64,000 nt of DNA from Photobacterium sp. CCB-ST2H9 (lineage in GTDB: Bacteria; Pseudomonadota; Gammaproteobacteria; Enterobacterales; Vibrionaceae), in contig NZ_CP100425.1 in the NCBI RefSeq assembly GCF_023151555.2, positions 1,302,001-1,366,000 of the forward strand, written 5' to 3'. The notes beneath the pieces were generated by a model. The model was not told the origin of the DNA. It worked only from the letters and a program-made list of their open reading frames with translations, and did not search any database. The position numbers and the translations under genes are program-made. This document shows positions 1 through 64,000 of this stretch, one piece after another; position 1 is the first letter of the stretch, and each line of letters starts with the position of its first letter.

Positions 1-1004
1 TTGAAAAGCCATTCATGGATCTGGTGTTTGAAGCACAGCAGGTTCACCGTCAGTACCATGAACCCAACAAAGTGCAGGTCAGTACCCTGCTGTCGATTAA
101 AACCGGTGCCTGCCCTGAAGACTGCAAGTACTGTCCGCAAAGCGCGCACTATCGTACTGATGTCGATCGTGAACGCCTGATGGAAGTTGAGCAGGTACTG
201 GATGCTGCGCAGAAAGCGAAAAGCTCCGGCGCCACGCGTTTTTGTATGGGAGCGGCCTGGAAAAACCCGAAAGAGCGCGATATGCCTTATCTGCTGGATA
301 TGGTGCGTGGCGTGAAGGCCATGGGACTGGAAACCTGCATGACGCTGGGCATGATCACCGGCGACCAGGCCAACACACTGGCTGAAGCCGGGCTCGACTA
401 CTACAACCACAACCTGGATACTTCGGCGGAGTATTACGGCAACATCATCACCACCCGTACTTATCAGGACCGTCTCGACACGCTGTCTCATGTCCGTGAT
501 GCGGGCATGAAGATTTGTTCCGGCGGTATTATCGGGATGGGCGAAAGTGCCCGTGACCGCGCTGGTCTGCTGGCTGAACTGGCCAATCTGCCGGTTCACC
601 CGGAAAGTGTGCCAATCAACATGCTGGTGAAAGTGAAAGGCACACCGCTGGAGAATGTGGACGATGTGGATCCGCTCGATTTTGTCCGCATTATTGCTGT
701 CGCGCGGATCATGATGCCAAAGTCTGCCGTGCGTCTTTCGGCTGGCCGTGAAGGTATGAGCGAAGAAACTCAGGCCCTTTGCTTTATGGCGGGAGCTAAC
801 TCTGTTTTCTACGGTTGTAAGCTGCTGACCACGCCGAACCCGGAAGAAGACAAAGACATGCAGCTGTTCAGAAAACTGGGGATTAACCGCCAGGAAAAAG
901 CAGCGAAGCCGGATGAAGTACAGGCACAGGAACTGTTAGGTCAGGTCGCTCAGCGCGTTGCTTCGCGTCCGGCTGCCGGTGATCTCTTCTACGATGCCTC
1001 TTAA
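1..1004 (+). CDS. bioB: Biotin synthase BioB (5' end outside window)
   Basis: Radical SAM enzyme that inserts sulfur into dethiobiotin, the last step of biotin synthesis. The reading frame (codons from base 3) is open to the window edge; the residues before the first visible Met (base 15) already match the family, so roughly 15-20 N-terminal residues are missing. Visible are the radical SAM cysteines in [13 protein letters not shown], the downstream YNHNLDTS motif and the C-terminal [13 protein letters not shown] block, all typical of BioB. The stop overlaps the start of bioF by 11 bases, so translation is coupled in a bioBFCD operon. The promoter and any BirA operator lie upstream, outside the window. 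Confidence 0.98.
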
Positions 1005-2190
1005 GTCCCGTATCACTCAGGCCCTGAACCTGCGACAGGCGCAGGGCTTGTATCGCCAGCGGAAGACCCTGACAAGACAGTCGTCCTCAGTCCGGTGGAC
1101 GGACTGCACACAACCCAGCGTGAACTTTTCCAGTAATGATTACCTCGGTCTGGCACAAGACCCGGCATTGATCGCAGCCTGGCAACAGGGACTGTCCAAG
1201 TATGGTGCCGGCAGTGGCGCTTCACCGCTGGTGACCGGACATCATGCACCGCATCAGGCGCTGGAAACCCGGCTGGCAGAATGGCTGGGTTTTGAAAGGT
1301 CCTTGCTGTTCAGCACAGGTTTCAGTGCCAATCAGGCTGTACTGTTTGCATTGCTCGAGAAAGGAGATTTCCTGATTCAGGATAAGCTGAATCATGCTTC
1401 TTTGATGGAAGCCGGCATGCTGTCTCCGGCGAACATGCGCCGATTTGCCCACAATGATGTGACTGCTCTGCATAAAATGCTGACTGTAAACACGAATGAA
1501 GTATCTGCCCGGTTGGTGGTGACTGAAGGTGTGTTCAGTATGGATGGTGATCAGGCACCGCTGGCCGAGATTTCAGTGCTTTGCCAAGCCAGCCAGAGCT
1601 GGTTCATGGTCGATGATGCGCACGGGTGCGGCATTCTCGGTGAGGAAGGCCGCGGCAGCTGTCAGCAAGCCGGTATTCAGCCGGACATCTTGATCGTGAC
1701 CTTTGGGAAAGCCTTCGGGATGCAGGGGGCAGCCGTGCTTTGCAGCCAGGAGGTTGCCGAATACCTGATTCAGTTTGCCCGTCACTATATTTACTCGACA
1801 GCGATGCCACCTGCGCAGGCGCATGCACTGTGTACGGCTTGCGATTTGGTACAGGCTGGCGACTGGCGCCGGGAAAAATTGCTGGATCTGAGCGCCATTC
1901 TGGAAGAAACCCTGCTGCCGGAAGTCGGGCTGGTCTCGACTGCAACGCCAATCAAACCGGTCCTGCTGGGCAGTAGTGAGCGGGCGCTCACTTTATCCGC
2001 TTCACTGGCAGAAAAAGGTTTTTGGGTGTCGGCGATACGCCCGCCAACAGTACCGGTCAATCAGGCCCGGCTGAGAATTACACTGACAGCCAGCCATGAT
2101 GAAGATCAGGTCAGAGAATTCGCGACACAATTGAATGCGTCTTTTGAAGAGGTACAGGATGCAGCAAATCCGTCAGAACAGCCGGGTTGA
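994..2190 (+). CDS. bioF: 8-amino-7-oxononanoate synthase BioF
   Basis: PLP enzyme that condenses pimeloyl-ACP with L-alanine to give 8-amino-7-oxononanoate (KAPA) in the cytoplasm. 398 residues, usual for the family. The start at 994 ([11 protein letters not shown]) is preferred over the longer open frame from 958 because BioF proteins begin with a similar helix and because it gives a short overlap with bioB. The PLP-binding lysine is about residue 239 in [14 protein letters not shown]; the glycine-rich [10 protein letters not shown] region near the N terminus and the VDDAHG motif (PLP-ring Asp) are present. It overlaps bioC by about 32 bases. Confidence 0.97.
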
Positions 2191-2986
2191 ACCTTTGAAT
2201 CCGGTGAACCCGTCTGCGGAAAAACAGGCGATTGCAGCCAGTTTCGGCAAGGCGGCCAGACAATATGATCAGTCTGCGGCATTTCAGCGACTGGTCGGTC
2301 ATCGGTTGCTGGAACAACTGCCGGTCTTTGCTCACGCCAGTCACTGGCTGGATGTCGGATGCGGAACCGGTTATTTCACCCGGCAGTTACAGGCATTGCA
2401 GTACCAGACGACGGCGGTTGATCTGTCTTCTCAAATGCTGGAACAGGCTCAGGCACGTTGCCAGGGGCTGGGGGAGTTCCGGCATGCCGATGCGGAAGCA
2501 TTACCCTTTGCGGACAATACGTTTGACGCAGCTTTCTCCAGCCTGGCGTTACAGTGGTGCCGTGATCTCACTGTGCCTTTGCAAGAACTGAAGCGCGTGG
2601 TGAAACCCGGTGGCGTGATTGGTTTCACAACCCTGGCGGAAGGTTCTCTGTCAGAGCTGCAGCATTCCTGGCAGGCAGTTGATCAGGGGCTGCATGTCAA
2701 TCAGTACGAAAGTGAATCTGTGCTGATTCAGGCGGTTGAACGGGCCGGATTTACGGATTTTCAGCTGGCTGTGGCGCCTGTGGTGATGCATTACGACAGC
2801 GCAATGGCACTGATGAAAGATTTGAAAGGCATCGGAGCGACGCATCTATCACAGCATCGCCGTCAAGGCTTGTTCGGGCGCACGACGCTGAATTTAATTG
2901 AGCAGGCATATGCCAAATTTCGTGACCATACAGGTCAATTACCAGCCACATATCAGGTTTGTTTTGGAGTCTTGAACAATGACTAG
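2159..2986 (+). CDS. bioC: Malonyl-ACP O-methyltransferase BioC
   Basis: SAM-dependent methyltransferase that methylates malonyl-ACP so that fatty acid synthesis can build the pimeloyl chain of biotin. The SAM-binding motif I is visible as LDVGCGTGYF, with the acidic post-I region (AVDLSSQMLEQA) and the DAEALPF motif after it. About 275 residues from the ATG at 2159, which has a GAAGAGG-like ribosome site just upstream; the frame is also open from an ATG at 2135, which is less likely. The start lies inside the end of bioF and the stop overlaps bioD by 8 bases, so it is mid-operon. Confidence 0.95.
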   Translation: MQQIRQNSRVEPLNPVNPSAEKQAIAASFGKAARQYDQSAAFQRLVGHRLLEQLPVFAHASHWLDVGCGTGYFTRQLQALQYQTTAVDLSSQMLEQAQARCQGLGEFRHADAEALPFADNTFDAAFSSLALQWCRDLTVPLQELKRVVKPGGVIGFTTLAEGSLSELQHSWQAVDQGLHVNQYESESVLIQAVERAGFTDFQLAVAPVVMHYDSAMALMKDLKGIGATHLSQHRRQGLFGRTTLNLIEQAYAKFRDHTGQLPATYQVCFGVLNND

Positions 2987-3677
2987 TGCTTTCTTTGTGA
3001 CAGGAACAGATACCGACGCCGGAAAAACGGTGGTGACGCGAACATTGATCGCCGCCGGGGTGAAGTCTGGTTACCGGACGGCTGGTTTTAAGCCTGTTGC
3101 ATCAGGCAGTACATTAACCGTGTACGGCATGAGAAACAGTGATGCGCTGTACTTACAGGCTGCTTCCAAACCGGAATTAGCGTATGAAGAGGTGAATCCT
3201 TTTACCTTTGAACCGCCGATCGCACCACACATTGCAGCGAAACAGGCTGGTGTGGCGATTTCTCCGGACAATTTATCTGACGGTTTGCACCGTCTGAAAG
3301 AGAAATCGGATCTGGTGTTTGTCGAAGGCGCGGGCGGCTGGCGGGTTCCGTTGTCTGAGACAACAAAATTCTCGGATTGGGTGAAGCAGGAAAATCTGCC
3401 GGTGATTCTGGTGGTCGGCGTCAAGCTGGGATGTCTGAATCATGCGATGCTGACAGCGGAAGCCATTGAACGAGATGGATTGACGCTGGCGGGCTGGGTC
3501 GCGAATCTGGTTGATCCGGAGACCAGCTGTTATGACGAGAATCTGAAGTATCTGGAAGCAATGCTGCCTGCCCCCAAGTTGGGTGAGATCCCGCATCTGC
3601 ACGATATTGCAAAAAGAGATTTAACCGAATATCTGAATCTGGACCTATTGGGTTTCCCTGCATCTGCAACGTTGTGA
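2979..3677 (+). CDS. bioD: Dethiobiotin synthetase BioD
   Basis: ATP-dependent enzyme that closes the ureido ring from DAPA and CO2 to form dethiobiotin, the substrate of BioB. 232 residues. The P-loop is visible near the N terminus as GTDTDAGKT, with the substrate lysine region GFKPVASG and the VEGAGGWRVPL motif typical of BioD. It is the last gene of the bioBFCD operon: it overlaps bioC by 8 bases and is followed within one base by a strong hairpin terminator. Confidence 0.97.
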   Translation: MTSAFFVTGTDTDAGKTVVTRTLIAAGVKSGYRTAGFKPVASGSTLTVYGMRNSDALYLQAASKPELAYEEVNPFTFEPPIAPHIAAKQAGVAISPDNLSDGLHRLKEKSDLVFVEGAGGWRVPLSETTKFSDWVKQENLPVILVVGVKLGCLNHAMLTAEAIERDGLTLAGWVANLVDPETSCYDENLKYLEAMLPAPKLGEIPHLHDIAKRDLTEYLNLDLLGFPASATL

Positions 3678-3706
3678 AATAAAGCCGCCCGTCAGGCGGC
3701 TTTATT
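3678..3706. terminator. Bidirectional hairpin terminator after bioD
   Basis: Perfect 12-bp inverted repeat AATAAAGCCGCC / GGCGGCTTTATT with a 5-base loop. It starts directly after the bioD stop. The A/T tracts on both sides would let it end both the bio operon and the leftward gene at 3736-4395. Confidence 0.9.
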
Positions 3707-3735
3707 ATTCAGGCACAATATATGCCCTGTATTTG

Positions 3736-4395
3736 TCAGCCTTGTTTTTTGCGGACCAGTTTCGGCAGGCAGTACCAGGCCGAGGCAGCAAGAATCAGGC
3801 TGTAACCCAGAAGTTCAACTCCTTCTTCAGCCAGATTTTTCACTTCCCGGACGTAGTTATCCTGCATGGCGGTTTGCCAGAGTTCGCTCATTCCGAACAA
3901 ACGTGAGAAAACCATGAGGGTGGCCATACCGCCAATCATCAGTCCAAAACTGGCATGCTTGCTGTATTTAGACAGAGGTGTTTGCGTACTTTGTGGATGC
4001 TGATAGGCGTAGGCAATGCCTGCAACTGCAACCAACACCGCCGGTACCTTCCAGAAACCATGCCGAATCAGGTCAAAGACGCCATCCAGTTCCCGAATCA
4101 GCAGAACCATGAAAAATGCAGCAACCAGGAGTGCAAATCCACGGATGTCACTTTTTTTGACGGCAACTGCTGCAAAGAGACCGCTGCTGAGTGCGAGATA
4201 AAGTTCCTGAGCGTATTCAACAAGGGAGTCTTCACCGAGGTTGCCGCTAAATTGCAAAATCTCAATCTGAATGATGAAAGCTGCCACGGCCGTGATTACT
4301 GCCACCGCCATAAAAAGCGCGATTGTGATCAGGAGCGGACGTGTGTTGACCTGTGTTTGTGCACTATCCAGAGTGTGCGAATAGAGCTTTTTCAT
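3736..4395 (-). CDS. Polytopic inner-membrane protein, unknown function
   Basis: 219 residues. Hydrophobic segments are visible at about residues 20-45, 70-85, 88-105, 118-132, 152-170 and 193-212, so five or six membrane helices are likely. A charged N terminus (MKKLYSHTLD) and a basic C terminus (LVRKKQG) flank them. Two acidic loops, GEDSLVEYAQELYL and NLAEEGVELLGYSL, resemble each other and may mark an internal two-fold repeat. I do not recognise the family by name. An AGGTAA-type ribosome site precedes the ATG. It converges on bioD through the shared terminator. Confidence 0.8.
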   Translation of the reverse strand: MKKLYSHTLDSAQTQVNTRPLLITIALFMAVAVITAVAAFIIQIEILQFSGNLGEDSLVEYAQELYLALSSGLFAAVAVKKSDIRGFALLVAAFFMVLLIRELDGVFDLIRHGFWKVPAVLVAVAGIAYAYQHPQSTQTPLSKYSKHASFGLMIGGMATLMVFSRLFGMSELWQTAMQDNYVREVKNLAEEGVELLGYSLILAASAWYCLPKLVRKKQG

Positions 4396-4493
4396 AGTTT
4401 ACCTGTACAGTGTTCAAAATAATTTTTGGGATAAGTATCACATAATCACGCTGAATGGAAACTGTATTTACATCATTATGGCGTAAAAATGAC

Positions 4494-4516
4494 AAAGCCT
4501 CCGGAAAGGAGGCTTT
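4494..4516 (-). terminator. Hairpin terminator of the 51-residue gene
   Basis: Inverted repeat AAAGCCTCC / GGAGGCTTT separated by GGAAA-type loop bases. Read leftward it is followed by a T-rich run (TCATTTTTAC). It lies 23 bases after the stop of the small gene at 4540-4695, in the right direction to end it. Confidence 0.75.
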
Positions 4517-4539
4517 GGATCTAGCACTTAATACAGGAA

Positions 4540-4695
4540 TTAGTTTGCGTTCAGTCCCGAGAGCGGGGCAATGGCTTCGGCAGGTTGCGAAGCAGCAGGA
4601 TCGATACCGAGTTCAGCACAAGCTTCTTCTGCAGTCATGCCAAGATGACAACGCAGGATATCAATTGCAACTTGGTAATTTTCATGGTCAGCCAT
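4540..4695 (-). CDS. Small 51-residue acidic protein, unknown function
   Basis: Short reading frame starting MADHENYQVAIDILRCHLGM and ending with GLNAN before a TAA. It is supported by an excellent ribosome site (AAAGGAGG, 4 bases before the ATG) and a rho-independent terminator right after it. Residues 5-30 look like an amphipathic helical unit (DILRCHLGMTAEEACAELGI) that could be a helix-turn-helix fragment or a small dimerising protein; this is only a structural impression. It contains two cysteines and has no membrane segment. I do not recognise the family. Confidence 0.7.
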   Translation of the reverse strand: MADHENYQVAIDILRCHLGMTAEEACAELGIDPAASQPAEAIAPLSGLNAN

Positions 4696-4853
4696 CTTGC
4701 CTCCTTTCAGATACTGAGCGAAATCATATACCTCATGACAATAGTGAATGGCACCCTTTTAAACAATACGACCAAAGTCTAAGACGTTCGCGGGTCAGGA
4801 TGAAAAACCAGGGTCCGCAGCGACTTACGAAAAGTAACAATTTCCCGCTTTCG

Positions 4854-4881
4854 CTTGTTTTCAGATTAAACGACCATACTA
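4854..4881 (+). promoter_or_regulatory. Possible heat-shock-type promoter of htpX
   Basis: CTTGTTT followed after 13 bases by GACCATAC resembles the sigma-32 pattern (CTTGAAA, 13-15 bases, CCCCATNT), with several mismatches. In E. coli htpX is under heat-shock and envelope-stress control. The same bases can be read as a sigma-70 promoter (TTGTTT ... CTATAA). This is inference from a loose match. Confidence 0.35.
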
Positions 4882-4891
4882 TAAATAACGT

Positions 4892-4923
4892 TATACCCAA
4901 GTCTCTGAGGTCACTTGGGTATA
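4892..4923. repeat. Palindromic element upstream of htpX
   Basis: 10-bp perfect inverted repeat TATACCCAAG / CTTGGGTATA with a 12-base loop that contains GAGGTCA. It lies between the putative htpX promoter and its start codon. The motif looks like the short intergenic palindromes found in many copies in some gammaproteobacterial genomes; it could equally act as a leader hairpin for htpX mRNA. Confidence 0.6.
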
Positions 4924-4993
4924 TCACTGATACGTGAATGTCTTAAAGCGTATAAGTAACTGACATTTTGACCTTTGTTGGAGATAAAAAGGT

Positions 4994-5872
4994 ATGAAAC
5001 GAATTGCCTTGTTCCTGGCGACGAACCTGGCCGTCATGTTTGTGTTCAGTATTGTGCTCAATATTGTGTACGCAGTCACAGACTTGCAACCGGGCAGCCT
5101 GAATGGCTTGCTGGTGATGGCTGTGTTGTTTGGTTTTGGTGGTTCCCTGATTTCCCTTTTCATGTCGAAATCGATGGCTCTGCGTTCGGTTGGCGGCATG
5201 GTGATTGAACATCCGCGCAATGAATCGGAATACTGGCTGGTAGAAACCGTTGCACGGCAGGCCAAACAGGCTGGCATCGGCATGCCGACCGTGGCGATTT
5301 ATGATTCACCCGACATCAATGCTTTCGCTACGGGTGCTAAACGTGATGATTCGCTGGTCGCAGTATCAACAGGTTTACTGCACAGCATGTCGCCTGATGA
5401 AGCAGAAGCGGTGCTGGCACATGAAGTCAGCCATATTGCCAATGGCGACATGGTAACCATGACGTTGCTTCAGGGGGTGGTGAACACCTTCGTTATTTTC
5501 ATTTCTCGGATTATTGCGGGTGCCGTCAGCGGTATGAACAATAACAACGAAGAGGGTGAAGGCGGCAGCTTCATGACTTATTTCATTGTCTCCACCATCA
5601 TGGAAGTGCTGTTTGGTTTCCTCGCGAGCATTATTACTATGTGGTATAGCCGCCATCGTGAATTCAAGGCGGATGCAGGTTCAGCCCGTATGGTTGGCAA
5701 AGAGAAAATGATTGCAGCGCTGGAGCGACTGAAAGTCAGTCAGGAGTCACATCTGGAAGGCTCAATGATGGCCTTTGGGATTAACGGCCGCAAATCACTG
5801 TCCGAACTGTTTATGACCCACCCGCCGCTGGAAAAGCGCATTGACGCGCTGCGTCGTGGTGAACATCTGTAA
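4994..5872 (+). CDS. htpX: Protease HtpX
   Basis: Membrane-bound zinc metalloprotease (M48B family) that degrades misfolded inner-membrane proteins together with FtsH. 292 residues, standard length. Two membrane helices lie at about residues 4-25 and 33-53. The zinc site HEVSH is at about residues 143-147, two further hydrophobic segments follow at about 155-175 and 190-215, and the [12 protein letters not shown] segment carries the third zinc ligand. The start [16 protein letters not shown] is family-typical, with a GGAG-type ribosome site upstream. A strong terminator follows the stop. Confidence 0.97.
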
Positions 5873-5883
5873 CGGATGGAATG

Positions 5884-5910
5884 AAGCCCCGGTTAACCGG
5901 GGCTTTTTTT
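5884..5910. terminator. Bidirectional terminator between htpX and the sugar dehydrogenase gene
   Basis: AAGCCCC-GGTT-AACC-GGGGCTT is a fully self-complementary stem followed by TTTTT on the plus strand. It lies between two converging genes and overlaps the last bases of the minus-strand gene. Confidence 0.9.
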
Positions 5911-7045
5911 ATTTGGGCAGAACACGATAAAGATTGCCGCTGTCAGTCGCAAAATACAGATAGCCTTCTTTGCTCTGAACCAGAGAGCGGATCCTTTCTC
6001 CCATCTCTTCAAACAATCTTTCCTCTTTCACTGGCTTGCCATTTGAATCCAGAACGATCCGGTTCAGATGCTGTAACACCAGCGCCCCTGCAAACAGATT
6101 TCCCTTCCAGCCGGGAAACGCGTCGCCCTGATAGAGCAGGAGACTGCCGGGGGCGATGGACGGAATGTACACTTTGACCGGCGATTCAATCCCGGGCTTT
6201 TCTCTGGCTTCACCGACAGCCAGCGGACCCCAGTATTCTTTTCCATGGGAGGTAATGGGCCAGCCGTAATTACGGCCCGGCAGGATCAGGTTGATTTCGT
6301 CACCGCCGCGCGGACCATGTTCAATTTCCCACAAACGCTGATTGGCTGTGTCGTATGCCAGCCCTTGCGGATTGCGATGGCCGTAACTCCAGATTTCAGC
6401 AGACGCATCCTTTCTGCCTGTAAACGGGTTATCTTTCGGCACACTGCCGTCCAGATTCAGCCGGATGACAGTGGCTGCGTGGTTGGTCAGGTCCTGCCCG
6501 TTGGGGCGGTGACCCCGGTCGCCGACAGAGAAGAAAACGTGGCCCCGGCCGTCAAAAGCGATCCGGCTGCCAAAGTGCCGGTTGGTGTCACTGAGTGAGC
6601 GGGTGACTTTCAAATCCTGCCACTGAGTGAGCCTTTGCCCGGACAGTCTGGCACGGGCCAGCGTCGTGACACCACCTCCCTGAACGGGCTTGGTGTAGGT
6701 GAAATAGAGCCACTCTTTTGCTGCCGGATCCGGCGACAGCTGTACATCCAGCAGGCCACCCTGACCGCGGGCGTACACTTCCGGAAGACCACTGACAGCT
6801 TTTCTCTGGCCGGAACGGACATCCAGCAGCACGGCTTTGCCTTCCCTGAGCGTGACCAGCAGCGTGTGGTCATCAATGAAAGTCATTCCCCAGGGGATCG
6901 GCAGGCCATCGGCGATTTGTTCGACCTGATATGCCATGCCTTCACTGCTTCCCTTGGCTTTCAGCCCGAAAGCCAGAGCCGGCAGGCTGAACAGGGCCCA
7001 GAGGAGGATTGTGGTGACGGCGAAGGTGAAGGGATACGATTTCAT
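5909..7045 (-). CDS. PQQ-dependent aldose sugar dehydrogenase-like protein
   Basis: 378 residues with a Sec signal peptide (about residues 1-25, ending in LPALA), so a periplasmic beta-propeller enzyme of the soluble glucose/aldose dehydrogenase family (YliI/Asd-like). Family motifs seen in order are IPWGMTFIDD, RHFGSRIAFDGRGHVFFSVG, GHRNPQGLAYD and EHGPRGGDEINLILPGRNYG, the last two forming the cofactor and calcium region. The family oxidises aldoses using PQQ; the true substrate cannot be read from sequence, and no PQQ synthesis genes are in this window. Its ATG overlaps the stop of the upstream MocR-type regulator (ATGA), so the two are co-transcribed. Confidence 0.88.
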   Translation of the reverse strand: MKSYPFTFAVTTILLWALFSLPALAFGLKAKGSSEGMAYQVEQIADGLPIPWGMTFIDDHTLLVTLREGKAVLLDVRSGQRKAVSGLPEVYARGQGGLLDVQLSPDPAAKEWLYFTYTKPVQGGGVTTLARARLSGQRLTQWQDLKVTRSLSDTNRHFGSRIAFDGRGHVFFSVGDRGHRPNGQDLTNHAATVIRLNLDGSVPKDNPFTGRKDASAEIWSYGHRNPQGLAYDTANQRLWEIEHGPRGGDEINLILPGRNYGWPITSHGKEYWGPLAVGEAREKPGIESPVKVYIPSIAPGSLLLYQGDAFPGWKGNLFAGALVLQHLNRIVLDSNGKPVKEERLFEEMGERIRSLVQSKEGYLYFATDSGNLYRVLPK

Positions 7046-8517
7046 TGCATCATCCTTTTCTGTGTTGCATCCATTTTGCTGCCCGGTTTTAAGTGAGCTG
7101 CGATGATCTCAGCCAGCTGCCCGATACCTGTATGCCAGCGTTTGTTGTCTTCAAAAGCGGCATAACTCAGCCTGAGGCAATGGCGATAGTTTTCCAGCGT
7201 ACTGAACATCGTGCCGGGCAAAATGCTGATACCGGCCTGATGCGCCTGCTGATAAAGCATATCGCTGTCTGCCTGCTCAGGGAGTGTCAGCCAGCACAGA
7301 AATCCGCCATCGGCCAGATTGAGATGATAGCGACCGATCAGCCATGGATAGCTATCGAGTGTAGTACAAAGTAACTGGCTGAACCGGCGTTGATTCTGAT
7401 GATAAAAGCGCCGGATTTTACCCAGATGGGTTCGGTACTTACCGGTTTTCAGAAATTCAGCCACCGCCGACTGCATCAGGTTCAGGCTTCCCATATTGTC
7501 TGCCAGCAGGCGTTTTTCGATCTGTGGCTGGTACCGTCCGGCAAGCAGCCAGCCGATGCGCAGGCGGGAATCCAGCGTCTTCGATAAAGAATTACAGTAA
7601 ATCACCCGATGGCTGTCATCCATGCTGTACAAAGTCGGTGGCCGACCGGTGTAGGCCAGATCGCCAAACACATCATCTTCAATAATCGGAATCCCTTGGG
7701 TCATGGCGAGTAATTGTTGCCGGGCAGCGAGCGGCATAACAGAGCCGGTCGGGTTATTAAAACTCGGGTTGAGCAGTATGGCTGCAATCGGCCATTGTTG
7801 TAATGCCTGTGACAGCCGGTGCAAATCCATACCGGATTGCAGGCTGGAGGGGATTTCCACCACTTTCAGACCCAGTGATTCCAGCAACAGTAAGTTACCG
7901 AAATAACAGGGCGATTCGATGACGACTGTATCCCCCGGGGATGTCAGGGCCTGCAGCGCCATACTGATCCCTTGCTGTGCACCGTGAGTGATTAATATTT
8001 CACTGGCGGAGGCTGTGATGCCATGCCATTGATTCACGGTCACCAGTTGTTTTCTCAACTGCTCGTCTCCCGGGGGTAACAAATAATGGCTTGGGACGTG
8101 AGTCTGATAGCGGCTGTGACGACCAATTTCAGCATACAGCGAGGTGATGGCCGGAAAGTGGGTGTTCGGATGCGCACTCCCGGTTGGAAGCAACGCGGGG
8201 GACAGGGAGTCTTGTAACACCGTCCGGCTCAGGGATAACAAATCGACAAAACCCGGCGTTTGAATCGGCTGGGTTTCCAGGCGCGGGCACTCGGTCACGA
8301 TATATCCCGAACGCGGATGCGCTTCGATTTTCAGGCTCGCTTCAAGTTCCTGATAGGCCCGGATGACCGTATTTTTACTGACGCCTAACTGTCCGCTTAA
8401 TTGCCGGATGGAGGGGAGCTTATCTCCGGCCTGATAAACGCCCTGCTCAAGACGTAATTCAAGCTCTGCAATGACCTGCTGATATTTGGTGTCTGATCGC
8501 TGATGACTGGTTTCCAC
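7042..8517 (-). CDS. MocR-type transcription regulator (GntR HTH + aminotransferase domain)
   Basis: 491 residues. An N-terminal GntR-type winged helix is seen at about residues 8-75 (KLPSIRQLSGQLGVSKNTVI), followed by a class I aminotransferase-like domain. The PLP lysine is in CNSLSKTLDSRLRIGW, and NPSFNNPTGS and DDVFGDLAY are the usual cofactor-contact motifs. MocR proteins bind PLP or an amino-compound adduct and usually control a neighbouring or divergent gene; here the divergent EamA exporter at 8623 is the natural target. A direct repeat in the shared intergenic region is a candidate operator. The stop overlaps the next gene by 4 bases. Confidence 0.92.
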   Translation of the reverse strand: METSHQRSDTKYQQVIAELELRLEQGVYQAGDKLPSIRQLSGQLGVSKNTVIRAYQELEASLKIEAHPRSGYIVTECPRLETQPIQTPGFVDLLSLSRTVLQDSLSPALLPTGSAHPNTHFPAITSLYAEIGRHSRYQTHVPSHYLLPPGDEQLRKQLVTVNQWHGITASASEILITHGAQQGISMALQALTSPGDTVVIESPCYFGNLLLLESLGLKVVEIPSSLQSGMDLHRLSQALQQWPIAAILLNPSFNNPTGSVMPLAARQQLLAMTQGIPIIEDDVFGDLAYTGRPPTLYSMDDSHRVIYCNSLSKTLDSRLRIGWLLAGRYQPQIEKRLLADNMGSLNLMQSAVAEFLKTGKYRTHLGKIRRFYHQNQRRFSQLLCTTLDSYPWLIGRYHLNLADGGFLCWLTLPEQADSDMLYQQAHQAGISILPGTMFSTLENYRHCLRLSYAAFEDNKRWHTGIGQLAEIIAAHLKPGSKMDATQKRMMQ

Positions 8518-8524
8518 GCGCTTA

Positions 8525-8576
8525 TCTGTACCCTGATAAATTTATAAAACTGTCACTACTAACTGTGTCTGTACCC
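8525..8576. promoter_or_regulatory. Candidate MocR operator: direct repeat TCTGTACCC
   Basis: TCTGTACCC occurs at 8525-8533 and again at 8568-8576, 43 bases apart (about four helical turns), between the divergent regulator and exporter genes. MocR-family regulators such as PdxR bind spaced direct repeats, so this is a fitting operator. The assignment is inference. Confidence 0.55.
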
Positions 8577-8622
8577 AAATAGAGTAGTGAAATATGATGG
8601 ATTCCGCCAGACAGAGGTGCGC

Positions 8623-9522
8623 GTGGCCCGATTGATTCCTTTTATTTTTGTATTGCTGTGGAGTACCGGCTTTATCGGTGCCCGTTTTGGTTTGCCCTAT
8701 GCGGAACCTGCAACCTTCCTGTTCGTCCGGATGCTGGCAAATATCGCCATTTTCGCTGTGCTGGCCTTGTTGCTGAAGTCTTCACTGCCGACAGGCAAAG
8801 CCCGGTTCCATTGCTTCATGACAGGGATGCTGATTCACGGACTGTACCTGGGCGGGACTTACTACGGGATTTACCTCGGGATGCCTGCGGGTTTGTGTGC
8901 GTTGCTGGTCGGGTTACAACCGGTGTTAACGGCAATCATACTGATGCTTCTGGGGCAGGAACGTCTGGTGCTGTCGCAATGGCTGGGGTTGTGTCTGGGA
9001 ATTCTGGGTATTTCCCTGGTTTTACAGGGCAATATGAGCTGGCAGCAGGACTCGCATCAACTGGCGGCTTATGCCTGTGCCGGATTGGCCTTGCTGGGGA
9101 TCACGCTGGGCACACTGTACCAGAAGCGCTATTGCAGTCAGGTCGATTTAGTCGGCGGTTCGCTTTATCAGTACATGATGGCGGCTATGGTGTTTGCACC
9201 AGTAATGCTCACTGCCGAAACCATGCAGATAGAATGGAACCTCACGTTTTCTCTGACACTGGCCTGGCTGGTGTTGGGTGTTTCGGTCACCGCTGTCTGG
9301 CTGCTGCTTTATATGGTGAAGCACGGGGAAGCTTCAAAAGTCGCGTCGACGTTTTATCTGGTGCCGCCGGTCACTGCGCTGGAAGCCTGGCTGGTGTTCA
9401 ATGAAACCTTTGATGCATTCAGCGCACTGGGTTTTGTACTGGCAGCCATGGCGGTTTATCTGGTGATGCGAAAACCTAAAAGCAAATTCACACCGGAAAA
9501 AGCCCTGACATCTGCCCGGTGA
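8623..9522 (+). CDS. EamA/DMT-family transporter
   Basis: About 299 residues with ten predicted membrane helices in two EamA halves (LIPFIFVLLWSTGFIGARFG opens the first). This is a drug/metabolite-type exporter of the inner membrane; the substrate is unknown but may be an amino acid or related amine, given the MocR regulator next door. The GTG at 8623 is chosen because AGAGG lies 5 bases upstream and because the protein then begins directly with the first helix. The open frame also runs from a GTG at 8587. The short basic C-terminal tail (RKPKSKFTPEKALTSAR) should be cytoplasmic. Confidence 0.88.
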   Translation: MARLIPFIFVLLWSTGFIGARFGLPYAEPATFLFVRMLANIAIFAVLALLLKSSLPTGKARFHCFMTGMLIHGLYLGGTYYGIYLGMPAGLCALLVGLQPVLTAIILMLLGQERLVLSQWLGLCLGILGISLVLQGNMSWQQDSHQLAAYACAGLALLGITLGTLYQKRYCSQVDLVGGSLYQYMMAAMVFAPVMLTAETMQIEWNLTFSLTLAWLVLGVSVTAVWLLLYMVKHGEASKVASTFYLVPPVTALEAWLVFNETFDAFSALGFVLAAMAVYLVMRKPKSKFTPEKALTSAR

Positions 9523-9630
9523 GGGGCTGGGAGAGGTGCAAGAAGAAGATCGTTTCTGATGAAAACCACAGCAAATTGGTATGGGTTGTATCAGATTGGC
9601 GATCATCTGCGCAGTCAGTTCAGTGGGGTA

Positions 9631-9659
9631 TTTACAACATCGAATCGGCTGGGTATTAT
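9631..9659 (+). promoter_or_regulatory. Sigma-70 promoter of tRNA-Ser
   Basis: TTTACA, then exactly 17 bases, then TATTAT. The -10 box ends 13 bases before the tRNA's first base, as expected for a short tRNA leader. Confidence 0.8.
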
Positions 9660-9672
9660 GCGCACCACTTAC

Positions 9673-9763
9673 GGAGAGATGGCTGAGTGGTTGAAAGCAC
9701 CGGTCTTGAAAACCGGCATACGTTAATAGCGTATCTAGGGTTCAAATCCCTATCTCTCCGCCA
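9673..9763 (+). tRNA. tRNA-Ser (anticodon UGA)
   Basis: 91 bases including an encoded CCA. The acceptor stem GGAGAGA (9673-9679) pairs with TCTCTCC (9753-9759), the D-loop is GGCTGAGTGGTTGAAAG-like, and the anticodon stem-loop CCGGTCTTGAAAACCGG gives TGA. There is a long variable arm, as in class II serine tRNAs, and a T-arm with GGTTCAAATCC. It has its own promoter and terminator. The DNA downstream of it is accessory in character, consistent with a tRNA integration hot spot. Confidence 0.98.
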
Positions 9764-9770
9764 CATTTAA

Positions 9771-9801
9771 AAAAACCGCTGAACTCTCAGCGGTTTTTTT
9801 T
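9771..9801 (+). terminator. Terminator of tRNA-Ser
   Basis: AACCGCTGA-ACTC-TCAGCGGTT stem-loop followed by a run of T residues, 8 bases after the CCA end. Confidence 0.92.
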
Positions 9802-9833
9802 CATCTGAATATTCGTAAGAACAGCGGCACGAT

Positions 9834-9960
9834 AGAGATAGGGTGAAGAACCCTAGATGGGGCAGACGGCGAGTCTTCAGCCGAGCGAAGCGAGACCACG
9901 TTGCCTTTCAGGCAGCGCCCGAAGGAGCGCGGATCGACGAGCACTGATTTCTTACATCAG
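9834..9960. repeat. Structured GC-rich element with inverted tRNA-Ser 3'-end copy
   Basis: Bases 9834-9856 match the reverse complement of the tRNA T-arm and acceptor segment (9735-9757) at 19 of 23 positions, with all mismatches in the loop. The following 100 bases hold further small hairpins: TGCCT-TTC-AGGCA, GCGC-CCGAAGGA-GCGC, and ACTGAT ... ATCAGT. There is no open reading frame of note. It may be a dispersed repeat, the scar of an integrating element, or a structured RNA. Confidence 0.5.
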
Positions 9961-9981
9961 TCAGGTCAATGTGTAACAACT

Positions 9982-10005
9982 TAAGCCACCGTTTTGGGTG
10001 GCTTA
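9982..10005 (-). terminator. Hairpin terminator of the leftward accessory operon
   Basis: Stem TAAGCCACC / GGTGGCTTA with a 6-base GTTTTG-type loop. It lies 18 bases beyond the stop of the minus-strand gene at 10024. Confidence 0.65.
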
Positions 10006-10023
10006 TCGTTAAGAATTAATCGT

Positions 10024-10263
10024 TTAATTCTTTATTTTTTCTCTCATTCTGAGCTGAATTAACTTCTCAAAGTTTGCTCCAAAAACCAGTCCTAAAGCAA
10101 AGGTCATAAGAGATACTTCTAATCTGGAGTTAAGAAATAGTATGACCAATAAATAAACTAAAGCTGTGATCGTAATGAGGAAAAGGCACTGTTTTTTTGA
10201 AGTCCTTTGCCAGTCGTTTAATATTTTATCATCATGCCACTTTAATAATCTTCTGAAAATCAT
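10024..10263 (-). CDS. Small membrane protein, unknown function
   Basis: 79 residues from the Met at 10263, chosen because AAGGAA stands just before it; the frame is open from an ATG at 10284. Two hydrophobic helices are seen (LFLITITALVYLLVILFL and SLMTFALGLVFGANF), with a basic C terminus (LRMREKIKN), so it is probably a two-pass inner-membrane protein. It overlaps the end of the acyltransferase-like gene by about 30 bases and is the last gene of a three-gene AT-rich operon. I do not recognise the family. Confidence 0.65.
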   Translation of the reverse strand: MIFRRLLKWHDDKILNDWQRTSKKQCLFLITITALVYLLVILFLNSRLEVSLMTFALGLVFGANFEKLIQLRMREKIKN

Positions 10264-10876
10264 TTGATTTCCTTGTTTGATCAACCCAAGTACAGCCTCG
10301 TCGGTTAAGAAAGGCGATAGATTGTAAACTAGATTTCATCGTTTGCGGATCAGTGTTATCAATAGAGTATAATTTAGGTGTTTGATTGTTTCTCCAGTAG
10401 CTATCATTCGGTTGAGCGGCAGTAATTGGTATTGCTTCATCAACCTGATGAAATGGATAATTTAATTTGACTTTTAATCTAGACAATAAACTTATCCGTT
10501 GTATGGTGTAATATTTAGAAATGTTGTGAACAATACCAAAAGTATTTACTGCTGAAATCAAACCTAAGAGGATATCATTTCTTACTTGTTTTGGCGTTTC
10601 AACTGCAATAGCAAGACTGCAAAGTTCAGCAACAAGTACATCTTTTTCTATCTCATTTTGGAAATGAAAATAATTTTCGCATGGTAATTTTTGGTTTCTA
10701 AGGTGAATGCATAAATTTCCCACAACCTCGCTGTTTAACATCGCTATAACTGATGCTGAATGATCATCTGATAGCGATTTTGTCCCCCAGGCCCTTTGAT
10801 AGACACGTTTTGCTAATCTATGACCAATTTGGTATTCTTCTTGATCATAATTTGAGGTGATAAATTTTAATTTCAT
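10232..10876 (-). CDS. LuxI/thermostable-haemolysin-like N-acyltransferase
   Basis: 214 residues. The layout fits the GNAT-fold superfamily that includes LuxI autoinducer synthases, FeeM N-acyl amino acid synthases and the thermostable haemolysin family: an N-terminal RLAKRVYQRAWG segment, a hydrophobic strand (SASVIAMLNSEVVGNLCIHL), then the VAELCSLAIAVE segment matching the family's conserved Glu-containing strand. Such enzymes transfer fatty acyl groups from acyl-ACP or acyl-CoA to an amine; the product here is unknown. The start overlaps the stop of the diiron protein gene (ATGA), so the pair is translationally coupled. The DNA is clearly AT-richer than the neighbouring housekeeping genes. 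Confidence 0.55.
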   Translation of the reverse strand: MKLKFITSNYDQEEYQIGHRLAKRVYQRAWGTKSLSDDHSASVIAMLNSEVVGNLCIHLRNQKLPCENYFHFQNEIEKDVLVAELCSLAIAVETPKQVRNDILLGLISAVNTFGIVHNISKYYTIQRISLLSRLKVKLNYPFHQVDEAIPITAAQPNDSYWRNNQTPKLYSIDNTDPQTMKSSLQSIAFLNRRGCTWVDQTRKSNDFQKIIKVA

Positions 10877-11721
10877 GATTGAAACGATTTTTCGGTAAGT
10901 CTGTAATACATTGTGTGAATAAAGTTCATATTGTCGATAATTTCATTAAAATCTTTTTCTGTGTGTACAATACGATCAAATAGTTCAATATTGTCAATGG
11001 CATGGCCTTGATCTACAAGATAGTGGTAGTAAATGAATTTATGATCTTTGGGTGTGGTGTTTAAGCACTTATTCAATACATTTAATAAACCATATGATTC
11101 AGTCGCAATGAGGAGCTCCAAATAAAATGAGTACCCCAAAAATCCAATAGCGGGTAAGCGAGTTAGGCGATCATGTTGTGACCAGACGATTGCTTTTGTT
11201 TCAGGAAAAACATCATAAAGTGGGTCGATATCATTTTTTACACCAAGAGATATAATATCCTGTAGTGCCCATAATTCATGTCCCTCCTCTTCATCAATAC
11301 CATGCTCGATTAATTTTGTGAATTTATTCCCATGGCTGTTTGTGTCTTGGAGCTTTTCTTCGTTGAGTAAAGCTGTGAACATGTGTTCAAAACGGGTTGT
11401 GTAACTTGTGTGATACCATCCTTGAATAAAGTAATTTGATAAGGATTCCGTGTTAACTTTTCCAGATAACGAGAGCTGATTTACTAGACTTACATATTCT
11501 TGATGCAAAGATGTTGCATGTTCAATGATTCTTTTGGTGAAACCTGAAGAGTTATGCATTTTTTGTTTAAGTTTTAGTGTTTCTTCCTCAATTTGTTTTT
11601 CGGAAAGATTATCTAATATTGATGTTAGCTTATTTAATTTTCCTACCGTTTCCTCTTCGTGATGAAGGACAGATAAAATGTCAAATTTTGATTGGATTTC
11701 GTCATAAGATTGAATAGACAT
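10873..11721 (-). CDS. Haem-oxygenase-like diiron protein (HDO/TenA-like fold)
   Basis: About 282 residues from the ATG at 11721, chosen because AAGGAG lies upstream; the frame is open to 11883 but the extra N terminus looks non-coding. The protein is all-helical. Candidate metal ligands are the Glu/His pair in HGIDEEEGHELWALQDI, a Glu in LLIATESYG, and HYLVDQGHAIDNIELF, which has the His-x-x-Asp-x-x-x-His pattern of haem-oxygenase-like diiron oxidases. Members of this fold (UndA, SznF, CADD) carry out oxidative chemistry on fatty acids or amino acids. The first gene of an operon with an acyltransferase-like protein, which suggests a small lipid-amine pathway. The fold assignment is from pattern only. 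Confidence 0.55.
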   Translation of the reverse strand: MSIQSYDEIQSKFDILSVLHHEEETVGKLNKLTSILDNLSEKQIEEETLKLKQKMHNSSGFTKRIIEHATSLHQEYVSLVNQLSLSGKVNTESLSNYFIQGWYHTSYTTRFEHMFTALLNEEKLQDTNSHGNKFTKLIEHGIDEEEGHELWALQDIISLGVKNDIDPLYDVFPETKAIVWSQHDRLTRLPAIGFLGYSFYLELLIATESYGLLNVLNKCLNTTPKDHKFIYYHYLVDQGHAIDNIELFDRIVHTEKDFNEIIDNMNFIHTMYYRLTEKSFQS

Positions 11722-12204
11722 GATTAGTGCTCCTTGTGAATTTAAGAACATCTTATGTTTGCCGGCACGCCAAAGAACTTTCCTGTCATATTTTCTGGAA
11801 TTCTGTCGGAACCCAATTGAAAATGTAATGCACTTTTTTGCTTCAAAGAGAACTTCGCCGCAGAAAATTGAGTCTTTCATCATTTAAAGAGGGGATTTTC
11901 AAAATGAAGAAAATGTCCACTTGCCCTATCTTATGACTGGTGATGATTCAATAACTGAATCAATACAAACCCTCTATGCATGTGTAGTTCCCACTGCATC
12001 GAACGTTTTCAGTCCTTATGTCCTTTCTCAACGATAACCTCTTTTATCAAGGTTCCTCGGCACAAAATGCAAATGACTTTGTTGCTATTACACGAATAGG
12101 GTGACAAAGGACGTAAAAATTAATTTTCCTCGAAAAATAATTAACTTTTCTTTGCAGAACCGTCCATTAGAGAGCGTCGATAATGTAATCAAAAGGGATT
12201 AGCT
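11722..12204. other. AT-rich divergent intergenic region
   Basis: 483 bases between the leftward diiron operon and the rightward giant Rhs gene; no convincing gene is seen. A perfect 7-bp dyad TGATTCA-ATAAC-TGAATCA at 11944-11962 may be an operator. The region must hold promoters for both directions, but I cannot place them with confidence. An AAGGGA ribosome site precedes the Rhs ATG. Confidence 0.5.
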
Positions 12205-15200
12205 ATGGCTGTTGTCATCGGTGGTGCAGGTTTAGGTCATTATGATGTTCTTGGGCAAGCGGGGATTAAGCTGTCCAGCACCAAAGGGTTGAGTATCAAT
12301 GCATCCACGGGGAATCTGGTTGTTCAAAGTAACGATCAGACACTGGTCAGTCGGGGACTGGATTTATCGCTTGCCCGCACCTATAACAGCCAGGGCGCGA
12401 AAAACGATTTTGATGCCGATAACTGGCGTTTTTCTTTTGAGCGTCAGATTCGGATGGTTGGTTCAGATCTGCACCGGATTACCGGTGATGGTCATGTCGC
12501 GATTTTCAAAAAACAGGAAGATGGTTCATATCTTTCTGCGGCGGGTGGCGGTGCTCATGACACCATTGTCAAAGTCGGCAGCAACTGGGTTTATACGGAA
12601 GGCACCAGCGGGATTCGGGAAACTTATCAAAGTGCTGATGGCAAGCTGATCCACTCCGAAGATAAACACGGCAACCGGGTGAGTTACCGTTACAGCGGCA
12701 ACCGCCTGAGTGCGGTTTCAAACGCCAGCGGCGAAGAACTGCGTTTTGTCTACAACAGTAAAGGGCAGTTAACCCGCCTGGACAGCTATACCCAAGTTGA
12801 AGGCAAGCTGACACACTCCCACAGTAAAGTTCACTACAGCTACGATTCAAAAGGCCGCTTAAGTCAGGTCAAAGTTGACTTGTCCCCTGAAGATAAGTCG
12901 ATTACGGACGGGAAAGTTTTCACCACGACTTATACCTATCAGGATGCGAACAGTTATCTCCTGAAGTCAATTCAAAAGAGCGATGGCAGTCAGGTCAGTT
13001 TCAGTTATCAGACCGTCGGCGGAAAAAGCCGCCTGAGTAAAATTGATGACAACGGTGTTGTGACCTTACTGAATTATCAGACCAACCGCGGGAATGGTCA
13101 TCAGCTGCAAATCACCGATAACAATGGTGAAGTCTGGTTTTACCAGCATGATGACAAAGGCCGTCTGGTGTCTGTGTTGTCTCCGGCGGTTGATTATCAG
13201 GGAGATGTGAATAATCTGCCGCGTGAAAACGGGCAGGTACAGGGACAGGTCACCTATCAGTATGACGATCAGGATAACCTGATTCTGGTCCGGGACAGTG
13301 CCGGGAAAACAATTCAGAACAAGTACGATGCACAGGGCAATTTAACGGAATCGACCCGCAACGGTGTGCTGTACCTGAAACATGAGTACCAAAATAATCT
13401 GCTGGTCGCCAGCCATCAGTATGCCGGTGGTAAGGTGGCGTCGAGTGCTTACTTTGTGTATGACAAGCAAAACCTGCGCTTTGAAGTCTCTTCAGCCGGT
13501 ACCGTGACTGAATACCAGTACAATGGCTTCGGTCAGCGGACCTCAATGCGGCGCTATCTGGACACTGCTTTGCAGGCGACTAAACTGCCTGAGCTGGCGG
13601 CTTTGACGACTTGGGCAAGCAAGCAAAATAAACAATCGACGGAGCTGACAGAATACACCTATCAGCGGGGTGAATTGCACACGCAAACCACTTATCACCG
13701 GCTGGATACCGCGGGCCGCGGCGATACGATTCATGATCTGCAAATCACGTCATCCGGCTATGACTTTGCCGGATTCAGAACAACGAACCGCGGCGTGACC
13801 ATTGATGGCAAACATGTGGGCGGCAACGGACGGGGTCTGACGGTCACGGTTGTCGATGCCAGTAACAAGCTGATCTCGACCAAAACTTTCGATACCTATG
13901 GCAAGGATGATGCCTCGGCACAGCTTGTGGCACATCTGAAAACGCTGAAAGCGACCACTGCCGGTCTTCAGATCATTGTCACTTCTTCTGATGAATGGAC
14001 AAACCGTCTGAATCAGGACGCAAAAAATGCGCTGAGTGGTCTGGGGATCAATGCGCAGACCCTGAAGCATGCAGAAACCCGCAGTGCTTTCATGGCGATT
14101 GCTGAAGCGAAAGACGGCAAGTGGGTGACGACCCATCAGGATTACCGCCCGCGTTTCCCTGAATCCACTGTGAATTATACCTTGTCCAATGCCGAGCATG
14201 TGCGGACGACCTATGATGCCTTCGGCAATCTGATTGGCACCCAAACGCTGACCGGTGATATCAAATCGGGCCGACTGGATGTGAAGTCAACCACCACTCA
14301 GGTTTTTGACGGATTAAATCGCATTACCAGCACCACTGATGCCGCCGGGAACACTGTGGTGACTCAGTATCTGGATGCGAACCGGCAAGTGCTGGTGACC
14401 ACCGAGAATGGGGTCACGACAAGAAGAACTTTCAGCCAGCGTGGCGAACTGATCTCTGAAACCGTGAGCGCTGCCGGAGAGACGAGCCGTGAGCGTCATT
14501 ACATCTACAACAAAAGTGGCCAGCTTGTGGCGACACAGGAAGCCAACGGCAGTCTCAGCGCTGTGTTTTATGATGATGCGGGACGTCAGTGGATCACAGT
14601 GTCTGCTTCAGGGCAAATCACGGAATATCAGAGGGACAGTGAAGGCCGGATTATCCGTGAAATTCAGTACGACAGCAGTGTGAATACACAAAGCTGGCTG
14701 TCGGGCGGCCAGCTGACCGTGAGTGGGAAAGAAGTTCTTGGCCTGATTGATGCCACGCGGGCGCACCGGGTGATCCGCAGCGAGTTTGATGCACTGGGGC
14801 GCCTTTCCCGCACAATTGATGCTGAGCAGCAGGTGACAGAATACATCTACGATGATCTGGACCGGCAAATTCAGGTGCGTCATTACACCGAAGGTTATGC
14901 AAGCGCTGCCCGGGTGCTGAGCAGCCAGTATGACAATGCAGGACGACTGACGGAGCAGAAAGACGCCGACGGTTTCGTGAAACGCTTCAGTTACGATGCC
15001 TCCGGCAAGCTGATTGAAACCCGTCTTTACAAACCCCGCGGCGAGACGGTTTATCAGAACGGTCATGAAGTCGATTTAGGCAAATGGCAGGTGTACGCCA
15101 ACTCTCCGGCGGGTGCGACCATGACCCCGAGATACGACGCTGCCTACGGCGGCGAAGTGATCGATCTCCGTGGTTCAGGGATGTCAAACGGCTATCGCTT

Positions 15201-18200
15201 GGCAAATAACAATGCGAACGAAAGCTGGAAAAATACCGATATGGGTCTGTTGAGCTGGGATATGAATTACTCCCAGGACATGACGGTTTACATCAGCCTG
15301 CAAACGGAGAAAGGACATCGTTACATCCAGTACCATACGGGGACGGGTAGCAGCAGTATCAAGAACGGCTACGCGCACCATTACATCGGCAGCATTAACA
15401 ACGGGCAGTGGAATACCGTCACCCGTGATCTGGAAGCCGATCTGGCTGCGGTTGAACCGGGCAATAAAATTCTGCATGTAAACGCGTTTTTAATCCGCGG
15501 CACGGGCAGTATTGGTAAGGTTGCGCTTTCAGAAAAGGCGGCAGAAACGAGCGGTTTGGACAGTTATGACAGTTCGAATGTTTTCTATGACAGCCGCGGC
15601 CGTCAGCAGTACCTTCTGGATGAACAGGGCTTTCTGACCGAAACGCGCTATCTGGACGGCGGCAAGGAGAAGGTCACCTACCGTTACACGAATGCAGTGA
15701 CCAATCGGCAGGGCGGGATCGAAAGTATTCTGCAGCAGGCCGGCAGTGCGCAGCAAATTTCCCGGGACAAGTTTGATGCAGCCGGCAGACTCATTGCCAG
15801 CGTCAATCAGCATGGCATTGAGACACGCTATCAGTACGATGACGTGACGGGTCTGCTTCGCCAGCAAATCAGCGGCGCGAATACCAAAGATAGCCGCTCT
15901 GTCTATATGGACTATAACAAGTTCGGTGAGCTGACCGGACGTGTTGCTGTCGCGGGCAGTCAGGACTGGAAAACAGCCAATGTTTCCGCGCTGATTACGG
16001 CCCGGGGCAGTCAGTCGGTTTATAACACCATGGGCTGGAAAGTCAGCGACTATCATCCATCCACCGGTAAAACGAGCTATGCATATGACAAGTCCGGGCG
16101 GCTGATTCAGCAAACCGATGCGCTGGGCAATACAAAGAGCACGGTTTACACCGCATTCGGGCAAGTGAAACAACAGCTGGTGGCTGGCATTGTCAAATCT
16201 GAATTTGCCTATGATAAAGCGGGCCGGGTGCTGCGAACTGTGGATGGCGAGAAAGCCGTCACCAGTTACCTGTATAACAAGCAGGGCAAGCTGGGTTATC
16301 TGGTGAAGCAACACGTCAGTGATGCTTATTCCTCGTTTTTGTCCGGCTCGGGCAATCATATTTCCCGTGAAATCACGCAATACCGGTACGATGCGCGCGG
16401 GAATGTGGTCGAGCAGCGCGTCGCCAAAGATTATCGTGCAGGCAGCCGGATTTCCGGCGGGGATGAACTGTCGGATGTTCGTCAGCCGACAGTGCGTTAT
16501 CAGGCGCAGTGGTCCCGGAAATATGATCACATGGGCCGTGTGGTGAGCGAACTGGATGGCGCAGGTCGCGAGAAAATTGTGGATTACCTCCACGGTGGCC
16601 GCGTGAAAACGGTCAAGCTTTCCGGTGCATTGCAGGAGCGCATTGAACTGGATGCGCTGGGCCGGACGTTGTCACTGGCCAATGGCAAGGGCGAGACGAC
16701 GCGCTATGAGTATGACGATACCAGAAATCAGGTGACGGTAGTCTCGCCGGGCGGCATTCGTACCGTGACTGAAAAGAATGCCCATGGTGAAACAACATCG
16801 ATCACCGATGCTCTGGGTCATCGCCGTCTGTTCCATTACGACCATCAGGGTCAACTGCTCCGTTCAGAGTTTATTGCCGCCGGCAGTACCACGCCTGAAA
16901 TCCTCTCCCGCAAAGAATACGATGCCACCACTGGGTTGCTGAAATTCGACATCAATGCCGAAGGCACACGCACCGAGTACCGCTATAACGCGATTGGTCA
17001 GCAGTGGAAAGTGATCCGAGACGCGGACGGTGAAAAACTGTCAACTGAATACGGTTACGACAAGCAGGGTCAGCGGGTCTGGGAAAATACCGAAGATCAG
17101 CGGACCTATATCCGCTATGACAACAACGGCAGAAAAGTCCGGGTCGAGCAGGGGGGTGTGGCAACCCTCTTTACCTATGACGCCAATGGTCAGGTGCTGA
17201 AAACGGTTGAAGGGGCAGTCTCAGCCAGTGACCGGGTGCTTGAAGAGCGGGTCACTGAGTTCAGCTACGATGCAAACGGCAATCTGACCGGGAAACGAAT
17301 CAAATCAGGGGCCGACTGGTCGGGTTTGGCAAGCAGCCAGACGACGTTGTATCGTTACGACGGCTCCGGGAAAGTGCTGGAAAAGGCGACCGGTATCGGT
17401 GCCACGACGCGGTATGTCTATGATGCGCTGGGCCGGGTCAGATATGAAATCAACGCGCTGAACTATGTCACCCAGTTTGACTACGACGCTGCGAACCGGG
17501 TGGTGAAAACAACGCGGTTCAGCAAAGCGGTTGCACCTCAGTCGTCCTGGACGGAAGCGAGCCTGAAAGCAGCTATTGCTGCCGATCCGACAAAAGACAG
17601 AAGCACCGAAACCCGTTATGACAATGAAGGCCGGGTTGCCTTCGAGATCGATGAAAAAGGGTATGCGACGGGCTATTTGTATAATGCGAACGGCCAGGTA
17701 ATTACGACCACTCAGTACCAGAAGACGGTGAAAGAGGCGAACTGGAACACGGCTGCTTCAGGCAACCGGATCAGTCAGTCGGTTTACGACGCCCATGGTC
17801 GTCTTCTGTATGCGATCGATGCGCAGGGGCGTATCAGTGAACGCGGTTACGATAAAGAAGGCCGTATTACCCATACCATCCGCTACAACACGGATTTCCA
17901 GCTGGCGGACCGTTCAGCCACGTCCGTAAATGCGCTGAAAACGCATTTGTCTCAGGAAGTTGAGGCGGGCCGGGTCAGCGCTGAGCTCAGTGTATATGAC
18001 CAGTTGGGACGCCTCCGGTTCGCGATGGATGGCGATGGCTTCCTGGTGGAATATCAGTACAACCGCCAGTCTCAGAAGAGCCGGAAGAAAGAATATGTCG
18101 ACAACTCGGCTGTCCGGAACGCATTGAATGACATTCGTAAAGGCAGTGCGACGGCCTCCGAATATGCCGTATTCCTGCAACTTACAGAGAGCCTGCAAAG

Positions 18201-21200
18201 CCTGGACAACGCTTCTGCGGAACTGAAAGCGAAGTTATCGGAGCTGAATCATCAGCAGGGACGGATCAGCGGCCTGATTCAGGAACTGAATACGCTTGAA
18301 GGCCAGATTGCGGCCACGAATAACGCCAACCATGACCTGGGGATCAGCATCGAGGATGCGAACCATCGGTTATCCGGCTTGCAGAACGAAGTGAAAACTG
18401 AGCTGGTACGTCATGCGAAACTGCAGGAAAAGATCGATGCGTTAGAAAGTGAAATAGCAACACATGAAGCCCGTTTAAAAGGCCAGAATGCGGCGGAAGT
18501 TGAAGCCGCGAAGAAAGCGGTCACGGATGCAGACAAGACATTCACTGAGGCCGGCAGCCACAAAGCGCAAACTGCAGCAGCCGTACAGGCACTTGTGAAA
18601 GCCAGTGTGCTCACCACGCTTCATCCGGAATGGAAAGCCGATTACACAACCACGGGCGGCAAAATTCATGCGTCGGTTCAGAGTGATGCTGCTGGAAATT
18701 CCGCGCTGTCTCTGATTTCAGGTCACCGAAATACCCTGGACAGTGAAAAGACCTCGCTGCAGAAGCAGTATCAGGCAGCGTTAAACAGCCAGGATGCAGC
18801 AAAAGCTACACAGACGAAAGATAAGCTGAATCAGGTCATTTCTGCGATTGAATTTCTGGATAAGCTATCGGCAGATATTCAGGCAGATCTGACCGCCCGT
18901 TCAGGGGTACAGCATGCAGAACTTGCAGTGAAGGCAGCGAAGCAAACCCTGTCCGAAGCGATCAAGAAACAAAACGAGACCAATGCTGCGATAAATAGCA
19001 ATCCGAAGGTACCGGCCGACAACACCGGGACGGCACCTTCTCTGCCGCAAACGCCGACCGATGATGTTGTACTCCCGCCAGCGGGCAACAGTACCACTGA
19101 AACACTCGATAAAATTGATGCGCTGAAGTCGAAGCTCCAGATCTTAACGGCGGAGATTGATGCACAGAAATCAAAAGTTGAGCTGGCGGCAGTGTCTCTG
19201 GCACAACGTGAGAAAGAATACGCTGTTGCCCGGGAGGCCTATAACAAAGCTCAGGCTGAACGTCAGGCGGCGATTAACGCAGCGAAAAAAGCAGTTGGAG
19301 GCGCTCAGAAAGTCCGGGATACCGCATGGGCAGAATATCAGGCTGCCATCAAGCACCGGGATGCGAGCCTCGCCAGCCAGAATCAGAAACAACTCGCCTT
19401 TAACACGGCGAAAGCGAACTATGACAAAGCGCTTGCTGCGAAAAACTCAGCGCAATCTGCCGCGAACAGTGCCAATAGTGCGCTAACTTCTGCGAACACA
19501 AATCTTTCAGGAAAGCAGTCTGCATTGAATAAAGCGCAGTCTGATTTTAACTATCACCATGGTGAATGGTCGAAAGCAGATACGCATTATCAAAATACGG
19601 TGAAAAACCGTGATGCAGCCTCGCGTGAGCGGGAAGCTGCCCGGAAAGATTATGAACGCGCGGCTGCGGATTACACCGCCTACAGTAAGCGCAGCTGGTA
19701 TACCGAAGAAAACCCGAGCGGTAAAACCAGCGCCGGACTGAACAGTCGCCGGGCGACACGCGATGCAAAATTGCGAACCTATCAGAGCAAAATCAACTCA
19801 CATAATTCCTGGGTTGATCAAGCCAACAAAGCCTACAGTGCCCGTCAAGCGAAGTGGGATACCCGGGCCGGGTATCTGAACACGCTGAATGCAGCGAAGA
19901 ATAACTTCAGTACTGCGACCACACAGAAAAATACTGCACAGGCCAATGCAGACAAAGCGAATGCGGCACTGGCCAATGCGTCAAAAGCACTTGATGCAGC
20001 AAAAACGCCGTTTGATAACGCCACAACGGCCCTGAATACGGCTAAAAGTACGCTTTCTGCAGCCAATACACGTTACAGCAAGGCAACTCAGACATGGAAA
20101 GCTGCTGAGGCCACGTTAACCGCGAGAAAGAAAACGCTTGAGGAAAAGATTGCAACGCCACAAGAGCAGGTCGACCTCGCGCAGGCTGCCTATGATTCAG
20201 CGATCGCAGAAAAAGCCGCTGCGACTCAGGCGCTGAAAACTGCCACAGCGTTACGTGAACAGCTTGCCGCACAGCGGACGAAGCTTGTCAGTGAGCAGGC
20301 GAAGGCGCAAGCCGGGTTTGATTCGATTCTGAGCAGTTATCAGAAGGGGCTCAGCGAACAGACGGCTGCGGAGAAAAAGCTCAATGAGGCTGAGGCGAAT
20401 AAACGAAACAGAGTCTCTGAGTTAACCGTAGCTCAGAACAATCTGGCGAGTATCAACCAGGATCTGAAAGCGGCCGAAGGCCGGTATAACAAAGCCGTTC
20501 CGGAAGTCAATGCCGCGAAATCACGACTGGACAGTGCACGTCAGCATTTAAGCAATACTGATGCGGCCTACAAAAAAGCGGTTGCCGGACGTCATACCAA
20601 TGAAGAAGGTCACTCATGGGGAACCTCTCTCTCGGAAATTAACAGCAAACGAGCGGCACGGGACAGTGCAGCCACTGCGGTCAAAGCCAGAGAAAATGAG
20701 TATAACGCCTGGGTCTCTCAGCGAAATGCGGCGTCGAATGACATCAGTCAGCTAAAAGTGGCAAAAGCGACAGCAGCCACTGCGATTGATACCGCGACTA
20801 AGAATTATAATGCTGTACTCGTGACTGTGAGCACTGCGCGCGATGCGCTGAACAAAGTCTCAAGTCAGTTTGAAGGGATTTCGGCGCAATATCATGCCGC
20901 GAAATCGAAACTCGATAGTGCGACTCAGTCTTACCAGCAGGCCGAAGCACAGTTTGCTCAGGCTGGCGTGCAAATTGAGGAAGCGCAGACGCGGCTGGCT
21001 GGGGCAGAAAATGCGATTGCCTCTGCCAAGCAAACGCTTGAGTTACTGTCATCCAATGCCGCCGGCGATGCGACGGTCGTTCAGTATGAAAAAGAAACGC
21101 GTTTAGCGCTGCACGCTGCGCAGAAAGAACATACAGATGCAGTCAGCAAGCTGAATCAATTACAGACGGAAAGGGACAAAGCACTTGAGGAACAATCAGC

Positions 21201-24200
21201 GTTGCTGAAAACCCTCTCTGATGGCGGGAAGAACAGTGATTCGCTGATTCATGCAACGGTCGACAGCCTGGACAGTGCGAATGCAGTGAAAGCGCAGGCT
21301 GAACGGGACATGCTGGTGAACCAGCAGAAAGTGACTGATCTCAAAGGTCAGCTTGCGGCGCTGGGGGATCGGATCGAGCAGCAACGCAACGCATTAGAAA
21401 AGCAAAAACGTAACTATGATGAGAAACTGTCTGCCCATCAGCAAAGTCGCGATAAGGCCGAGCAGATTGCCAGTGATCTGAATGCAAAAAACAACCAGCG
21501 GTTCACCACAGAGCTGGAGATTATTTCCTGGGAAGAAGCGAAACGGACCGGGGCTGAAACGATCCGCGCTTCAGAGCTGAACCTGAATAGCAAAACGCAG
21601 GCTCAGTCCGGTGCATCACACGCCTATCACAGTGCGAACAGCGTCCTGAGCAGCAATCAGGCCGTGTTCAAACAGCGTCAGGCGGATCGGGATGCAACCC
21701 GGAAAGCACTGGCGAATGCGGAAGCTGAACTGAAAAAAGCGCAGACCCATAAATCGAATACAGCGACGGCAGTGAAAACGTTCCGTTCCTGGGGCGATGC
21801 GGTTTGGGTGGTAGAAGAAAACTTCCGCGATATGGATGCGATTTATCAGCATCGCTTAAACAACAAATACAGAAAGCTCTCCGAAGAACAGGGCGGTGGC
21901 AGCGTCGGTTATACGCAGGCTCAGATTGACGCTGCGTTCAGAGACCGCAAGGCCGCAGCTGACCTGATGAACGGCTTTAAGCAGCAGTTTACGTCAAATT
22001 CAGGGGCGATTTACAAAGGACCGGACAGTAAAGCGCTCTCTGATACCGCGGTGAAGCAGCAGAGCTATTACCAGAGTCAGGTGAAGTCTCTGGCAGATAA
22101 GTTCTACGCCCAGTACAAGCACTCTCTGACGGCAAAAAACACCAATGAAGAAGGGGTTTCTTCCAACGCCTATACACAGGCGCAAATCAATGCATTTAAA
22201 GCCGAATCTGATCGCGCTGCACGCGGGCTGAAGTATGTCTCTGACGTTCGTACCAAACTGAATGATGATATTGCTGCCCGGACCCGAGTGGAAAAAGCGC
22301 AGAGTGAAGTCAACCGGCTGAAAGGAAACCTGACGACCACAGAAAGTGCGCTGGCCGCAGCAACCACCAAAGTTGATCAGGCACAAGCCGATGTGAATGC
22401 CGCATCCAGCGCGTTGAATTCAGCAAATCAAGCGTTGACGGCAGCGAAGCAGAAAGTGGCCGATGCCCATCAGACAATGGATCAGGCCGAAATCCATCTC
22501 GCAAAAGCCCGGGAAAAAATGGATGGGGTTGAGAACGCCATCGTCACGATTCGCCAGCTGCTGGATGTTGCCAAATCTGATGAAGCGAAAGCGCTGGCTG
22601 CTGTCGTTGCTGCCCGAAAAGAACTAAACGTTGCACAAGGTGATCTGAACACAGCCAAAGGTGAGCTGAATACCACCGTCAGTTATCTGAACAAGGTGTA
22701 TACCGACCTGGATGCTGCAACGACGCTGCATCGTAAAGTGAGTGCTTACCTGGAGCGCGCGACAACCTATAAAGACCGGGCCGGAGCGACACTTTCCGAA
22801 GCCCAGCAACTGGTTTATCTGTCGAAACAGGCTGTGGCCCGGGAGATCAATGCGGGAACGGTCAGCCATGATACGGACTACCGGTACGACGCGCGCGGGC
22901 AGCTGATTTCTGAACTGTCTGCAACTGTCAGTTATGCCGATGTGACGGCTGACGGCAAAGTGATTCAGCATATCGGGCGGCTTGAAACCCAGTATCAGTA
23001 TGACAGTCTGGGCAATGTGATTGCCAGCACCACGGCTGCCGGAACCAGCATGGCCAATAGTAAGCGTTTTGTATTCAACGTCATGGGGAATCAGACGCAG
23101 GCGAAAGGTCTGGCGGGCAATGCGGTGATTTACAACGAACAGAACCTGGCATCAGTCAACATCAATGCTGAAAACGGTCGCCGGGATAAAGTCTACGACC
23201 AGTTAGGTCAGTTGCGTTTTGATGTCGATGAGCTGGGCTTTGTGACGGAATACCGCTACGACAGCTACGGCCAGAAAACAGCCCAGATCCGATACAGTAA
23301 CGCATTCAGTGCGAAACGTCCTGAGGGCTCGGCCATTGCATTGTCTGAGCTGGAGAAGTTTGTTGCCGGTGGCGGCACCAGCCGTGCCATCAGCTGGAAC
23401 TACGATCAGCGCGGACAGGAAATTTCAGCGACACAAAGCAGCAGCGTGAACAGCGATACTATTCGGGATGACGTGGTTTATAACGCATTCGGCGAAAAAG
23501 TTTCCACCACGCGCAGTGCGAAAAACGTATCAGTCACAACCGGACAGCACCTGTACTCGTTAACGGGTCAGCTGCAGGCGACCCGGAATGCTGAAGGGTA
23601 TGTCACTGCTTATGGCTATAACGGCCTGGGGCAACTGGTTGAACAACGTGAATTCACCAACCGCTATACCGGTGAGTGGAGCCTGAAGGCGCTTGAAGCT
23701 TGGCAGAAACAGCAGGGAAATGCACAACGGTTTGAGAGCTACGGCTATGATCACCGCGGGAACCGGACGCAGACCACGCGGCATCATGTGGTTTACCACG
23801 CCCATAACGGTAATACAGTTACTGAGAAAACCGGCAATCTGATCACAACGACGTACCACGATTATGCCGGCCGGATGTATATGACGGTGCAGGAGGCAAA
23901 TTCGGTTGATGCGGCTAATCATGCGACTGCGGCCAACCGTGTGCTGCATGAGTTTGATGCATTGGGCCGTCTGGTCACGACCTGGGGCAAGAAACGGGAC
24001 TACGTGGTTTCAAGTGTGGCGCTTGCCGTAGCCGGCGGCAGTCAGCCTGAACGTCTGTCAGCGCATCAGCGGACCGATTATCTCTACGACGCCCAGGGAA
24101 ATCAGGTCAGCACGATGACCGAGGGTCGCTCGACGTTCCAGTATTTCAATCAGCAAGGCCAGCTCACCGGCCGGAAAGATGCGGAGGGGAACTACACCCA

Positions 24201-27200
24201 GATCCAGACCGATGCGATGAACCGTGTCGTTCAGGAAACGGTGAAGGTCTCCTCGACGGGAGGGCTCAGTTACAGTTTCGATAAAGTGACCCGTTTCAGT
24301 TATGACAAAACCGGACGTCAGACGGCGACAACCGTGAACGCCTCATCCGGCAATATTACTGAAACGGCACGGTATAACGCCTTTGGTGAAGTGACTGAAA
24401 AACGCCTCAATAACGAGGTGCAGGAAAGTTATCAATATGATGGCTTCGGTCAGGTCACCGCGGCAGAGCGCAAAGGTATCAAGACCAATTATCAATATAA
24501 CTGGCTGGGGAAAGTCACTCGTGAAACGACCGGCGGCAGCCGGGTGGTAGTTCGCGATTACGACAAAATGGGCAACCTGACCAGTGAGAAAGGCGTGAGC
24601 TTTGACGGCAAGTCTCCGGTCACAACGCAGGTGCTGGATCGCTTCGGAAACGTGCTGACCCGCAATGTGAATGGCAGTGTTTATCAGTTCAAATACAACC
24701 AGAACAATCAGGTGATTGAACAGACGGGACCTGAAACTGATGTTCTGGATACCAAGGGAACGCTCACGAAGCGCAAGCCTGTTTCCAAGATTTACTACGA
24801 CCTGAACGGAAACCGGATTGCCGTTCAGGATGCGAACGGAAAATGGCAGAAGAGCACCTATGATCTGGCTGGGCAGAAGCTCTCAGACATCAATGGTGCC
24901 GGCGGGGTGACGCACTATTATCACGATGCCCGTGGTGACATGGTTGGCCGGATCAACACGCTGGGCCAGGGTGAAATGTTTACCTACAACAATAATGGCC
25001 AGTTGCTGACCCGTGCCAAACTCCGGCTGGATGATAAGTTTGCTGAAGTATATGCCAGATATTCCTATGACCAGCTCGGGCAGCGGTACAGCGAAGAATG
25101 GGTGGGCGAAACCGGGTATACCCAGTGGACACGTTTCGATCAGGCCGGTCGTGTGCTGGAAACCAAAGGCGGCGGCCAGCATCAGAAATTTACCTATGAT
25201 GCATTCGGTAACAAGACCAGCGAAGCTTGGCTGGCAGGCGGTAGTGAAAAAGCCAGAAAGAGTGCGACGTTCTCGAAAACCGGACGCTTGCTCACCGAGA
25301 CTTTGCTCGACGGCAGTGTGATCAGTTACAGCTACGATGCTCTCGGTCAGGTGACACGCAAGACCGGCGGCGGTATGGATATCCGCTTTGAGTATTTCAC
25401 CAACGGTTTGCTGAAAAAGCAGGTTTCCGGCACGAAGAGTGAAACCTATGTCTACGACGTAAATGGTAAAGAAACACAGCGAACCCTGACGGACGGCGAT
25501 CAGCAGCTCGTGACGGTCAGTCAGTGGGACAGTCATGGCAGACTGGCGTCGATTGGGACAACGACAGCCAAAGGTTTTGGGAAGACACTTGAAAACTCAA
25601 GTGTGACTTATCAGTACGATGCTGTGGGTAACCGCCGGAAAGTGGTCAGCAAGCGGGGCACTGTGTCCGAAACCCGCTGGTATCAATACGACGGTGATAA
25701 CCGCATGGTGGCGTCGCATCAGAATGCTGCCGAGACCCAGAGTTTTGCAGGGAAAGCCGGAAGCCGTCAGATTCAATACAATGCCGCAGGCCAGAAAGAA
25801 AAAGAGATTGTCTGGACGTCGGTCACGCGTGATGGCAAGAAAGCTGTCGTCAAGCAGGAAACCCTGTTTGGTTATGATGTGAATGGCCATATACAGAATA
25901 TTCAGTCTTATGAATACAACGGTACGGCACGTTATCAGACCCGGTTCCTGACACAGACCAATTCGCGGACCGGACATGCGCTGGAGCAAAATGAGCTGTC
26001 GACCCGTTATGAACATACGAATGGTTTGATTCGCGCTGGTTCGGGTAAAACGGACCAGACCAAAACCACCTATGTGTACAGCGATGGACAGCTCAAGCAG
26101 CAGGATGTGGTGACGAACGGAACCGCAACACAAAGCTTGGCGTTCACGTACCATTTCTCGGGCCAGCTCGCGAAGCAACAGACCAATATGATTCGGGAAG
26201 GATTTACTGAAACGCACGTCTATGACTATCGCGGAAAAGAGAGCTTCCAGAAGATAAAAATGACTGCGAGCCGGGATCAGAAAGGCTACAAAACTGGGGT
26301 CACCGATTTCCGCTACAACTCGGCGGGTCATCTGACTCAGATCAGCAGTACCAAGGATGCAAGCGAAAGGAAGATGCTGACTGGTTTTAATGGCCAGATC
26401 GCATTACAGCTGGAAGGCGGCAAACTCAGTGCTGAACTGGCGGTGGCCGGGAATGCACTGGCACGACTGACCGACAGCAAACTGGATGCGGATTTACTGA
26501 GCGACAGTGCGGCCGCCACCGGTGCCCAGCCCGGCGCATACATCGTCAGAGGCAGTGATACCCTACAGCGCATTTCGCAGGCTGTTTATGGCGACAGCCG
26601 ATACTGGTACCTGATTGCGGATGCTAATGGTCTGTCACCAAGCGACAAGCTGGTGGAAGGGAAATCCCTGGTGATTCCGAATCAGCATACGCAGACGTTT
26701 AACGGGGCAGAAAGCTTCAAACCATACAACGAAAGTGAAGTGCTGGGGAACGTCAATCCGGATCCGATTGCACCGCCGCCACCGAAGAAAAGCTGTAACC
26801 CGATTGCGATGATCGTGATGGTGGTGATTGCAGTTGTGGTGACGATTTATACCGCGGGTGCAGCAGCCGGTGTAATTGGTTCGATGATGAGTGCGGCGGG
26901 TACTGGTGTAGCTGGTGCGGCCACGGTCGGGGCTGCAGGGTTAGGTGTTCTGGGCGGCGCGACCGTTGCCGGCTCTGTCACCGCTGGTTTGGCTGCAGCT
27001 GCAATTGGCGGGGCTGTTGGGTCTGCCGCTTCTCAGCTGGTTGGTAAAGCCATGGGGGTTGTCGATGACTTCTCCTGGAGCCAGGTTGCGTTAGGCGGAC
27101 TGGCTGCTGCTGCGACAGCGGGGGTTGGACAGTATCTTTCTGGTGGTACAAATGCAGCCAATGGTGCGGCGAATGCAGGGACTGCCAGCTCGACTACAAA

Positions 27201-28794
27201 TGCTTCGCAAGCTGCATCGGTGCCGCTTTCAACGAGAATCTCACATGGCTTAGTCCAGAGTACGGCGTCCTACGCGACCAACTATGTTGGCAGTAAAGCG
27301 CTCGGCATGGATGCATCCTTCAGCTGGAAAAGCTTTGCGGCTTCAGCCGTCGGTTCTGTCGCCAGTGTGGGGAGTGCTCAGTTCACGTCAGATCTCGGTA
27401 TTCTGGGAGATACCCTGAATGGCTTTGCAGGCGCGGCTGCTTCAAATGCTATCCGGGGTAAATCATTCAGAGATAACGCTGGGCGGATGATGACGGATGC
27501 CTTTGGCAATGCGCTGACCAATGTGGCGAGAAGCGAAATAGGTACTGCGTCTAAGCCGAAGCTAACAGCTCGTGAGATAGCAGACAAAACAGGGATTCAG
27601 TTTGGTGAAACAGCTGCGCTGGAAGGATTACTAGAAGCGGGCGCAACTGATAAGCAATTAATTGAGTATATTGCCAGCGTTAGAGCTAATGTTGATCCAG
27701 CAAGTGTAAGTCAAGGGTTGATTTTGGATCCGAGCAAAGTAGCAAATGCTCGTGATGGCTCGAACCGACATGCTCAGTACTGGCCAGGTGATGGCGTTCC
27801 TATTGTTGATGATGAGTCTTTAGTTTATAGCCTGCGTCATCGAGAAACAGGACGATATTCACAAGAAACCAGCTTCCTTTATAAGGTTACAGGTTCGGAT
27901 AGTACAGCTGATGCAATGGCTGCGTTTGTGTTAAACATGGGCACGTATGATGATGCAAGTATTGTCACTGGACTTAGAGAAATTCTCGGTGGCAGTGAAT
28001 ATATTGATATCTCTGGCATAGTGAAAACAAGTGTTGAGTCAGTTGCACGAAATTATACCGAATATACCGGGGTGAATTTCCACGAGGCTGTTGAGAATAT
28101 GGGCGCTGGTTTTTCTCTGACGAAGGGCCTGTATAATATCTCCAATAGTGTCACAAGTACGGCATTTTCTGCTTTTGACGCAAATCTACCCTCGTTTATG
28201 CAAGGGGAAGCATTAGCTTCAGTTGCTGAGGCTGTAGCTGGTCTTAGTAGTTCAGCGCTATCTTTTGTAAAACCTACAGTTAGTGTTGGTCCTTCAACAA
28301 TCCATTCTAGAGGATACAAACCACTCGTCGGCGAAAGGGCGCTTACGAAAGAACAATACAAGTCATTAATGTCTAATTATCGATCGCGTGGTGCTGAATT
28401 GCAGGCAGAATTAGATACAATCATTTCAAAGCAAGATTATGTCTATCGGGCAACCAATATGCGTGCAGTTGAGATTTATCGTAAGAATGGATTTATCAGT
28501 GGTCGTGATGGAGGAACATACATGACAACTGATTTTGTTGGATTAGACCCTAAGGTTCTGATGGATAGAGGCCAAGTTTTTCAGGAATGGGGTGAACCTG
28601 AAGTTCTTTTGAGAATACCAACGTTAGCTTTGAAAAGTGCTGAAGTTCCTAGACCTCTGGGAGAAAGTCTTACAGTTGGGTGGGAACCGTTTACAGAGTT
28701 TTACCCTGCGGCAGGATCTGGTGGTATAAGACAATTTATGGGAACGACAGGCTCTTGGAATGATGCTTGGATGGTTCCATTAAAACAGGATTAA
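12205..28794 (+). CDS. Giant Rhs/YD-repeat polymorphic toxin (5529 residues)
   Basis: About three to four times longer than usual Rhs proteins. Order seen: an N-terminal Rhs-entry region (RTYNSQG ... DNWRFSFERQIR) with no signal peptide; YD repeats (YDxxGRL pattern) from about residue 150; an ILEI/PANDER-like domain at about 515-640; a beta-sandwich-like insert at about 955-1112; more YD repeats to about 1985; an Ala/Lys/Asp-rich coiled coil at about 1995-3550; YD repeats again to about 4740; a LysM domain at about 4775-4830; a Gly/Ala hydrophobic stretch at about 4870-4975; and a variable C-terminal toxin after about 5105. YD repeats normally form a shell that encapsulates the toxin. No DPxGL-type cleavage motif was seen. 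The secretion route is not clear; no VgrG or T6SS gene is nearby. Confidence 0.93.
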   Translation: MAVVIGGAGLGHYDVLGQAGIKLSSTKGLSINASTGNLVVQSNDQTLVSRGLDLSLARTYNSQGAKNDFDADNWRFSFERQIRMVGSDLHRITGDGHVAIFKKQEDGSYLSAAGGGAHDTIVKVGSNWVYTEGTSGIRETYQSADGKLIHSEDKHGNRVSYRYSGNRLSAVSNASGEELRFVYNSKGQLTRLDSYTQVEGKLTHSHSKVHYSYDSKGRLSQVKVDLSPEDKSITDGKVFTTTYTYQDANSYLLKSIQKSDGSQVSFSYQTVGGKSRLSKIDDNGVVTLLNYQTNRGNGHQLQITDNNGEVWFYQHDDKGRLVSVLSPAVDYQGDVNNLPRENGQVQGQVTYQYDDQDNLILVRDSAGKTIQNKYDAQGNLTESTRNGVLYLKHEYQNNLLVASHQYAGGKVASSAYFVYDKQNLRFEVSSAGTVTEYQYNGFGQRTSMRRYLDTALQATKLPELAALTTWASKQNKQSTELTEYTYQRGELHTQTTYHRLDTAGRGDTIHDLQITSSGYDFAGFRTTNRGVTIDGKHVGGNGRGLTVTVVDASNKLISTKTFDTYGKDDASAQLVAHLKTLKATTAGLQIIVTSSDEWTNRLNQDAKNALSGLGINAQTLKHAETRSAFMAIAEAKDGKWVTTHQDYRPRFPESTVNYTLSNAEHVRTTYDAFGNLIGTQTLTGDIKSGRLDVKSTTTQVFDGLNRITSTTDAAGNTVVTQYLDANRQVLVTTENGVTTRRTFSQRGELISETVSAAGETSRERHYIYNKSGQLVATQEANGSLSAVFYDDAGRQWITVSASGQITEYQRDSEGRIIREIQYDSSVNTQSWLSGGQLTVSGKEVLGLIDATRAHRVIRSEFDALGRLSRTIDAEQQVTEYIYDDLDRQIQVRHYTEGYASAARVLSSQYDNAGRLTEQKDADGFVKRFSYDASGKLIETRLYKPRGETVYQNGHEVDLGKWQVYANSPAGATMTPRYDAAYGGEVIDLRGSGMSNGYRLANNNANESWKNTDMGLLSWDMNYSQDMTVYISLQTEKGHRYIQYHTGTGSSSIKNGYAHHYIGSINNGQWNTVTRDLEADLAAVEPGNKILHVNAFLIRGTGSIGKVALSEKAAETSGLDSYDSSNVFYDSRGRQQYLLDEQGFLTETRYLDGGKEKVTYRYTNAVTNRQGGIESILQQAGSAQQISRDKFDAAGRLIASVNQHGIETRYQYDDVTGLLRQQISGANTKDSRSVYMDYNKFGELTGRVAVAGSQDWKTANVSALITARGSQSVYNTMGWKVSDYHPSTGKTSYAYDKSGRLIQQTDALGNTKSTVYTAFGQVKQQLVAGIVKSEFAYDKAGRVLRTVDGEKAVTSYLYNKQGKLGYLVKQHVSDAYSSFLSGSGNHISREITQYRYDARGNVVEQRVAKDYRAGSRISGGDELSDVRQPTVRYQAQWSRKYDHMGRVVSELDGAGREKIVDYLHGGRVKTVKLSGALQERIELDALGRTLSLANGKGETTRYEYDDTRNQVTVVSPGGIRTVTEKNAHGETTSITDALGHRRLFHYDHQGQLLRSEFIAAGSTTPEILSRKEYDATTGLLKFDINAEGTRTEYRYNAIGQQWKVIRDADGEKLSTEYGYDKQGQRVWENTEDQRTYIRYDNNGRKVRVEQGGVATLFTYDANGQVLKTVEGAVSASDRVLEERVTEFSYDANGNLTGKRIKSGADWSGLASSQTTLYRYDGSGKVLEKATGIGATTRYVYDALGRVRYEINALNYVTQFDYDAANRVVKTTRFSKAVAPQSSWTEASLKAAIAADPTKDRSTETRYDNEGRVAFEIDEKGYATGYLYNANGQVITTTQYQKTVKEANWNTAASGNRISQSVYDAHGRLLYAIDAQGRISERGYDKEGRITHTIRYNTDFQLADRSATSVNALKTHLSQEVEAGRVSAELSVYDQLGRLRFAMDGDGFLVEYQYNRQSQKSRKKEYVDNSAVRNALNDIRKGSATASEYAVFLQLTESLQSLDNASAELKAKLSELNHQQGRISGLIQELNTLEGQIAATNNANHDLGISIEDANHRLSGLQNEVKTELVRHAKLQEKIDALESEIATHEARLKGQNAAEVEAAKKAVTDADKTFTEAGSHKAQTAAAVQALVKASVLTTLHPEWKADYTTTGGKIHASVQSDAAGNSALSLISGHRNTLDSEKTSLQKQYQAALNSQDAAKATQTKDKLNQVISAIEFLDKLSADIQADLTARSGVQHAELAVKAAKQTLSEAIKKQNETNAAINSNPKVPADNTGTAPSLPQTPTDDVVLPPAGNSTTETLDKIDALKSKLQILTAEIDAQKSKVELAAVSLAQREKEYAVAREAYNKAQAERQAAINAAKKAVGGAQKVRDTAWAEYQAAIKHRDASLASQNQKQLAFNTAKANYDKALAAKNSAQSAANSANSALTSANTNLSGKQSALNKAQSDFNYHHGEWSKADTHYQNTVKNRDAASREREAARKDYERAAADYTAYSKRSWYTEENPSGKTSAGLNSRRATRDAKLRTYQSKINSHNSWVDQANKAYSARQAKWDTRAGYLNTLNAAKNNFSTATTQKNTAQANADKANAALANASKALDAAKTPFDNATTALNTAKSTLSAANTRYSKATQTWKAAEATLTARKKTLEEKIATPQEQVDLAQAAYDSAIAEKAAATQALKTATALREQLAAQRTKLVSEQAKAQAGFDSILSSYQKGLSEQTAAEKKLNEAEANKRNRVSELTVAQNNLASINQDLKAAEGRYNKAVPEVNAAKSRLDSARQHLSNTDAAYKKAVAGRHTNEEGHSWGTSLSEINSKRAARDSAATAVKARENEYNAWVSQRNAASNDISQLKVAKATAATAIDTATKNYNAVLVTVSTARDALNKVSSQFEGISAQYHAAKSKLDSATQSYQQAEAQFAQAGVQIEEAQTRLAGAENAIASAKQTLELLSSNAAGDATVVQYEKETRLALHAAQKEHTDAVSKLNQLQTERDKALEEQSALLKTLSDGGKNSDSLIHATVDSLDSANAVKAQAERDMLVNQQKVTDLKGQLAALGDRIEQQRNALEKQKRNYDEKLSAHQQSRDKAEQIASDLNAKNNQRFTTELEIISWEEAKRTGAETIRASELNLNSKTQAQSGASHAYHSANSVLSSNQAVFKQRQADRDATRKALANAEAELKKAQTHKSNTATAVKTFRSWGDAVWVVEENFRDMDAIYQHRLNNKYRKLSEEQGGGSVGYTQAQIDAAFRDRKAAADLMNGFKQQFTSNSGAIYKGPDSKALSDTAVKQQSYYQSQVKSLADKFYAQYKHSLTAKNTNEEGVSSNAYTQAQINAFKAESDRAARGLKYVSDVRTKLNDDIAARTRVEKAQSEVNRLKGNLTTTESALAAATTKVDQAQADVNAASSALNSANQALTAAKQKVADAHQTMDQAEIHLAKAREKMDGVENAIVTIRQLLDVAKSDEAKALAAVVAARKELNVAQGDLNTAKGELNTTVSYLNKVYTDLDAATTLHRKVSAYLERATTYKDRAGATLSEAQQLVYLSKQAVAREINAGTVSHDTDYRYDARGQLISELSATVSYADVTADGKVIQHIGRLETQYQYDSLGNVIASTTAAGTSMANSKRFVFNVMGNQTQAKGLAGNAVIYNEQNLASVNINAENGRRDKVYDQLGQLRFDVDELGFVTEYRYDSYGQKTAQIRYSNAFSAKRPEGSAIALSELEKFVAGGGTSRAISWNYDQRGQEISATQSSSVNSDTIRDDVVYNAFGEKVSTTRSAKNVSVTTGQHLYSLTGQLQATRNAEGYVTAYGYNGLGQLVEQREFTNRYTGEWSLKALEAWQKQQGNAQRFESYGYDHRGNRTQTTRHHVVYHAHNGNTVTEKTGNLITTTYHDYAGRMYMTVQEANSVDAANHATAANRVLHEFDALGRLVTTWGKKRDYVVSSVALAVAGGSQPERLSAHQRTDYLYDAQGNQVSTMTEGRSTFQYFNQQGQLTGRKDAEGNYTQIQTDAMNRVVQETVKVSSTGGLSYSFDKVTRFSYDKTGRQTATTVNASSGNITETARYNAFGEVTEKRLNNEVQESYQYDGFGQVTAAERKGIKTNYQYNWLGKVTRETTGGSRVVVRDYDKMGNLTSEKGVSFDGKSPVTTQVLDRFGNVLTRNVNGSVYQFKYNQNNQVIEQTGPETDVLDTKGTLTKRKPVSKIYYDLNGNRIAVQDANGKWQKSTYDLAGQKLSDINGAGGVTHYYHDARGDMVGRINTLGQGEMFTYNNNGQLLTRAKLRLDDKFAEVYARYSYDQLGQRYSEEWVGETGYTQWTRFDQAGRVLETKGGGQHQKFTYDAFGNKTSEAWLAGGSEKARKSATFSKTGRLLTETLLDGSVISYSYDALGQVTRKTGGGMDIRFEYFTNGLLKKQVSGTKSETYVYDVNGKETQRTLTDGDQQLVTVSQWDSHGRLASIGTTTAKGFGKTLENSSVTYQYDAVGNRRKVVSKRGTVSETRWYQYDGDNRMVASHQNAAETQSFAGKAGSRQIQYNAAGQKEKEIVWTSVTRDGKKAVVKQETLFGYDVNGHIQNIQSYEYNGTARYQTRFLTQTNSRTGHALEQNELSTRYEHTNGLIRAGSGKTDQTKTTYVYSDGQLKQQDVVTNGTATQSLAFTYHFSGQLAKQQTNMIREGFTETHVYDYRGKESFQKIKMTASRDQKGYKTGVTDFRYNSAGHLTQISSTKDASERKMLTGFNGQIALQLEGGKLSAELAVAGNALARLTDSKLDADLLSDSAAATGAQPGAYIVRGSDTLQRISQAVYGDSRYWYLIADANGLSPSDKLVEGKSLVIPNQHTQTFNGAESFKPYNESEVLGNVNPDPIAPPPPKKSCNPIAMIVMVVIAVVVTIYTAGAAAGVIGSMMSAAGTGVAGAATVGAAGLGVLGGATVAGSVTAGLAAAAIGGAVGSAASQLVGKAMGVVDDFSWSQVALGGLAAAATAGVGQYLSGGTNAANGAANAGTASSTTNASQAASVPLSTRISHGLVQSTASYATNYVGSKALGMDASFSWKSFAASAVGSVASVGSAQFTSDLGILGDTLNGFAGAAASNAIRGKSFRDNAGRMMTDAFGNALTNVARSEIGTASKPKLTAREIADKTGIQFGETAALEGLLEAGATDKQLIEYIASVRANVDPASVSQGLILDPSKVANARDGSNRHAQYWPGDGVPIVDDESLVYSLRHRETGRYSQETSFLYKVTGSDSTADAMAAFVLNMGTYDDASIVTGLREILGGSEYIDISGIVKTSVESVARNYTEYTGVNFHEAVENMGAGFSLTKGLYNISNSVTSTAFSAFDANLPSFMQGEALASVAEAVAGLSSSALSFVKPTVSVGPSTIHSRGYKPLVGERALTKEQYKSLMSNYRSRGAELQAELDTIISKQDYVYRATNMRAVEIYRKNGFISGRDGGTYMTTDFVGLDPKVLMDRGQVFQEWGEPEVLLRIPTLALKSAEVPRPLGESLTVGWEPFTEFYPAAGSGGIRQFMGTTGSWNDAWMVPLKQD
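13750..14130 (+). other. ILEI/PANDER-like domain inside the Rhs protein
   Basis: Residues about 515-640 contain GVTIDGKHVGGNGRGLTVTV, then KTFDTYGKDDASAQLVAHLK, IIVTSSDEW, and a final HAETRSAFMAIAEAKD. This is the order seen in the ILEI/PANDER (FAM3) family: GRGLNVVV-like, FDTY, a TIVL..S.DE-like strand, and an R-S-AFI-like end. In animals this fold occurs in secreted FAM3 proteins and in glycan-related enzymes. The assignment is by motif order from memory. Confidence 0.6.
15070..15540 (+). other. Beta-rich insert, possibly a carbohydrate-binding-type sandwich
   Basis: Residues about 955-1112 interrupt the YD repeats with a non-repeating beta-rich segment (WQVYANSPAGATMTPRYDAA ... VIDLRGSG ... 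NSxWxxTDMGLLSWDMNY-like, ending in HVNAFLIRGTGSIGKVALS). The alternation of strands and the final 'lined-up' aromatic and Gly residues resemble jelly-roll carbohydrate-binding modules. I cannot name a family. Confidence 0.4.
18185..22860 (+). other. 1550-residue coiled-coil insertion inside the YD-repeat shell
   Basis: Between two ordinary YD repeats (VYDQLGRLRFAMDGDGF before, YRYDARGQLISEL after) the protein becomes a long heptad-like, Ala/Lys/Asp/Gln-rich coiled coil of SMC/TolA type. It is broken by one Pro-rich loop (bases about 18991-19110). Four related loop motifs recur: WYTEENPSGKTSAGLNSRRA at 19696-19764, HTNEEGHSWGTSLSEINSKR at 20593-20664, LSEEQGGGSVGYTQAQIDAA at 21877-21963 and NTNEEGVSSNAYTQAQINAF at 22138-22221. 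The insert occupies a linker position that elsewhere holds only about 30 helical residues. Confidence 0.85.
26530..26694 (+). other. LysM domain of the Rhs protein
   Basis: Residues about 4775-4830: YIVRGSDTLQRISQAVYGD, YWYLIADANGL, then a KLVEGKSLVIPN ending. This is a standard LysM, a peptidoglycan/chitin-binding motif. It is placed between the end of the YD repeats and the hydrophobic pre-toxin region. Confidence 0.9.
27520..28794 (+). other. Variable C-terminal toxin tip, ADP-ribosyltransferase-like at best guess
   Basis: After the conserved MMTDAFGNALTN segment the DNA becomes visibly AT-richer, as is usual where Rhs toxin tips are exchanged. The last 120 residues read YVYRATNMRAVEIYRKNGF, then GGTYMTTDF, then a final WGEPEVLLRIPTL strand. 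The R ... (S/T)xT ... E order recalls the NAD-binding core of ADP-ribosyltransferase toxins, but no exact signature is present. A structure prediction of residues 5400-5529 would settle it. Confidence 0.45.
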
Positions 28795-28808
28795 GAGGGT
28801 TATTTAAA

Positions 28809-29255
28809 GTGAATGTATTACAGAATTTACCCGAAAAGATAAAAAGCTTACGAGCTGGGCTGATCAGTGTTGAGGAGTTTCAAACTTGGATTAATAGCGC
28901 TAGCGCTGATGAGTTAAAACTTGTACCTCAAGGGATACTCCTGAGGCTAAAACGAGGTGGAATGGATAAAGTGATGTTAGCATCTGTTAACATTTTGCCA
29001 GACTGTGTCAACTGTCATGGCATATATCGTCAAGGTGTATTTGAGAGTAGAAATGAACATGCGAGCTGTTCTAAGTATGTTGATCAGGCAGTACAGGGGA
29101 ATGTGTTGGTGAGTATACAGAAGCCAAAGTGGTATAAGCCTAAGGCTGGTCAGCTTGGCCCCGAGTCCTACTATAGTTGTACATCATGTGGTTCTATTTG
29201 GAATTTAGTGGAACCTGAGAGGCAATGTAATGGGTTATGGGAGCGAATCGCTTAA
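28809..29255 (+). CDS. Candidate immunity protein of the Rhs toxin (zinc-ribbon-like)
   Basis: 148 residues from the GTG at 28809, which has AGAGGG 9 bases upstream; the frame is open from 28767, inside the Rhs gene. It starts 14 bases after the Rhs stop, shares the AT-rich composition of the toxin tip, and is followed by a terminator, the usual immunity gene arrangement. Two CxxC pairs (CVNCHG and CTSCGS) about 80 residues apart suggest a zinc ribbon. An extra Cys lies in HASCSKYV. The family is not recognised; the role is inferred from position. Confidence 0.65.
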   Translation: MNVLQNLPEKIKSLRAGLISVEEFQTWINSASADELKLVPQGILLRLKRGGMDKVMLASVNILPDCVNCHGIYRQGVFESRNEHASCSKYVDQAVQGNVLVSIQKPKWYKPKAGQLGPESYYSCTSCGSIWNLVEPERQCNGLWERIA

Positions 29256-29270
29256 ATAACTGAGACATGA

Positions 29271-29299
29271 AACCACTCGCCGAAGGCGAGTGGTTTTTT
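29271..29299 (+). terminator. Terminator after the immunity gene
   Basis: AACCACTCGCC-GAA-GGCGAGTGGTT stem followed by a T run, 15 bases after the stop. The A-rich left side is weak, so it acts mainly rightward. Confidence 0.9.
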
Positions 29300-29450
29300 G
29301 TTATAGATGATCATCGTTGACAATTAAACATTCTCCCACGAATAACCCTGCATGATGACTTGAATCAATTCAGTAAGAATTTGCCTTAAATCACTGGTTG
29401 TTTTGATTGTGTTACACAAACTCAAGTTATAGCTGAACAACACCGAATCT

Positions 29451-30611
29451 ATGTCTGCATCACTTATCGCGAGACAGAACATGCACCCATTCGAAAATGA
29501 AATCGAAATAGTCGATATCACGCCAAGTGAACCATTGTTGTGTAAAACGCCTTTTCATCAGGTACTCGTCGACCCGAAGGGCGATCTGTACATCTGTTGT
29601 GGGTCGCACATTCAAAACATGACGCCGGTTGCCGGGAACCTGCTTCAGCAGGATGCACTGGACATATGGAATAATGATATCTACAAGACTTTCAGAATGT
29701 CCTTTGTGGATGGCAGTTTGAGATACTGCAATGAAAAAACCTGTTCTGCGGCAGCCAACAAAGACAATCCGGCACTTCGGAATTTGGTTCATTCTGTGGA
29801 TGAAATCGAAAAAGATCCCGGCTTATTCAACAGTAATTTTTCCGACTATCTGAATGCTCCGGAAAACTTTGACGGCGCCCTGGTCAGTCCGCCGACCCGA
29901 CTTTATTTAGGTATGGATCCTTCCTGCAACTTGCAGTGTCCTTCATGTCGCAATGAGTTGTATATGGAAGAGAAGGGCAGTCAGCGTTTAGATACCATTT
30001 ATGGCAATTTGCGAAGTATCACGCCTGGTATCGAATTTCTGGAATTCGATGGTGCCGGTGATGTGTTCGCCAGTCGCTGGTATCAAAAATTTCTCCATCA
30101 ATTTCCGGTCGATGATTTTCCGAACCTGCAAATGGTGACTTTGCGCTCGAATGGGCTCCTTTGGACAGACAAGAACTGGTATCGCATTCATCCCTATCTT
30201 CGCTCCATGGCCATTTATGCCTGCATTTCAGTGGATGCGGCCACTGCTGAAACCTATGCGACAGTACGGGGTGGCTGTTTTGAGAGGCTGATGAAGAACC
30301 TGAAATTTGTTCAGCGCCTGCATCAAATTGGGGAAATTAACGAAATCACACTGGTGATGGTCTACCGAAAGAGCAATTATCAGGAAATACCGGCTTTTAT
30401 TGAGTTGGGAAAATCACTCGGGGCAAGCTATCTGGTGATTCATCCTTTGCAAGCCTGGTCAGAGTCAGCCTATGTCATTGAGGGGAGCTATGACCACGAG
30501 GCAATTCATCTCCGGTCACATCCGCTACACGGCGAGTTTCAGGATTTCATCCAGAAACATGGCATCGTCAGTGGTTACAGTGAGTCTGTGTTTATTGATT
30601 TTTCCTGGTAG
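29451..30611 (+). CDS. Radical SAM protein with N-terminal SPASM-like module (rSAM-1)
   Basis: 386 residues. The radical SAM cluster cysteines are CNLQCPSC at residues 159-166. Before it, not after it as usual, comes a SPASM-like segment: VDPKGDLYICCGSH, GNLLQQDALDIWNN, and SLRYCNEKTC. SPASM modules bind auxiliary iron-sulfur clusters in enzymes that modify peptides. The start is uncertain: ATG 29451 or ATG 29481, neither with a strong ribosome site. It shares its architecture with the protein at 31228-32805. No substrate peptide gene was found nearby. Being upstream of the flagellar-like cluster, it may modify a component or cargo of it; this is inference. Confidence 0.85.
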   Translation: MSASLIARQNMHPFENEIEIVDITPSEPLLCKTPFHQVLVDPKGDLYICCGSHIQNMTPVAGNLLQQDALDIWNNDIYKTFRMSFVDGSLRYCNEKTCSAAANKDNPALRNLVHSVDEIEKDPGLFNSNFSDYLNAPENFDGALVSPPTRLYLGMDPSCNLQCPSCRNELYMEEKGSQRLDTIYGNLRSITPGIEFLEFDGAGDVFASRWYQKFLHQFPVDDFPNLQMVTLRSNGLLWTDKNWYRIHPYLRSMAIYACISVDAATAETYATVRGGCFERLMKNLKFVQRLHQIGEINEITLVMVYRKSNYQEIPAFIELGKSLGASYLVIHPLQAWSESAYVIEGSYDHEAIHLRSHPLHGEFQDFIQKHGIVSGYSESVFIDFSW

Positions 30612-31227
30612 CGCTCATCTCTCACGATTGACGGCTTCAGCCATCTCAGCTGTATCATTTCAATTTGTCCTGAAATTTCCCCTCTGTCTGTTTTGCAACA
30701 AGATGGTGAATTGCAATCACTGAAATTTTCTTCACGCCTGGAGATTTATTTATATTTCTGAATGAAAATAAATCAAATATACCTTTTAAATAATCATCGA
30801 GCTTTTTTTTGTCATTAATTTGCTGATAGAGAATCTTTTTGGCGTTTTTTGTATGAATTTATTTCAGCTTTAGTTTGAGTGAGCGAATTAAAAATCAACC
30901 CTGTGAAAAACCATCACATGAATTTAACTCATATTTAACTTTTGTCTGTCGTTAAATGTTTCACAGGAATATTGTATTTCTTTTGAAATTGCCTAGACAA
31001 ATAACAATTTGTGATAGCAGTCTCTGTAAAATGAGAAAGTCTACTTTTTATTGCCATAAATGGAACCGAACATGAAAACTTTTGCAAATGCGTTGCAATG
31101 AATAATGTGAACGGTGCGTATAAATCTAATTATTAATATTGTGGTGTCAAAATGCTGTCGGTATGATGCAGGCAAAGGATGTAAAGAGGTTACCTGTTGC
31201 TTAGACGCTAAGCACGGTCATAGGTGT
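30612..31227. other. AT-rich intergenic region between the two radical SAM genes
   Basis: About 616 bases with long A/T runs and no gene-like frame or recognisable RNA. I looked for a short RiPP-like precursor peptide and saw none with a ribosome site. It probably holds the promoter of the second radical SAM gene; the low G+C content would suit H-NS silencing. No sigma-54 or sigma-28 site was recognised. Confidence 0.5.
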
Positions 31228-32805
31228 ATGGAAAGAATAGAAGTACTGGATATCACAGACAACGAAGAAAATAATCTTCGTGTCTGGTTGAATTCGCAAC
31301 TCAGACAATTATGGGATGCGAATGAAACTTCTGTTTCTGCGCTGATCCGCAAGTACTTTGAGAGTGAACACCATGCGAAGCTGTATACGTTTGAACCTGA
31401 AGAAAGTTTCAGGAAACAGGAGTTCTTGGTATTTTCTGAGCATGACACCATTATTAGTGCCTGGAAGAAAACAAGTGCCCGTCCTTTTATTGAATGGGCC
31501 AGAGGCAATGGCCTGGATAAATTTCCCTATGTCATGAATGGCAGGGTTTTTACCGATAACACTGCGGATGTCATTCACCATCGGCTACCCTCAGATTTTA
31601 TTACTTTGCGTTTGCTTCGGAATTATCCGGCGTCATTAAAAGCAATTTTGCAATGGAATGATGTGCAAAGTCTGGACGCTTTCAGTGCGCTGGAAGAAAT
31701 TCAACTGTATCTGAGAAATGAGCCTGTCCTTCGTGATTGGGACTGGGTTGAAGGGGTTCAGAATCAAAATGGTGAAAACCTTTACTGTATTTCACCATTT
31801 CGTGAGCTGATTCTGGTGAATGATGGCGCTTATTTTTGTTGTAGTGCCTGGCATGGGTATCCGAGTGTCGGAGATCCAAGAGACGCAGCACTCGACACCT
31901 TATGGAATAATGAAGATGCAGCTGAATTTCGAAAATCGATTCTGGACGGGTCGTATCGATATTGTCGTCATGATGTGTGCCCAAAGCTGGTCAATCCGGA
32001 ATCACAGCTGAAAACCTTTACAGAGTTACCCTCTGTGGTTCAACACGGCATCTTGCAAGAGAGTGGTTACTTAGAAAGTGGATTTGAGTTTATCAACTAT
32101 GGTTTTGACCCTTCCTGCAATCTGTCTTGCCCGTCGTGTCGGCATGATGTGATTCTTGCAGAAGGGAAAGCAGCAGAAGATATCAAATTCATTGAGCGTC
32201 AGATTGAGGCAAACAGTACCGATTTGCAGGAGCTGTATATCTCCGGCGCCGGTGATGCCTTTGGATCACCGTTCTCGCGGGATTTTCTCGCGCGGATGAA
32301 AGAGGAGAATTTTCCGAGTCTGCATTCAATCTTGCTGCATTGTAATGGCCAGCTGTTTAACTCGTTTATCTGGCATAAATTGCCAGATTTTGTCCGTGAC
32401 AGAATCAACTATGTTGAGATTTCGATTGATGCGAGTTGTCAGGAAACTTATGAAATCAACCGGCGTGGGGGCAGTTACTCAAAACTTCTGGAGAACTTAT
32501 CATTTATTCGTGAGTTAAAGCAGCGGGGTGAACTTGGTTATATTAAATTCAGCTTTGTCGTGCAGCAGAACAACTATGATGAAATGCCTGCTTTTGTTGA
32601 ATTTGCCAAGAGATACCATGCAGATTGCGCATTTTTTTCACGATTGATGAACTGGGGAACGTTCTCTACAGATGAATATTTATCCCGTGATGTGGCAAAT
32701 CGGTCTCATGATCATTTTCCTGATTTATTACGGGTTATCAGTGATCCGATATTTAACGATGAGATCGTAGATTTAACAAATTTGAATCATTTATTGAAAG
32801 CATAA
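31228..32805 (+). CDS. Radical SAM protein with N-terminal SPASM-like module (rSAM-2)
   Basis: 525 residues from the ATG at 31228 (MERIEVLDIT, matching the EIEIVDIT start of rSAM-1); the open frame extends to 31114 but that extension is Cys-rich and low quality. An added N-terminal helical domain of about 185 residues is absent from rSAM-1. Then comes the SPASM-like segment (LVNDGAYFCCSAWHG, TLWNNEDAAEFR, SYRYCRHDVC) and the radical SAM site CNLSCPSC at residues 297-304. The C-terminal half aligns with rSAM-1 (ISGAGDAFGS / FDGAGDVFAS; ISIDASCQETYE / ISVDAATAETYA). A paralogue pair; the substrate is unknown. Confidence 0.87.
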   Translation: MERIEVLDITDNEENNLRVWLNSQLRQLWDANETSVSALIRKYFESEHHAKLYTFEPEESFRKQEFLVFSEHDTIISAWKKTSARPFIEWARGNGLDKFPYVMNGRVFTDNTADVIHHRLPSDFITLRLLRNYPASLKAILQWNDVQSLDAFSALEEIQLYLRNEPVLRDWDWVEGVQNQNGENLYCISPFRELILVNDGAYFCCSAWHGYPSVGDPRDAALDTLWNNEDAAEFRKSILDGSYRYCRHDVCPKLVNPESQLKTFTELPSVVQHGILQESGYLESGFEFINYGFDPSCNLSCPSCRHDVILAEGKAAEDIKFIERQIEANSTDLQELYISGAGDAFGSPFSRDFLARMKEENFPSLHSILLHCNGQLFNSFIWHKLPDFVRDRINYVEISIDASCQETYEINRRGGSYSKLLENLSFIRELKQRGELGYIKFSFVVQQNNYDEMPAFVEFAKRYHADCAFFSRLMNWGTFSTDEYLSRDVANRSHDHFPDLLRVISDPIFNDEIVDLTNLNHLLKA

Positions 32806-33019
32806 ATGAATATTGGTGTTGATTTAACGTTGTGAATACGCAAGATATTTTTCTTGGCTTGTATATTTATTGTTAAATTTATTTTCCATGAAATTGATTG
32901 TAATAATTACATCCTGTTTTGTGATAGAAGAATTCGAGGGACGTTCATCTTTTCTATAGGATCATCTTTGAAATAGTCTGAGGAAAAGACTGATTTATCT
33001 ATTCGTGCGTGAGGATAAT

Positions 33020-33550
33020 ATGCTGCACTTTGAAATGTTCTCTACAGAAGAGCTTTTGGCTTTTGCTGCGCTTGATCTTGAAAATGACAACCTTTTTCAA
33101 GGCATGGAAAAGCTGAAGCATTTAAAAAATAATCAGGTTGAATCAGACGAGTTGGATTCAATGTTAGGCAGCGTTTATGCAAAGCTTCAGTTATTTCATC
33201 AAGCGGTTGAGCATTATTCTGCATTGCTGGAAAGAACACCTTCCCGCCTGCATGAAAGATTTCAGCTGGGAATGGTATACCGGGAAATGAATGAGCTGGG
33301 TAAAGCCGCAGAATGTTGGGACGGTGTGCTGGACGTTGAAGAAAACTATCCGCCTGTTCTTTTTCATAAAGCATTGTTACTCATCCTGACCGGCGAAGAG
33401 GTCCAGGCCAAATCACTGCTGCAACAATTAGTCGCGACAGCAGAAAGCGATAATTATTACGTGGAACGAGCGCTCGGTGTTTTAGAGGAAATTTCGGCTG
33501 CGTCGCAAGAGCCGACACCGGTGACCCAAAAACTTGACCAGGTTCATTGA
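33020..33550 (+). CDS. TPR-repeat protein A, head of the flagellar-like cluster
   Basis: 176 residues of helical repeats (LGSVYAKLQLFHQAVEHYSA, FQLGMVYREMNELGKAAECW). The ATG at 33020 is chosen for the GAGG site 5 bases upstream; the frame opens at a GTG at 33005. A disordered tail ends it. It resembles in plan the TPR protein at 52983 (FQLGIAYFWRGDFSEAESLW), so the flagellar-like genes are bracketed by two related TPR proteins. Possible roles are export chaperone or assembly scaffold. The 214-base gap before it carries no gene and probably a promoter. Confidence 0.75.
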   Translation: MLHFEMFSTEELLAFAALDLENDNLFQGMEKLKHLKNNQVESDELDSMLGSVYAKLQLFHQAVEHYSALLERTPSRLHERFQLGMVYREMNELGKAAECWDGVLDVEENYPPVLFHKALLLILTGEEVQAKSLLQQLVATAESDNYYVERALGVLEEISAASQEPTPVTQKLDQVH

Positions 33551-33556
33551 TAGTAA

Positions 33557-34687
33557 GTGATGACGATGTCCCTTCAGCGATTAAAAGAATTTCTTGAAAT
33601 GGATCCATCCAATGCGTTGCTGGCCCTTGATTTGATTGGGGGCTTAGCGAAGCAGGGAGACTTCCGGGCAGCGATGCAAATTGTTGATCAGTCACTGGGA
33701 CTGAATGATGATCATGCAGATTTTCTGAGTTGGAAGGGGCACTTATGTCTGGCTTTAAATCAGTATGATGACGCCGTTCAGGCCTATCATGACCTGTTCC
33801 GTCGCGGTTACGCTCAGCCGGGTCTGAAAATTAATTGTGCACTGGCCTGTTTTCAGACCGGAAAGTATGAAGCGGCTTATGAGTTGCTGGCGCAGATTCC
33901 TGAACTTGATGTGGCAAATACGCTGCTGAAAGCACGTTGCCTGGCGCATTTAGAAAATAACTCGCAGGCGATTGCAGAAACGTATCGTTTACTCACAACG
34001 TGTACGCCGGAACAACACGCTGAAGTTCACGGACTGCTGTCCTTATTGTATCTGGATGATGCGCAGTATGAACTGGCTGAAAAGCATTGCCGCACATCGT
34101 TGCAGCTGGACAACAGCCAGTGTGATGCTTTGATCACCAGCGCTAGTTTATCTCTGTACCGACTGGAGACGGAAATGGCGTTAATCATCCTGGAACCATT
34201 ACTGGCACAGCATCCGGAAATGGGACGCCTGTTGGCGATGAAGGCGCTGTCATACATGTATGCCCACCAATTCGATGCTGCGATTCAATGGTATGAAAAG
34301 GCGTGCCAAAAAATGCCAGGACATGTTGGCAGTCGGGTGAACTTAGGCTGGTGTTATTTTTCGGTGAAGGATTATGACCGTGCCGAATCCTGCTTCAAAG
34401 AAGGTCTGAAAACAGACCGGAATTTTGCTGAATGTCATGGCGGTCTGGCAATCGTGAATGCTGTCCGGGAAAAATGGTCAGTTTCACAGGAACAACTGAA
34501 GCGGGCCCTGAAGTTAGATGCCAATTGCCCGTCTGCATTGTTTGCAAGGGCGCTATATTTACAGGTGAAAGGGAAAACCAAAGAGGCAGACTCGATTATG
34601 TCAGGACTGATGGCATTCAAATCGGACCTCAGCGTTGAAAATCTGTCGGAAGCGATGAAAAAAATAATCCTGAGTCGTCAGCCATAA
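33557..34687 (+). CDS. TPR-repeat protein B, 376 residues
   Basis: About nine tetratricopeptide repeats through the whole length (examples: LLSLLYLDDAQYELAEKHCR, WCYFSVKDYDRAESCFKEGL), no signal peptide or membrane helix. The start may be GTG 33557, ATG 33560 or ATG 33566; none is decided by a ribosome site. It begins 6 bases after TPR protein A and ends 1 base before fliQ, so it is co-transcribed with the export genes. A chaperone or adaptor role for exported proteins is likely by position. Confidence 0.78.
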   Translation: MMTMSLQRLKEFLEMDPSNALLALDLIGGLAKQGDFRAAMQIVDQSLGLNDDHADFLSWKGHLCLALNQYDDAVQAYHDLFRRGYAQPGLKINCALACFQTGKYEAAYELLAQIPELDVANTLLKARCLAHLENNSQAIAETYRLLTTCTPEQHAEVHGLLSLLYLDDAQYELAEKHCRTSLQLDNSQCDALITSASLSLYRLETEMALIILEPLLAQHPEMGRLLAMKALSYMYAHQFDAAIQWYEKACQKMPGHVGSRVNLGWCYFSVKDYDRAESCFKEGLKTDRNFAECHGGLAIVNAVREKWSVSQEQLKRALKLDANCPSALFARALYLQVKGKTKEADSIMSGLMAFKSDLSVENLSEAMKKIILSRQP

Positions 34688-34688
34688 A

Positions 34689-34952
34689 ATGGACAAAGAT
34701 GCTGCCAGCTACTTATTAAGTGAATTAATGCATGTGGCTTTTATTATTTGTGGTCCAATTTTGCTGGTTGCATTGGTCGTTGGATTAATTATCAGTATCT
34801 TGCAAGTGGTAACACAGATACAGGAAATGACATTAACTTTTGTGCCGAAAATGATTGCAGTCGCACTTGTGATTATGCTGATGTCGAATTGGATGCTTGG
34901 GGTATTAACGGAGTTTGCAATCAACATATTTGATTATGCGGCGAGTTTGTGA
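34689..34952 (+). CDS. fliQ: Flagellar-type export gate protein FliQ
   Basis: 87 residues with two membrane helices (VAFIICGPILLVALVVGLII and MIAVALVIMLMSNWMLGVL) and the family's ISILQVVTQIQEMTLTFVPK middle. Part of the FliPQR core of the type III export gate. The stop overlaps the GTG start of fliR. Confidence 0.95.
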   Translation: MDKDAASYLLSELMHVAFIICGPILLVALVVGLIISILQVVTQIQEMTLTFVPKMIAVALVIMLMSNWMLGVLTEFAINIFDYAASL

Positions 34953-35731
34953 CACTGAATGCTATTTTAAGTGACTGGCAATCTTATACGATTGTATTTT
35001 TTCTGATTCTTTTAAGAATTACGCCTGCTTTAGTGTTCAGGAGTATTAACCCATTGTCGATGTTACCGCCATTTATAAAAATGGTGGTCACCGTTGTGAT
35101 TGGTGTGATTATTTTTACTCATACCATCGATCAAAATTTAATAATACGCGCTGTGCATTTAGAGGGTACGGCATTGGCGGTAGCGTGCCTGAACGAGTTC
35201 TTTATTGGTCTGGTTTTCTGGTTCGCCTTGGTTGTCACCTACGGTGCAATATTTACGTTTCTGAAATTGCTCGATATGCAGGTAGGTTTTAATCCGATGG
35301 GGATTTTTAACCCGGCGATGCAGGAATCGGAACCAATTCTGACCCGGGCAATTATCATCTTTATCTCATTGATGTTTTTTGTCACCAACGCGCATTACAC
35401 TGTGATTGAGTTACTTGCAGCATCCATCCGGTCTTTTCCGATCCTGTCAGGTCCCGGCGAACCGCAGCTGGACATGATGATCGCGTTATTTTCATCACAG
35501 ATGGTTCTGGCATTTCTCCTGGCACTGCCCGTGATGATTGCTATTTTTTGGGTTGATCTGCTTTTAGGGCTTTGTAATAAAATGATGCCTCAAATCAACA
35601 TTTACTTTGTTGGTTTACCCGCAAAAACTGCTGTCGCCTTCCTGATTCTCGGAATTTCTTCCAGACATGTCAGTGAAATTACAGACAGGCTGTTTGATGG
35701 TGTCTTTTCATACTGGCTTTCGCTTTATTGA
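34949..35731 (+). CDS. fliR: Flagellar-type export gate protein FliR
   Basis: 260 residues, usual length, several membrane helices. The family segments RITPALVFRSINPLSMLPP near the N terminus and MQVGFNPMGIFNPAMQ in the middle are visible. It starts at a GTG overlapping the fliQ stop. FliR joins FliP and FliQ in the export gate and contacts FlhB, encoded next. Confidence 0.94.
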   Translation: MTLNAILSDWQSYTIVFFLILLRITPALVFRSINPLSMLPPFIKMVVTVVIGVIIFTHTIDQNLIIRAVHLEGTALAVACLNEFFIGLVFWFALVVTYGAIFTFLKLLDMQVGFNPMGIFNPAMQESEPILTRAIIIFISLMFFVTNAHYTVIELLAASIRSFPILSGPGEPQLDMMIALFSSQMVLAFLLALPVMIAIFWVDLLLGLCNKMMPQINIYFVGLPAKTAVAFLILGISSRHVSEITDRLFDGVFSYWLSLY

Positions 35732-35741
35732 GGGCAACGGG

Positions 35742-36791
35742 ATGGCATCAGAAGAAAAAACAGAAGAAGCAACACAGTATAAATTGCAGCAAGCGAAGCA
35801 AAAAGGGCAGGTCTCCAAGAGCATGGATGTCAATGCTTTCGCTGGCTTGCTGATTACATTGGTCACAGTTCTGTTTATTGCCAAAGAAATTGGCGTGCAG
35901 CTGATGGCGGTGATGCAAAACGTTTTCCTGATGGCGCCAGACATATCGGTACAAAGTGACAGCTGGCTGATCGGGCAGATTTTTGAATCTTATATCTATG
36001 CCACGATGCCTGTTTTGCTGTTGGCGATTTTAATTGGCGTCATTGTTAATTTCATACAAACGGGTGGGATTTTCAGCTTTCATCCGATAAAGCCGGATAT
36101 CAAGAAAATCAATCCGATTCAAGGGTTTAAGAAGTTATTTTCTTTAAAGTCTTTGTTTGAGCTGGTGAAAAATCTGCTCAGGCTGTCATTGGTTTCGGTA
36201 CTGGCGTATATGATTTTCTATGATGAGATATTTACATTACCGGATTCAATCAGCTATTCGTTGTCAGGCACACTGGATAAGGTCAATGCCCTGCTGATTC
36301 AAACCATTGTCTTTTTTATTCTGGCGATGGTTCCTTTTACCCTGTTCGATCTGATATTTCAGCGCTGGTCTTTTCGCAAAGAAATGCGGATGTCGAAAAA
36401 AGAGGTGAAAGATGAATATAAAAATCAGGAAGGTGATCCGGAAATCAGGTCGAAAAGGAAACAAATTCAGAAAGAATTGCGAGGAAAGCTGGGCGCACTT
36501 TCAAACGTTCCTTCAGCGGATATGGTGATCACCAACCCGACCTTTGTTGCGGTTGCACTGAAATACGATCCGAAAACAATGACCGCGCCCAAAGTCGTCT
36601 CCAAAGGGAAAGGGCAGCTTGCATATCAGATCAGGAAAACAGCCCGTCATCATCAGGTTGTGATGAAAACCAATATTCCGCTTGCTCGCGTGCTGTATCA
36701 AAAAGTGAAGATCAACGCTGAAATACCGCCAGAGTTATATGATCAGGTTGCCGAGATTTACCGCTGGTATTTCAATACTCAACATCAATAA
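35742..36791 (+). CDS. flhB: Export gate switch protein FlhB with NPTF in place of NPTH
   Basis: 349 residues from ATG 35742 (MASEEKTEEATQYKLQQAKQ, the family's canonical start); a longer open frame from 35667 overlaps fliR and is rejected. Four membrane helices precede a cytoplasmic domain with SKKEVKDEYKNQEGDPEIR. FlhB/SctU proteins cut themselves between Asn and Pro of NPTH to switch substrate from rod/hook to filament. Here residues 265-268 are NPTF: the cleaved Asn-Pro is kept but the His is Phe. This may slow or alter cleavage and thus substrate switching. The flanking VAVALKYDP is normal. Confidence 0.95.
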   Translation: MASEEKTEEATQYKLQQAKQKGQVSKSMDVNAFAGLLITLVTVLFIAKEIGVQLMAVMQNVFLMAPDISVQSDSWLIGQIFESYIYATMPVLLLAILIGVIVNFIQTGGIFSFHPIKPDIKKINPIQGFKKLFSLKSLFELVKNLLRLSLVSVLAYMIFYDEIFTLPDSISYSLSGTLDKVNALLIQTIVFFILAMVPFTLFDLIFQRWSFRKEMRMSKKEVKDEYKNQEGDPEIRSKRKQIQKELRGKLGALSNVPSADMVITNPTFVAVALKYDPKTMTAPKVVSKGKGQLAYQIRKTARHHQVVMKTNIPLARVLYQKVKINAEIPPELYDQVAEIYRWYFNTQHQ

Positions 36792-36814
36792 AGTGATAAA
36801 CCAAGGAACTCATC

Positions 36815-38848
36815 TTGTTTAAGCAATATATGCTGAAGGACTGGCATAGTAATTTATTTATCATCGGTGTTGTGTTGATTCTGATGGTGATATTTTTGCC
36901 GGTTCCGCCTGGAGTGCTGGATTTCCTTCAGATTATCAACTTCAGCGTTGCACTCTTAATTCTGTTACTGACGTTTTGTACAGATAAGCCACTCAGCTTT
37001 TCAACGTTTCCATCCATTATTCTGATTGCAACGTTGTTCCGTCTCTCACTGAACATATCTGCAACGCGTTTAATTCTGAGTGAAGGTGAAGCGGGGCACG
37101 TGATTGGCGCCATCGGTGAATTCGTGGTTGCTGGAAACTATGTGATTGGTTTTATAGTTTTCATCATTCTTGTTGTGGTTCAGTACGTTGTTGTAACCAA
37201 TGGTGCGCAGCGTGTGGCGGAAGTCGCGGCCAGATTTACCCTGGACAGTATGCCCGGTAAACAGATGGCGATTGATGCCGACATGAATATGGGCCTGATT
37301 GATGAACATGAAGCCCGGGAAAGGCGCTCGAATATCGAACGGGAAGCAAACTTTTATGGGGCGATGGACGGCGCCACAAAGTTTGTCAAAGGTGATGCGA
37401 TTGCCGGCATTATTATCATTCTGATCGATATTATCGGGGGAGTGTCTGTCGGGGTCGCGCAGCACGGGATGAAGTGGGGAGAAGCCCTGACGAAATATTC
37501 TCTCCTGACGGTCGGTGACGGGATTGTCACGCAAATCCCTTCTCTGATTATTGCGGTGGCCACCGGCATCATTATTACCCGGGCAGCCACAGACTATGAA
37601 CTCAGCCGCGAGATTGGCCGACAGGTTTCATCACACCCCCGAACACTCATTCTGGTGACGCTGGCGCTGGTGCTGGCACTGTTTCTTGATGGCTTACCGA
37701 CGATGCCGATTTTGCTTGCGATCGGGTTGTTTGGCGGTTGTGTCTGGTGGGCAATCAAGTCTAATCACGTGATTGAGGTCCACGATGCGGAATCGGAAAG
37801 CAAAGATGATCTCGTGGATTACATCAAGATTCATCCCATTGAAGTGCGTCTCGGGAAGGATCTGAAAAAGAATATTGAATCCGGCAACTGGGCACTGGAT
37901 AAGCGCCTGGAAGCCCTCAAGAAACTGGTGGCGAAAGACTTCGGCTATATTCTGCCGGATATTCAGTTCAAGGCGGACAGTGAGCTGGATGCGGATCGCT
38001 ATGAAATCCATATTCACGGCTCCCGCATCGGAAAAGGTCAGATTCAAAGCAATCGAATTATGGTGATCAGCGCCCCTGAGATCCTGGCGGAAATGACCGG
38101 GGAAGCTACCAAAGAGCCGGCTTATGGTTTACCGGCGCTCTGGATTGACGACACCATGCGGTCATTTGCGAAGAGCCGCTCCTGTACAGTCGTTGAGCCC
38201 GAGATGATTATTTTCACGCATATTTCAGAAGCGATTAAAAATAATCTGCAGGATGTGCTGTCCCGAAAAGACGTCGAACAAGTGTTAAACCGGTTAAAGC
38301 AGGACAATGCGTCTCTGGTCGAAGAAATTGTGCCTCAGCTCCTGAGCATTTCTGACCTGCACCGTCTGCTCAGACTCTTACTGAGCGAGAAGGTCAGCAT
38401 CCGTCATATTGAACTGATTCTCGAAGCGGCGTCTGAGCATGCGAGTGCTGAAGATAAAAATATTGAAAAACTGGTTGAGAAAGTCCGGGAACGATTAGCA
38501 CTTCGGCTCTGTGACCGTTATCTGGACCCCGAAGAGCATTTGAACGTAATCACCATGACGCCGCAACTGGAGTCCATGCTCAAGCGTGCAATCGGCGGCG
38601 ACAGCCATGATGGTCAGATTGCTCCGGGCGAAGTTGAGTCTGTGCTTCAGCAACTGGTCCGTCAGTGTGAAAACGTGATGGAAAAAGGTCTGGAACCTGT
38701 GTTGCTGTGCTCCGGTACCCTGCGAGCGCCGCTTCGGAAAATCACCGAGCGAGTGGTGCCAAGGCTGGCGGTGATATCTGCGCAGGAAGTGAAGGGCATC
38801 AAGCTGATCCGGACCGTTGGTCAGCTCACGCATGGGGAAAGCCGTTAA
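36815..38848 (+). CDS. flhA: Flagellar-type export gate protein FlhA
   Basis: 677 residues, near the family norm. About eight membrane helices fill the first half, with the FHIPEP-type loop region (AARFTLDSMPGKQMAIDADM, DEHEARERRSNIEREANFYG), then the cytoplasmic nonameric ring domain. It starts at a TTG with AAGGA 7 bases upstream. FlhA forms the export gate's proton-using ring and docks chaperone-cargo complexes. Ends directly at flgF (no gap). Confidence 0.96.
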   Translation: MFKQYMLKDWHSNLFIIGVVLILMVIFLPVPPGVLDFLQIINFSVALLILLLTFCTDKPLSFSTFPSIILIATLFRLSLNISATRLILSEGEAGHVIGAIGEFVVAGNYVIGFIVFIILVVVQYVVVTNGAQRVAEVAARFTLDSMPGKQMAIDADMNMGLIDEHEARERRSNIEREANFYGAMDGATKFVKGDAIAGIIIILIDIIGGVSVGVAQHGMKWGEALTKYSLLTVGDGIVTQIPSLIIAVATGIIITRAATDYELSREIGRQVSSHPRTLILVTLALVLALFLDGLPTMPILLAIGLFGGCVWWAIKSNHVIEVHDAESESKDDLVDYIKIHPIEVRLGKDLKKNIESGNWALDKRLEALKKLVAKDFGYILPDIQFKADSELDADRYEIHIHGSRIGKGQIQSNRIMVISAPEILAEMTGEATKEPAYGLPALWIDDTMRSFAKSRSCTVVEPEMIIFTHISEAIKNNLQDVLSRKDVEQVLNRLKQDNASLVEEIVPQLLSISDLHRLLRLLLSEKVSIRHIELILEAASEHASAEDKNIEKLVEKVRERLALRLCDRYLDPEEHLNVITMTPQLESMLKRAIGGDSHDGQIAPGEVESVLQQLVRQCENVMEKGLEPVLLCSGTLRAPLRKITERVVPRLAVISAQEVKGIKLIRTVGQLTHGESR

Positions 38849-39529
38849 ATGGACAAAATTTCAGGTATCGTGATGTATTCCCTCAGCCGCGATATGAACA
38901 CGGTCAATCAGATCAGTACCAATACCCAACATGTGACGACTACCGGGTTTAAAGCATTACTGGCCTCTGATGACGCGGGGAAGAACCAGACGAAAACAGC
39001 GGGGCAGATTATTAACCTGTCGCAGGGAGAGCTGAAACAGACGGGGCGTAATCTGGATTTTGCCATTCAGGGGACGGGATGGTTTGTCCTGAAGTCAGGC
39101 AAAACCGTGGCGTTGACCCGCAATGGCCAGTTTCAGCTCGACGGTGCGGGTTATGTCGTGGATAGCCGTGGGTTTCGGTTACAAAGTCAGAATGGTGATA
39201 TTCAGTTCGACAGCACCAGTATTCATGTGAATTCTGAAGGGAAAATTTCGGATCCCAGCGGGAATACTGAAGAATTAATTCTGGTACAGGTCGGCGAAAT
39301 AAATCCGGAACAATATCATCAGGGACATATTATTTACGAGAAAATGCCAAGGCTTGATATTGACAGTCAAAGTCAGATTTTACAGGGATATCTGGAGCAA
39401 TCCAACGTTGATTCCGCTTCAGAAGTAGTCGAGTTGATGACGGCAAAACGCCACATTCAAACCATGCAAAAAACATTAGCGGCATACGATCAGGTATTAA
39501 AGAAAACCATCAGCGAATTAGGAAAATAA
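38849..39529 (+). CDS. flgF: Flagellar rod protein FlgF-like
   Basis: 226 residues. The N-terminal rod helix is recognisable but altered (STNTQHVTTTGFKALLASDD where NxANxxTPGFKA is usual). The middle TRNGQFQLDGAGYVVDSRGF is the classical rod/hook segment and the C terminus has GYLEQSNVDSASEVVELM. Proximal/distal rod subunit exported by the type III gate. Starts one base after the flhA stop. Confidence 0.85.
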   Translation: MDKISGIVMYSLSRDMNTVNQISTNTQHVTTTGFKALLASDDAGKNQTKTAGQIINLSQGELKQTGRNLDFAIQGTGWFVLKSGKTVALTRNGQFQLDGAGYVVDSRGFRLQSQNGDIQFDSTSIHVNSEGKISDPSGNTEELILVQVGEINPEQYHQGHIIYEKMPRLDIDSQSQILQGYLEQSNVDSASEVVELMTAKRHIQTMQKTLAAYDQVLKKTISELGK

Positions 39530-39530
39530 G

Positions 39531-40295
39531 ATGATTGAAGCGCTGTCCAATGCAGAAATGGCACTCAGAACTCAACAAAAATATATCGACATGATTTCCA
39601 ACAACGTCTCCAACATTAATACGCCAGGGTATAAAGCGAGTACGCCGGTTTTCAATAGTCTGCTGTCCAGCACTACATCTGTTGAAGGTGCTGAGCGTAA
39701 TCTTTCGGTTGGTGGCGGTGTTGAAATAAAAGATGCGATCTTTCGATTTGTTGATGGCGAGTATAAGTACACGGCGTCGCCGCTTGATCTGGCGATTCAG
39801 GGGAATGGCTTGCTTGAGGTCGAACTGGATAATGGTGAAACCGCCTACACGCGTGTTCTGTCCTTGCGCAAGCTGGAAGATGGCGCACTGGCAACCGTAC
39901 AAGGACACCGCCTGGCAGCCAATATCATTGTTCCGCCTGATGTTGAAGAACTGAAAGTTTCCGGCGATGGCACGGTGTTCGGAAAGATCCAGGGGGAAAG
40001 TGACATGCTTGAACTGGGCCAGCTTGAACTCACTGTTTTCGATTCATTTGAAGCATTAAAACCGGGCTCCGGCGGTGTGTGGTATCAGACGGAGGCAGCC
40101 GGAAAAAGACAGTATTTAGTCCCGGGAGAAGACGGTGCGGGCACAATTTTGCAGGGATATACCGAAATGTCGAACGTCAATATGATCGATGAAATGGTGT
40201 CTTTGATGGCTGCCCAGAGAGCGTACCAGTTAAATTCAAGAGTTATTCAGGCCAGTGATCAAATCTTAGAAACGATTAATAACTTAACCCGTTAA
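39531..40295 (+). CDS. flgG: Flagellar distal rod protein FlgG
   Basis: 254 residues. It has the typical N-terminal MISNNVSNINTPGYKASTPV and the C-terminal GYTEMSNVNMIDEMVSLMAA with QRAYQLNSRVIQASDQ. The middle is compatible with FlgG, although TRVLSLRKLEDG replaces the usual TRxGxFxxDxxG. Distal rod that traverses the P and L rings. One base after flgF. Confidence 0.92.
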   Translation: MIEALSNAEMALRTQQKYIDMISNNVSNINTPGYKASTPVFNSLLSSTTSVEGAERNLSVGGGVEIKDAIFRFVDGEYKYTASPLDLAIQGNGLLEVELDNGETAYTRVLSLRKLEDGALATVQGHRLAANIIVPPDVEELKVSGDGTVFGKIQGESDMLELGQLELTVFDSFEALKPGSGGVWYQTEAAGKRQYLVPGEDGAGTILQGYTEMSNVNMIDEMVSLMAAQRAYQLNSRVIQASDQILETINNLTR

Positions 40296-40306
40296 TTGTT
40301 CCGGTT

Positions 40307-40975
40307 ATGATTCAACAAATATTTTCTGTAAGTCTGGTTTTCATTTTATTTTCTCCCGGTGCATTTGCCGGTTTAAAAGAACCGCTGAGTTATCTTTCTG
40401 ATTATTTATTTACGCAAGGCTACGATAATTTCGTCATCAATAAAGCGGGCGCGCATCCGGACATTGATGATGGATATCAGTTTCAGAAGATTGAATGTCG
40501 TTTTGAAATTCATCGCTGCCGGGTCGTTGTTGAACATCCATCGGCTGAGGGGCACGTGAAAACACAGTCACTGTGGTACATCATCAGCAGTCAGCAGTTA
40601 GGCTGGGAAGCAAAACGCAATATCAGGCAGGGAGAGGCCATCAGCGATGATGATTTCATCTGGCGTATGACAGATGCATTTTCCTGTAAGAATCAATTAG
40701 CCAAAACAGATGATATGACCCGGAAACCCGTTGCGGTGAGAAAAATAAAATCGGGTCAGGCCTTATGTGAATATGACCTGGAAAAAGGAATGGATGTTCA
40801 GAAAGGTGATTTTATCACTCTGGTCAGCCGTTCAGATTCATTCGAGATCACGTTGAAAGTCAAGGCATTATCCAAGGGAAACAGAGGGGAAACGGTGAAA
40901 GTCAGAATTCCCGGTTCGGGAACAATGCTTGATGCAGCGGTCGTCTCTTCAGGAAAAGTGGAGTTAGTCAGGTGA
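40307..40975 (+). CDS. flgA: P-ring chaperone FlgA
   Basis: 222 residues with a signal peptide ending GAFA, so periplasmic. A SAF-type domain is visible (VRKIKSGQALCEYDLEK, then GDFITLVSRSDSFEI). FlgA helps assemble FlgI in the periplasm; flgH and flgI follow at once. The stop overlaps flgH by 4 bases. Confidence 0.88.
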   Translation: MIQQIFSVSLVFILFSPGAFAGLKEPLSYLSDYLFTQGYDNFVINKAGAHPDIDDGYQFQKIECRFEIHRCRVVVEHPSAEGHVKTQSLWYIISSQQLGWEAKRNIRQGEAISDDDFIWRMTDAFSCKNQLAKTDDMTRKPVAVRKIKSGQALCEYDLEKGMDVQKGDFITLVSRSDSFEITLKVKALSKGNRGETVKVRIPGSGTMLDAAVVSSGKVELVR

Positions 40976-41550
40976 CAAAAAATCGAGACATCCGGATGCT
41001 GGTGGTCGTGCTCAGTATGGTGAGTGCTTTCCCGGTCCGGGCCATTGAATTCGACATTGATCATTACAGGGCGAGCTGGGCTGACCAACGCGCTTATAAA
41101 GTCGGGGATATTGTCACTATTTTAATTGCGGAAAATGCGAAAGCGTCATCGTCTGCCGGCATTGATGCGGATAACAGGCATAAGATTGGGGTCAGTAATG
41201 ACTTCAGAGGTGAGCAATTCAATTTAGATGCCGGGCTGCGGAGTGAAATGGCAAATGACGCCAGCACTTCACGGCGGGGGAGTATCAGCGCCACGATCAC
41301 GGCCAGAATCATAGGAATTGATCCCTATGGCTTGCTCAAAGTTCAGGGTTCTCAGTATGTGACGGTTAACGGAGAAGAGCAACAAATCACACTCAGTGGT
41401 TTTATTCGTCCGGATGATCTCAGCCCACAGAATGCAATCATTTCTTCCCGGATTGAATCGGCCCAAATCGAATTGAGCGGTATTGGTGAAGTCAATGATA
41501 ACCGGAAACCAAGCATATTCCGTTCTTTGTTCAGATGGCTGGGTTTTTAA
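40972..41550 (+). CDS. flgH: Flagellar L-ring protein FlgH, without a lipobox
   Basis: 192 residues, a little short. The family core YKVGDIVTILIAENAKASSS, GSISATITARI, LKVQGSQYVTVNGEEQQITL and SGFIRPDDLSPQNAIISSRI is well kept. The N-terminal signal (MLVVVLSMVSAFPVRA) has no cysteine, so the usual lipoprotein anchor is missing and a Sec/SPI cut after PVRA is more likely. A GTG start overlaps the flgA end. It ends 2 bases before flgI. Confidence 0.92.
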   Translation: MTKNRDIRMLVVVLSMVSAFPVRAIEFDIDHYRASWADQRAYKVGDIVTILIAENAKASSSAGIDADNRHKIGVSNDFRGEQFNLDAGLRSEMANDASTSRRGSISATITARIIGIDPYGLLKVQGSQYVTVNGEEQQITLSGFIRPDDLSPQNAIISSRIESAQIELSGIGEVNDNRKPSIFRSLFRWLGF

Positions 41551-41552
41551 CG

Positions 41553-42683
41553 ATGAACGTTTTGATGCAAGCCGCGCTTATCGCCGCAACCTGCTTTTTT
41601 ACAGTGAATGCCTTTGCGGCAGAAACCTATGTTCGTCTGAAAGACATTGCCCGCATTGAAGGTGATCGGGACAACGCTCTGATTGGCTACGGCCTGGTTG
41701 TTGGTCTGGCCGGCAGCGGCGATTCAAGGCGGAGTAAGTCGACTATCCGCAGTATTTCAAACACGCTGCGCGAGTTTGGTCTGATCGTAGCAGATGATGA
41801 CATCAACAGCAGAAACGTTGCTGCGGTGATGGTAACCAGTGAGGTCGGGAGTTTTTCAGAACGCGGGGACAGGATTGATGTTGCGGTGTCTGCGATTGGG
41901 GATGCGAGAAGTCTGATCGGCGGCACACTCTTACTCACCCCTTTAGAAGCCATTGACGGGAAAACCTATGCCGTTGCTCAGGGGCAGATTTCTGTCGGGG
42001 GCTATAAGTTTGAACAGTTCGGGAATACGGAGCAAAAGAACCATCCGACCGTGGGGATCGTCCCTAAAGGCGGGACGATAGAGCGAGAGAATACGGGTTA
42101 TCTGGTGAACAAAAACGGCAAAGTGGGCATTGTGCTGCGTGAAGCCGACTTTGGCACTGCAATTAACATCGCTGATGCGATCTCAACGCTCGGATATCAG
42201 GCGGAAGCCATCCATTCCGGCAAAGTAGAGGTGAGTTTACCTGCGACGAACCGTAACGCGGTTGTTCGTGCCATCGCCAGCATGGAGTCGCTGAATGTGC
42301 TGGCGTCCCAGAAAGCTCTGATTATCGTGAATGAACGAACCGGTACCATCGTTTCCGGTGGTGATGTGCAGGTGAATTCACTGACGATAGCGCACGGCAA
42401 TCTGGAGCTGAGTATTCGTACGCAATACAGTGTCAGCCAGCCGCAGGATGTCATTATCGGGCGCCATATTGAAGGAAATAACAGCAAGACGGTTGTCGTA
42501 CCGGATACCAATATCAGTGTGAAGGATGATAACGCCAAAGTTGCTCACTTCAGCCAGACAACCACCATATTTACCCTGGTCAGTGAACTGAGAAGACTGG
42601 GTTTATCGACGCGGGACATCATTGTGATTTTGCAGGCAGCCGATAAAGCGGGTGCGATTAATGGCAAATTAATTCTCCAATAA
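41553..42683 (+). CDS. flgI: Flagellar P-ring protein FlgI
   Basis: 376 residues from the ATG at 41553, 2 bases after the flgH stop; the open frame reaches 41535 but that would overlap flgH. A signal peptide ends in NAFAAE. The family motifs RLKDIARIEGDRDNALIGYG, VVGLAGSGDS and the LEAIDGKTYAVAQGQISVGG segment are intact, as is the C-terminal IFTLVSELRRLGLSTRDIIV. Forms the ring around the rod in the peptidoglycan layer. Confidence 0.96.
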   Translation: MNVLMQAALIAATCFFTVNAFAAETYVRLKDIARIEGDRDNALIGYGLVVGLAGSGDSRRSKSTIRSISNTLREFGLIVADDDINSRNVAAVMVTSEVGSFSERGDRIDVAVSAIGDARSLIGGTLLLTPLEAIDGKTYAVAQGQISVGGYKFEQFGNTEQKNHPTVGIVPKGGTIERENTGYLVNKNGKVGIVLREADFGTAINIADAISTLGYQAEAIHSGKVEVSLPATNRNAVVRAIASMESLNVLASQKALIIVNERTGTIVSGGDVQVNSLTIAHGNLELSIRTQYSVSQPQDVIIGRHIEGNNSKTVVVPDTNISVKDDNAKVAHFSQTTTIFTLVSELRRLGLSTRDIIVILQAADKAGAINGKLILQ

Positions 42684-42765
42684 ATATCAGTTGATATTTT
42701 ACGAATGCCATAAAGAAAATAGGCCCTAGGTTAAATTCCGATGGGCATGATAAAAGGATGTTTCA

Positions 42766-43098
42766 ATGAACTTGGATATTCTGCTTGAGGAAATATCTTC
42801 CTCGCTGAGTCGATTATCAGTCGAATCCAGAGTGAATAATTATAACCTGGTTGCTGCACGTCTAGGTGAGCAACAATATAAAGTCACTTTTTCTGAAACT
42901 TTGAATTCGGAAACAACATCGCATCGTGTTTCTAATTTTCATGGTCAAAATACAGAAATTCAGGTTGAACCGCAGGAACAATCGATTGATGACATATTGC
43001 TGAAAGCCATTGAGTTATCCAGTCAGAATAACCGGCTGGTGACTCTGATGAATGCCCGGCTCGATCTGGAACGCATGATCATCAAAGGTGGCCGTTGA
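42766..43098 (+). CDS. flgB: Divergent rod protein FlgB-like
   Basis: 110 residues, slightly short for FlgB. The N-terminal motif NxANxxTPGYKxxxxxF is degraded to NYNLVAARLGEQQYKVTF, but the C terminus (AIELSSQNNRLVTLMNARLD, then LERMIIKGG) is FlgB-like and the place before flgC and fliE is canonical. Proximal rod subunit. An AAGGA site lies 7 bases before the ATG; the 82-base gap upstream is one of the few in the cluster and may hold an internal promoter. Confidence 0.7.
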   Translation: MNLDILLEEISSSLSRLSVESRVNNYNLVAARLGEQQYKVTFSETLNSETTSHRVSNFHGQNTEIQVEPQEQSIDDILLKAIELSSQNNRLVTLMNARLDLERMIIKGGR

Positions 43099-43511
43099 TG
43101 GAAAAACTGAGTGCGATTGATTTGATGTCTCTATCGATGCAAATTGAAAAGCAGAAAATGGAGACAGCAACTTATAATCTTTCCATTATCAATCAATCTT
43201 TTGGCGACCGACTTTCTGTGCAGCGTGCCCAGAAAGTGGATGTCGCAAATTTACCTTCTATTGATGAAGTGATCTCAGGCGTACGCTCGAAAGAAATTCA
43301 GGTGAACAGTCAGGATGACGGTAACGTCGTGGGTCGGGTTGTGTCTTATGAAGGCGGAAAGCCTGTCATTCAGTATCGGTCAGACATCAAAATTGAAGCG
43401 CAAATGATTCATCTGAACGACGCCACACGGGCCTATGAGGCGAGTCTCAGGCTGTTCAATATGAATAAAGAGATGTCATCGAAAATCCTTCAGATTGGGA
43501 GTAAGCGATAA
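43098..43511 (+). CDS. flgC: Divergent rod protein FlgC-like
   Basis: 137 residues from the ATG at 43098 (a TTG at 43095 is also in frame). The N-terminal rod motif is altered (METATYNLSIINQSFGDRLS instead of NxANxxTxxxPYRR), but the C-terminal NDATRAYEASLRLFNMNKEM matches FlgC. Proximal rod. It overlaps flgB and fliE by one base each. Confidence 0.75.
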   Translation: MEKLSAIDLMSLSMQIEKQKMETATYNLSIINQSFGDRLSVQRAQKVDVANLPSIDEVISGVRSKEIQVNSQDDGNVVGRVVSYEGGKPVIQYRSDIKIEAQMIHLNDATRAYEASLRLFNMNKEMSSKILQIGSKR

Positions 43512-43786
43512 TGAAAGTTGAAGCAATTTCGGGGGATTTACTGAAATCGCTCCAGAGTGAAGCCTTATCCGGCACTCAGCAGAATATTCAGGTGAATCAA
43601 GCAAATTTTACCGACCAGCTTGCCAGTATTGATGAGCGTATTCTTGCTGTATCAAAAGGTGAAAAAATTGAGTTGCATGAGTTGATGATTGATATCGAGC
43701 GCGCAAAGCTCAGCTTGGAATATTCAGTTGCATTGAGAGATAAACTGATCGATGCATATAAAGAAGTCACCAGAATGCAAGTGTAG
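43511..43786 (+). CDS. fliE: Basal-body MS ring-rod junction protein FliE
   Basis: 91 residues. The C-terminal half (LHELMIDIERAKLSLEYSVA, LRDKLIDAYKEVTRMQV) is typical FliE. First protein exported to join the MS ring to the rod. Overlaps flgC by one base, 3 bases before fliF. Confidence 0.93.
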   Translation: MKVEAISGDLLKSLQSEALSGTQQNIQVNQANFTDQLASIDERILAVSKGEKIELHELMIDIERAKLSLEYSVALRDKLIDAYKEVTRMQV

Positions 43787-43789
43787 AAA

Positions 43790-45166
43790 ATGGAATTTAA
43801 TCAAAGAGGAAAAGTCCTACTGGCTGTAGGCGTGGCAGTGATTTCTCTGGCTGCAATATTTGTTTATTTTCTGGTTTTGAATAAAGACTATGAACTTGTT
43901 TTTGCCGAACAGCCTCCTGAACAGCTGGCCAAAGTTGCGACAAGTCTTGAGAATGCCGGAATGAAATTTCAGTATCCGGAATCGGGACAGGGCATTTTGA
44001 TCGAGAAGAGTAAACTTGCCGAAGCAAGAGTACAACTCTCGAAAGACCAGGTGTTTCAGAGTGATATTACCGGGCTGGAAATTTTTGGTGAAGCGCAGCA
44101 TGCCATGTCTGACTTTTACCAGAAAATTAATTATCAGCGCGCCATTCAGGGGGAACTGGAAAAATCACTGCTGACGATTCAGGGCGTTTCTTCGGCTCGG
44201 GTCCACCTGGCGATTCCGCGAGAGCGAACTTTTTCACAAAATAAAACTCCGGTGAAAGCTGCAGTCACGTTAACGCTTTCGGCATCTGAACCGGTGAATC
44301 AAAGAGCGCTGGTTGCGACAGTGAAACAGCTGGTGTCGAATTCTGTGATTAATCTGGAACCGGAAAATGTCTCGGTACTGAACAGCAATGGTCTGATTCT
44401 GTCTGGCGGTGTGCCGTCACTGGATGAAAACGCTAGCTTTGGTATCAAGAAAGAGATTGAACAGGACATTGAAGCAAAAGTGATCCAGTTGCTCTCCGCT
44501 TATTTTGAGGCTTCGCAGATCGGTGTGTCTGCGTGGGCAACGGTGAACAATGACAAAATCAAAGAGTCGTCTGAGGGGCTTGAATCTGCTGAAGCACCGG
44601 TGGTGACCAAACGGGTCACTGAAACAACTCAGGGCAGTAAAAATAAGCCGAAGTCGACCGTGCTGAATGAGGAATTCAGTTATAAATCTGTGAAGCGGGA
44701 TATTGATTATCAGCGCGGAAAACTTGAGCGTCTGACGGTCAGCGTGATGATTCCGGAGTCTGAATATTTCACGAAAGACGTGTTGCAGAACCTGCTTCGT
44801 ACCGCGATTGGCATCAATGAAACTCGTGGCGATCAATTGTCGGTGGCATTGATCCCGGTTGAGGCGCTTCAGCCGGAAGCCGCAGTGCAGGAGATTCGTC
44901 CTGCGCTTGAGGCATCGTCTTCGCTGAATGCTGAAACGGATGCACATAGCCAAACTCAATCTCAATCCCAGCTGGGTGCTTTACCGGATACGGAACAACC
45001 CTGGCTCTGGGGTTCTGTCGGTGCTTTCGTACTGCTGTTGATTGCATTCCAGCATGGACTGTATCGGCGTAAGTTGTCGTTAAAGCGGGATGAAGAAGCG
45101 ATGATTTTGAAAGATGTTTCACTATGGCTGGAGGGGCGTGAACTTGAGCAAAACACTCAACTATAG
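43790..45166 (+). CDS. fliF: MS-ring protein FliF, shortened
   Basis: 458 residues; typical FliF has about 550. First membrane helix at about residues 8-28 and second at about 400-420, with the ring-building motifs between (KINYQRAIQGELEKSLLTIQ, SSARVHLAIPRERTFSQNK). The periplasmic second half is shorter. After the second helix only about 35 residues remain, ending in VSLWLEGRELEQNTQL, which may be the short helix that binds the FliG-like protein encoded next. Overlaps that gene by about 29 bases. Confidence 0.94.
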   Translation: MEFNQRGKVLLAVGVAVISLAAIFVYFLVLNKDYELVFAEQPPEQLAKVATSLENAGMKFQYPESGQGILIEKSKLAEARVQLSKDQVFQSDITGLEIFGEAQHAMSDFYQKINYQRAIQGELEKSLLTIQGVSSARVHLAIPRERTFSQNKTPVKAAVTLTLSASEPVNQRALVATVKQLVSNSVINLEPENVSVLNSNGLILSGGVPSLDENASFGIKKEIEQDIEAKVIQLLSAYFEASQIGVSAWATVNNDKIKESSEGLESAEAPVVTKRVTETTQGSKNKPKSTVLNEEFSYKSVKRDIDYQRGKLERLTVSVMIPESEYFTKDVLQNLLRTAIGINETRGDQLSVALIPVEALQPEAAVQEIRPALEASSSLNAETDAHSQTQSQSQLGALPDTEQPWLWGSVGAFVLLLIAFQHGLYRRKLSLKRDEEAMILKDVSLWLEGRELEQNTQL

Positions 45167-45557
45167 TCTGTTACTTTTAAAATCATCTCCCGGATTGCAG
45201 GCGAAAATTTTGTCCCGGCTGGATTCAGGACAGCAGCTTCTTTTGAAAGAAAAACTGCAAAGCGTGCCTTTGGTCGGACTGGAGAAGCTTCGCCAGATGA
45301 AAGACCAGCTGTGTGAAGAGATGGCGCCGCAATCTGCAGTCATGCAGCTTCAGCCAGCTGCAGGGTTGATCAGCCATGATGACCGTCAGGATGGTGCAGA
45401 TGCGCGAATGATCGACTTGATGATCAGCTCGGAAGTATTTGAGGTTCAGACCCGACAAGAAGCATCAGCCTATCTTGAGTGTCTCGATGACACTGCGATT
45501 CAGCTGCTGCAATCCTATCTTGATTCTGCAAATTCAAAAGAGTGTTGCGATGAGTGA
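45138..45557 (+). CDS. Mini-FliG-like protein (N-terminal domain only)
   Basis: About 139 residues in the position always held by fliG (between fliF and fliH). Normal FliG has about 330. The first 60 residues (LLLLKSSPGLQAKILSRLDS, then LLKEKLQSVPLVGLEKL) resemble the FliF-binding domain of FliG; the last 50 could match part of the middle domain. There is no room for the C-terminal torque-generating domain that meets the stator. Start is GTG 45138 or TTG 45144, both after GGAGGGG. It overlaps fliF and fliH. Not an obvious frameshift: the downstream frame belongs to intact fliH. FliG homology is inferred from position and pattern. Confidence 0.7.
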   Translation: MNLSKTLNYSLLLLKSSPGLQAKILSRLDSGQQLLLKEKLQSVPLVGLEKLRQMKDQLCEEMAPQSAVMQLQPAAGLISHDDRQDGADARMIDLMISSEVFEVQTRQEASAYLECLDDTAIQLLQSYLDSANSKECCDE

Positions 45558-46212
45558 TTTGAATCTGTCATCCCTGCCTTTGAGTGATCGTTCAATGAAA
45601 GGCTTTATCGAAAAGAACTTTCAGTCTGAACTTGAGCAGGCCTTTCTTGCGGAAAAGCAACGCGGCTATCAGGAAGGGATTCATGAGGGGCAACGGCGTC
45701 TTGCAGACCGGGAACGTGAAATCACGGAAAAGGAAGCCGAACTCCGTCAGCAAATGGAGCAGTTTGCGCTGAGAGAGCAGGCGCTATCAAAAAAAGAGGC
45801 CATGCTGGCCCGGAACGCCAGTCAACTGACTGAAATGATGCGCAGTCTGGAAGCCGAGTTTCAGCGTCAGCGGGAGGACAACAGGGCGGATATCATTTAT
45901 GTCCTTTCCAGCGTCTTTCAAAAGGTTTATCACACTGAGCAGATGCAGCACTTACTCATGGAATTAATCTCGGCTGAAATGGCGAAGCTGCCGAAACCTG
46001 TGGTGCATCTTGAAATTTCAACTGAGATCGATGCCTTGATCCGGAAACAGGAGACGGACATTCCTGGAGGGTGCCAGTGGATTGTGGATCCTGCGCTTTC
46101 GGCTTTTGAGGCAAGAATTGTGACCGAAGCAATGTCAGTCAAAGTGTCTCCCAACCGAATCCGGCAAGTGTTCAAAAGTAATTTGATGGACCTGATTGAT
46201 GAAATCGAATAA
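45550..46212 (+). CDS. fliH: Flagellar export ATPase regulator FliH
   Basis: 220 residues from the ATG at 45550 (MSDLNLSSLPLS); the open frame from 45439 overlaps the FliG-like gene. GYQEGIHEG is the family-typical GxxEG start of the helical part; a long charged coiled coil (about residues 45-110) follows, and then the C-terminal domain with VSPNRIRQVF. Binds FliI and links it to the C ring. It overlaps fliI by 14 bases. Confidence 0.9.
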   Translation: MSDLNLSSLPLSDRSMKGFIEKNFQSELEQAFLAEKQRGYQEGIHEGQRRLADREREITEKEAELRQQMEQFALREQALSKKEAMLARNASQLTEMMRSLEAEFQRQREDNRADIIYVLSSVFQKVYHTEQMQHLLMELISAEMAKLPKPVVHLEISTEIDALIRKQETDIPGGCQWIVDPALSAFEARIVTEAMSVKVSPNRIRQVFKSNLMDLIDEIE

Positions 46213-47518
46213 GTGGCTGCTGACTTTGCTGGATGGGACCACAGAAGCTTCGGTGGCAACTGAATATGGTCGTGTTGAATCCGTATCGGGCTGCTTTATC
46301 GAAGCGTCGCACCAGGGCTGTGTGGTGGGTGAGGAAGTCACCATCTACGCCCGGTCCCGTGTTGTCGAAGCGGAAGTCGTTTCGATTCAGGGAAATCGAT
46401 GCCTGCTTGCCCCTTTAACCAGTCTGGAGGGAATTGGGGTCGGCAATGATGTTGAATACAAGAAGCAGCTGCCGTCGATTGAGCTGATGAACAACCCGTT
46501 CGGTAAAGTCTTGAATGGCTTTGGCCAAGTAATCTCAGCGCAGGAACAGGAAACGGTCAGGGAGACGACGGCTTCAAATCAGCTGATGCTTTCCACCGAA
46601 CCGGCACCCGTGAGCGCAAAGGAGGCGGTGACCGCGAAAATGGAAACCGGCGCAAGAATTATTGACGATATCTTTCCGCTCGGGATGGGGCAGAAAGTCG
46701 GGATCTTTGCCGGTTCCGGCGTGGGGAAATCAACTCTGCTCAACAAGCTCTATCAGGGGATGCAGGCTGACGTTAAGATTATTGCGATGGTTGGTGAACG
46801 AAGCCGGGAGGTGGTTGATTTTTATCAGGAACAGATGTCTGCTGGTCACTGCGACGATACCATCTTAATTGCTTCGACATCGGAAGATTCTCCGAGTCTG
46901 AAAAGGCGCGCCGTGTATGTTTCGCTTGCGTACGCCAGACATTTTTGCGCGCAGGGAAAAAACGTCCTCTTTGTGCTGGATTCCATCACCAGACTTGCTC
47001 ACGCACTTCGTGAAATAGGGATATCCAGAGGAGAGCTGCCCGTGGCGAGGGGCTATCCGCCCTCTGTTTTTGCTGAATTGCCAAAAATTGTCGAATTATG
47101 CGGAAACTTTAAAAATCAGGGCAGTATTACGAGCATTATGTCCGTACTCGTTGATGGTGATGATGAAAATGAGCCAGTGACAGATTTCATGCGCGGGGTC
47201 CTTGACGGGCACTTTATCCTTGACCGCAAACTGTCAAACCATGGTTTATACCCATCAATCAATATCTTAAAAAGTCGTTCACGGGTGATGGAGAACCTGT
47301 TTTCACCGGATGAGCTGACGTTTGAAAAGAAAGTCAGATCGATCTACAGCGATTATTCAGAGGTGGATGATGTGGTCCGGACCGGGCTTTATCAGGCCGG
47401 AACAAATGATGAAATCGATAAAGTCATCGCGATGAAACGGCGATTAGATCGGGAACTCTATTGCTGGAAACATCGGATTGATGAGGAGGTAAAGCACGAT
47501 GTCCTCAGATATGAATAG
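46199..47518 (+). CDS. fliI: Flagellar-type export ATPase FliI
   Basis: 439 residues, standard length. Walker A GSGVGKST at about residue 172, DIFPLGMGQKVGIFAGSG before it, the VGERSREVVDF motif, Walker B VLFVLDSITRLAHALREI and the ARGYPPSVFAELPKIVE segment are all intact, so the ATPase should be active. The ATG at 46199 is used; a TTG just before it is also in frame. Overlaps fliH and fliJ. Confidence 0.96.
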   Translation: MKSNKWLLTLLDGTTEASVATEYGRVESVSGCFIEASHQGCVVGEEVTIYARSRVVEAEVVSIQGNRCLLAPLTSLEGIGVGNDVEYKKQLPSIELMNNPFGKVLNGFGQVISAQEQETVRETTASNQLMLSTEPAPVSAKEAVTAKMETGARIIDDIFPLGMGQKVGIFAGSGVGKSTLLNKLYQGMQADVKIIAMVGERSREVVDFYQEQMSAGHCDDTILIASTSEDSPSLKRRAVYVSLAYARHFCAQGKNVLFVLDSITRLAHALREIGISRGELPVARGYPPSVFAELPKIVELCGNFKNQGSITSIMSVLVDGDDENEPVTDFMRGVLDGHFILDRKLSNHGLYPSINILKSRSRVMENLFSPDELTFEKKVRSIYSDYSEVDDVVRTGLYQAGTNDEIDKVIAMKRRLDRELYCWKHRIDEEVKHDVLRYE

Positions 47519-47942
47519 TGTGATTAAATTAAAAAGCATCGAGCAAAAAATAGAGGTCATGAAAGGCTGGAAAAAGATTTCAAAAATTGAAAAACGGCAA
47601 GACACACTGAAAAGAATGATGCATGAAATTGATTCGGAATATAACGATCTGAATCATCACTTTGATGTTTGTACAAATGCTGAATTAAACAATCTTGCCA
47701 TTCATCATGCCTCTTATCTCTCAGCCATGCGAAAAAACCTGCAAGATGAATTTTCTCACCTGTCAGAAAAGCATCAGCATGTGACGAAAGAAGTGACGCT
47801 GGCAAACGCGCGCGTAGAAATATTTGAAGATCTGGATAAGGAAACGCGCACGCAACAGGTAGCCAGGAAAAACAGAGCACAGCTTGAATCTGAACTCATG
47901 GAAGCGACGGGCAGGAAGAAGCATGACGCAGATTCACAGTGA
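47499..47942 (+). CDS. fliJ: Flagellar export chaperone FliJ-like
   Basis: 147 residues, nearly all coiled coil (KIEVMKGWKKISKIEKRQDT ... NRAQLESELMEA). Length, helical nature and the place directly after fliI match FliJ, the ATPase stalk and chaperone-escort factor. A strong AGGAGGT site lies 8 bases upstream, within the end of fliI. Confidence 0.8.
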   Translation: MSSDMNSVIKLKSIEQKIEVMKGWKKISKIEKRQDTLKRMMHEIDSEYNDLNHHFDVCTNAELNNLAIHHASYLSAMRKNLQDEFSHLSEKHQHVTKEVTLANARVEIFEDLDKETRTQQVARKNRAQLESELMEATGRKKHDADSQ

Positions 47943-48876
47943 GAAATGCTTCAGCCAGCAGCCTTTCCGGCAATCACCAACACTCAGTCAGCAGAAGCTA
48001 GGGCATCAGTCCCGATCTTTTGGTGAGTGTTTGAACCGTCAGGCTGAGCCAGGCACGCAAAAGGAAGAAGCTCAGAACAACTCGCAGCGGGCAGCAGATG
48101 TATCGTTGAAACAACAGGTCGGGGGTCTGCCCTTTCATGAAAGTGAGTCGGCTGCAGCGCATGTGGCGCTGAACCACCTTCGTGAAACCGCATTGCAGGG
48201 AAAAGGGCAGAGCACGCGGGTTGAAAATCTTTATCAAACCGAGCAGACAGAAAGCGAGATTGAAGAAGCTCTGGCGTCTGAAGATTTCAATGCGGCTTCA
48301 ATTGGCCGGGATATCGATGTTCTGAGTACTTTATTTCATCGTGGCGACGAAGAAATGAATACCGGGAACTTCATTCATCAACTCGTTGCAACCGGACAAT
48401 TTGACACAATTCAGGTCAGTGAGAAAAACAGCGATTCTCTGTTTCCATCGATGAATGGTGAAACAGACCTGAATCGTTCAGACCATCGGGTGTCTGGGCT
48501 CAGCACCGGGTTTCAGTCTCACGCGACTGGCGGCTATTTTGAGCGGTTATCCGGAGAAACGACTGCTTCCGCTGAAAGGGTTTTCTGGCGTGGAAAAATC
48601 CAGCATTCGGCGAGACCCGCTGTTCAGAATGAATCGGTGATGGATGCGTATCAGGCCCGGAAACCCGCTTTCTCAGAAGACTTTACCAAAACCCTGTTAA
48701 AAACATTTATTGAGCCGGACAAAATCAGAGTCTGTTTTCGGGATTACGCGGGGCAGACCAATAAAGAAGCGTTGATGAAGCTCATCCAGGCATTGCATGT
48801 GCAGTCGGATGGGCCAGTCTTCCTCACCTATAACGGCGTGACTGAGGTGCATTATGGCGATACCACCCGTGGGTAG
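47923..48876 (+). CDS. FliK-like hook-length/substrate-switch protein
   Basis: 317 residues from the ATG at 47923 (MTQIHSEKCFSQQPFRQSPT; AGGAAG upstream). It is Gln/Ser/Glu-rich and probably disordered for about 230 residues, with a compact C-terminal part (KTLLKTFIEPDKIRVCFRDY, then VFLTYNGVTEVHYGD). FliK is a ruler exported through the gate that talks to FlhB's C-terminal domain. Position between fliJ and flgD fits FliK, but the usual C-terminal FliK domain is not clearly recognisable. It overlaps flgD by 23 bases. Confidence 0.6.
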   Translation: MTQIHSEKCFSQQPFRQSPTLSQQKLGHQSRSFGECLNRQAEPGTQKEEAQNNSQRAADVSLKQQVGGLPFHESESAAAHVALNHLRETALQGKGQSTRVENLYQTEQTESEIEEALASEDFNAASIGRDIDVLSTLFHRGDEEMNTGNFIHQLVATGQFDTIQVSEKNSDSLFPSMNGETDLNRSDHRVSGLSTGFQSHATGGYFERLSGETTASAERVFWRGKIQHSARPAVQNESVMDAYQARKPAFSEDFTKTLLKTFIEPDKIRVCFRDYAGQTNKEALMKLIQALHVQSDGPVFLTYNGVTEVHYGDTTRG

Positions 48877-49285
48877 CGTAACGCAATCCCAATCTGCGAC
48901 ACAGCTGAATGCTGCGCTCGGACAAGACGATTTTATTAAATTGTTCATGTCTCAGTTGAAGGCACAGGATCCGTTGGAGCCGGTCAATAATCAGGACTTT
49001 CTGGCACAGATGGCCCAGTTTTCATTGCTTGAATCCAGCCGGATGGCCAATGAAGAATTAAGCCAAATCAGGCAACTGGTTGAATCGACGCAAGGCGTCG
49101 GTCTGATGGGAAAGTTTGCTGAAACACAATCAGCCAACGGCAGTATTTTAGGTGAAGTTGTTTCCGTCGGATTTACACAAAATGGCACTGTCGTCAGCCT
49201 GAAGATTAAAGATGAAAATGGTCAGGATTATTATGTCAATGACCTGCCTGTTACGAAATTAAGCCGGATTTATTCTGGCGAATAA
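48854..49285 (+). CDS. flgD: Hook cap (scaffold) protein FlgD
   Basis: 143 residues, shorter than the usual 220-230. The conserved N-terminal part DFIKLFMSQLKAQDPLEPVN, DFLAQMAQFSLLES is unmistakable; then comes GEVVSVGFTQNGTVVSLKIK, a partial tudor/Ig-like part. The FnIII half present in long FlgDs is missing. Caps the growing hook. Confidence 0.93.
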   Translation: MAIPPVGSVTQSQSATQLNAALGQDDFIKLFMSQLKAQDPLEPVNNQDFLAQMAQFSLLESSRMANEELSQIRQLVESTQGVGLMGKFAETQSANGSILGEVVSVGFTQNGTVVSLKIKDENGQDYYVNDLPVTKLSRIYSGE

Positions 49286-49301
49286 CCTCAAAGGATAGAG
49301 A

Positions 49302-50444
49302 ATGTTTCAGTCTTTTTATAATGGCTTGTCCGGAATGCAGACAAGCTCAAAGGCGCTGGATATTGTCAGTGATAACGTCGCGAATATGCAGACGCCGGGT
49401 TTTAAAGCCAAAGATGTATTTATGACGAGCGTGAATGGTGGCGGCAAAGGATTAGGTTCTCAGGTTGCGGAGTCCGGTCACCGATACACCAATGGCGAAG
49501 TCGCACAAACCGGAAATAATACGGATGTGTTTCTTGATGGCCGGGCATTATTTGCGCTCAAAGATGGCGGTAATTATTACTACACCCGGGCGGGAATGTT
49601 CACGCTCAATGACCAGGGGGTTCTGGTTGACCGGCTCTCCGGATTTGAAGTTGTCGGCATTGATGATGCCGGACGCCTGAGTCCGATTCAGGTCGGTTCA
49701 AATGATGTGATTCCTGCGGTTCCCAGTACGTCGGTCTCGATTAAAGGCGAGATTTCGACCAAAGATACCAGCGTCGAGTTAGAAAAGGTCCACTACGTCG
49801 CCAGTGATGGCAGCCATCAGCAGCTCAGCGTGTCTCTTGAATATGATGAAGCTTCAGAGAGCTGGGCGGTCAGTGTGAAAGATTCAGACGGTAATGAAGT
49901 GGGGACAGGCAGCCTGGAGTTCGACCTTGGCGGGACACTGAAGGTCGGAAAAAATGAAGTGGCTGCGACGCTCGAGGATGGGCAGGCGCTCAAGATTAAA
50001 TTTGGGGAAGCGGGATCATTAGCCGGCGTGACGCTCCGAAATGAAAATGAAGAGTCCAGCCTCAGCCTTGATGCGGTGGATGGTTCTGGCGAGTCACCTT
50101 TTTCAGACATCAGTCTGACCAATGATGGCCGGGTGGTTCTGCAATACGGCAACGGCGAACAAAGAGAGATTGGCACCATTGGTGTCGCGAAAGTGGAAAA
50201 CTATAGCCATTTTCGTGTGAAAGAGGGCCATCTTCTGGAAACGCAGGAAAAACCGGAAATCTTGCAGATTGGCCGCGGACTGGATGCAAATCTGATTGCC
50301 GGGGCCATCGAATTATCGAACGTAGATTTGGCGCAGGAGTTTGGCGATATGATGGTGATTCAGCGATCCTACCAGGCCAGCTCCCGCGTTATGAGTGTGT
50401 CGAATCAACTGATTGAACAACTTTATAACAGCACGGGAAGTTAA
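49302..50444 (+). CDS. flgE: Hook protein FlgE
   Basis: 380 residues. N-terminal FYNGLSGMQTSSKALDIVSD and VANMQTPGFKAKDVFM; central TRAGMFTLNDQGVLVDRLSG; C-terminal ELSNVDLAQEFGDMMVIQRS. All hook landmarks are present, so an outer-surface hook-like tube can be built. AAGGA lies before the ATG. Overlaps the fliM-like gene by 1 base. Confidence 0.93.
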   Translation: MFQSFYNGLSGMQTSSKALDIVSDNVANMQTPGFKAKDVFMTSVNGGGKGLGSQVAESGHRYTNGEVAQTGNNTDVFLDGRALFALKDGGNYYYTRAGMFTLNDQGVLVDRLSGFEVVGIDDAGRLSPIQVGSNDVIPAVPSTSVSIKGEISTKDTSVELEKVHYVASDGSHQQLSVSLEYDEASESWAVSVKDSDGNEVGTGSLEFDLGGTLKVGKNEVAATLEDGQALKIKFGEAGSLAGVTLRNENEESSLSLDAVDGSGESPFSDISLTNDGRVVLQYGNGEQREIGTIGVAKVENYSHFRVKEGHLLETQEKPEILQIGRGLDANLIAGAIELSNVDLAQEFGDMMVIQRSYQASSRVMSVSNQLIEQLYNSTGS

Positions 50445-51160
50445 TGAACAGTCCGCAAATTCAGCTCAATCATGATGTCATTTCAGATTATCTGCTTGCT
50501 TCGTTTCAACGGGCATTTCAAGCGTTAGGCAGTCATGCCTGTTTATCCGTAGAAAGAAGAAATCCCGCTCAAGTGAAGACGGCGGATATGTACACGTCGG
50601 GATTTCATGATCTTCCGGGTGTGGAGCTGTTCTATAACGCTGATTTTGCGTCTTTGCTGATGCGCAGAAGATTTGGCGACAAGGTGAATCCCTCAGCTCA
50701 TGAAGACCCGTTTGCACGACATGTGATTCAACACTGGCTCCTCGACTGGTTTAAAAAAGAGGAACTGCTGTGGGATGCTTCAGAGCAAGATGATCAATCG
50801 GCCTGTTTTCGGTTTTGTGCTGGCGAAGCTGAAATCCTGTTGAGTTTATCTCAGTCTGTTCAGAAGCGGATTCTGACACAGAAGCTGTCACTGGATTTAA
50901 AGAAACGGCCGGATCAGCGCCAGGTTTTGTCGGCTCTTGCTGATTCTCCTGTGAAATTATCCATTGAATTACCGATAATTACGACAACGGTTGAAAAGGT
51001 TCGCCTGTTAAAGCAGGGAGATGTTCTAAAAACGAATCGAAAAATTAATGATGGTCTGATTCTGAAGTTGGATCATCAGGTCATATCAAATCATGTTTTT
51101 GTTTCTTTCGAAAATGGTGAAGCAAGCTTAATTGTTGGGAGTGTTGCAGATGAGCGTTGA
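50444..51160 (+). CDS. fliM: Short FliM-like C-ring protein with SpoA domain
   Basis: 238 residues; flagellar FliM has about 330. The C terminus (LSIELPIITTTVEKVRLLKQ, then LDHQVISNHVFVSFENGEAS) is a SpoA domain as in FliM/SctQ. The N terminus (MNSPQIQLNHDVISDYLLAS) lacks the LSQxEIDALL peptide that binds CheY-P, and no GGxG-type FliG-binding motif of the middle domain is seen. It therefore resembles non-flagellar SctQ more than a switch protein. Overlaps fliN by 11 bases. Confidence 0.75.
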   Translation: MNSPQIQLNHDVISDYLLASFQRAFQALGSHACLSVERRNPAQVKTADMYTSGFHDLPGVELFYNADFASLLMRRRFGDKVNPSAHEDPFARHVIQHWLLDWFKKEELLWDASEQDDQSACFRFCAGEAEILLSLSQSVQKRILTQKLSLDLKKRPDQRQVLSALADSPVKLSIELPIITTTVEKVRLLKQGDVLKTNRKINDGLILKLDHQVISNHVFVSFENGEASLIVGSVADER

Positions 51161-51425
51161 ACTGAAGAAAAATATTGAATCATTTTCTGAGAAAGTGTCT
51201 TTAGATACCTTTTCCAATATAGAGGTCAGCCTTGATGTTTTAATCGGTGAAATTAAAACTGATATCGGCTCTCTGATGAATCTTTCTGCCGGAGATATTC
51301 TGAAATCGGATGTGAAAATCTCAAACAAGATCGATCTGAACCTGAACGGAAATAAAATCGCTGAAGGGATTCTGGTGGAAGAAGACGGCTACTTTGCATT
51401 ACAAATTGTGAGTGTCAGCGGATGA
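51150..51425 (+). CDS. fliN: C-ring protein FliN
   Basis: 91 residues from the ATG at 51150. The SpoA core NIEVSLDVLIGEIKTDIGSL, MNLSAGDILKSD, LNLNGNKIAEGILVEEDGYF is canonical FliN. It forms the base of the C ring and binds FliH. Overlaps fliO by 4 bases. Confidence 0.92.
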   Translation: MSVELKKNIESFSEKVSLDTFSNIEVSLDVLIGEIKTDIGSLMNLSAGDILKSDVKISNKIDLNLNGNKIAEGILVEEDGYFALQIVSVSG

Positions 51426-51685
51426 TTTTCAAAGAGGTGGACTCAGTGCTCACCCCCGGATATTTCCTGCTGATTATTTTTCTGATTCTGACTCTGATTC
51501 TTGTGACCTGGTATAAAAGGAATAATGCTCATAATGAGGGGAAATTAAATAGCAAAGTCAGGGTGTTGGAAAAGGCGTTTTTAGATAATAAGACTAAAAT
51601 ATTTGTGATTGAGTATGAAGGAAGTAAACATTTTATTGTTTCAAACTCAACATCTGTTTCAGTATCTCAAAAAATAGAAAGTTAA
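51422..51685 (+). CDS. fliO: Flagellar export assembly protein FliO-like
   Basis: 87 residues: one membrane helix (YFLLIIFLILTLILVTWY), then a short cytoplasmic beta-rich tail (RVLEKAFLDNKTKIFVIEYE). Size, topology and place between fliN and fliP match FliO, which chaperones FliP assembly. Confidence 0.8.
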   Translation: MIFKEVDSVLTPGYFLLIIFLILTLILVTWYKRNNAHNEGKLNSKVRVLEKAFLDNKTKIFVIEYEGSKHFIVSNSTSVSVSQKIES

Positions 51686-51714
51686 TTTTTATGTTCAACG
51701 GGAACATCATTTAG

Positions 51715-52347
51715 ATGGATATCGATCTTACGCATCCAATTGTTCAGTCATTTTTCTTATTAACTGCTTCGGCTTTTATACCTGTGCTCTTGGTATCCGC
51801 AACCTGTTTTACCAGATATGTCATCGTTATTTCTCTGTTACGAACAGCTTTGGGACTACAACAAACACCACCCAATATTGTTGTGATTTCAATTGCGCTG
51901 TTCATGAGTATTTTTACCATGGCGCCAGTGTATCAGGATGTAAAATCCGTCTCTTACGATAAGTATCTGTCTGGTGATATCACTCAGCAGGAAGCGATTG
52001 AAAAAGGGATTGACACATTTTCTGAGTTTTTGATTTCAAAGACTTCAGAGAAGGATTACTACTTTGTAAAAAGTCTGAACAGTCAGCAGACAGAGAATGA
52101 GACATTACTGGAACTGACCACTCTGATTCCAGCTTTTATGCTGAGTGAGCTGAAGGCCGCGTTTCAATTTGCATTTGTGATTTTCTTACCTTTTCTCCTG
52201 ATCGACCTCATCGTTGCAAGTGTCCTGATGGCCTTGGGTATGATCATGTTGCCGCCCATTTCCATATCACTTCCGATTAAGTTGCTCATTTTCGTTTTGA
52301 TTGATGGTTGGACTTTACTGGTTGGAAGCCTGATCAGAGGCTTTTGA
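51715..52347 (+). CDS. fliP: Flagellar-type export gate protein FliP, SctR-sized
   Basis: 210 residues. The FliP/SctR signature is clear: RYVIVISLLRTALGLQQTPP, LFMSIFTMAPVYQDV and ALGMIMLPPISISLPIKLLI. Flagellar FliP is usually about 245 residues with a cleaved signal peptide; here there is none, as in virulence-type SctR. No separate gate gap is missing, so the export core FliP-FliQ-FliR-FlhB-FlhA is complete. Ends 6 bases before the sigma factor gene. Confidence 0.95.
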   Translation: MDIDLTHPIVQSFFLLTASAFIPVLLVSATCFTRYVIVISLLRTALGLQQTPPNIVVISIALFMSIFTMAPVYQDVKSVSYDKYLSGDITQQEAIEKGIDTFSEFLISKTSEKDYYFVKSLNSQQTENETLLELTTLIPAFMLSELKAAFQFAFVIFLPFLLIDLIVASVLMALGMIMLPPISISLPIKLLIFVLIDGWTLLVGSLIRGF

Positions 52348-52353
52348 TTTTTC

Positions 52354-52974
52354 ATGAATGAAGTCATTGAGCTCAATACGGCACCCGAATCTGATGATGA
52401 GAAGACGAAAGATAAGCTTGTCAGCTGGGAAAGTGTCACGTCTTTACTGCCCTGGTGTGACATTATCGCGAAGCAATTTGTGATGAAACATAAATATAAT
52501 CACGAGATTGATTTTGATGATTACAGGAATATCGCCGTCATCGCACTTTATGATGCCTTGAGCCATTTTGATGCCAGAAAAGGTTCATTGAAATCCTACT
52601 GTTTTACGTATATGTATCATGAAATCAACCGGTGTCTGATGAAGTCAAACAGTTATCTCTTTAAGAAAGTCAGTATTCATGCTGAAGATGTTTCCGGCAC
52701 AGATATGATTGAGGAATCTCCTGGTTTTTATACTTTGTCTGCCAGGTTGAATGGTAACAGAGATGAGGAGGAACATGATGAGGCGGCAGCATTCATTTAT
52801 ATTGACAGATACTTCTCAGAACTCAGTCATGATAAGCAGAAAGTTATCGTAGAACATTATTTTAACGCAGTTTCACTGAAAGAATTAGCGGCCCGGATGA
52901 GACGCACGCCTTCAAGAATCTCTCAAATTCATCAGAGTGCGCTGAAAGAACTCAGCAAAAAGTTAAATTCATAG
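52354..52974 (+). CDS. fliA: FliA-like sigma-28-family sigma factor
   Basis: 206 residues. Region 2 is seen in IDFDDYRNIAVIALYDALSH, FDARKGSLKSYCFTYMYHEI, and region 4 in LSHDKQKVIVEHYF, SLKELAARMRRTPSRISQIH. It should direct promoters specific to this cluster or distant genes. Unlike typical systems no flgM anti-sigma gene is in the window. Being the last canonical gene of the set, it may give positive feedback. Confidence 0.82.
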   Translation: MNEVIELNTAPESDDEKTKDKLVSWESVTSLLPWCDIIAKQFVMKHKYNHEIDFDDYRNIAVIALYDALSHFDARKGSLKSYCFTYMYHEINRCLMKSNSYLFKKVSIHAEDVSGTDMIEESPGFYTLSARLNGNRDEEEHDEAAAFIYIDRYFSELSHDKQKVIVEHYFNAVSLKELAARMRRTPSRISQIHQSALKELSKKLNS

Positions 52975-52982
52975 GATCAACG

Positions 52983-53621
52983 ATGGATAGTCAATTAAAT
53001 TATCAAGAAATATTAGGATTAGCCGTACATGCAGTACACAATCAAGATCTCGTGACTGCACTTGAGCTTTGTAAACGAGTTAATAAAGACAATACGCCTG
53101 ATCAGGCTCTGAACTTAATTCATGCCGCCATTCTGAATCAAATTGGCATGTTTTCAGCGTCTGTCGATATTTATCAAACTGTGATCTTCAATGAACCAGA
53201 AAATCAGCTGGCAAAATTTCAATTAGGAATTGCTTACTTTTGGCGAGGAGACTTCTCTGAGGCTGAAAGTCTCTGGGGCGACTTGCCTTATTTTGTGAAT
53301 TTTACGGCTGCCTTGCTGGAAGCGAAGCGGAAAAACTATACCGAAGCGGTTCGATGCCTTCAGGCCTTTATGGCAGAAAATACAACGTATCCAGATTTAA
53401 ACACGGATGCTTTCAATTTAGTGGAACAATTCCAGAAAATGATTTCAGATGCGCAAGCTGAGCAGTCGGCTTCTGCGGAAAGGACTTCCCGACCAGCCGA
53501 TCAGACATCCACACAGAATGAAGCCGCGTCACCTCTCAGCCATCAGGAACATTCAAAAGACGTTCCTGCCACTTCACTGAAAGATGTCAATGCACTCTTA
53601 TCGATTTATAAAGATGACTAA
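52983..53621 (+). CDS. TPR-repeat protein C
   Basis: 212 residues: about four TPR-like units in the first 160 (HAAILNQIGMFSASVDIYQT, FQLGIAYFWRGDFSEAESLW), then a Ser/Gln/Thr-rich disordered linker and a short C-terminal helix (SLKDVNALLSIYKDD). Resembles TPR protein A at 33020. Tail helices of this sort often dock partners. Begins 8 bases after the sigma factor gene. Confidence 0.75.
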   Translation: MDSQLNYQEILGLAVHAVHNQDLVTALELCKRVNKDNTPDQALNLIHAAILNQIGMFSASVDIYQTVIFNEPENQLAKFQLGIAYFWRGDFSEAESLWGDLPYFVNFTAALLEAKRKNYTEAVRCLQAFMAENTTYPDLNTDAFNLVEQFQKMISDAQAEQSASAERTSRPADQTSTQNEAASPLSHQEHSKDVPATSLKDVNALLSIYKDD

Positions 53622-53644
53622 ACCAGGCGTGAGAGGGTAATTGG

Positions 53645-54979
53645 ATGGAAACAGTACCGGTTCAGCTCAGAAAAAAATCATGTATTCATTTATGGTCAGC
53701 ACCATCGGTTGATGCTGAAGCATTTCATTATCATGTCAGCGGAGAGGGTGAGTTTCTGGAAGGGAGAGCGGATCGCTACGGCATGCTGGGGTCTGGTCGC
53801 TGTGCGATTGTGAATGGCGGGCTAGTGAAAGGCGTCGGACCGACCCCTTTGGTCAATCAGGAACGACATTTCTATTCGACTGGCGGATTGATCATTACAG
53901 ATGCCGTGATCGAAGTGATTTACCTTGAAGCCATTTCGCGATTGATTCCAGATGCCATTAAACCCTTATCCGTTTCTTTTACCGATCAGATGGAAGAAAT
54001 CAATCTCGAGTCCGCACTGGAAGCCGGGTACGATTTAGATGAGGTGCCGCTGGAAAGGAAAATTGATCACGGTTGTCTGCTTACCAGAGAAATCCCTGTT
54101 CGGGTTGCCCATCTTTATCCGATGAATTTAACGCGTGAAGAGATACTGAACTTTTTGGTCACGCATAATCCTGAAATTGCAGATGCCAAACCGTGTTTCA
54201 TCATTCAGAAATTTATCCGGAAGGTTTCAGATAATCTGGCGATTTTATTTATGAATCGTTTTTCTGTCGGGACAACGGCCATCAGTAATTTCAGTATTCA
54301 TGGTGTGCCTTTTGACGTCGCTTCAAGTTCATTTTTACGTGATTTCCGAAACTGCTGGATTGCAAGCGGGAAAATTCCGGTCTGGGAAGAAAACAGGTTC
54401 ATCCTGAATGAGCTGGTTGCGTATATTGTCGATTTTCTGGGCATTTTTGATATCAATCATATTGATGAAGCGGTCGAGATGATTGATGAAACTTACGATA
54501 AGCTCGACTGGATCTGGGAATCTTCTCTGAAACGTGCTTCGTTACTGATGTTTGGTTTAACGCTGGAAGAGATCGACCAGCTGGATGAGGCGTCTGCAAT
54601 GCCGCTTCAGAACGCGATTCTTGCTTATCTTCAGAAAGATACGCTGGAATACGATTTATATGATGGTGATATAGCGGACTGGCGCGCGCCCAAATGGGTG
54701 GGGCTGAATTTTGAGGACGAGTTTCCTCGGTTACTGAAGGAGGGTATCCCTACTTCATTTGAGCCGCTGAATCAGGCGTTCAAAGCCTTTGATTTCGGTT
54801 TCACGGATGAACACATTCGGCGGTGTCAAAAAATCTGTGCTTCCCGTTTGCCGCTGACCAATGTGCCCACACTGGAATTGAAACTTCGTAACCTCCGAAA
54901 CGTCAGTGGTGATATCAATCTGGACGGTTACCGTGAAGTGCTGGATGAAGCACTGGCCTATCTGGATGTCATGATTTGA
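53645..54979 (+). CDS. Divergent SelO-like (YdiU-fold) protein
   Basis: 444 residues. The segment LGSGRCAIVNGGLVKGVGPT followed by HFYSTGGLIITDAVIEVIYL resembles SelO's LGDGRA ... LKGAGxTPYSR ... GDGRAVLRSxIRExLxSEAM region, with Lys62 in the place of SelO's ATP lysine and a downstream Glu. Further on, RFSVGTTAISNFSIHGVPFD compares with SelO's GxxHGVMNTDNMSLxGxxxDYGP: the Asn and the last Asp are kept but the Asp of TDN is not. SelO transfers AMP to proteins. Activity here is uncertain. 23 bases after the TPR gene; likely the same operon. Confidence 0.55.
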   Translation: METVPVQLRKKSCIHLWSAPSVDAEAFHYHVSGEGEFLEGRADRYGMLGSGRCAIVNGGLVKGVGPTPLVNQERHFYSTGGLIITDAVIEVIYLEAISRLIPDAIKPLSVSFTDQMEEINLESALEAGYDLDEVPLERKIDHGCLLTREIPVRVAHLYPMNLTREEILNFLVTHNPEIADAKPCFIIQKFIRKVSDNLAILFMNRFSVGTTAISNFSIHGVPFDVASSSFLRDFRNCWIASGKIPVWEENRFILNELVAYIVDFLGIFDINHIDEAVEMIDETYDKLDWIWESSLKRASLLMFGLTLEEIDQLDEASAMPLQNAILAYLQKDTLEYDLYDGDIADWRAPKWVGLNFEDEFPRLLKEGIPTSFEPLNQAFKAFDFGFTDEHIRRCQKICASRLPLTNVPTLELKLRNLRNVSGDINLDGYREVLDEALAYLDVMI

Positions 54980-55041
54980 TTTGTCAGCATCCCGCCTGAT
55001 GACAATCAACAATAGATGCTGGCTGGCTTACCGAGTGAAAT

Positions 55042-56220
55042 ATGCGCGACTTTATCGAAATTCTTATCATCACCTCATCAGCGATCACCTGCCTGATGGC
55101 AATCATCCTGCTGTTAACTTATCTCATCCGGAAACCGGAGGAACTGCCATCTGAATGCTTGCCTGCTGTGACTGTGTTTGTTCCTTTTTTTAATGAGGAG
55201 CAGTCTGTGCTGATTAAAACATTAGACAAGCTGGAGCAGCAGGATTACCCGAGTCGCATTCAGGTGTTACTGATTGATGATGGTTCAACGAATGATGCCT
55301 CTGCGGCGGTGCTGTCCTGGTTAAAAACAACCCGGAAGCATCGCTACGCGTATTTGCGGCGGGAGAAAAACGGAGGGCGCAAGGGATATGCGCTGGATTA
55401 TGCCCTTGAATCGGGGTTAGCCGAAGGGGAGATCTATGTGGTGGTCGACAGTGACACTTACATTGAACCTGACGGTATTCTGGAGTTAGCCCGAAAGATC
55501 TGGAGTGATGAACGCTATGCTGCTGTTTGCGGCTACATTGCCCCGGAAAATCACCAAAGTTCGCTGCTCGCGAAATTACAGCATTATGAACATATTGGTT
55601 ATTACGGCGCGATTCGCTGTGCACAGGATAAGCTTGGCATGGTGCCAGTACTGGCGGGAGCCTTTGTCGCGCACCGTGCTGAAGTCGTCAAAAAAATCGG
55701 TGGCTGGAGTGAATGGCTTGTTGAAGACATTGCCTGGTGCTGGCGGGCCATCGCACATCAATACCGAACTGGTTATGCGCCACGGGCCGTGGCGAAAACG
55801 CAGTGTCCAGTGACGCACTCCGGATTATTTAATCAGCGCAGACGCTGGGCCCGGGGTCGAGTGGAAGCATTTTCAGCAGCCTGGCATGTATCCCCGTGGT
55901 CTGGTGTTGCCTCGACCCCCTGGTTTTTAATCACCACACTTCAGTATATTTTTCCGCCGGGTTTACTGTTAATTCCTGTACTGATTTATCTGAATATTCT
56001 GTTACCACTGGTCCTGGGCTGCTTTACTTTGCTCATTTATTTGCTGCTTTATCAATGTTATGCACGGCATTACCGAAATCAGGTCACTCAGACCCATCGG
56101 GGATTGCTGTCTATCGCTTTTGCAACCATGTTGCTGGAGCTGATTGTGTGGTTTCCCAATGTTCTGGGTTATCTGGATGAACTGATGGGGAAAAAGAAAA
56201 TGTGGTTAACCCGGTCGTAA
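55042..56220 (+). CDS. Membrane GT2-family glycosyltransferase
   Basis: 392 residues. One N-terminal helix (residues about 7-28) and several C-terminal helices (about 285-375) surround a cytoplasmic GT-A domain with VFVPFFNEEQS, LLIDDGSTND, VVDSDTYIEPDG, the acceptor-site EDIAWCW and QRRRWARG. The D, D, D, QxxRW set is that of processive enzymes such as PgaC/cellulose synthase. Product unknown. Overall it ends the run of same-strand genes from 29451; it may make or modify a surface glycan linked to the apparatus. Confidence 0.88.
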   Translation: MRDFIEILIITSSAITCLMAIILLLTYLIRKPEELPSECLPAVTVFVPFFNEEQSVLIKTLDKLEQQDYPSRIQVLLIDDGSTNDASAAVLSWLKTTRKHRYAYLRREKNGGRKGYALDYALESGLAEGEIYVVVDSDTYIEPDGILELARKIWSDERYAAVCGYIAPENHQSSLLAKLQHYEHIGYYGAIRCAQDKLGMVPVLAGAFVAHRAEVVKKIGGWSEWLVEDIAWCWRAIAHQYRTGYAPRAVAKTQCPVTHSGLFNQRRRWARGRVEAFSAAWHVSPWSGVASTPWFLITTLQYIFPPGLLLIPVLIYLNILLPLVLGCFTLLIYLLLYQCYARHYRNQVTQTHRGLLSIAFATMLLELIVWFPNVLGYLDELMGKKKMWLTRS

Positions 56221-56695
56221 ACAGAAATTGAATTCACACTGAATGACGGCGTATGTTCTTTGGCGTGAGGTAAAATACTCTGTCATGTTTAATGAACGTA
56301 TCATTCAGGATTTACGGGTCACAAAGAATGAATTTCAAAATGATTTTTATCAAAGATGAGGATGTCCGTTCCTGAATACGACAAAGATGATTAATTGAAG
56401 TATTTTTTGATTTGGCTGCATCGATGATGCGGCCTTTTTTATTTCTGAATCACATGATCTTTCTGGGTAACCGACGTCGCGAATAGCTCGCTGCCTGTCT
56501 TTGAGTTCGGAACGACAGATTGGTTTTCGGTTGAGCATGATGAAATTTCAGGGACACGGAGGACAGAACCTTAAACTGAATCCTTCTTTTTCTAACCAGC
56601 CTCACTTTAATTAGACCTGACCTGAAACCTTCATTGGCGCTGAATACGAATCAAGCTATTCTACTGTTCTCATTGAATATTGTCAGGGAACGGGA
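56221..56695. other. Intergenic region with an orphan terminator
   Basis: 475 bases without a convincing gene. A short frame at 56284-56358 (24 residues) has no good ribosome site. A hairpin terminator at 56414-56440 points rightward although the nearest upstream gene ended 190 bases earlier. The rest contains A/T-rich sequence and a 62-residue leftward frame at 56350-56538 that I cannot assign. Confidence 0.5.
56414..56440 (+). terminator. Rho-independent terminator
   Basis: GGCTGCATC-GAT-GATGCGGCC (one G-U pair) followed by TTTTTT. It could end the long upstream operon or a small RNA encoded at about 56230-56440. Confidence 0.8.
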
Positions 56696-57463
56696 ATGCC
56701 TTCACCCCAGTATACTTTTGATGCCAATTTGCCACATTGTCAGTGGTGGTTAGCAATTACTTCGCCACAAATCAGTTATAACCGGGAAATGTACGATTAC
56801 GATATTCCCGGAATGAAGAAGACTCAGGATGGTCTTGAAGAATGGGCTCAAAGTTTTTCGAACTCCTGGAATATTGAAAGTCGTCGCGAATGGCATCAAA
56901 TGATTCATCAACTGGCCATGGCTGATGTTCATGGCAGTATCTGGAGTCATGAATTCAGCCGACGCGCATGTATGACGAATGCACAATGGCTGCGCCGGAT
57001 TGACGGGGTGGAGAGCGAGGTTGCGAAGGCAGAAATGCGTTATGTGGATGTTGTCTATCGTCATGTAGGCGAAGCGGGCTTCAGGGCGTGGGATTATTGC
57101 CGGGGATCTTTTCTGACCCGGGCCGGTTATGCCGTCGGGCAGGTGACTCAGGAAGAGTTTGCTTTTCTGCTGAATTATTTGTGTCGTCAGATCCAACATC
57201 ATTTTTCCAGCTGGGAACAGTACCTTCAAAGTTTTATTTTCGGGCGAAATTACTGGGAATATATGAATGATAATGATGATGATCTGGACAATATTCCTTA
57301 CCTGCTGAATAACGGTTTCAATATTGGGGTCAGTAATTTCTTTGAGACGATTGAATCGGACCCGGATATTCCCATTCCGGCATTAGCATGGCAAACGGCC
57401 TTACCAGAAATTCGGGTGCCTGAATCATTGGCGACATTATTGAACGAAGAAAAAGAGGACTGA
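56696..57463 (+). CDS. DUF1266-family protein (YbeU-like)
   Basis: 255 residues. The order WAQSFSNSWNIESRREWHQM, AGFRAWDYCRGSFLTRAGYA, then the QIQHHFSSWEQYLQSFIFGR and NYWEY segment is that of DUF1266 proteins. In E. coli the DUF1266/J-protein pair ybeU-ybeV adjoins hscC, as here. It probably serves the same chaperone group. The next gene's GTG follows 2 bases after its stop. Confidence 0.8.
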   Translation: MPSPQYTFDANLPHCQWWLAITSPQISYNREMYDYDIPGMKKTQDGLEEWAQSFSNSWNIESRREWHQMIHQLAMADVHGSIWSHEFSRRACMTNAQWLRRIDGVESEVAKAEMRYVDVVYRHVGEAGFRAWDYCRGSFLTRAGYAVGQVTQEEFAFLLNYLCRQIQHHFSSWEQYLQSFIFGRNYWEYMNDNDDDLDNIPYLLNNGFNIGVSNFFETIESDPDIPIPALAWQTALPEIRVPESLATLLNEEKED

Positions 57464-57465
57464 GC

Positions 57466-60324
57466 GTGAGTGTGTGGGACATCCTCGAGATAGAAGAAAC
57501 GAACGATGCGCAGGCAATTAAAAAAGCCTATCGAGTAAAGCTGCGACAGCACCATCCTGAAGATGATCCGGAAGGATTTCAGCGGGTCCGTGAAGCGTAT
57601 GAGAAAGCGCTGGTGTCTTTAAATCAGGTCAGAGAAAACGTTCAGGAAACGGTCCCGGAGACAGTATTGGAACTGTCGATTGAAGATGCCGCTGACACTC
57701 AGGCGGTACAGGAAGTCGGTGTGTCTGAGAGACAACCGGATCCACATCAACCGTTTGAGGAAGCGCTCCACAGACTTCTGTCAGATCCGGAACGTCGTTT
57801 TCAGCCTGAACAGTGGCTGAGCTGGATTGAACAGATTCAGATGTTGTCGATTTCTCAGCAACAGCATATCTCAGATGCAGCTGTCGACATTGTTCTGGCA
57901 AACCGCTGGTTGCCCGGCGCAGTCATTGAGTGGTTGTGGCAAGGGTTAAGCTGGCAGTTGCTGCTTACCGGCACGCAGCAGCAAAGCGAAGTCGGAGAAT
58001 TTCTGAACAGCTGGCGAAAACAGGAAATGTCCGTTGACCTGTCACATCTGAGTGTTTTGTCCGGCGCTGAACAGCGTGCAGCGCTGAGTTTTCTGCGTCC
58101 TTTCCATATTGCATTGGGGTACGGGGATACGGAAGCTCTGCGGCAAGTGGTGCATCAGCCGATGCCGGCTTTGGTGCTGCCGTCAGTTCAGTATCAGGTC
58201 AGTTTACTGCAAGCTTTCCTGGCCACAAATACTTACCCTGAAACAATCACAGGCCAGATGATTGAGCGCTTGATTGCATCACCTGCTGAGAGTCTGGCAA
58301 TCGAGCAATGGGAAGTCATTGGGGAAATTAGTGTCCGGCTGGGCCATGCAGAAGCAGTTGATCAGGTGACTGACCGCTTACTGACCCTGAATGCCTTTGC
58401 AGAAGTGGCAGAAATACAGTATCAGCGCACATTGGGTAATCAGAACATGCTGGCCTTATGTTATGCCTTCCTGCGGCAACAGTGGCAGCCGCTACCGCCG
58501 GTTTACTGGCGTGCGGAACGCAGGTTATTTCCTGCGCCTGAGTCAGATGTTGATCGCCGGCTTTTTGACTGGTTGTTTGGGCAACTGACTGAATATGATC
58601 ATCCGGCGTTTAATCACCGGCTTGATTTTGCCGGGCTGGACGGCTTGCCTGCACTGGTGGTGAAAGTCTTCTGGGCGGGCCGATCAGGTAGTTGGGCCTG
58701 GATCGAAAGTCTCAGGAAGCAGCTCTCCACAGCGGAAACTGACGCAGATTCAACGCGGTTGGTAACGCTGACACTGCACTGGATTGAGCAAAAACTGGCC
58801 TTGCAAACGGGCTGCCTGTCGCTGCGGCAGAAACTTTCGTCTTACGAAACAGATGCATTCTTTGATGTGGAGCCTCTGACGGGTGATGAAGTCAACTCCC
58901 AGACAAAGGCAGAATGGCTGCAATGTGTCATCCGTCATCCTGTTATTCCGGACAGTTGGTTTTACCGGTTAATGGATGAGGAAATTCTGGTCCGGGAAGA
59001 GCTCTGGGAAGTGTCGTCTTATCCCATGTATGCGGACTCACTCAGCTTTTTCAGATGTGCAAATCCGGACTTCCGTTTGTCCAGTTGCTGGCAGGATAGA
59101 CCTTTTGAAGGCATGTTTGACTGGACACTGTTCTGTTTCACACACATGTCACCAGTGGGTCTGGCCAGACAGGCAATTATTGATGCATTACCAGCATTGC
59201 CTGAGTCACAACGGGACGGACCCTTTGCCAAATTACTTCCGTTTGCCGCACAACCGCAGACCTATCTGCCTGATGCGCTCCGGGCACTGGATGAACATCC
59301 GGAACAGTTTGTGTTCCGCTCCATTGTTGATGCTCAAATCACTTTGCTGACGCGGACCTGTGATCAGCCACAATTAACTGAACTGGCCAAAGCCGGAGAG
59401 GTCGCAGCCTGTTGCGCCCTGTCTCGTCTACTGGAGCGTGAGCATTTCGATGAGGCGATTGTTTACTGGAATCTTACCGCTGCGGCGCTGGACCGACACC
59501 CGCATTTTGAGGATGTGGTTGCCTGGCAGCAGCAGTCGTTGCTGCGGCTGAGAGCTGAGAAAGGGCTGGAACAAGAAAGCTATCTGGTTACTGAACCAGG
59601 CTTTATGCATGCTCTGTTGACGAAAGATAAAGCGTGGTTTATCCCTCCGGCAGAGATGGCGGATTACTCTCCGGTTGATGAGGCAAAGAATTTTCATTAT
59701 CCGATGTATCATTTGCTGACTCAGCTTCATCTGGGGCTGGGCGAAAAAGGGTACGATCTTTCATCGTTGAAGATGTTCTCGCATCGGCGTGAGTTACAAA
59801 CGGATCTGCAACGCGAGACTACGGATGTCGCTATTGCGCATTTAGAAGCGATGTATCAGCGTCGGCTTGAACAGGATATTCAGGTGAAAGGTAAAAAAGC
59901 TGTGGCATTCAGCAAAATAAACTTGCTGTGTTTGCTGGTCGTCTTTTGTACCGCCTGGCTGTTCTCATTTCCTTCCACATTTGGTGAGCTAGGGAAGCAA
60001 GACATTTTTCACCTCAGCCATTCAGGCCGCTCCTTTGCGAAACTCTTTTTTACCCCGCTTTTTGTTTATCTGTTATGGCAGATATCATCTGCAATGATTG
60101 AAAAGCGGAATAAATATAAGTTTGTCCTTTATTCCGGGGCCGTGCTGTGGGTTGCTCAGAGCTCTCAATCTTTGTTTTGCGCGATTGTGACGATAGTGAC
60201 GCTTTTTTCAACCACCTATGGATTAACCGATCTGCTGGCAAATGGGGGGTGGGAAAAAAGAGTTGTGAAATCCCGGATAGTAAACTTACGTAAGGTGCTT
60301 GGGTTAAAAGAGAAAAAAAGATAA
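57466..60324 (+). CDS. J-domain membrane protein (DjlC-like), HPE variant
   Basis: 952 residues, GTG start. The first 50 residues form a J domain (VWDILEIEETNDAQAIKKAY, then LRQHHPEDDPEGFQ), but the HPD tripeptide that stimulates Hsp70 is HPE at residues 30-32. A long helical, repeat-like middle follows, and three to four membrane helices at about residues 818-925, with a basic tail. DjlB/DjlC-type proteins are cochaperones of HscC, whose gene lies at 62295. Length is well above E. coli DjlC. It is co-transcribed with the DUF1266 gene. Confidence 0.82.
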   Translation: MSVWDILEIEETNDAQAIKKAYRVKLRQHHPEDDPEGFQRVREAYEKALVSLNQVRENVQETVPETVLELSIEDAADTQAVQEVGVSERQPDPHQPFEEALHRLLSDPERRFQPEQWLSWIEQIQMLSISQQQHISDAAVDIVLANRWLPGAVIEWLWQGLSWQLLLTGTQQQSEVGEFLNSWRKQEMSVDLSHLSVLSGAEQRAALSFLRPFHIALGYGDTEALRQVVHQPMPALVLPSVQYQVSLLQAFLATNTYPETITGQMIERLIASPAESLAIEQWEVIGEISVRLGHAEAVDQVTDRLLTLNAFAEVAEIQYQRTLGNQNMLALCYAFLRQQWQPLPPVYWRAERRLFPAPESDVDRRLFDWLFGQLTEYDHPAFNHRLDFAGLDGLPALVVKVFWAGRSGSWAWIESLRKQLSTAETDADSTRLVTLTLHWIEQKLALQTGCLSLRQKLSSYETDAFFDVEPLTGDEVNSQTKAEWLQCVIRHPVIPDSWFYRLMDEEILVREELWEVSSYPMYADSLSFFRCANPDFRLSSCWQDRPFEGMFDWTLFCFTHMSPVGLARQAIIDALPALPESQRDGPFAKLLPFAAQPQTYLPDALRALDEHPEQFVFRSIVDAQITLLTRTCDQPQLTELAKAGEVAACCALSRLLEREHFDEAIVYWNLTAAALDRHPHFEDVVAWQQQSLLRLRAEKGLEQESYLVTEPGFMHALLTKDKAWFIPPAEMADYSPVDEAKNFHYPMYHLLTQLHLGLGEKGYDLSSLKMFSHRRELQTDLQRETTDVAIAHLEAMYQRRLEQDIQVKGKKAVAFSKINLLCLLVVFCTAWLFSFPSTFGELGKQDIFHLSHSGRSFAKLFFTPLFVYLLWQISSAMIEKRNKYKFVLYSGAVLWVAQSSQSLFCAIVTIVTLFSTTYGLTDLLANGGWEKRVVKSRIVNLRKVLGLKEKKR

Positions 60325-60332
60325 ACCACAGG

Positions 60333-60357
60333 AAAGAGGCCAAATGGCCTCTTTTTT
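60333..60357 (+). terminator. Terminator after the J-domain gene
   Basis: AAAGAGGCC-AAAT-GGCCTCTTT followed by further T residues, 8 bases after the stop. Confidence 0.9.
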
Positions 60358-60655
60358 ATTTGGCGGCGGCAAATTGTAAAATAAATGTTGCATAGAACAT
60401 GCGTTTGAAAAGATTGCATAGATTTTCATCAGAAACTGTCTTGATAAATAATTTCCAGATAATTCAATTGATTAGGCTGAGCTAATCAAGTAAATTCTGT
60501 CAGGATTTTGACGGGTGTTTCTAATGTTCCACTGCTGGGTAAGGTGTTTTTTATCAGTGGTGAGTTCAATTTTTCAACCTGACAAATGGTTCATGTGGTG
60601 AAGATAAAAGATGTGCATAAGTGATGTACATTATTGATCAAATAGTGGGGAAATA
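60358..60655. other. Promoter region of the lipoprotein pair
   Basis: About 300 AT-rich bases with no gene seen. GGGGAAA is the ribosome site for the next ATG. No operator or clear promoter could be fixed. Confidence 0.5.
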
Positions 60656-61354
60656 ATGAAAACAACAGTGAAATATTTGAAAGGGATTGTCATTTTTTGT
60701 TTTGCTCTTTTTCTGTCTGCGTGTGCGGTTACGCCTCAGCCAGCTGTCCAATTGGATAAAAATCTGCTTTCAAAAGATATGAAAATTGGTGTTGTTTATA
60801 TTCAGCCAGCGGACAAGCCGACAACACATATTTTTGGAGCAAGTTGTTTGCTTTGCTACGGTGTTGCTTCGGCATTAACAAGTGATCTCGATACGCATCT
60901 GGAAAGCACATTAACGAATGAAGAACTGGATAAAATCAAAGATCTGGTCCTATCTGAGTATGCATCAAATTCCAATCAGGTAAAACTGGTTGATTTGGGT
61001 ATGAATATTGAGGATCTGAAAGATTCAGATAAGGGGCTGGGTTATGCACAGAAAGACTTTACGAATCTTAAACAAACGATGAACCTGGATGTACTGGTTG
61101 TATTGCAGATTTCTCAGCATGGCGCATATCGTAGCTTTAGCAATTATTTCCCGAATACTGACCCTCAAGGCTATGTACGCGGTTTATTATATGCCGTTGA
61201 TCTGAACACAAATGCTTATGTTCAGTATTTAGAGATTAATGAAAAAGTACAGCCGAAGGGTAATTGGGATGAACCGATGAGTTTTCCAAGTGTAACAATG
61301 TCCTATTATCAGGCTGTTGAAAATGTGAAACATAATATCCAACAAGCGATTTAA
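60656..61354 (+). CDS. Lipoprotein, unknown function
   Basis: 232 residues. Lipoprotein signal: basic start, hydrophobic core, lipobox LSAC with the Cys at about residue 22. Residue +2 is Ala, so an outer-membrane location is expected. The mature part is mixed alpha/beta (KIGVVYIQPADKPTTHIFGA, LDVLVVLQISQHGAYRSF) and has a second Cys pair (CLLC). The family is not recognised. 17 bases before a second lipoprotein gene; probably one operon. Confidence 0.75.
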   Translation: MKTTVKYLKGIVIFCFALFLSACAVTPQPAVQLDKNLLSKDMKIGVVYIQPADKPTTHIFGASCLLCYGVASALTSDLDTHLESTLTNEELDKIKDLVLSEYASNSNQVKLVDLGMNIEDLKDSDKGLGYAQKDFTNLKQTMNLDVLVVLQISQHGAYRSFSNYFPNTDPQGYVRGLLYAVDLNTNAYVQYLEINEKVQPKGNWDEPMSFPSVTMSYYQAVENVKHNIQQAI

Positions 61355-61371
61355 GCAAGCAAGGTTAACAA

Positions 61372-62238
61372 ATGAGATTATATCAATTCTTCTTGACGTT
61401 AACCGCGGTTTCACTGGTGGGGTGCGGCAGTACCCCTTACCGGGATGACTATGCGAGATATACCAATCAGCTGTCGAATAGCACCATTTCAGAGTCTGAA
61501 TTTCAGTTCAGTTTTGTGGATGCCACATTCGTTGATATGCGGGGCGTATACCTGCCTGATGATTCAGTGGATTCGACGCCGATGATGTACCAGGGAGGTG
61601 CTGGAGTTGTCGGGTTGCTGGCACAAGTCGGTACTCATTCCGCTATCATTCAGTCCCAAAGAACTGAAAAACTGGCTCAGGAACAGGAAAAAGCCAACCA
61701 GAAAATCTTACCGCTCATTGATGTAACCAAAGATATTCCTTTAGCAGAACTGGTTGGGGAGTATGGGACGTCTTTATTTCAAGTCGCACCGGAAATGACT
61801 CAGACGTTCAGAGTCAAGCCTATATTTTTCAGTAATACTGACATGAATAAGCTGTCTTTGAAGTCGATTGTATGGTTGCCAAATGAAGATAATACTGATG
61901 TCACGTACAAGAATCTGATTCAGGTCTATGGACCTCATTTAGATGAATCGCAACGAAATGCTATTTTAAATGGCGATCGTAAACAGTTAGCACAATTATT
62001 ATCTTCTATGCTAAAGGGGACAATATACATCATTAAAAATGAGCTCAGTGGAAAGTATACTTCAGCGAAATCGAAGCAGCAGACCTTCCTGATAGAAAAT
62101 GATGCTGGGGTAGAAGCCATTCGGGGTACAGTCATTGAGGAGAAATGCGGATATCAAATCATCAAGGATATTCGCTCGTGGTACATCGCGTATCCTAAGC
62201 CAGAAACGACACTTCAAAACTTTACAACGCAATGCTGA
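61372..62238 (+). CDS. Lipoprotein, unknown function
   Basis: 288 residues with lipobox LVGC (Cys at about residue 18), followed by Gly at +2. A hydrophobic patch at about residues 75-90 (GGAGVVGLLAQVGTHSAIIQ) is followed by an amphipathic helix. The end of the protein has two cysteines (EEKCGY and a final TQC) that may pair. Family not recognised. Second gene of the lipoprotein operon, before the terminator. Confidence 0.75.
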   Translation: MRLYQFFLTLTAVSLVGCGSTPYRDDYARYTNQLSNSTISESEFQFSFVDATFVDMRGVYLPDDSVDSTPMMYQGGAGVVGLLAQVGTHSAIIQSQRTEKLAQEQEKANQKILPLIDVTKDIPLAELVGEYGTSLFQVAPEMTQTFRVKPIFFSNTDMNKLSLKSIVWLPNEDNTDVTYKNLIQVYGPHLDESQRNAILNGDRKQLAQLLSSMLKGTIYIIKNELSGKYTSAKSKQQTFLIENDAGVEAIRGTVIEEKCGYQIIKDIRSWYIAYPKPETTLQNFTTQC

Positions 62239-62275
62239 AAAAAGGGGGAATATGCCATCATATTCCCCTTTTTTG
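62238..62275. terminator. Bidirectional terminator between lipoprotein operon and hscC
   Basis: AAAAAAGGGGGAATAT / ATATTCCCCTTTTTT-type inverted repeat with a GCCATC loop, beginning at the stop of the lipoprotein gene. It can also act leftward on hscC. Confidence 0.9.
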
Positions 62276-62294
62276 TTGGCACGTTTTCAGTGTG

Positions 62295-63998
62295 TTAGTG
62301 AAATCCCCACATCTTCAATTGTTGCTCGATGTTTTTTCTCACATCGTTGATGGTTGACTCATGCTGGCTTTCCAGAGCCTGTGTGAAGTGCAGAATAAGC
62401 TGTTCGACCATTTGTCTTTCATGGGCCAGTTTTTCTTCATACAGCCTGTTGAGCCTTTCTGTCAGGGCAATATTCGGCAGTTTATCCCGCGGATGTGATT
62501 TGAGTTTGGCAAGCCGCTCATGGCTGGCGCGTTTGTCGGCATCGCTCATGCCGACAGGTGTCCGATCAATCACTTTCTGGATCGTGGTGTGGGTAGACAA
62601 AATGGTGACGTCGACTTCCAGCAAGCCATTGATGTCGTAACTGAAGCGCACATCAATAGATTCGGCTCCGGCCCGGTTGGCCGGTACTTCAATCTCAAAA
62701 TCACTGATGAAGATGTTTTCACGCGCCCAGAAACGTTCGCCCTGATACAGGGCAATGCGAACTTTGGTTTGCTGATCGTAGGCTGTACTGAAGCGTTCTA
62801 CCCGGGATGTCGGGATGACTGTATTCCGTTCAATGATAGGGCTGAACACATCTGTCTGGCCATCCCGGTTGGCAGCAATCCCCAGACTGAAAGGGCAGAC
62901 ATCAGTCAGGACGATTTCTTCAACTGCTGCGTCACGCAAACGACAGGCTGCCTGGGTAGCCGCACCCATGGCGACAACCAGATCGGGATCGAGTGTATTC
63001 TGCCCGAAGCGCCCAATCAGGCGTGTCGCCAGTTGTTGCACCTGACGAAGCCGGGTTGCTCCGCCAACGAAAATCAGCTCATCAATGTCTTCTGTACTGA
63101 TACGGGCATCACTCATTGCGCGACGCAATGGCTGAGATAATCTCAACAGGGTGCTTTTCCAAATCTCTTCCAGCTGAAAGGGAGTGAGGGAAATGTCCCG
63201 GTTAAATGGCTCCGCAAGACGAATGATGAAGTCCGGATCGTTTTGCTTTTTCGCTGTTTCACACGCACTGACGATTTTAGCCATGTCGTACAGACTGAGA
63301 TCGCTCGTGTTTGCTTTCAGCTGATCGATTACATATTCAGCGAGCTGACGGGTAAAATCTTCTCCGCCGAGCTGGTTATCACCAGCGGAGGCACGCACAT
63401 CGACAAAACCATCCTGATGTTCCACAACCGTCACATCAAAGGTCCCGCCACCAAGATCGAACACCAGAAAACGACGCTCATGGGTTTCGTGCAGGCTGTA
63501 TGCAAGACAGGCGGCTGTGGGTTCATTGATGAGTCTGACGGCGATCAATCCGGCCAGCTCAGCGGCCTGATGTACCTGCTTCCGTTGCTGGTCACTGAAG
63601 TAAGCCGGAACAGAAATCACCACTTCTCTGACACTTTCACCGAGGAAGGTTTCAGCATCATCTTTCAGGGATCGCAGAATTAATGAACACAGTTCAGTCG
63701 GAGTGTAACGTGCTTTGCCGAGCTGATAGGTTTTCTCTGTGCCCAGGAAGCGTTTAAAGGCTGAGGCAGTTTCCTGCGGACGTGTGATCAGGCGGGAGCG
63801 TGCCGCATCACCAATGAGGACTTGCCCTTTTTCATCAATACTGACTACAGATGGGGTCAGATAACTTCCCAGTGCATTGGGAATGAGCTCAGGCTTTCCG
63901 TGACGCCAGACAGCAATGGCACTGTTTGTTGTGCCTAAATCAATGCCGATGGCCAGTTCATTGTTCTTAATCACACTTTCATCCACTGCTTGCCACAT
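62295..63998 (-). CDS. hscC: Hsp70-family chaperone HscC
   Basis: 567 residues. Hsp70 nucleotide-binding domain landmarks are clear: GIDLGTTNSAIAVW, INEPTAACLAYSL, VFDLGGGTFDVTVVE and VGGATRLRQVQQL. The substrate-binding domain is short (ends at about residue 495) with a small helical tail, as in HscC rather than DnaK. The DUF1266 and J-domain proteins nearby fit HscC's known partners (DjlB/DjlC). The ATG at 63998 is close to the window edge, so a further upstream start cannot be excluded. Confidence 0.9.
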   Translation of the reverse strand: MWQAVDESVIKNNELAIGIDLGTTNSAIAVWRHGKPELIPNALGSYLTPSVVSIDEKGQVLIGDAARSRLITRPQETASAFKRFLGTEKTYQLGKARYTPTELCSLILRSLKDDAETFLGESVREVVISVPAYFSDQQRKQVHQAAELAGLIAVRLINEPTAACLAYSLHETHERRFLVFDLGGGTFDVTVVEHQDGFVDVRASAGDNQLGGEDFTRQLAEYVIDQLKANTSDLSLYDMAKIVSACETAKKQNDPDFIIRLAEPFNRDISLTPFQLEEIWKSTLLRLSQPLRRAMSDARISTEDIDELIFVGGATRLRQVQQLATRLIGRFGQNTLDPDLVVAMGAATQAACRLRDAAVEEIVLTDVCPFSLGIAANRDGQTDVFSPIIERNTVIPTSRVERFSTAYDQQTKVRIALYQGERFWARENIFISDFEIEVPANRAGAESIDVRFSYDINGLLEVDVTILSTHTTIQKVIDRTPVGMSDADKRASHERLAKLKSHPRDKLPNIALTERLNRLYEEKLAHERQMVEQLILHFTQALESQHESTINDVRKNIEQQLKMWGFH

Positions 63999-64000
63999 GA

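Follow-up and report, generated by a model that had tools for sequence, protein, structure and literature searches.

Giant Rhs/YD-repeat proteins as the likely cargo of a putative non-rotary type III secretion system of flagellar origin in Photobacterium sp. CCB-ST2H9

The genome of Photobacterium sp. CCB-ST2H9 harbors a single run of 25 flagellar-type genes, all on the + strand and mostly overlapping, at 33.0–55.0 kb of a 64,000-nucleotide stretch of contig NZ_CP100425.1 (positions 1302001–1366000, hereafter the window). The cluster likely encodes a type III secretion system (T3SS) that derives from a flagellum and does not rotate; its job is likely to be the export of giant Rhs/YD-repeat polymorphic toxins. 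The machine predicted from the gene content has an export gate with its ATPase, an MS ring with a stub C ring, a rod, P and L rings, and a hook, and is without filament or motor. A preliminary description had recognized the same-strand set and suggested that it specifies a flagellum-derived, non-rotary structure serving either secretion or the cell surface. The set was recovered at the same place by comparison of ORF translations with Pfam and NCBIfam, and the proposal is supported, as none of the parts that would contradict it was found with the cluster, be it a cognate flagellin, junction proteins, a stator, or a full-length FliG.

Composition of the gene cluster

The flagellar-type gate FliP/FliQ/FliR/FlhB/FlhA and the FliI ATPase are present in the cluster. 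Pfam/NCBIfam matches identified the export gate proteins FliQ (34689..34952; PF01313, 8.8e-26), FliR (34949..35731; PF01311, 2.7e-39), and FliP (51715..52347; PF00813, 2.4e-69), the export switch FlhB (35667..36791; PF01312, 2.8e-111), and FlhA, which served as the family marker (677 aa, 36815..38848; PF00771, 1.9e-226). Motif comparison of FlhB revealed NPTF here and NPTH in many relatives. FliI (46196..47518; PF00006, 2.2e-70) has an intact P-loop, AGSGVGKST. FliH (45550..46212, with a putative start within the 45439 ORF; NF009925, 3.1e-08) and FliO (51422..51685; TIGR03500, 3e-05) scored below the curated cut-offs. FliJ (147 aa, 47499..47942) and the FliK-like ruler (330 aa, 47923..48876, putative start within the 47884 ORF) were assigned from position and synteny, neither having an informative family match.

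Rod, hook, and P/L rings (FlgB–I) are also present. The rod proteins FlgF (38849..39529) and FlgG (39531..40295) carry FlgE/F/G domains and are followed by the P-ring chaperone FlgA (40307..40975; PF13144, 5.5e-22), the L-ring protein FlgH (40972..41550; PF02107, 6.1e-38), and the P-ring protein FlgI (41535..42683; PF02119, 6.8e-106). The reduced FlgB-like proximal rod protein (42766..43098) was assigned from position, family synteny, and a weak match to NCBIfam FlgB (E = 0.083), and the proximal rod protein FlgC (43095..43511) from PF06429 (5.3e-05) and TIGR01395 (1.8e-05, below cut-off). FliE (43511..43786; PF02049, 2.6e-15), the hook cap FlgD (48854..49285; PF03963, 1.2e-16), and the hook protein FlgE (49302..50444) were recognized by family matches. 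The MS-ring protein FliF (43790..45166) matched PF01514 (9e-41) and PF08345 (6.4e-10). Of the C-ring proteins, FliN (51132..51425) matched PF01052 at 4e-14, and in the FliM-like protein (50444..51160) the C-terminal SpoA domain alone was recognizable (PF01052, 6.4e-06; profile of 6). Reduction of FliF, FliM, FlgD, FlgB, and FlgC, described earlier, is evident from their lengths of 458, 238, 143, 110, and 138 aa, respectively. The cluster also encodes a 206-aa sigma-70-family factor (52354..52974; TIGR02937, 2.2e-17, over cut-off), which is FliA/WhiG-like by its place and its best named match (TIGR02479 FliA_WhiG, 7.7e-13, below cut-off).

Three TPR proteins, also encoded on the + strand, flank these genes. 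Proteins a (33005..33550) and b (33557..34687) are candidate cargo chaperones; in the six other clusters compared, a was matched in five (not in G120), whereas b and c (52983..53621) were matched in all six. A SPASM-domain protein (29451..30611), divided into two ORFs in G036, a radical SAM and SPASM protein (31114..32805), a 444-aa protein (53645..54979), and a GT2 glycosyltransferase (55042..56220; PF13641, 8.9e-20), all on the + strand, were considered local accessories. The radical SAM, GT2, and 444-aa proteins occur in G000 and G036 and were unmatched in the five other clusters. Of the accessory genes cited earlier in favor of such a structure, the TPR proteins stand as consistent members and the others are local extras of two clusters out of seven. 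The label "SelO-like" given earlier to the 444-aa protein was not confirmed, no match being obtained in Pfam, NCBIfam, or PHROGs.

Motility parts and the FlhA lineage

Among the 50 window ORFs of at least about 80 aa, no Pfam match was found to flagellin, FliD, FlgK, FlgL, FlgJ, FliL, Mot (including a MotA/MotB stator), FlgM, FlgN, or Che proteins, in agreement with the missing filament, junction, stator, and chemotaxis genes of the preliminary description; tiny FlgM or FlgN may be missed because of this size limit. The FliG place (45138..45557, + strand, putative start codon within the 45114 ORF) was assigned through a family profile of 28 members, which aligns with the N-terminal and middle domains of FliG. 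Pfam FliG_C was matched by 1 of these 28 members (E = 0.037). FliG appears truncated before its torque domain. In relatives, the C-terminal helix of FliF resembles a FliG-binding tail.

The preliminary description had allowed for the missing parts being elsewhere in the genome and had suggested a whole-genome search, which revealed two further FlhAs outside the window, each in the vicinity of flagellin genes. All five Flagellin_N matches of the genome (C1: 889–893 kb, 1476 kb, and 1518 kb) fall outside 1302001–1366000, and the FlhA of the cluster is a third one, of a different lineage. These other systems could lend a filament and a stator to the cluster, making it a working motile flagellum. 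Such borrowing is extremely unlikely: FliG is without its torque domain, and in G120 (100% complete) and G410 (97%), which have this FlhA alone and no flagellin domain genome-wide, there is no flagellin to borrow. As these two genomes contain neither a second FlhA nor a flagellin, the family is not accounted for by parts encoded at other loci.

In a phylogeny comprising family and ordinary FlhAs, the 80 family members formed one clade (SH-aLRT 100) with a long stem (0.98), apart from ordinary FlhAs and away from the two other FlhAs of the window genome. The separation was also seen in FlhA scores, with 4 of the 369 genomes of a class sample at 1051 bits or more and the next best at 762 bits. 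The neighborhood is likewise conserved: an order of 14 genes is kept in 61 of the 80 related loci, and the order FliQ-FliR-FlhB-FlhA in 78. Decay of a former lateral or secondary flagellum could account for the reduced FliG, FliM, FliF, and FlgB and for the interruption of the giant and SPASM genes in G036. It is, however, a very improbable explanation, as this reduced gene set is found in this order across many genera and relics are not expected to converge on one set. Because this order is maintained across many genera, the cluster is, as judged from the compared loci, not a lone relic.

The giant Rhs/YD-repeat protein and its linkage to the cluster

Upstream of the cluster lies the proposed main cargo, a giant Rhs/YD-repeat, polymorphic-toxin-like protein of 5529 aa (12205..28794, + strand). 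Its gene was outside the coordinates of the preliminary description and was overlooked there. The protein matched Pfam RHS_repeat (E = 1.5e-87 and 4.9e-39), DUF6531 (aa 30–101), and two Rhs proteins of solved structure, 7q97 (E = 1.4e-22) and Tse5 8cp6 (E = 1.8e-11). It consists of a conserved N-terminal domain (aa 1 to ~100), YD motifs at aa 13–1931 and 3561–4673 with an Ala/Lys-rich, YD-free stretch between the two blocks, a hydrophobic segment at ~4861–4895, and a variable C-terminal end. The open frames of carrier giants are mostly of 4,000–9,000 codons and reach 15,898, and their C-termini vary between genomes.

The giant N-terminal domain, searched with a query built from the mutually related carriers, was detected at 100 bits or more in 4/4 carriers and 0/365 non-carriers of the class sample (hypergeometric 1.3e-9). 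It was found in 47 of the 50 named carriers, the exceptions being G547 and G557 (none) and G562 (weak). The giant is on the contig of the operon in 34 of the 39 loci checked and on another contig in five; its nearest end is 4–28 kb from FlhA in 33 loci and 46 kb in one. As the giant is linked to the cluster in many bacteria, the cluster probably acts as an exporter of giant weapons, and we infer that the giant is exported by it. The cluster is consistently accompanied by two or three TPR proteins and by the giant, and usually by a sigma factor.

The giants of the carriers are nearly Cys-free, as are axial substrates. Cys content is 0.00–0.04% in axial proteins, the giants contain 10 Cys in 26,054 aa, and 38 carrier giant fragments contain 19 in 30,814 aa. 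In comparison, the content is 0.82% in 16 other Rhs fragments (4 of which are without Cys) and 0.4–1.1% in three non-carrier giants with a related N-terminus. A promoter-like motif, TAAAC-N14-[CG]NGGA[TC], was found upstream of 19/38 carrier giants and 0/38 at each of 12 wrong spacings, a count that is not an independent test because the letters of the motif were settled after viewing the same sequences. No copy of the motif precedes the giants of the window, Grimontia, G120, or G367.

A filament-less hook-basal body could also serve as a surface or envelope structure for adhesion, sensing, or membrane anchoring, with the giant as a fellow traveler that leaves by another route. Rod, P/L rings, and hook would suit such a structure, and giants with a weaker version of the N-terminus (27–99 bits) occur in G151, G321, G427, G453, G171, and G239, in which no FHIPEP gene was found (some of these genomes being incomplete), indicating that another exit exists; in G176, such a giant lies beside an ordinary-looking flagellar locus. 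The N-terminal domain alone, therefore, does not define the route. A surface structure is nevertheless unlikely, considering the linkage described above, the Cys depletion shared with axial substrates, and the retention of the full gate, the ATPase, and a gene at the place of the ruler. The recurrent TPR, sigma, and giant partners also favor secretion over a role at the surface alone.

Proposed export route, known systems, and likely target

In the proposed secretion system, the giants would be pushed unfolded from the cytoplasm to the outside in one step via the rod-hook channel. The operon's own sigma factor would turn on the giant gene, a step suggested by the motif present in about half of the relatives and not in the window. 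The giant may then be held or delivered by the TPR proteins; the rod and hook would be assembled and specificity switched by FliK/FlhB, as the parts present suggest. Recognition of the conserved giant N-terminus could initiate threading of the chain, and the Rhs repeats may fold outside into a shell that brings the variable C-terminal toxin end to the target.

The cluster shares gate, ATPase, MS ring, rod, P/L rings, hook, and a FliA-like sigma factor with the bacterial flagellum, both polar and lateral (Flag-2). It differs in that genes for filament, junction, cap, stator, and chemotaxis proteins were not found with it. In addition, its FliG is devoid of the torque domain, its FlhA belongs to a separate clade, its gene order is its own, and it is linked to giant Rhs genes. 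Injectisomes use TPR chaperones, and the cluster also has TPR proteins. The conversion of a flagellum into a secretion machine with loss of motility parts would be shared with the injectisome as outlined in the relevant passages of Abby and Rocha (2012; PMC3459982). Unlike the injectisome, the cluster retains the FlgE hook, FlgG/F rod, and FlgH/FlgI rings, and its proposed cargo is polymorphic toxins. No secretin domain was found among the cluster proteins scanned, which include FlgH and FlgI in its stead, and no Pfam match to needle, tip, or translocon was obtained in the cluster; these fast-evolving parts may escape detection. The 'Myxo' T3SS of Myxococcales is likewise a type III machine without filament and motor; according to the passages on it in the same source (PMC3459982), it is without FlgBCDEK, FliE, FliG, FlgH, MotAB, and an outer-membrane channel, whereas the cluster retains FlgB to FlgE, FliE, FlgH, and FlgI.

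The giants resemble the Rhs/YD-repeat polymorphic toxins covered in the sections of Zhang et al. (2012; PMC3482391) used here in their Rhs repeats, in C-termini that differ between genomes, and, for two giants, in SUKH genes. Those sections name T2SS, T5SS, T6SS, T7SS, PVC, TcdB/TcaC, PrsW, and PyocinS as export routes, and the flagellar idea in them concerns one RNase near Firmicutes flagellar operons. In contrast to the toxins of those sections, the giants here sit with a flagellum-type exporter. On balance, it seems probable that the cluster represents a third functional class of type III machine alongside the flagellum and the injectisome, i.e., hook-ended, ring-equipped, and non-rotary, with its own sigma factor, found in beta- and gammaproteobacteria and used for antibacterial delivery of giant toxins, and that the toxins of the carriers, judged by open frames of up to 15,898 codons, are among the largest polymorphic toxins of any bacterium. 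If so, this would be a second conversion of the flagellum into a weapon, separate from that of the injectisome, with hook and P/L rings retained and no secretin taken, and evolutionary biology would gain a second worked example of how a flagellum is exapted. The system would also offer a possible exit route for the products of giant Rhs genes in Variovorax, Massilia, Undibacterium, Dyella, Hahella, and relatives, and would raise the question of how a channel built for flagellin lets through a chain of 5,000 to 16,000 residues.

The same machine might instead act mainly on eukaryotic cells, or its cargo might act as an adhesin, a possible though less probable reading. Tc toxins also have Rhs-like shells, and the C-terminal 180 aa of the window giant showed no family match. 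A 162-aa ORF that overlaps the giant stop (28767..29255, + strand) is a candidate immunity gene from its position; no family was recognized for it, nor for three of the six other immunity candidates, and that of L161 is weakly YezG-like (E = 0.011). In this place after the giant, SUKH immunity genes are found in Grimontia (SUKH-1; L112) and Pseudoxanthomonas (L115), and the L115 giant of Pseudoxanthomonas has a WHH nuclease end. The SUKH genes and the WHH end argue against eukaryotic targets or adhesion and suggest toxins harmful to the producer's own kind. Owing to the SUKH genes behind two giants, the target of the weapon is probably rival bacterial cells.

Gene content of the operon and its FlhA lineage

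The host genome comprises 5.17 Mb in three contigs, with the window located at C1:1302001-1366000. A single run on the + strand (34689-52974) codes for 25 flagellar-type products in the order FliQ-FliR-FlhB-FlhA-FlgF-FlgG-FlgA-FlgH-FlgI-FlgB-FlgC-FliE-FliF-FliG' (FliG without the torque domain)-FliH-FliI-FliJ-FliK-FlgD-FlgE-FliM-FliN-FliO-FliP-sigma, where the names FlgB, FliJ, and FliK rest on position. The operon is flanked on both sides by TPR genes and encodes its own sigma factor. The P-loop of FliI was intact in all seven clusters checked, and the NP-T region of FlhB was kept, as NPTH in 66 of the 80 FlhB ORFs of the family and as NPTF in the window protein. The 50 window ORFs scanned gave no match to families of filament, junction, cap, stator, or chemotaxis proteins. 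The Myxococcales filament-less systems, in the part of Abby and Rocha (2012; PMC3459982) considered here, are without proximal-rod, hook, and L-ring genes, whereas the window operon retains them.

The window genome contains three FlhA proteins. Against the ordinary family, the other two scored 897 and 809 bits and the window FlhA 754 bits, and flagellin genes lie with or near these two other FlhAs. In a tree of 100 FlhAs (IQ-TREE quick search; long rows flagged, including L002, L161, and G120), the 80 members of the new family formed a single clade (SH-aLRT 100) on a stem of 0.98 changes per site. The two other FlhAs of the window genome were placed outside this clade, as were the second FlhAs of the carrier genomes G036, G144, G367, and G446, and the window FlhA clustered with those of Grimontia and Enterovibrio, a placement that points to Vibrionaceae as the host family. 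The family profile scored ≥1051 bits in four of 369 evenly drawn genomes of the class and ≤762 bits in all others. Judged by these comparisons, the window operon appears not to be a spare part of the flagella of its host genome. A further FlhA of G036 (C1:1377159-1379149) is broken into two adjacent ORFs and perhaps represents a broken lateral flagellum.

Distribution and conserved gene order

The FlhA family was present in 2 of 52 genomes within the genus and in 4 of 148 relatives, namely, the window genome, G036 (96% identity), G144 (68%), and G120 (51%); the class sample contributed the further carriers G367, G446, and G410. When a single degenerate FlhA pattern was run against 84,980 genomes of named species, 297 relatives were confirmed, the best 80 of which were used for later comparisons (L114, L148, and L172 being treated as identical to G144, G367, and G410). 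These best 80 include Grimontia celer, Enterovibrio baiacu, Motilimonas cestriensis, Hahella, Pleionea, Xanthomonas, Pseudoxanthomonas, Dyella, Variovorax, Ramlibacter, Undibacterium, Massilia, Duganella, Collimonas, Herbaspirillum, Ralstonia, Paraburkholderia, and others. Family-like or related clusters were also present in metagenome-assembled genomes labelled Bacteroidota, Acinetobacter, Sphingomonas, and Planctomycetota (L128, L161, L163, and L191), where they may reflect either misbinning or transfer.

All 14 genes checked occurred in identical order at 61 of the 80 loci, and the FliQ-FliR-FlhB-FlhA block at 78. Among the remaining 19 loci, some are short contigs, a few miss one call (e.g., FlgA), L182 and L191 are more distant, and in five Oxalobacteraceae (L135, L160, L177, L181, and L185) the FlgD-to-sigma half precedes FliQ. 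Four clusters followed to their end (Variovorax beijingensis, Dyella ginsengisoli, Hahella sp. HN01, and Grimontia celer) continued with FlgD, FlgE, FliM, FliN, and FliP and then the first codons of a giant Rhs gene; a sigma factor and a TPR gene were each recognized in three of the four.

The giant Rhs partner

The window giant (12205-28794, + strand) is 5,529 residues long, contains many RHS repeats, and is similar to solved Rhs proteins. Between two Rhs blocks lies a YD-free, Ala/Lys-rich stretch of ∼1,600 residues (17995-22887; residues 1931-3561) with strong AT skew. Shortly before the giant, a tRNA-Ser(tga) (9673-9763) borders a stretch of low GC content (34% at 10-12 kb), a possible island edge. 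After the operon, 56696-63998 holds genes for a DUF1266 protein, a 952-aa DnaJ-domain protein, and Hsp70, none of which was matched in 58 kb of G036.

The other six clusters initially examined also have relatives of the giant beside the operon. The giant is interrupted into two ORFs in G036, represented by its C-terminal part at a contig end in G144, and cut in G367 (by the contig end) and G410; G120 has two, of 5,204 and 6,386 aa, on opposite sides of the operon. In G446, a match to giant residues 1-46 lies at the extreme end of the operon contig, and a giant without its first 45 residues starts at the end of another contig. In G144, reverse-transcriptase-like, transposase-like, and HipA-like ORFs (named by eye) lie between giant and operon (L049:2136-9400). 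Across the 369 class genomes, the N-terminal domain of the giant scored ≥100 bits in 4/4 carriers and 0/365 non-carriers, 32 of the latter giving weaker matches (up to 99.2 bits); a match was found in 48 of 50 named carriers, reaching ≥100 bits in 47. By sequence comparison, the giant was on the operon's own contig in 34 of 39 cases checked, its nearest end 4-28 kb from FlhA in 33 and 46 kb in L144; it is thus usually placed just outside the operon. Open frames in named carriers often span 4,000-9,000 codons; the maximum of 15,898 lies beside the operon of Solimicrobium silvestre (L189; G561:C5:162263), and Undibacterium flavidum has one of 12,805.

The first ∼40 residues showed strong likeness among carriers, and no classical signal peptide was recognized there by eye. 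The C-termini differ between genomes. In Pseudoxanthomonas, a WHH nuclease domain (E = 1.5e-9) forms the C-terminal end of the giant, and the next gene encodes a SUKH protein (4.9e-21); the Grimontia giant has a SUKH-1 gene (2.8e-12) behind it. Of other candidate immunity genes behind giants, three had no match and one was weakly YezG-like. The last 180 residues of the window giant gave no informative match. From its position, the adjoining downstream ORF (162 aa) may be an immunity gene.

Of 38 carrier giants, 19 had the promoter-like motif TAAAC-N14-[CG]NGGA[TC] ≤350 bp upstream, a count that is not independent since the final form was fixed after viewing all scored sequences; it first stood out in three Dyella sequences, without which 16 of 35 remain. 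With the spacing altered to any of 12 other values it occurred in 0/38, and non-carrier giants lacked it as well (0/7); it was also missing upstream of the giants in the window, Grimontia, G120, and G367.

Possible export of the giants and cysteine content

The simplest account of these sequence features is that the operon serves as an exporter of giant Rhs toxins: the machine would be assembled as far as the hook, and the giants would then be exported where flagellin would go. We infer the transport of the giants, the chaperone role, the N-terminal signal, and the target. The catalog of polymorphic toxin export routes by Zhang et al. (2012; PMC3482391), in the portion considered, raises flagellar delivery as a question only for an RNase near Firmicutes flagellar operons, and our literature search found no account of such a giant-linked flagellar exporter.

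Cysteine made up 0.00-0.04% of the rod, hook, and cap proteins in seven clusters and 0.15-1.7% of most other machine parts, except FliN (0.00%) and FliF (0.06%). The giants of the first genomes contained 10 cysteines in 26,054 residues, and 38 carrier giant fragments 19 in 30,814 (0.06%); 16 other Rhs fragments contained 119 in 14,449 (0.82%), four being cysteine-free. The carrier giants, low in cysteine like the axial proteins, therefore resemble in make-up the machine's known kind of substrate, which is a correlation; depletion could also stem from secretion into an oxidizing space. In three giants from non-carriers whose N-terminus is related, cysteine stood at 1.12%, 0.75%, and 0.41%, so this substrate-like make-up is not theirs.

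Against an exclusive link between giants and the proposed exporter, related giants occur in genomes that yielded no gene for a type III gate (G427, G321, G151, and G239). Their giant Rhs genes (L206 and L207 in the first two, L209, and L204, respectively) have frames of 3,288-4,251 aa and a related N-terminus. In another genome (G176:C1:174634-196953), a giant of 4,000 aa contains 1.12% cysteine, matches weakly at its N-terminus, and lies ∼20 kb away from a flagellar locus of ordinary appearance.
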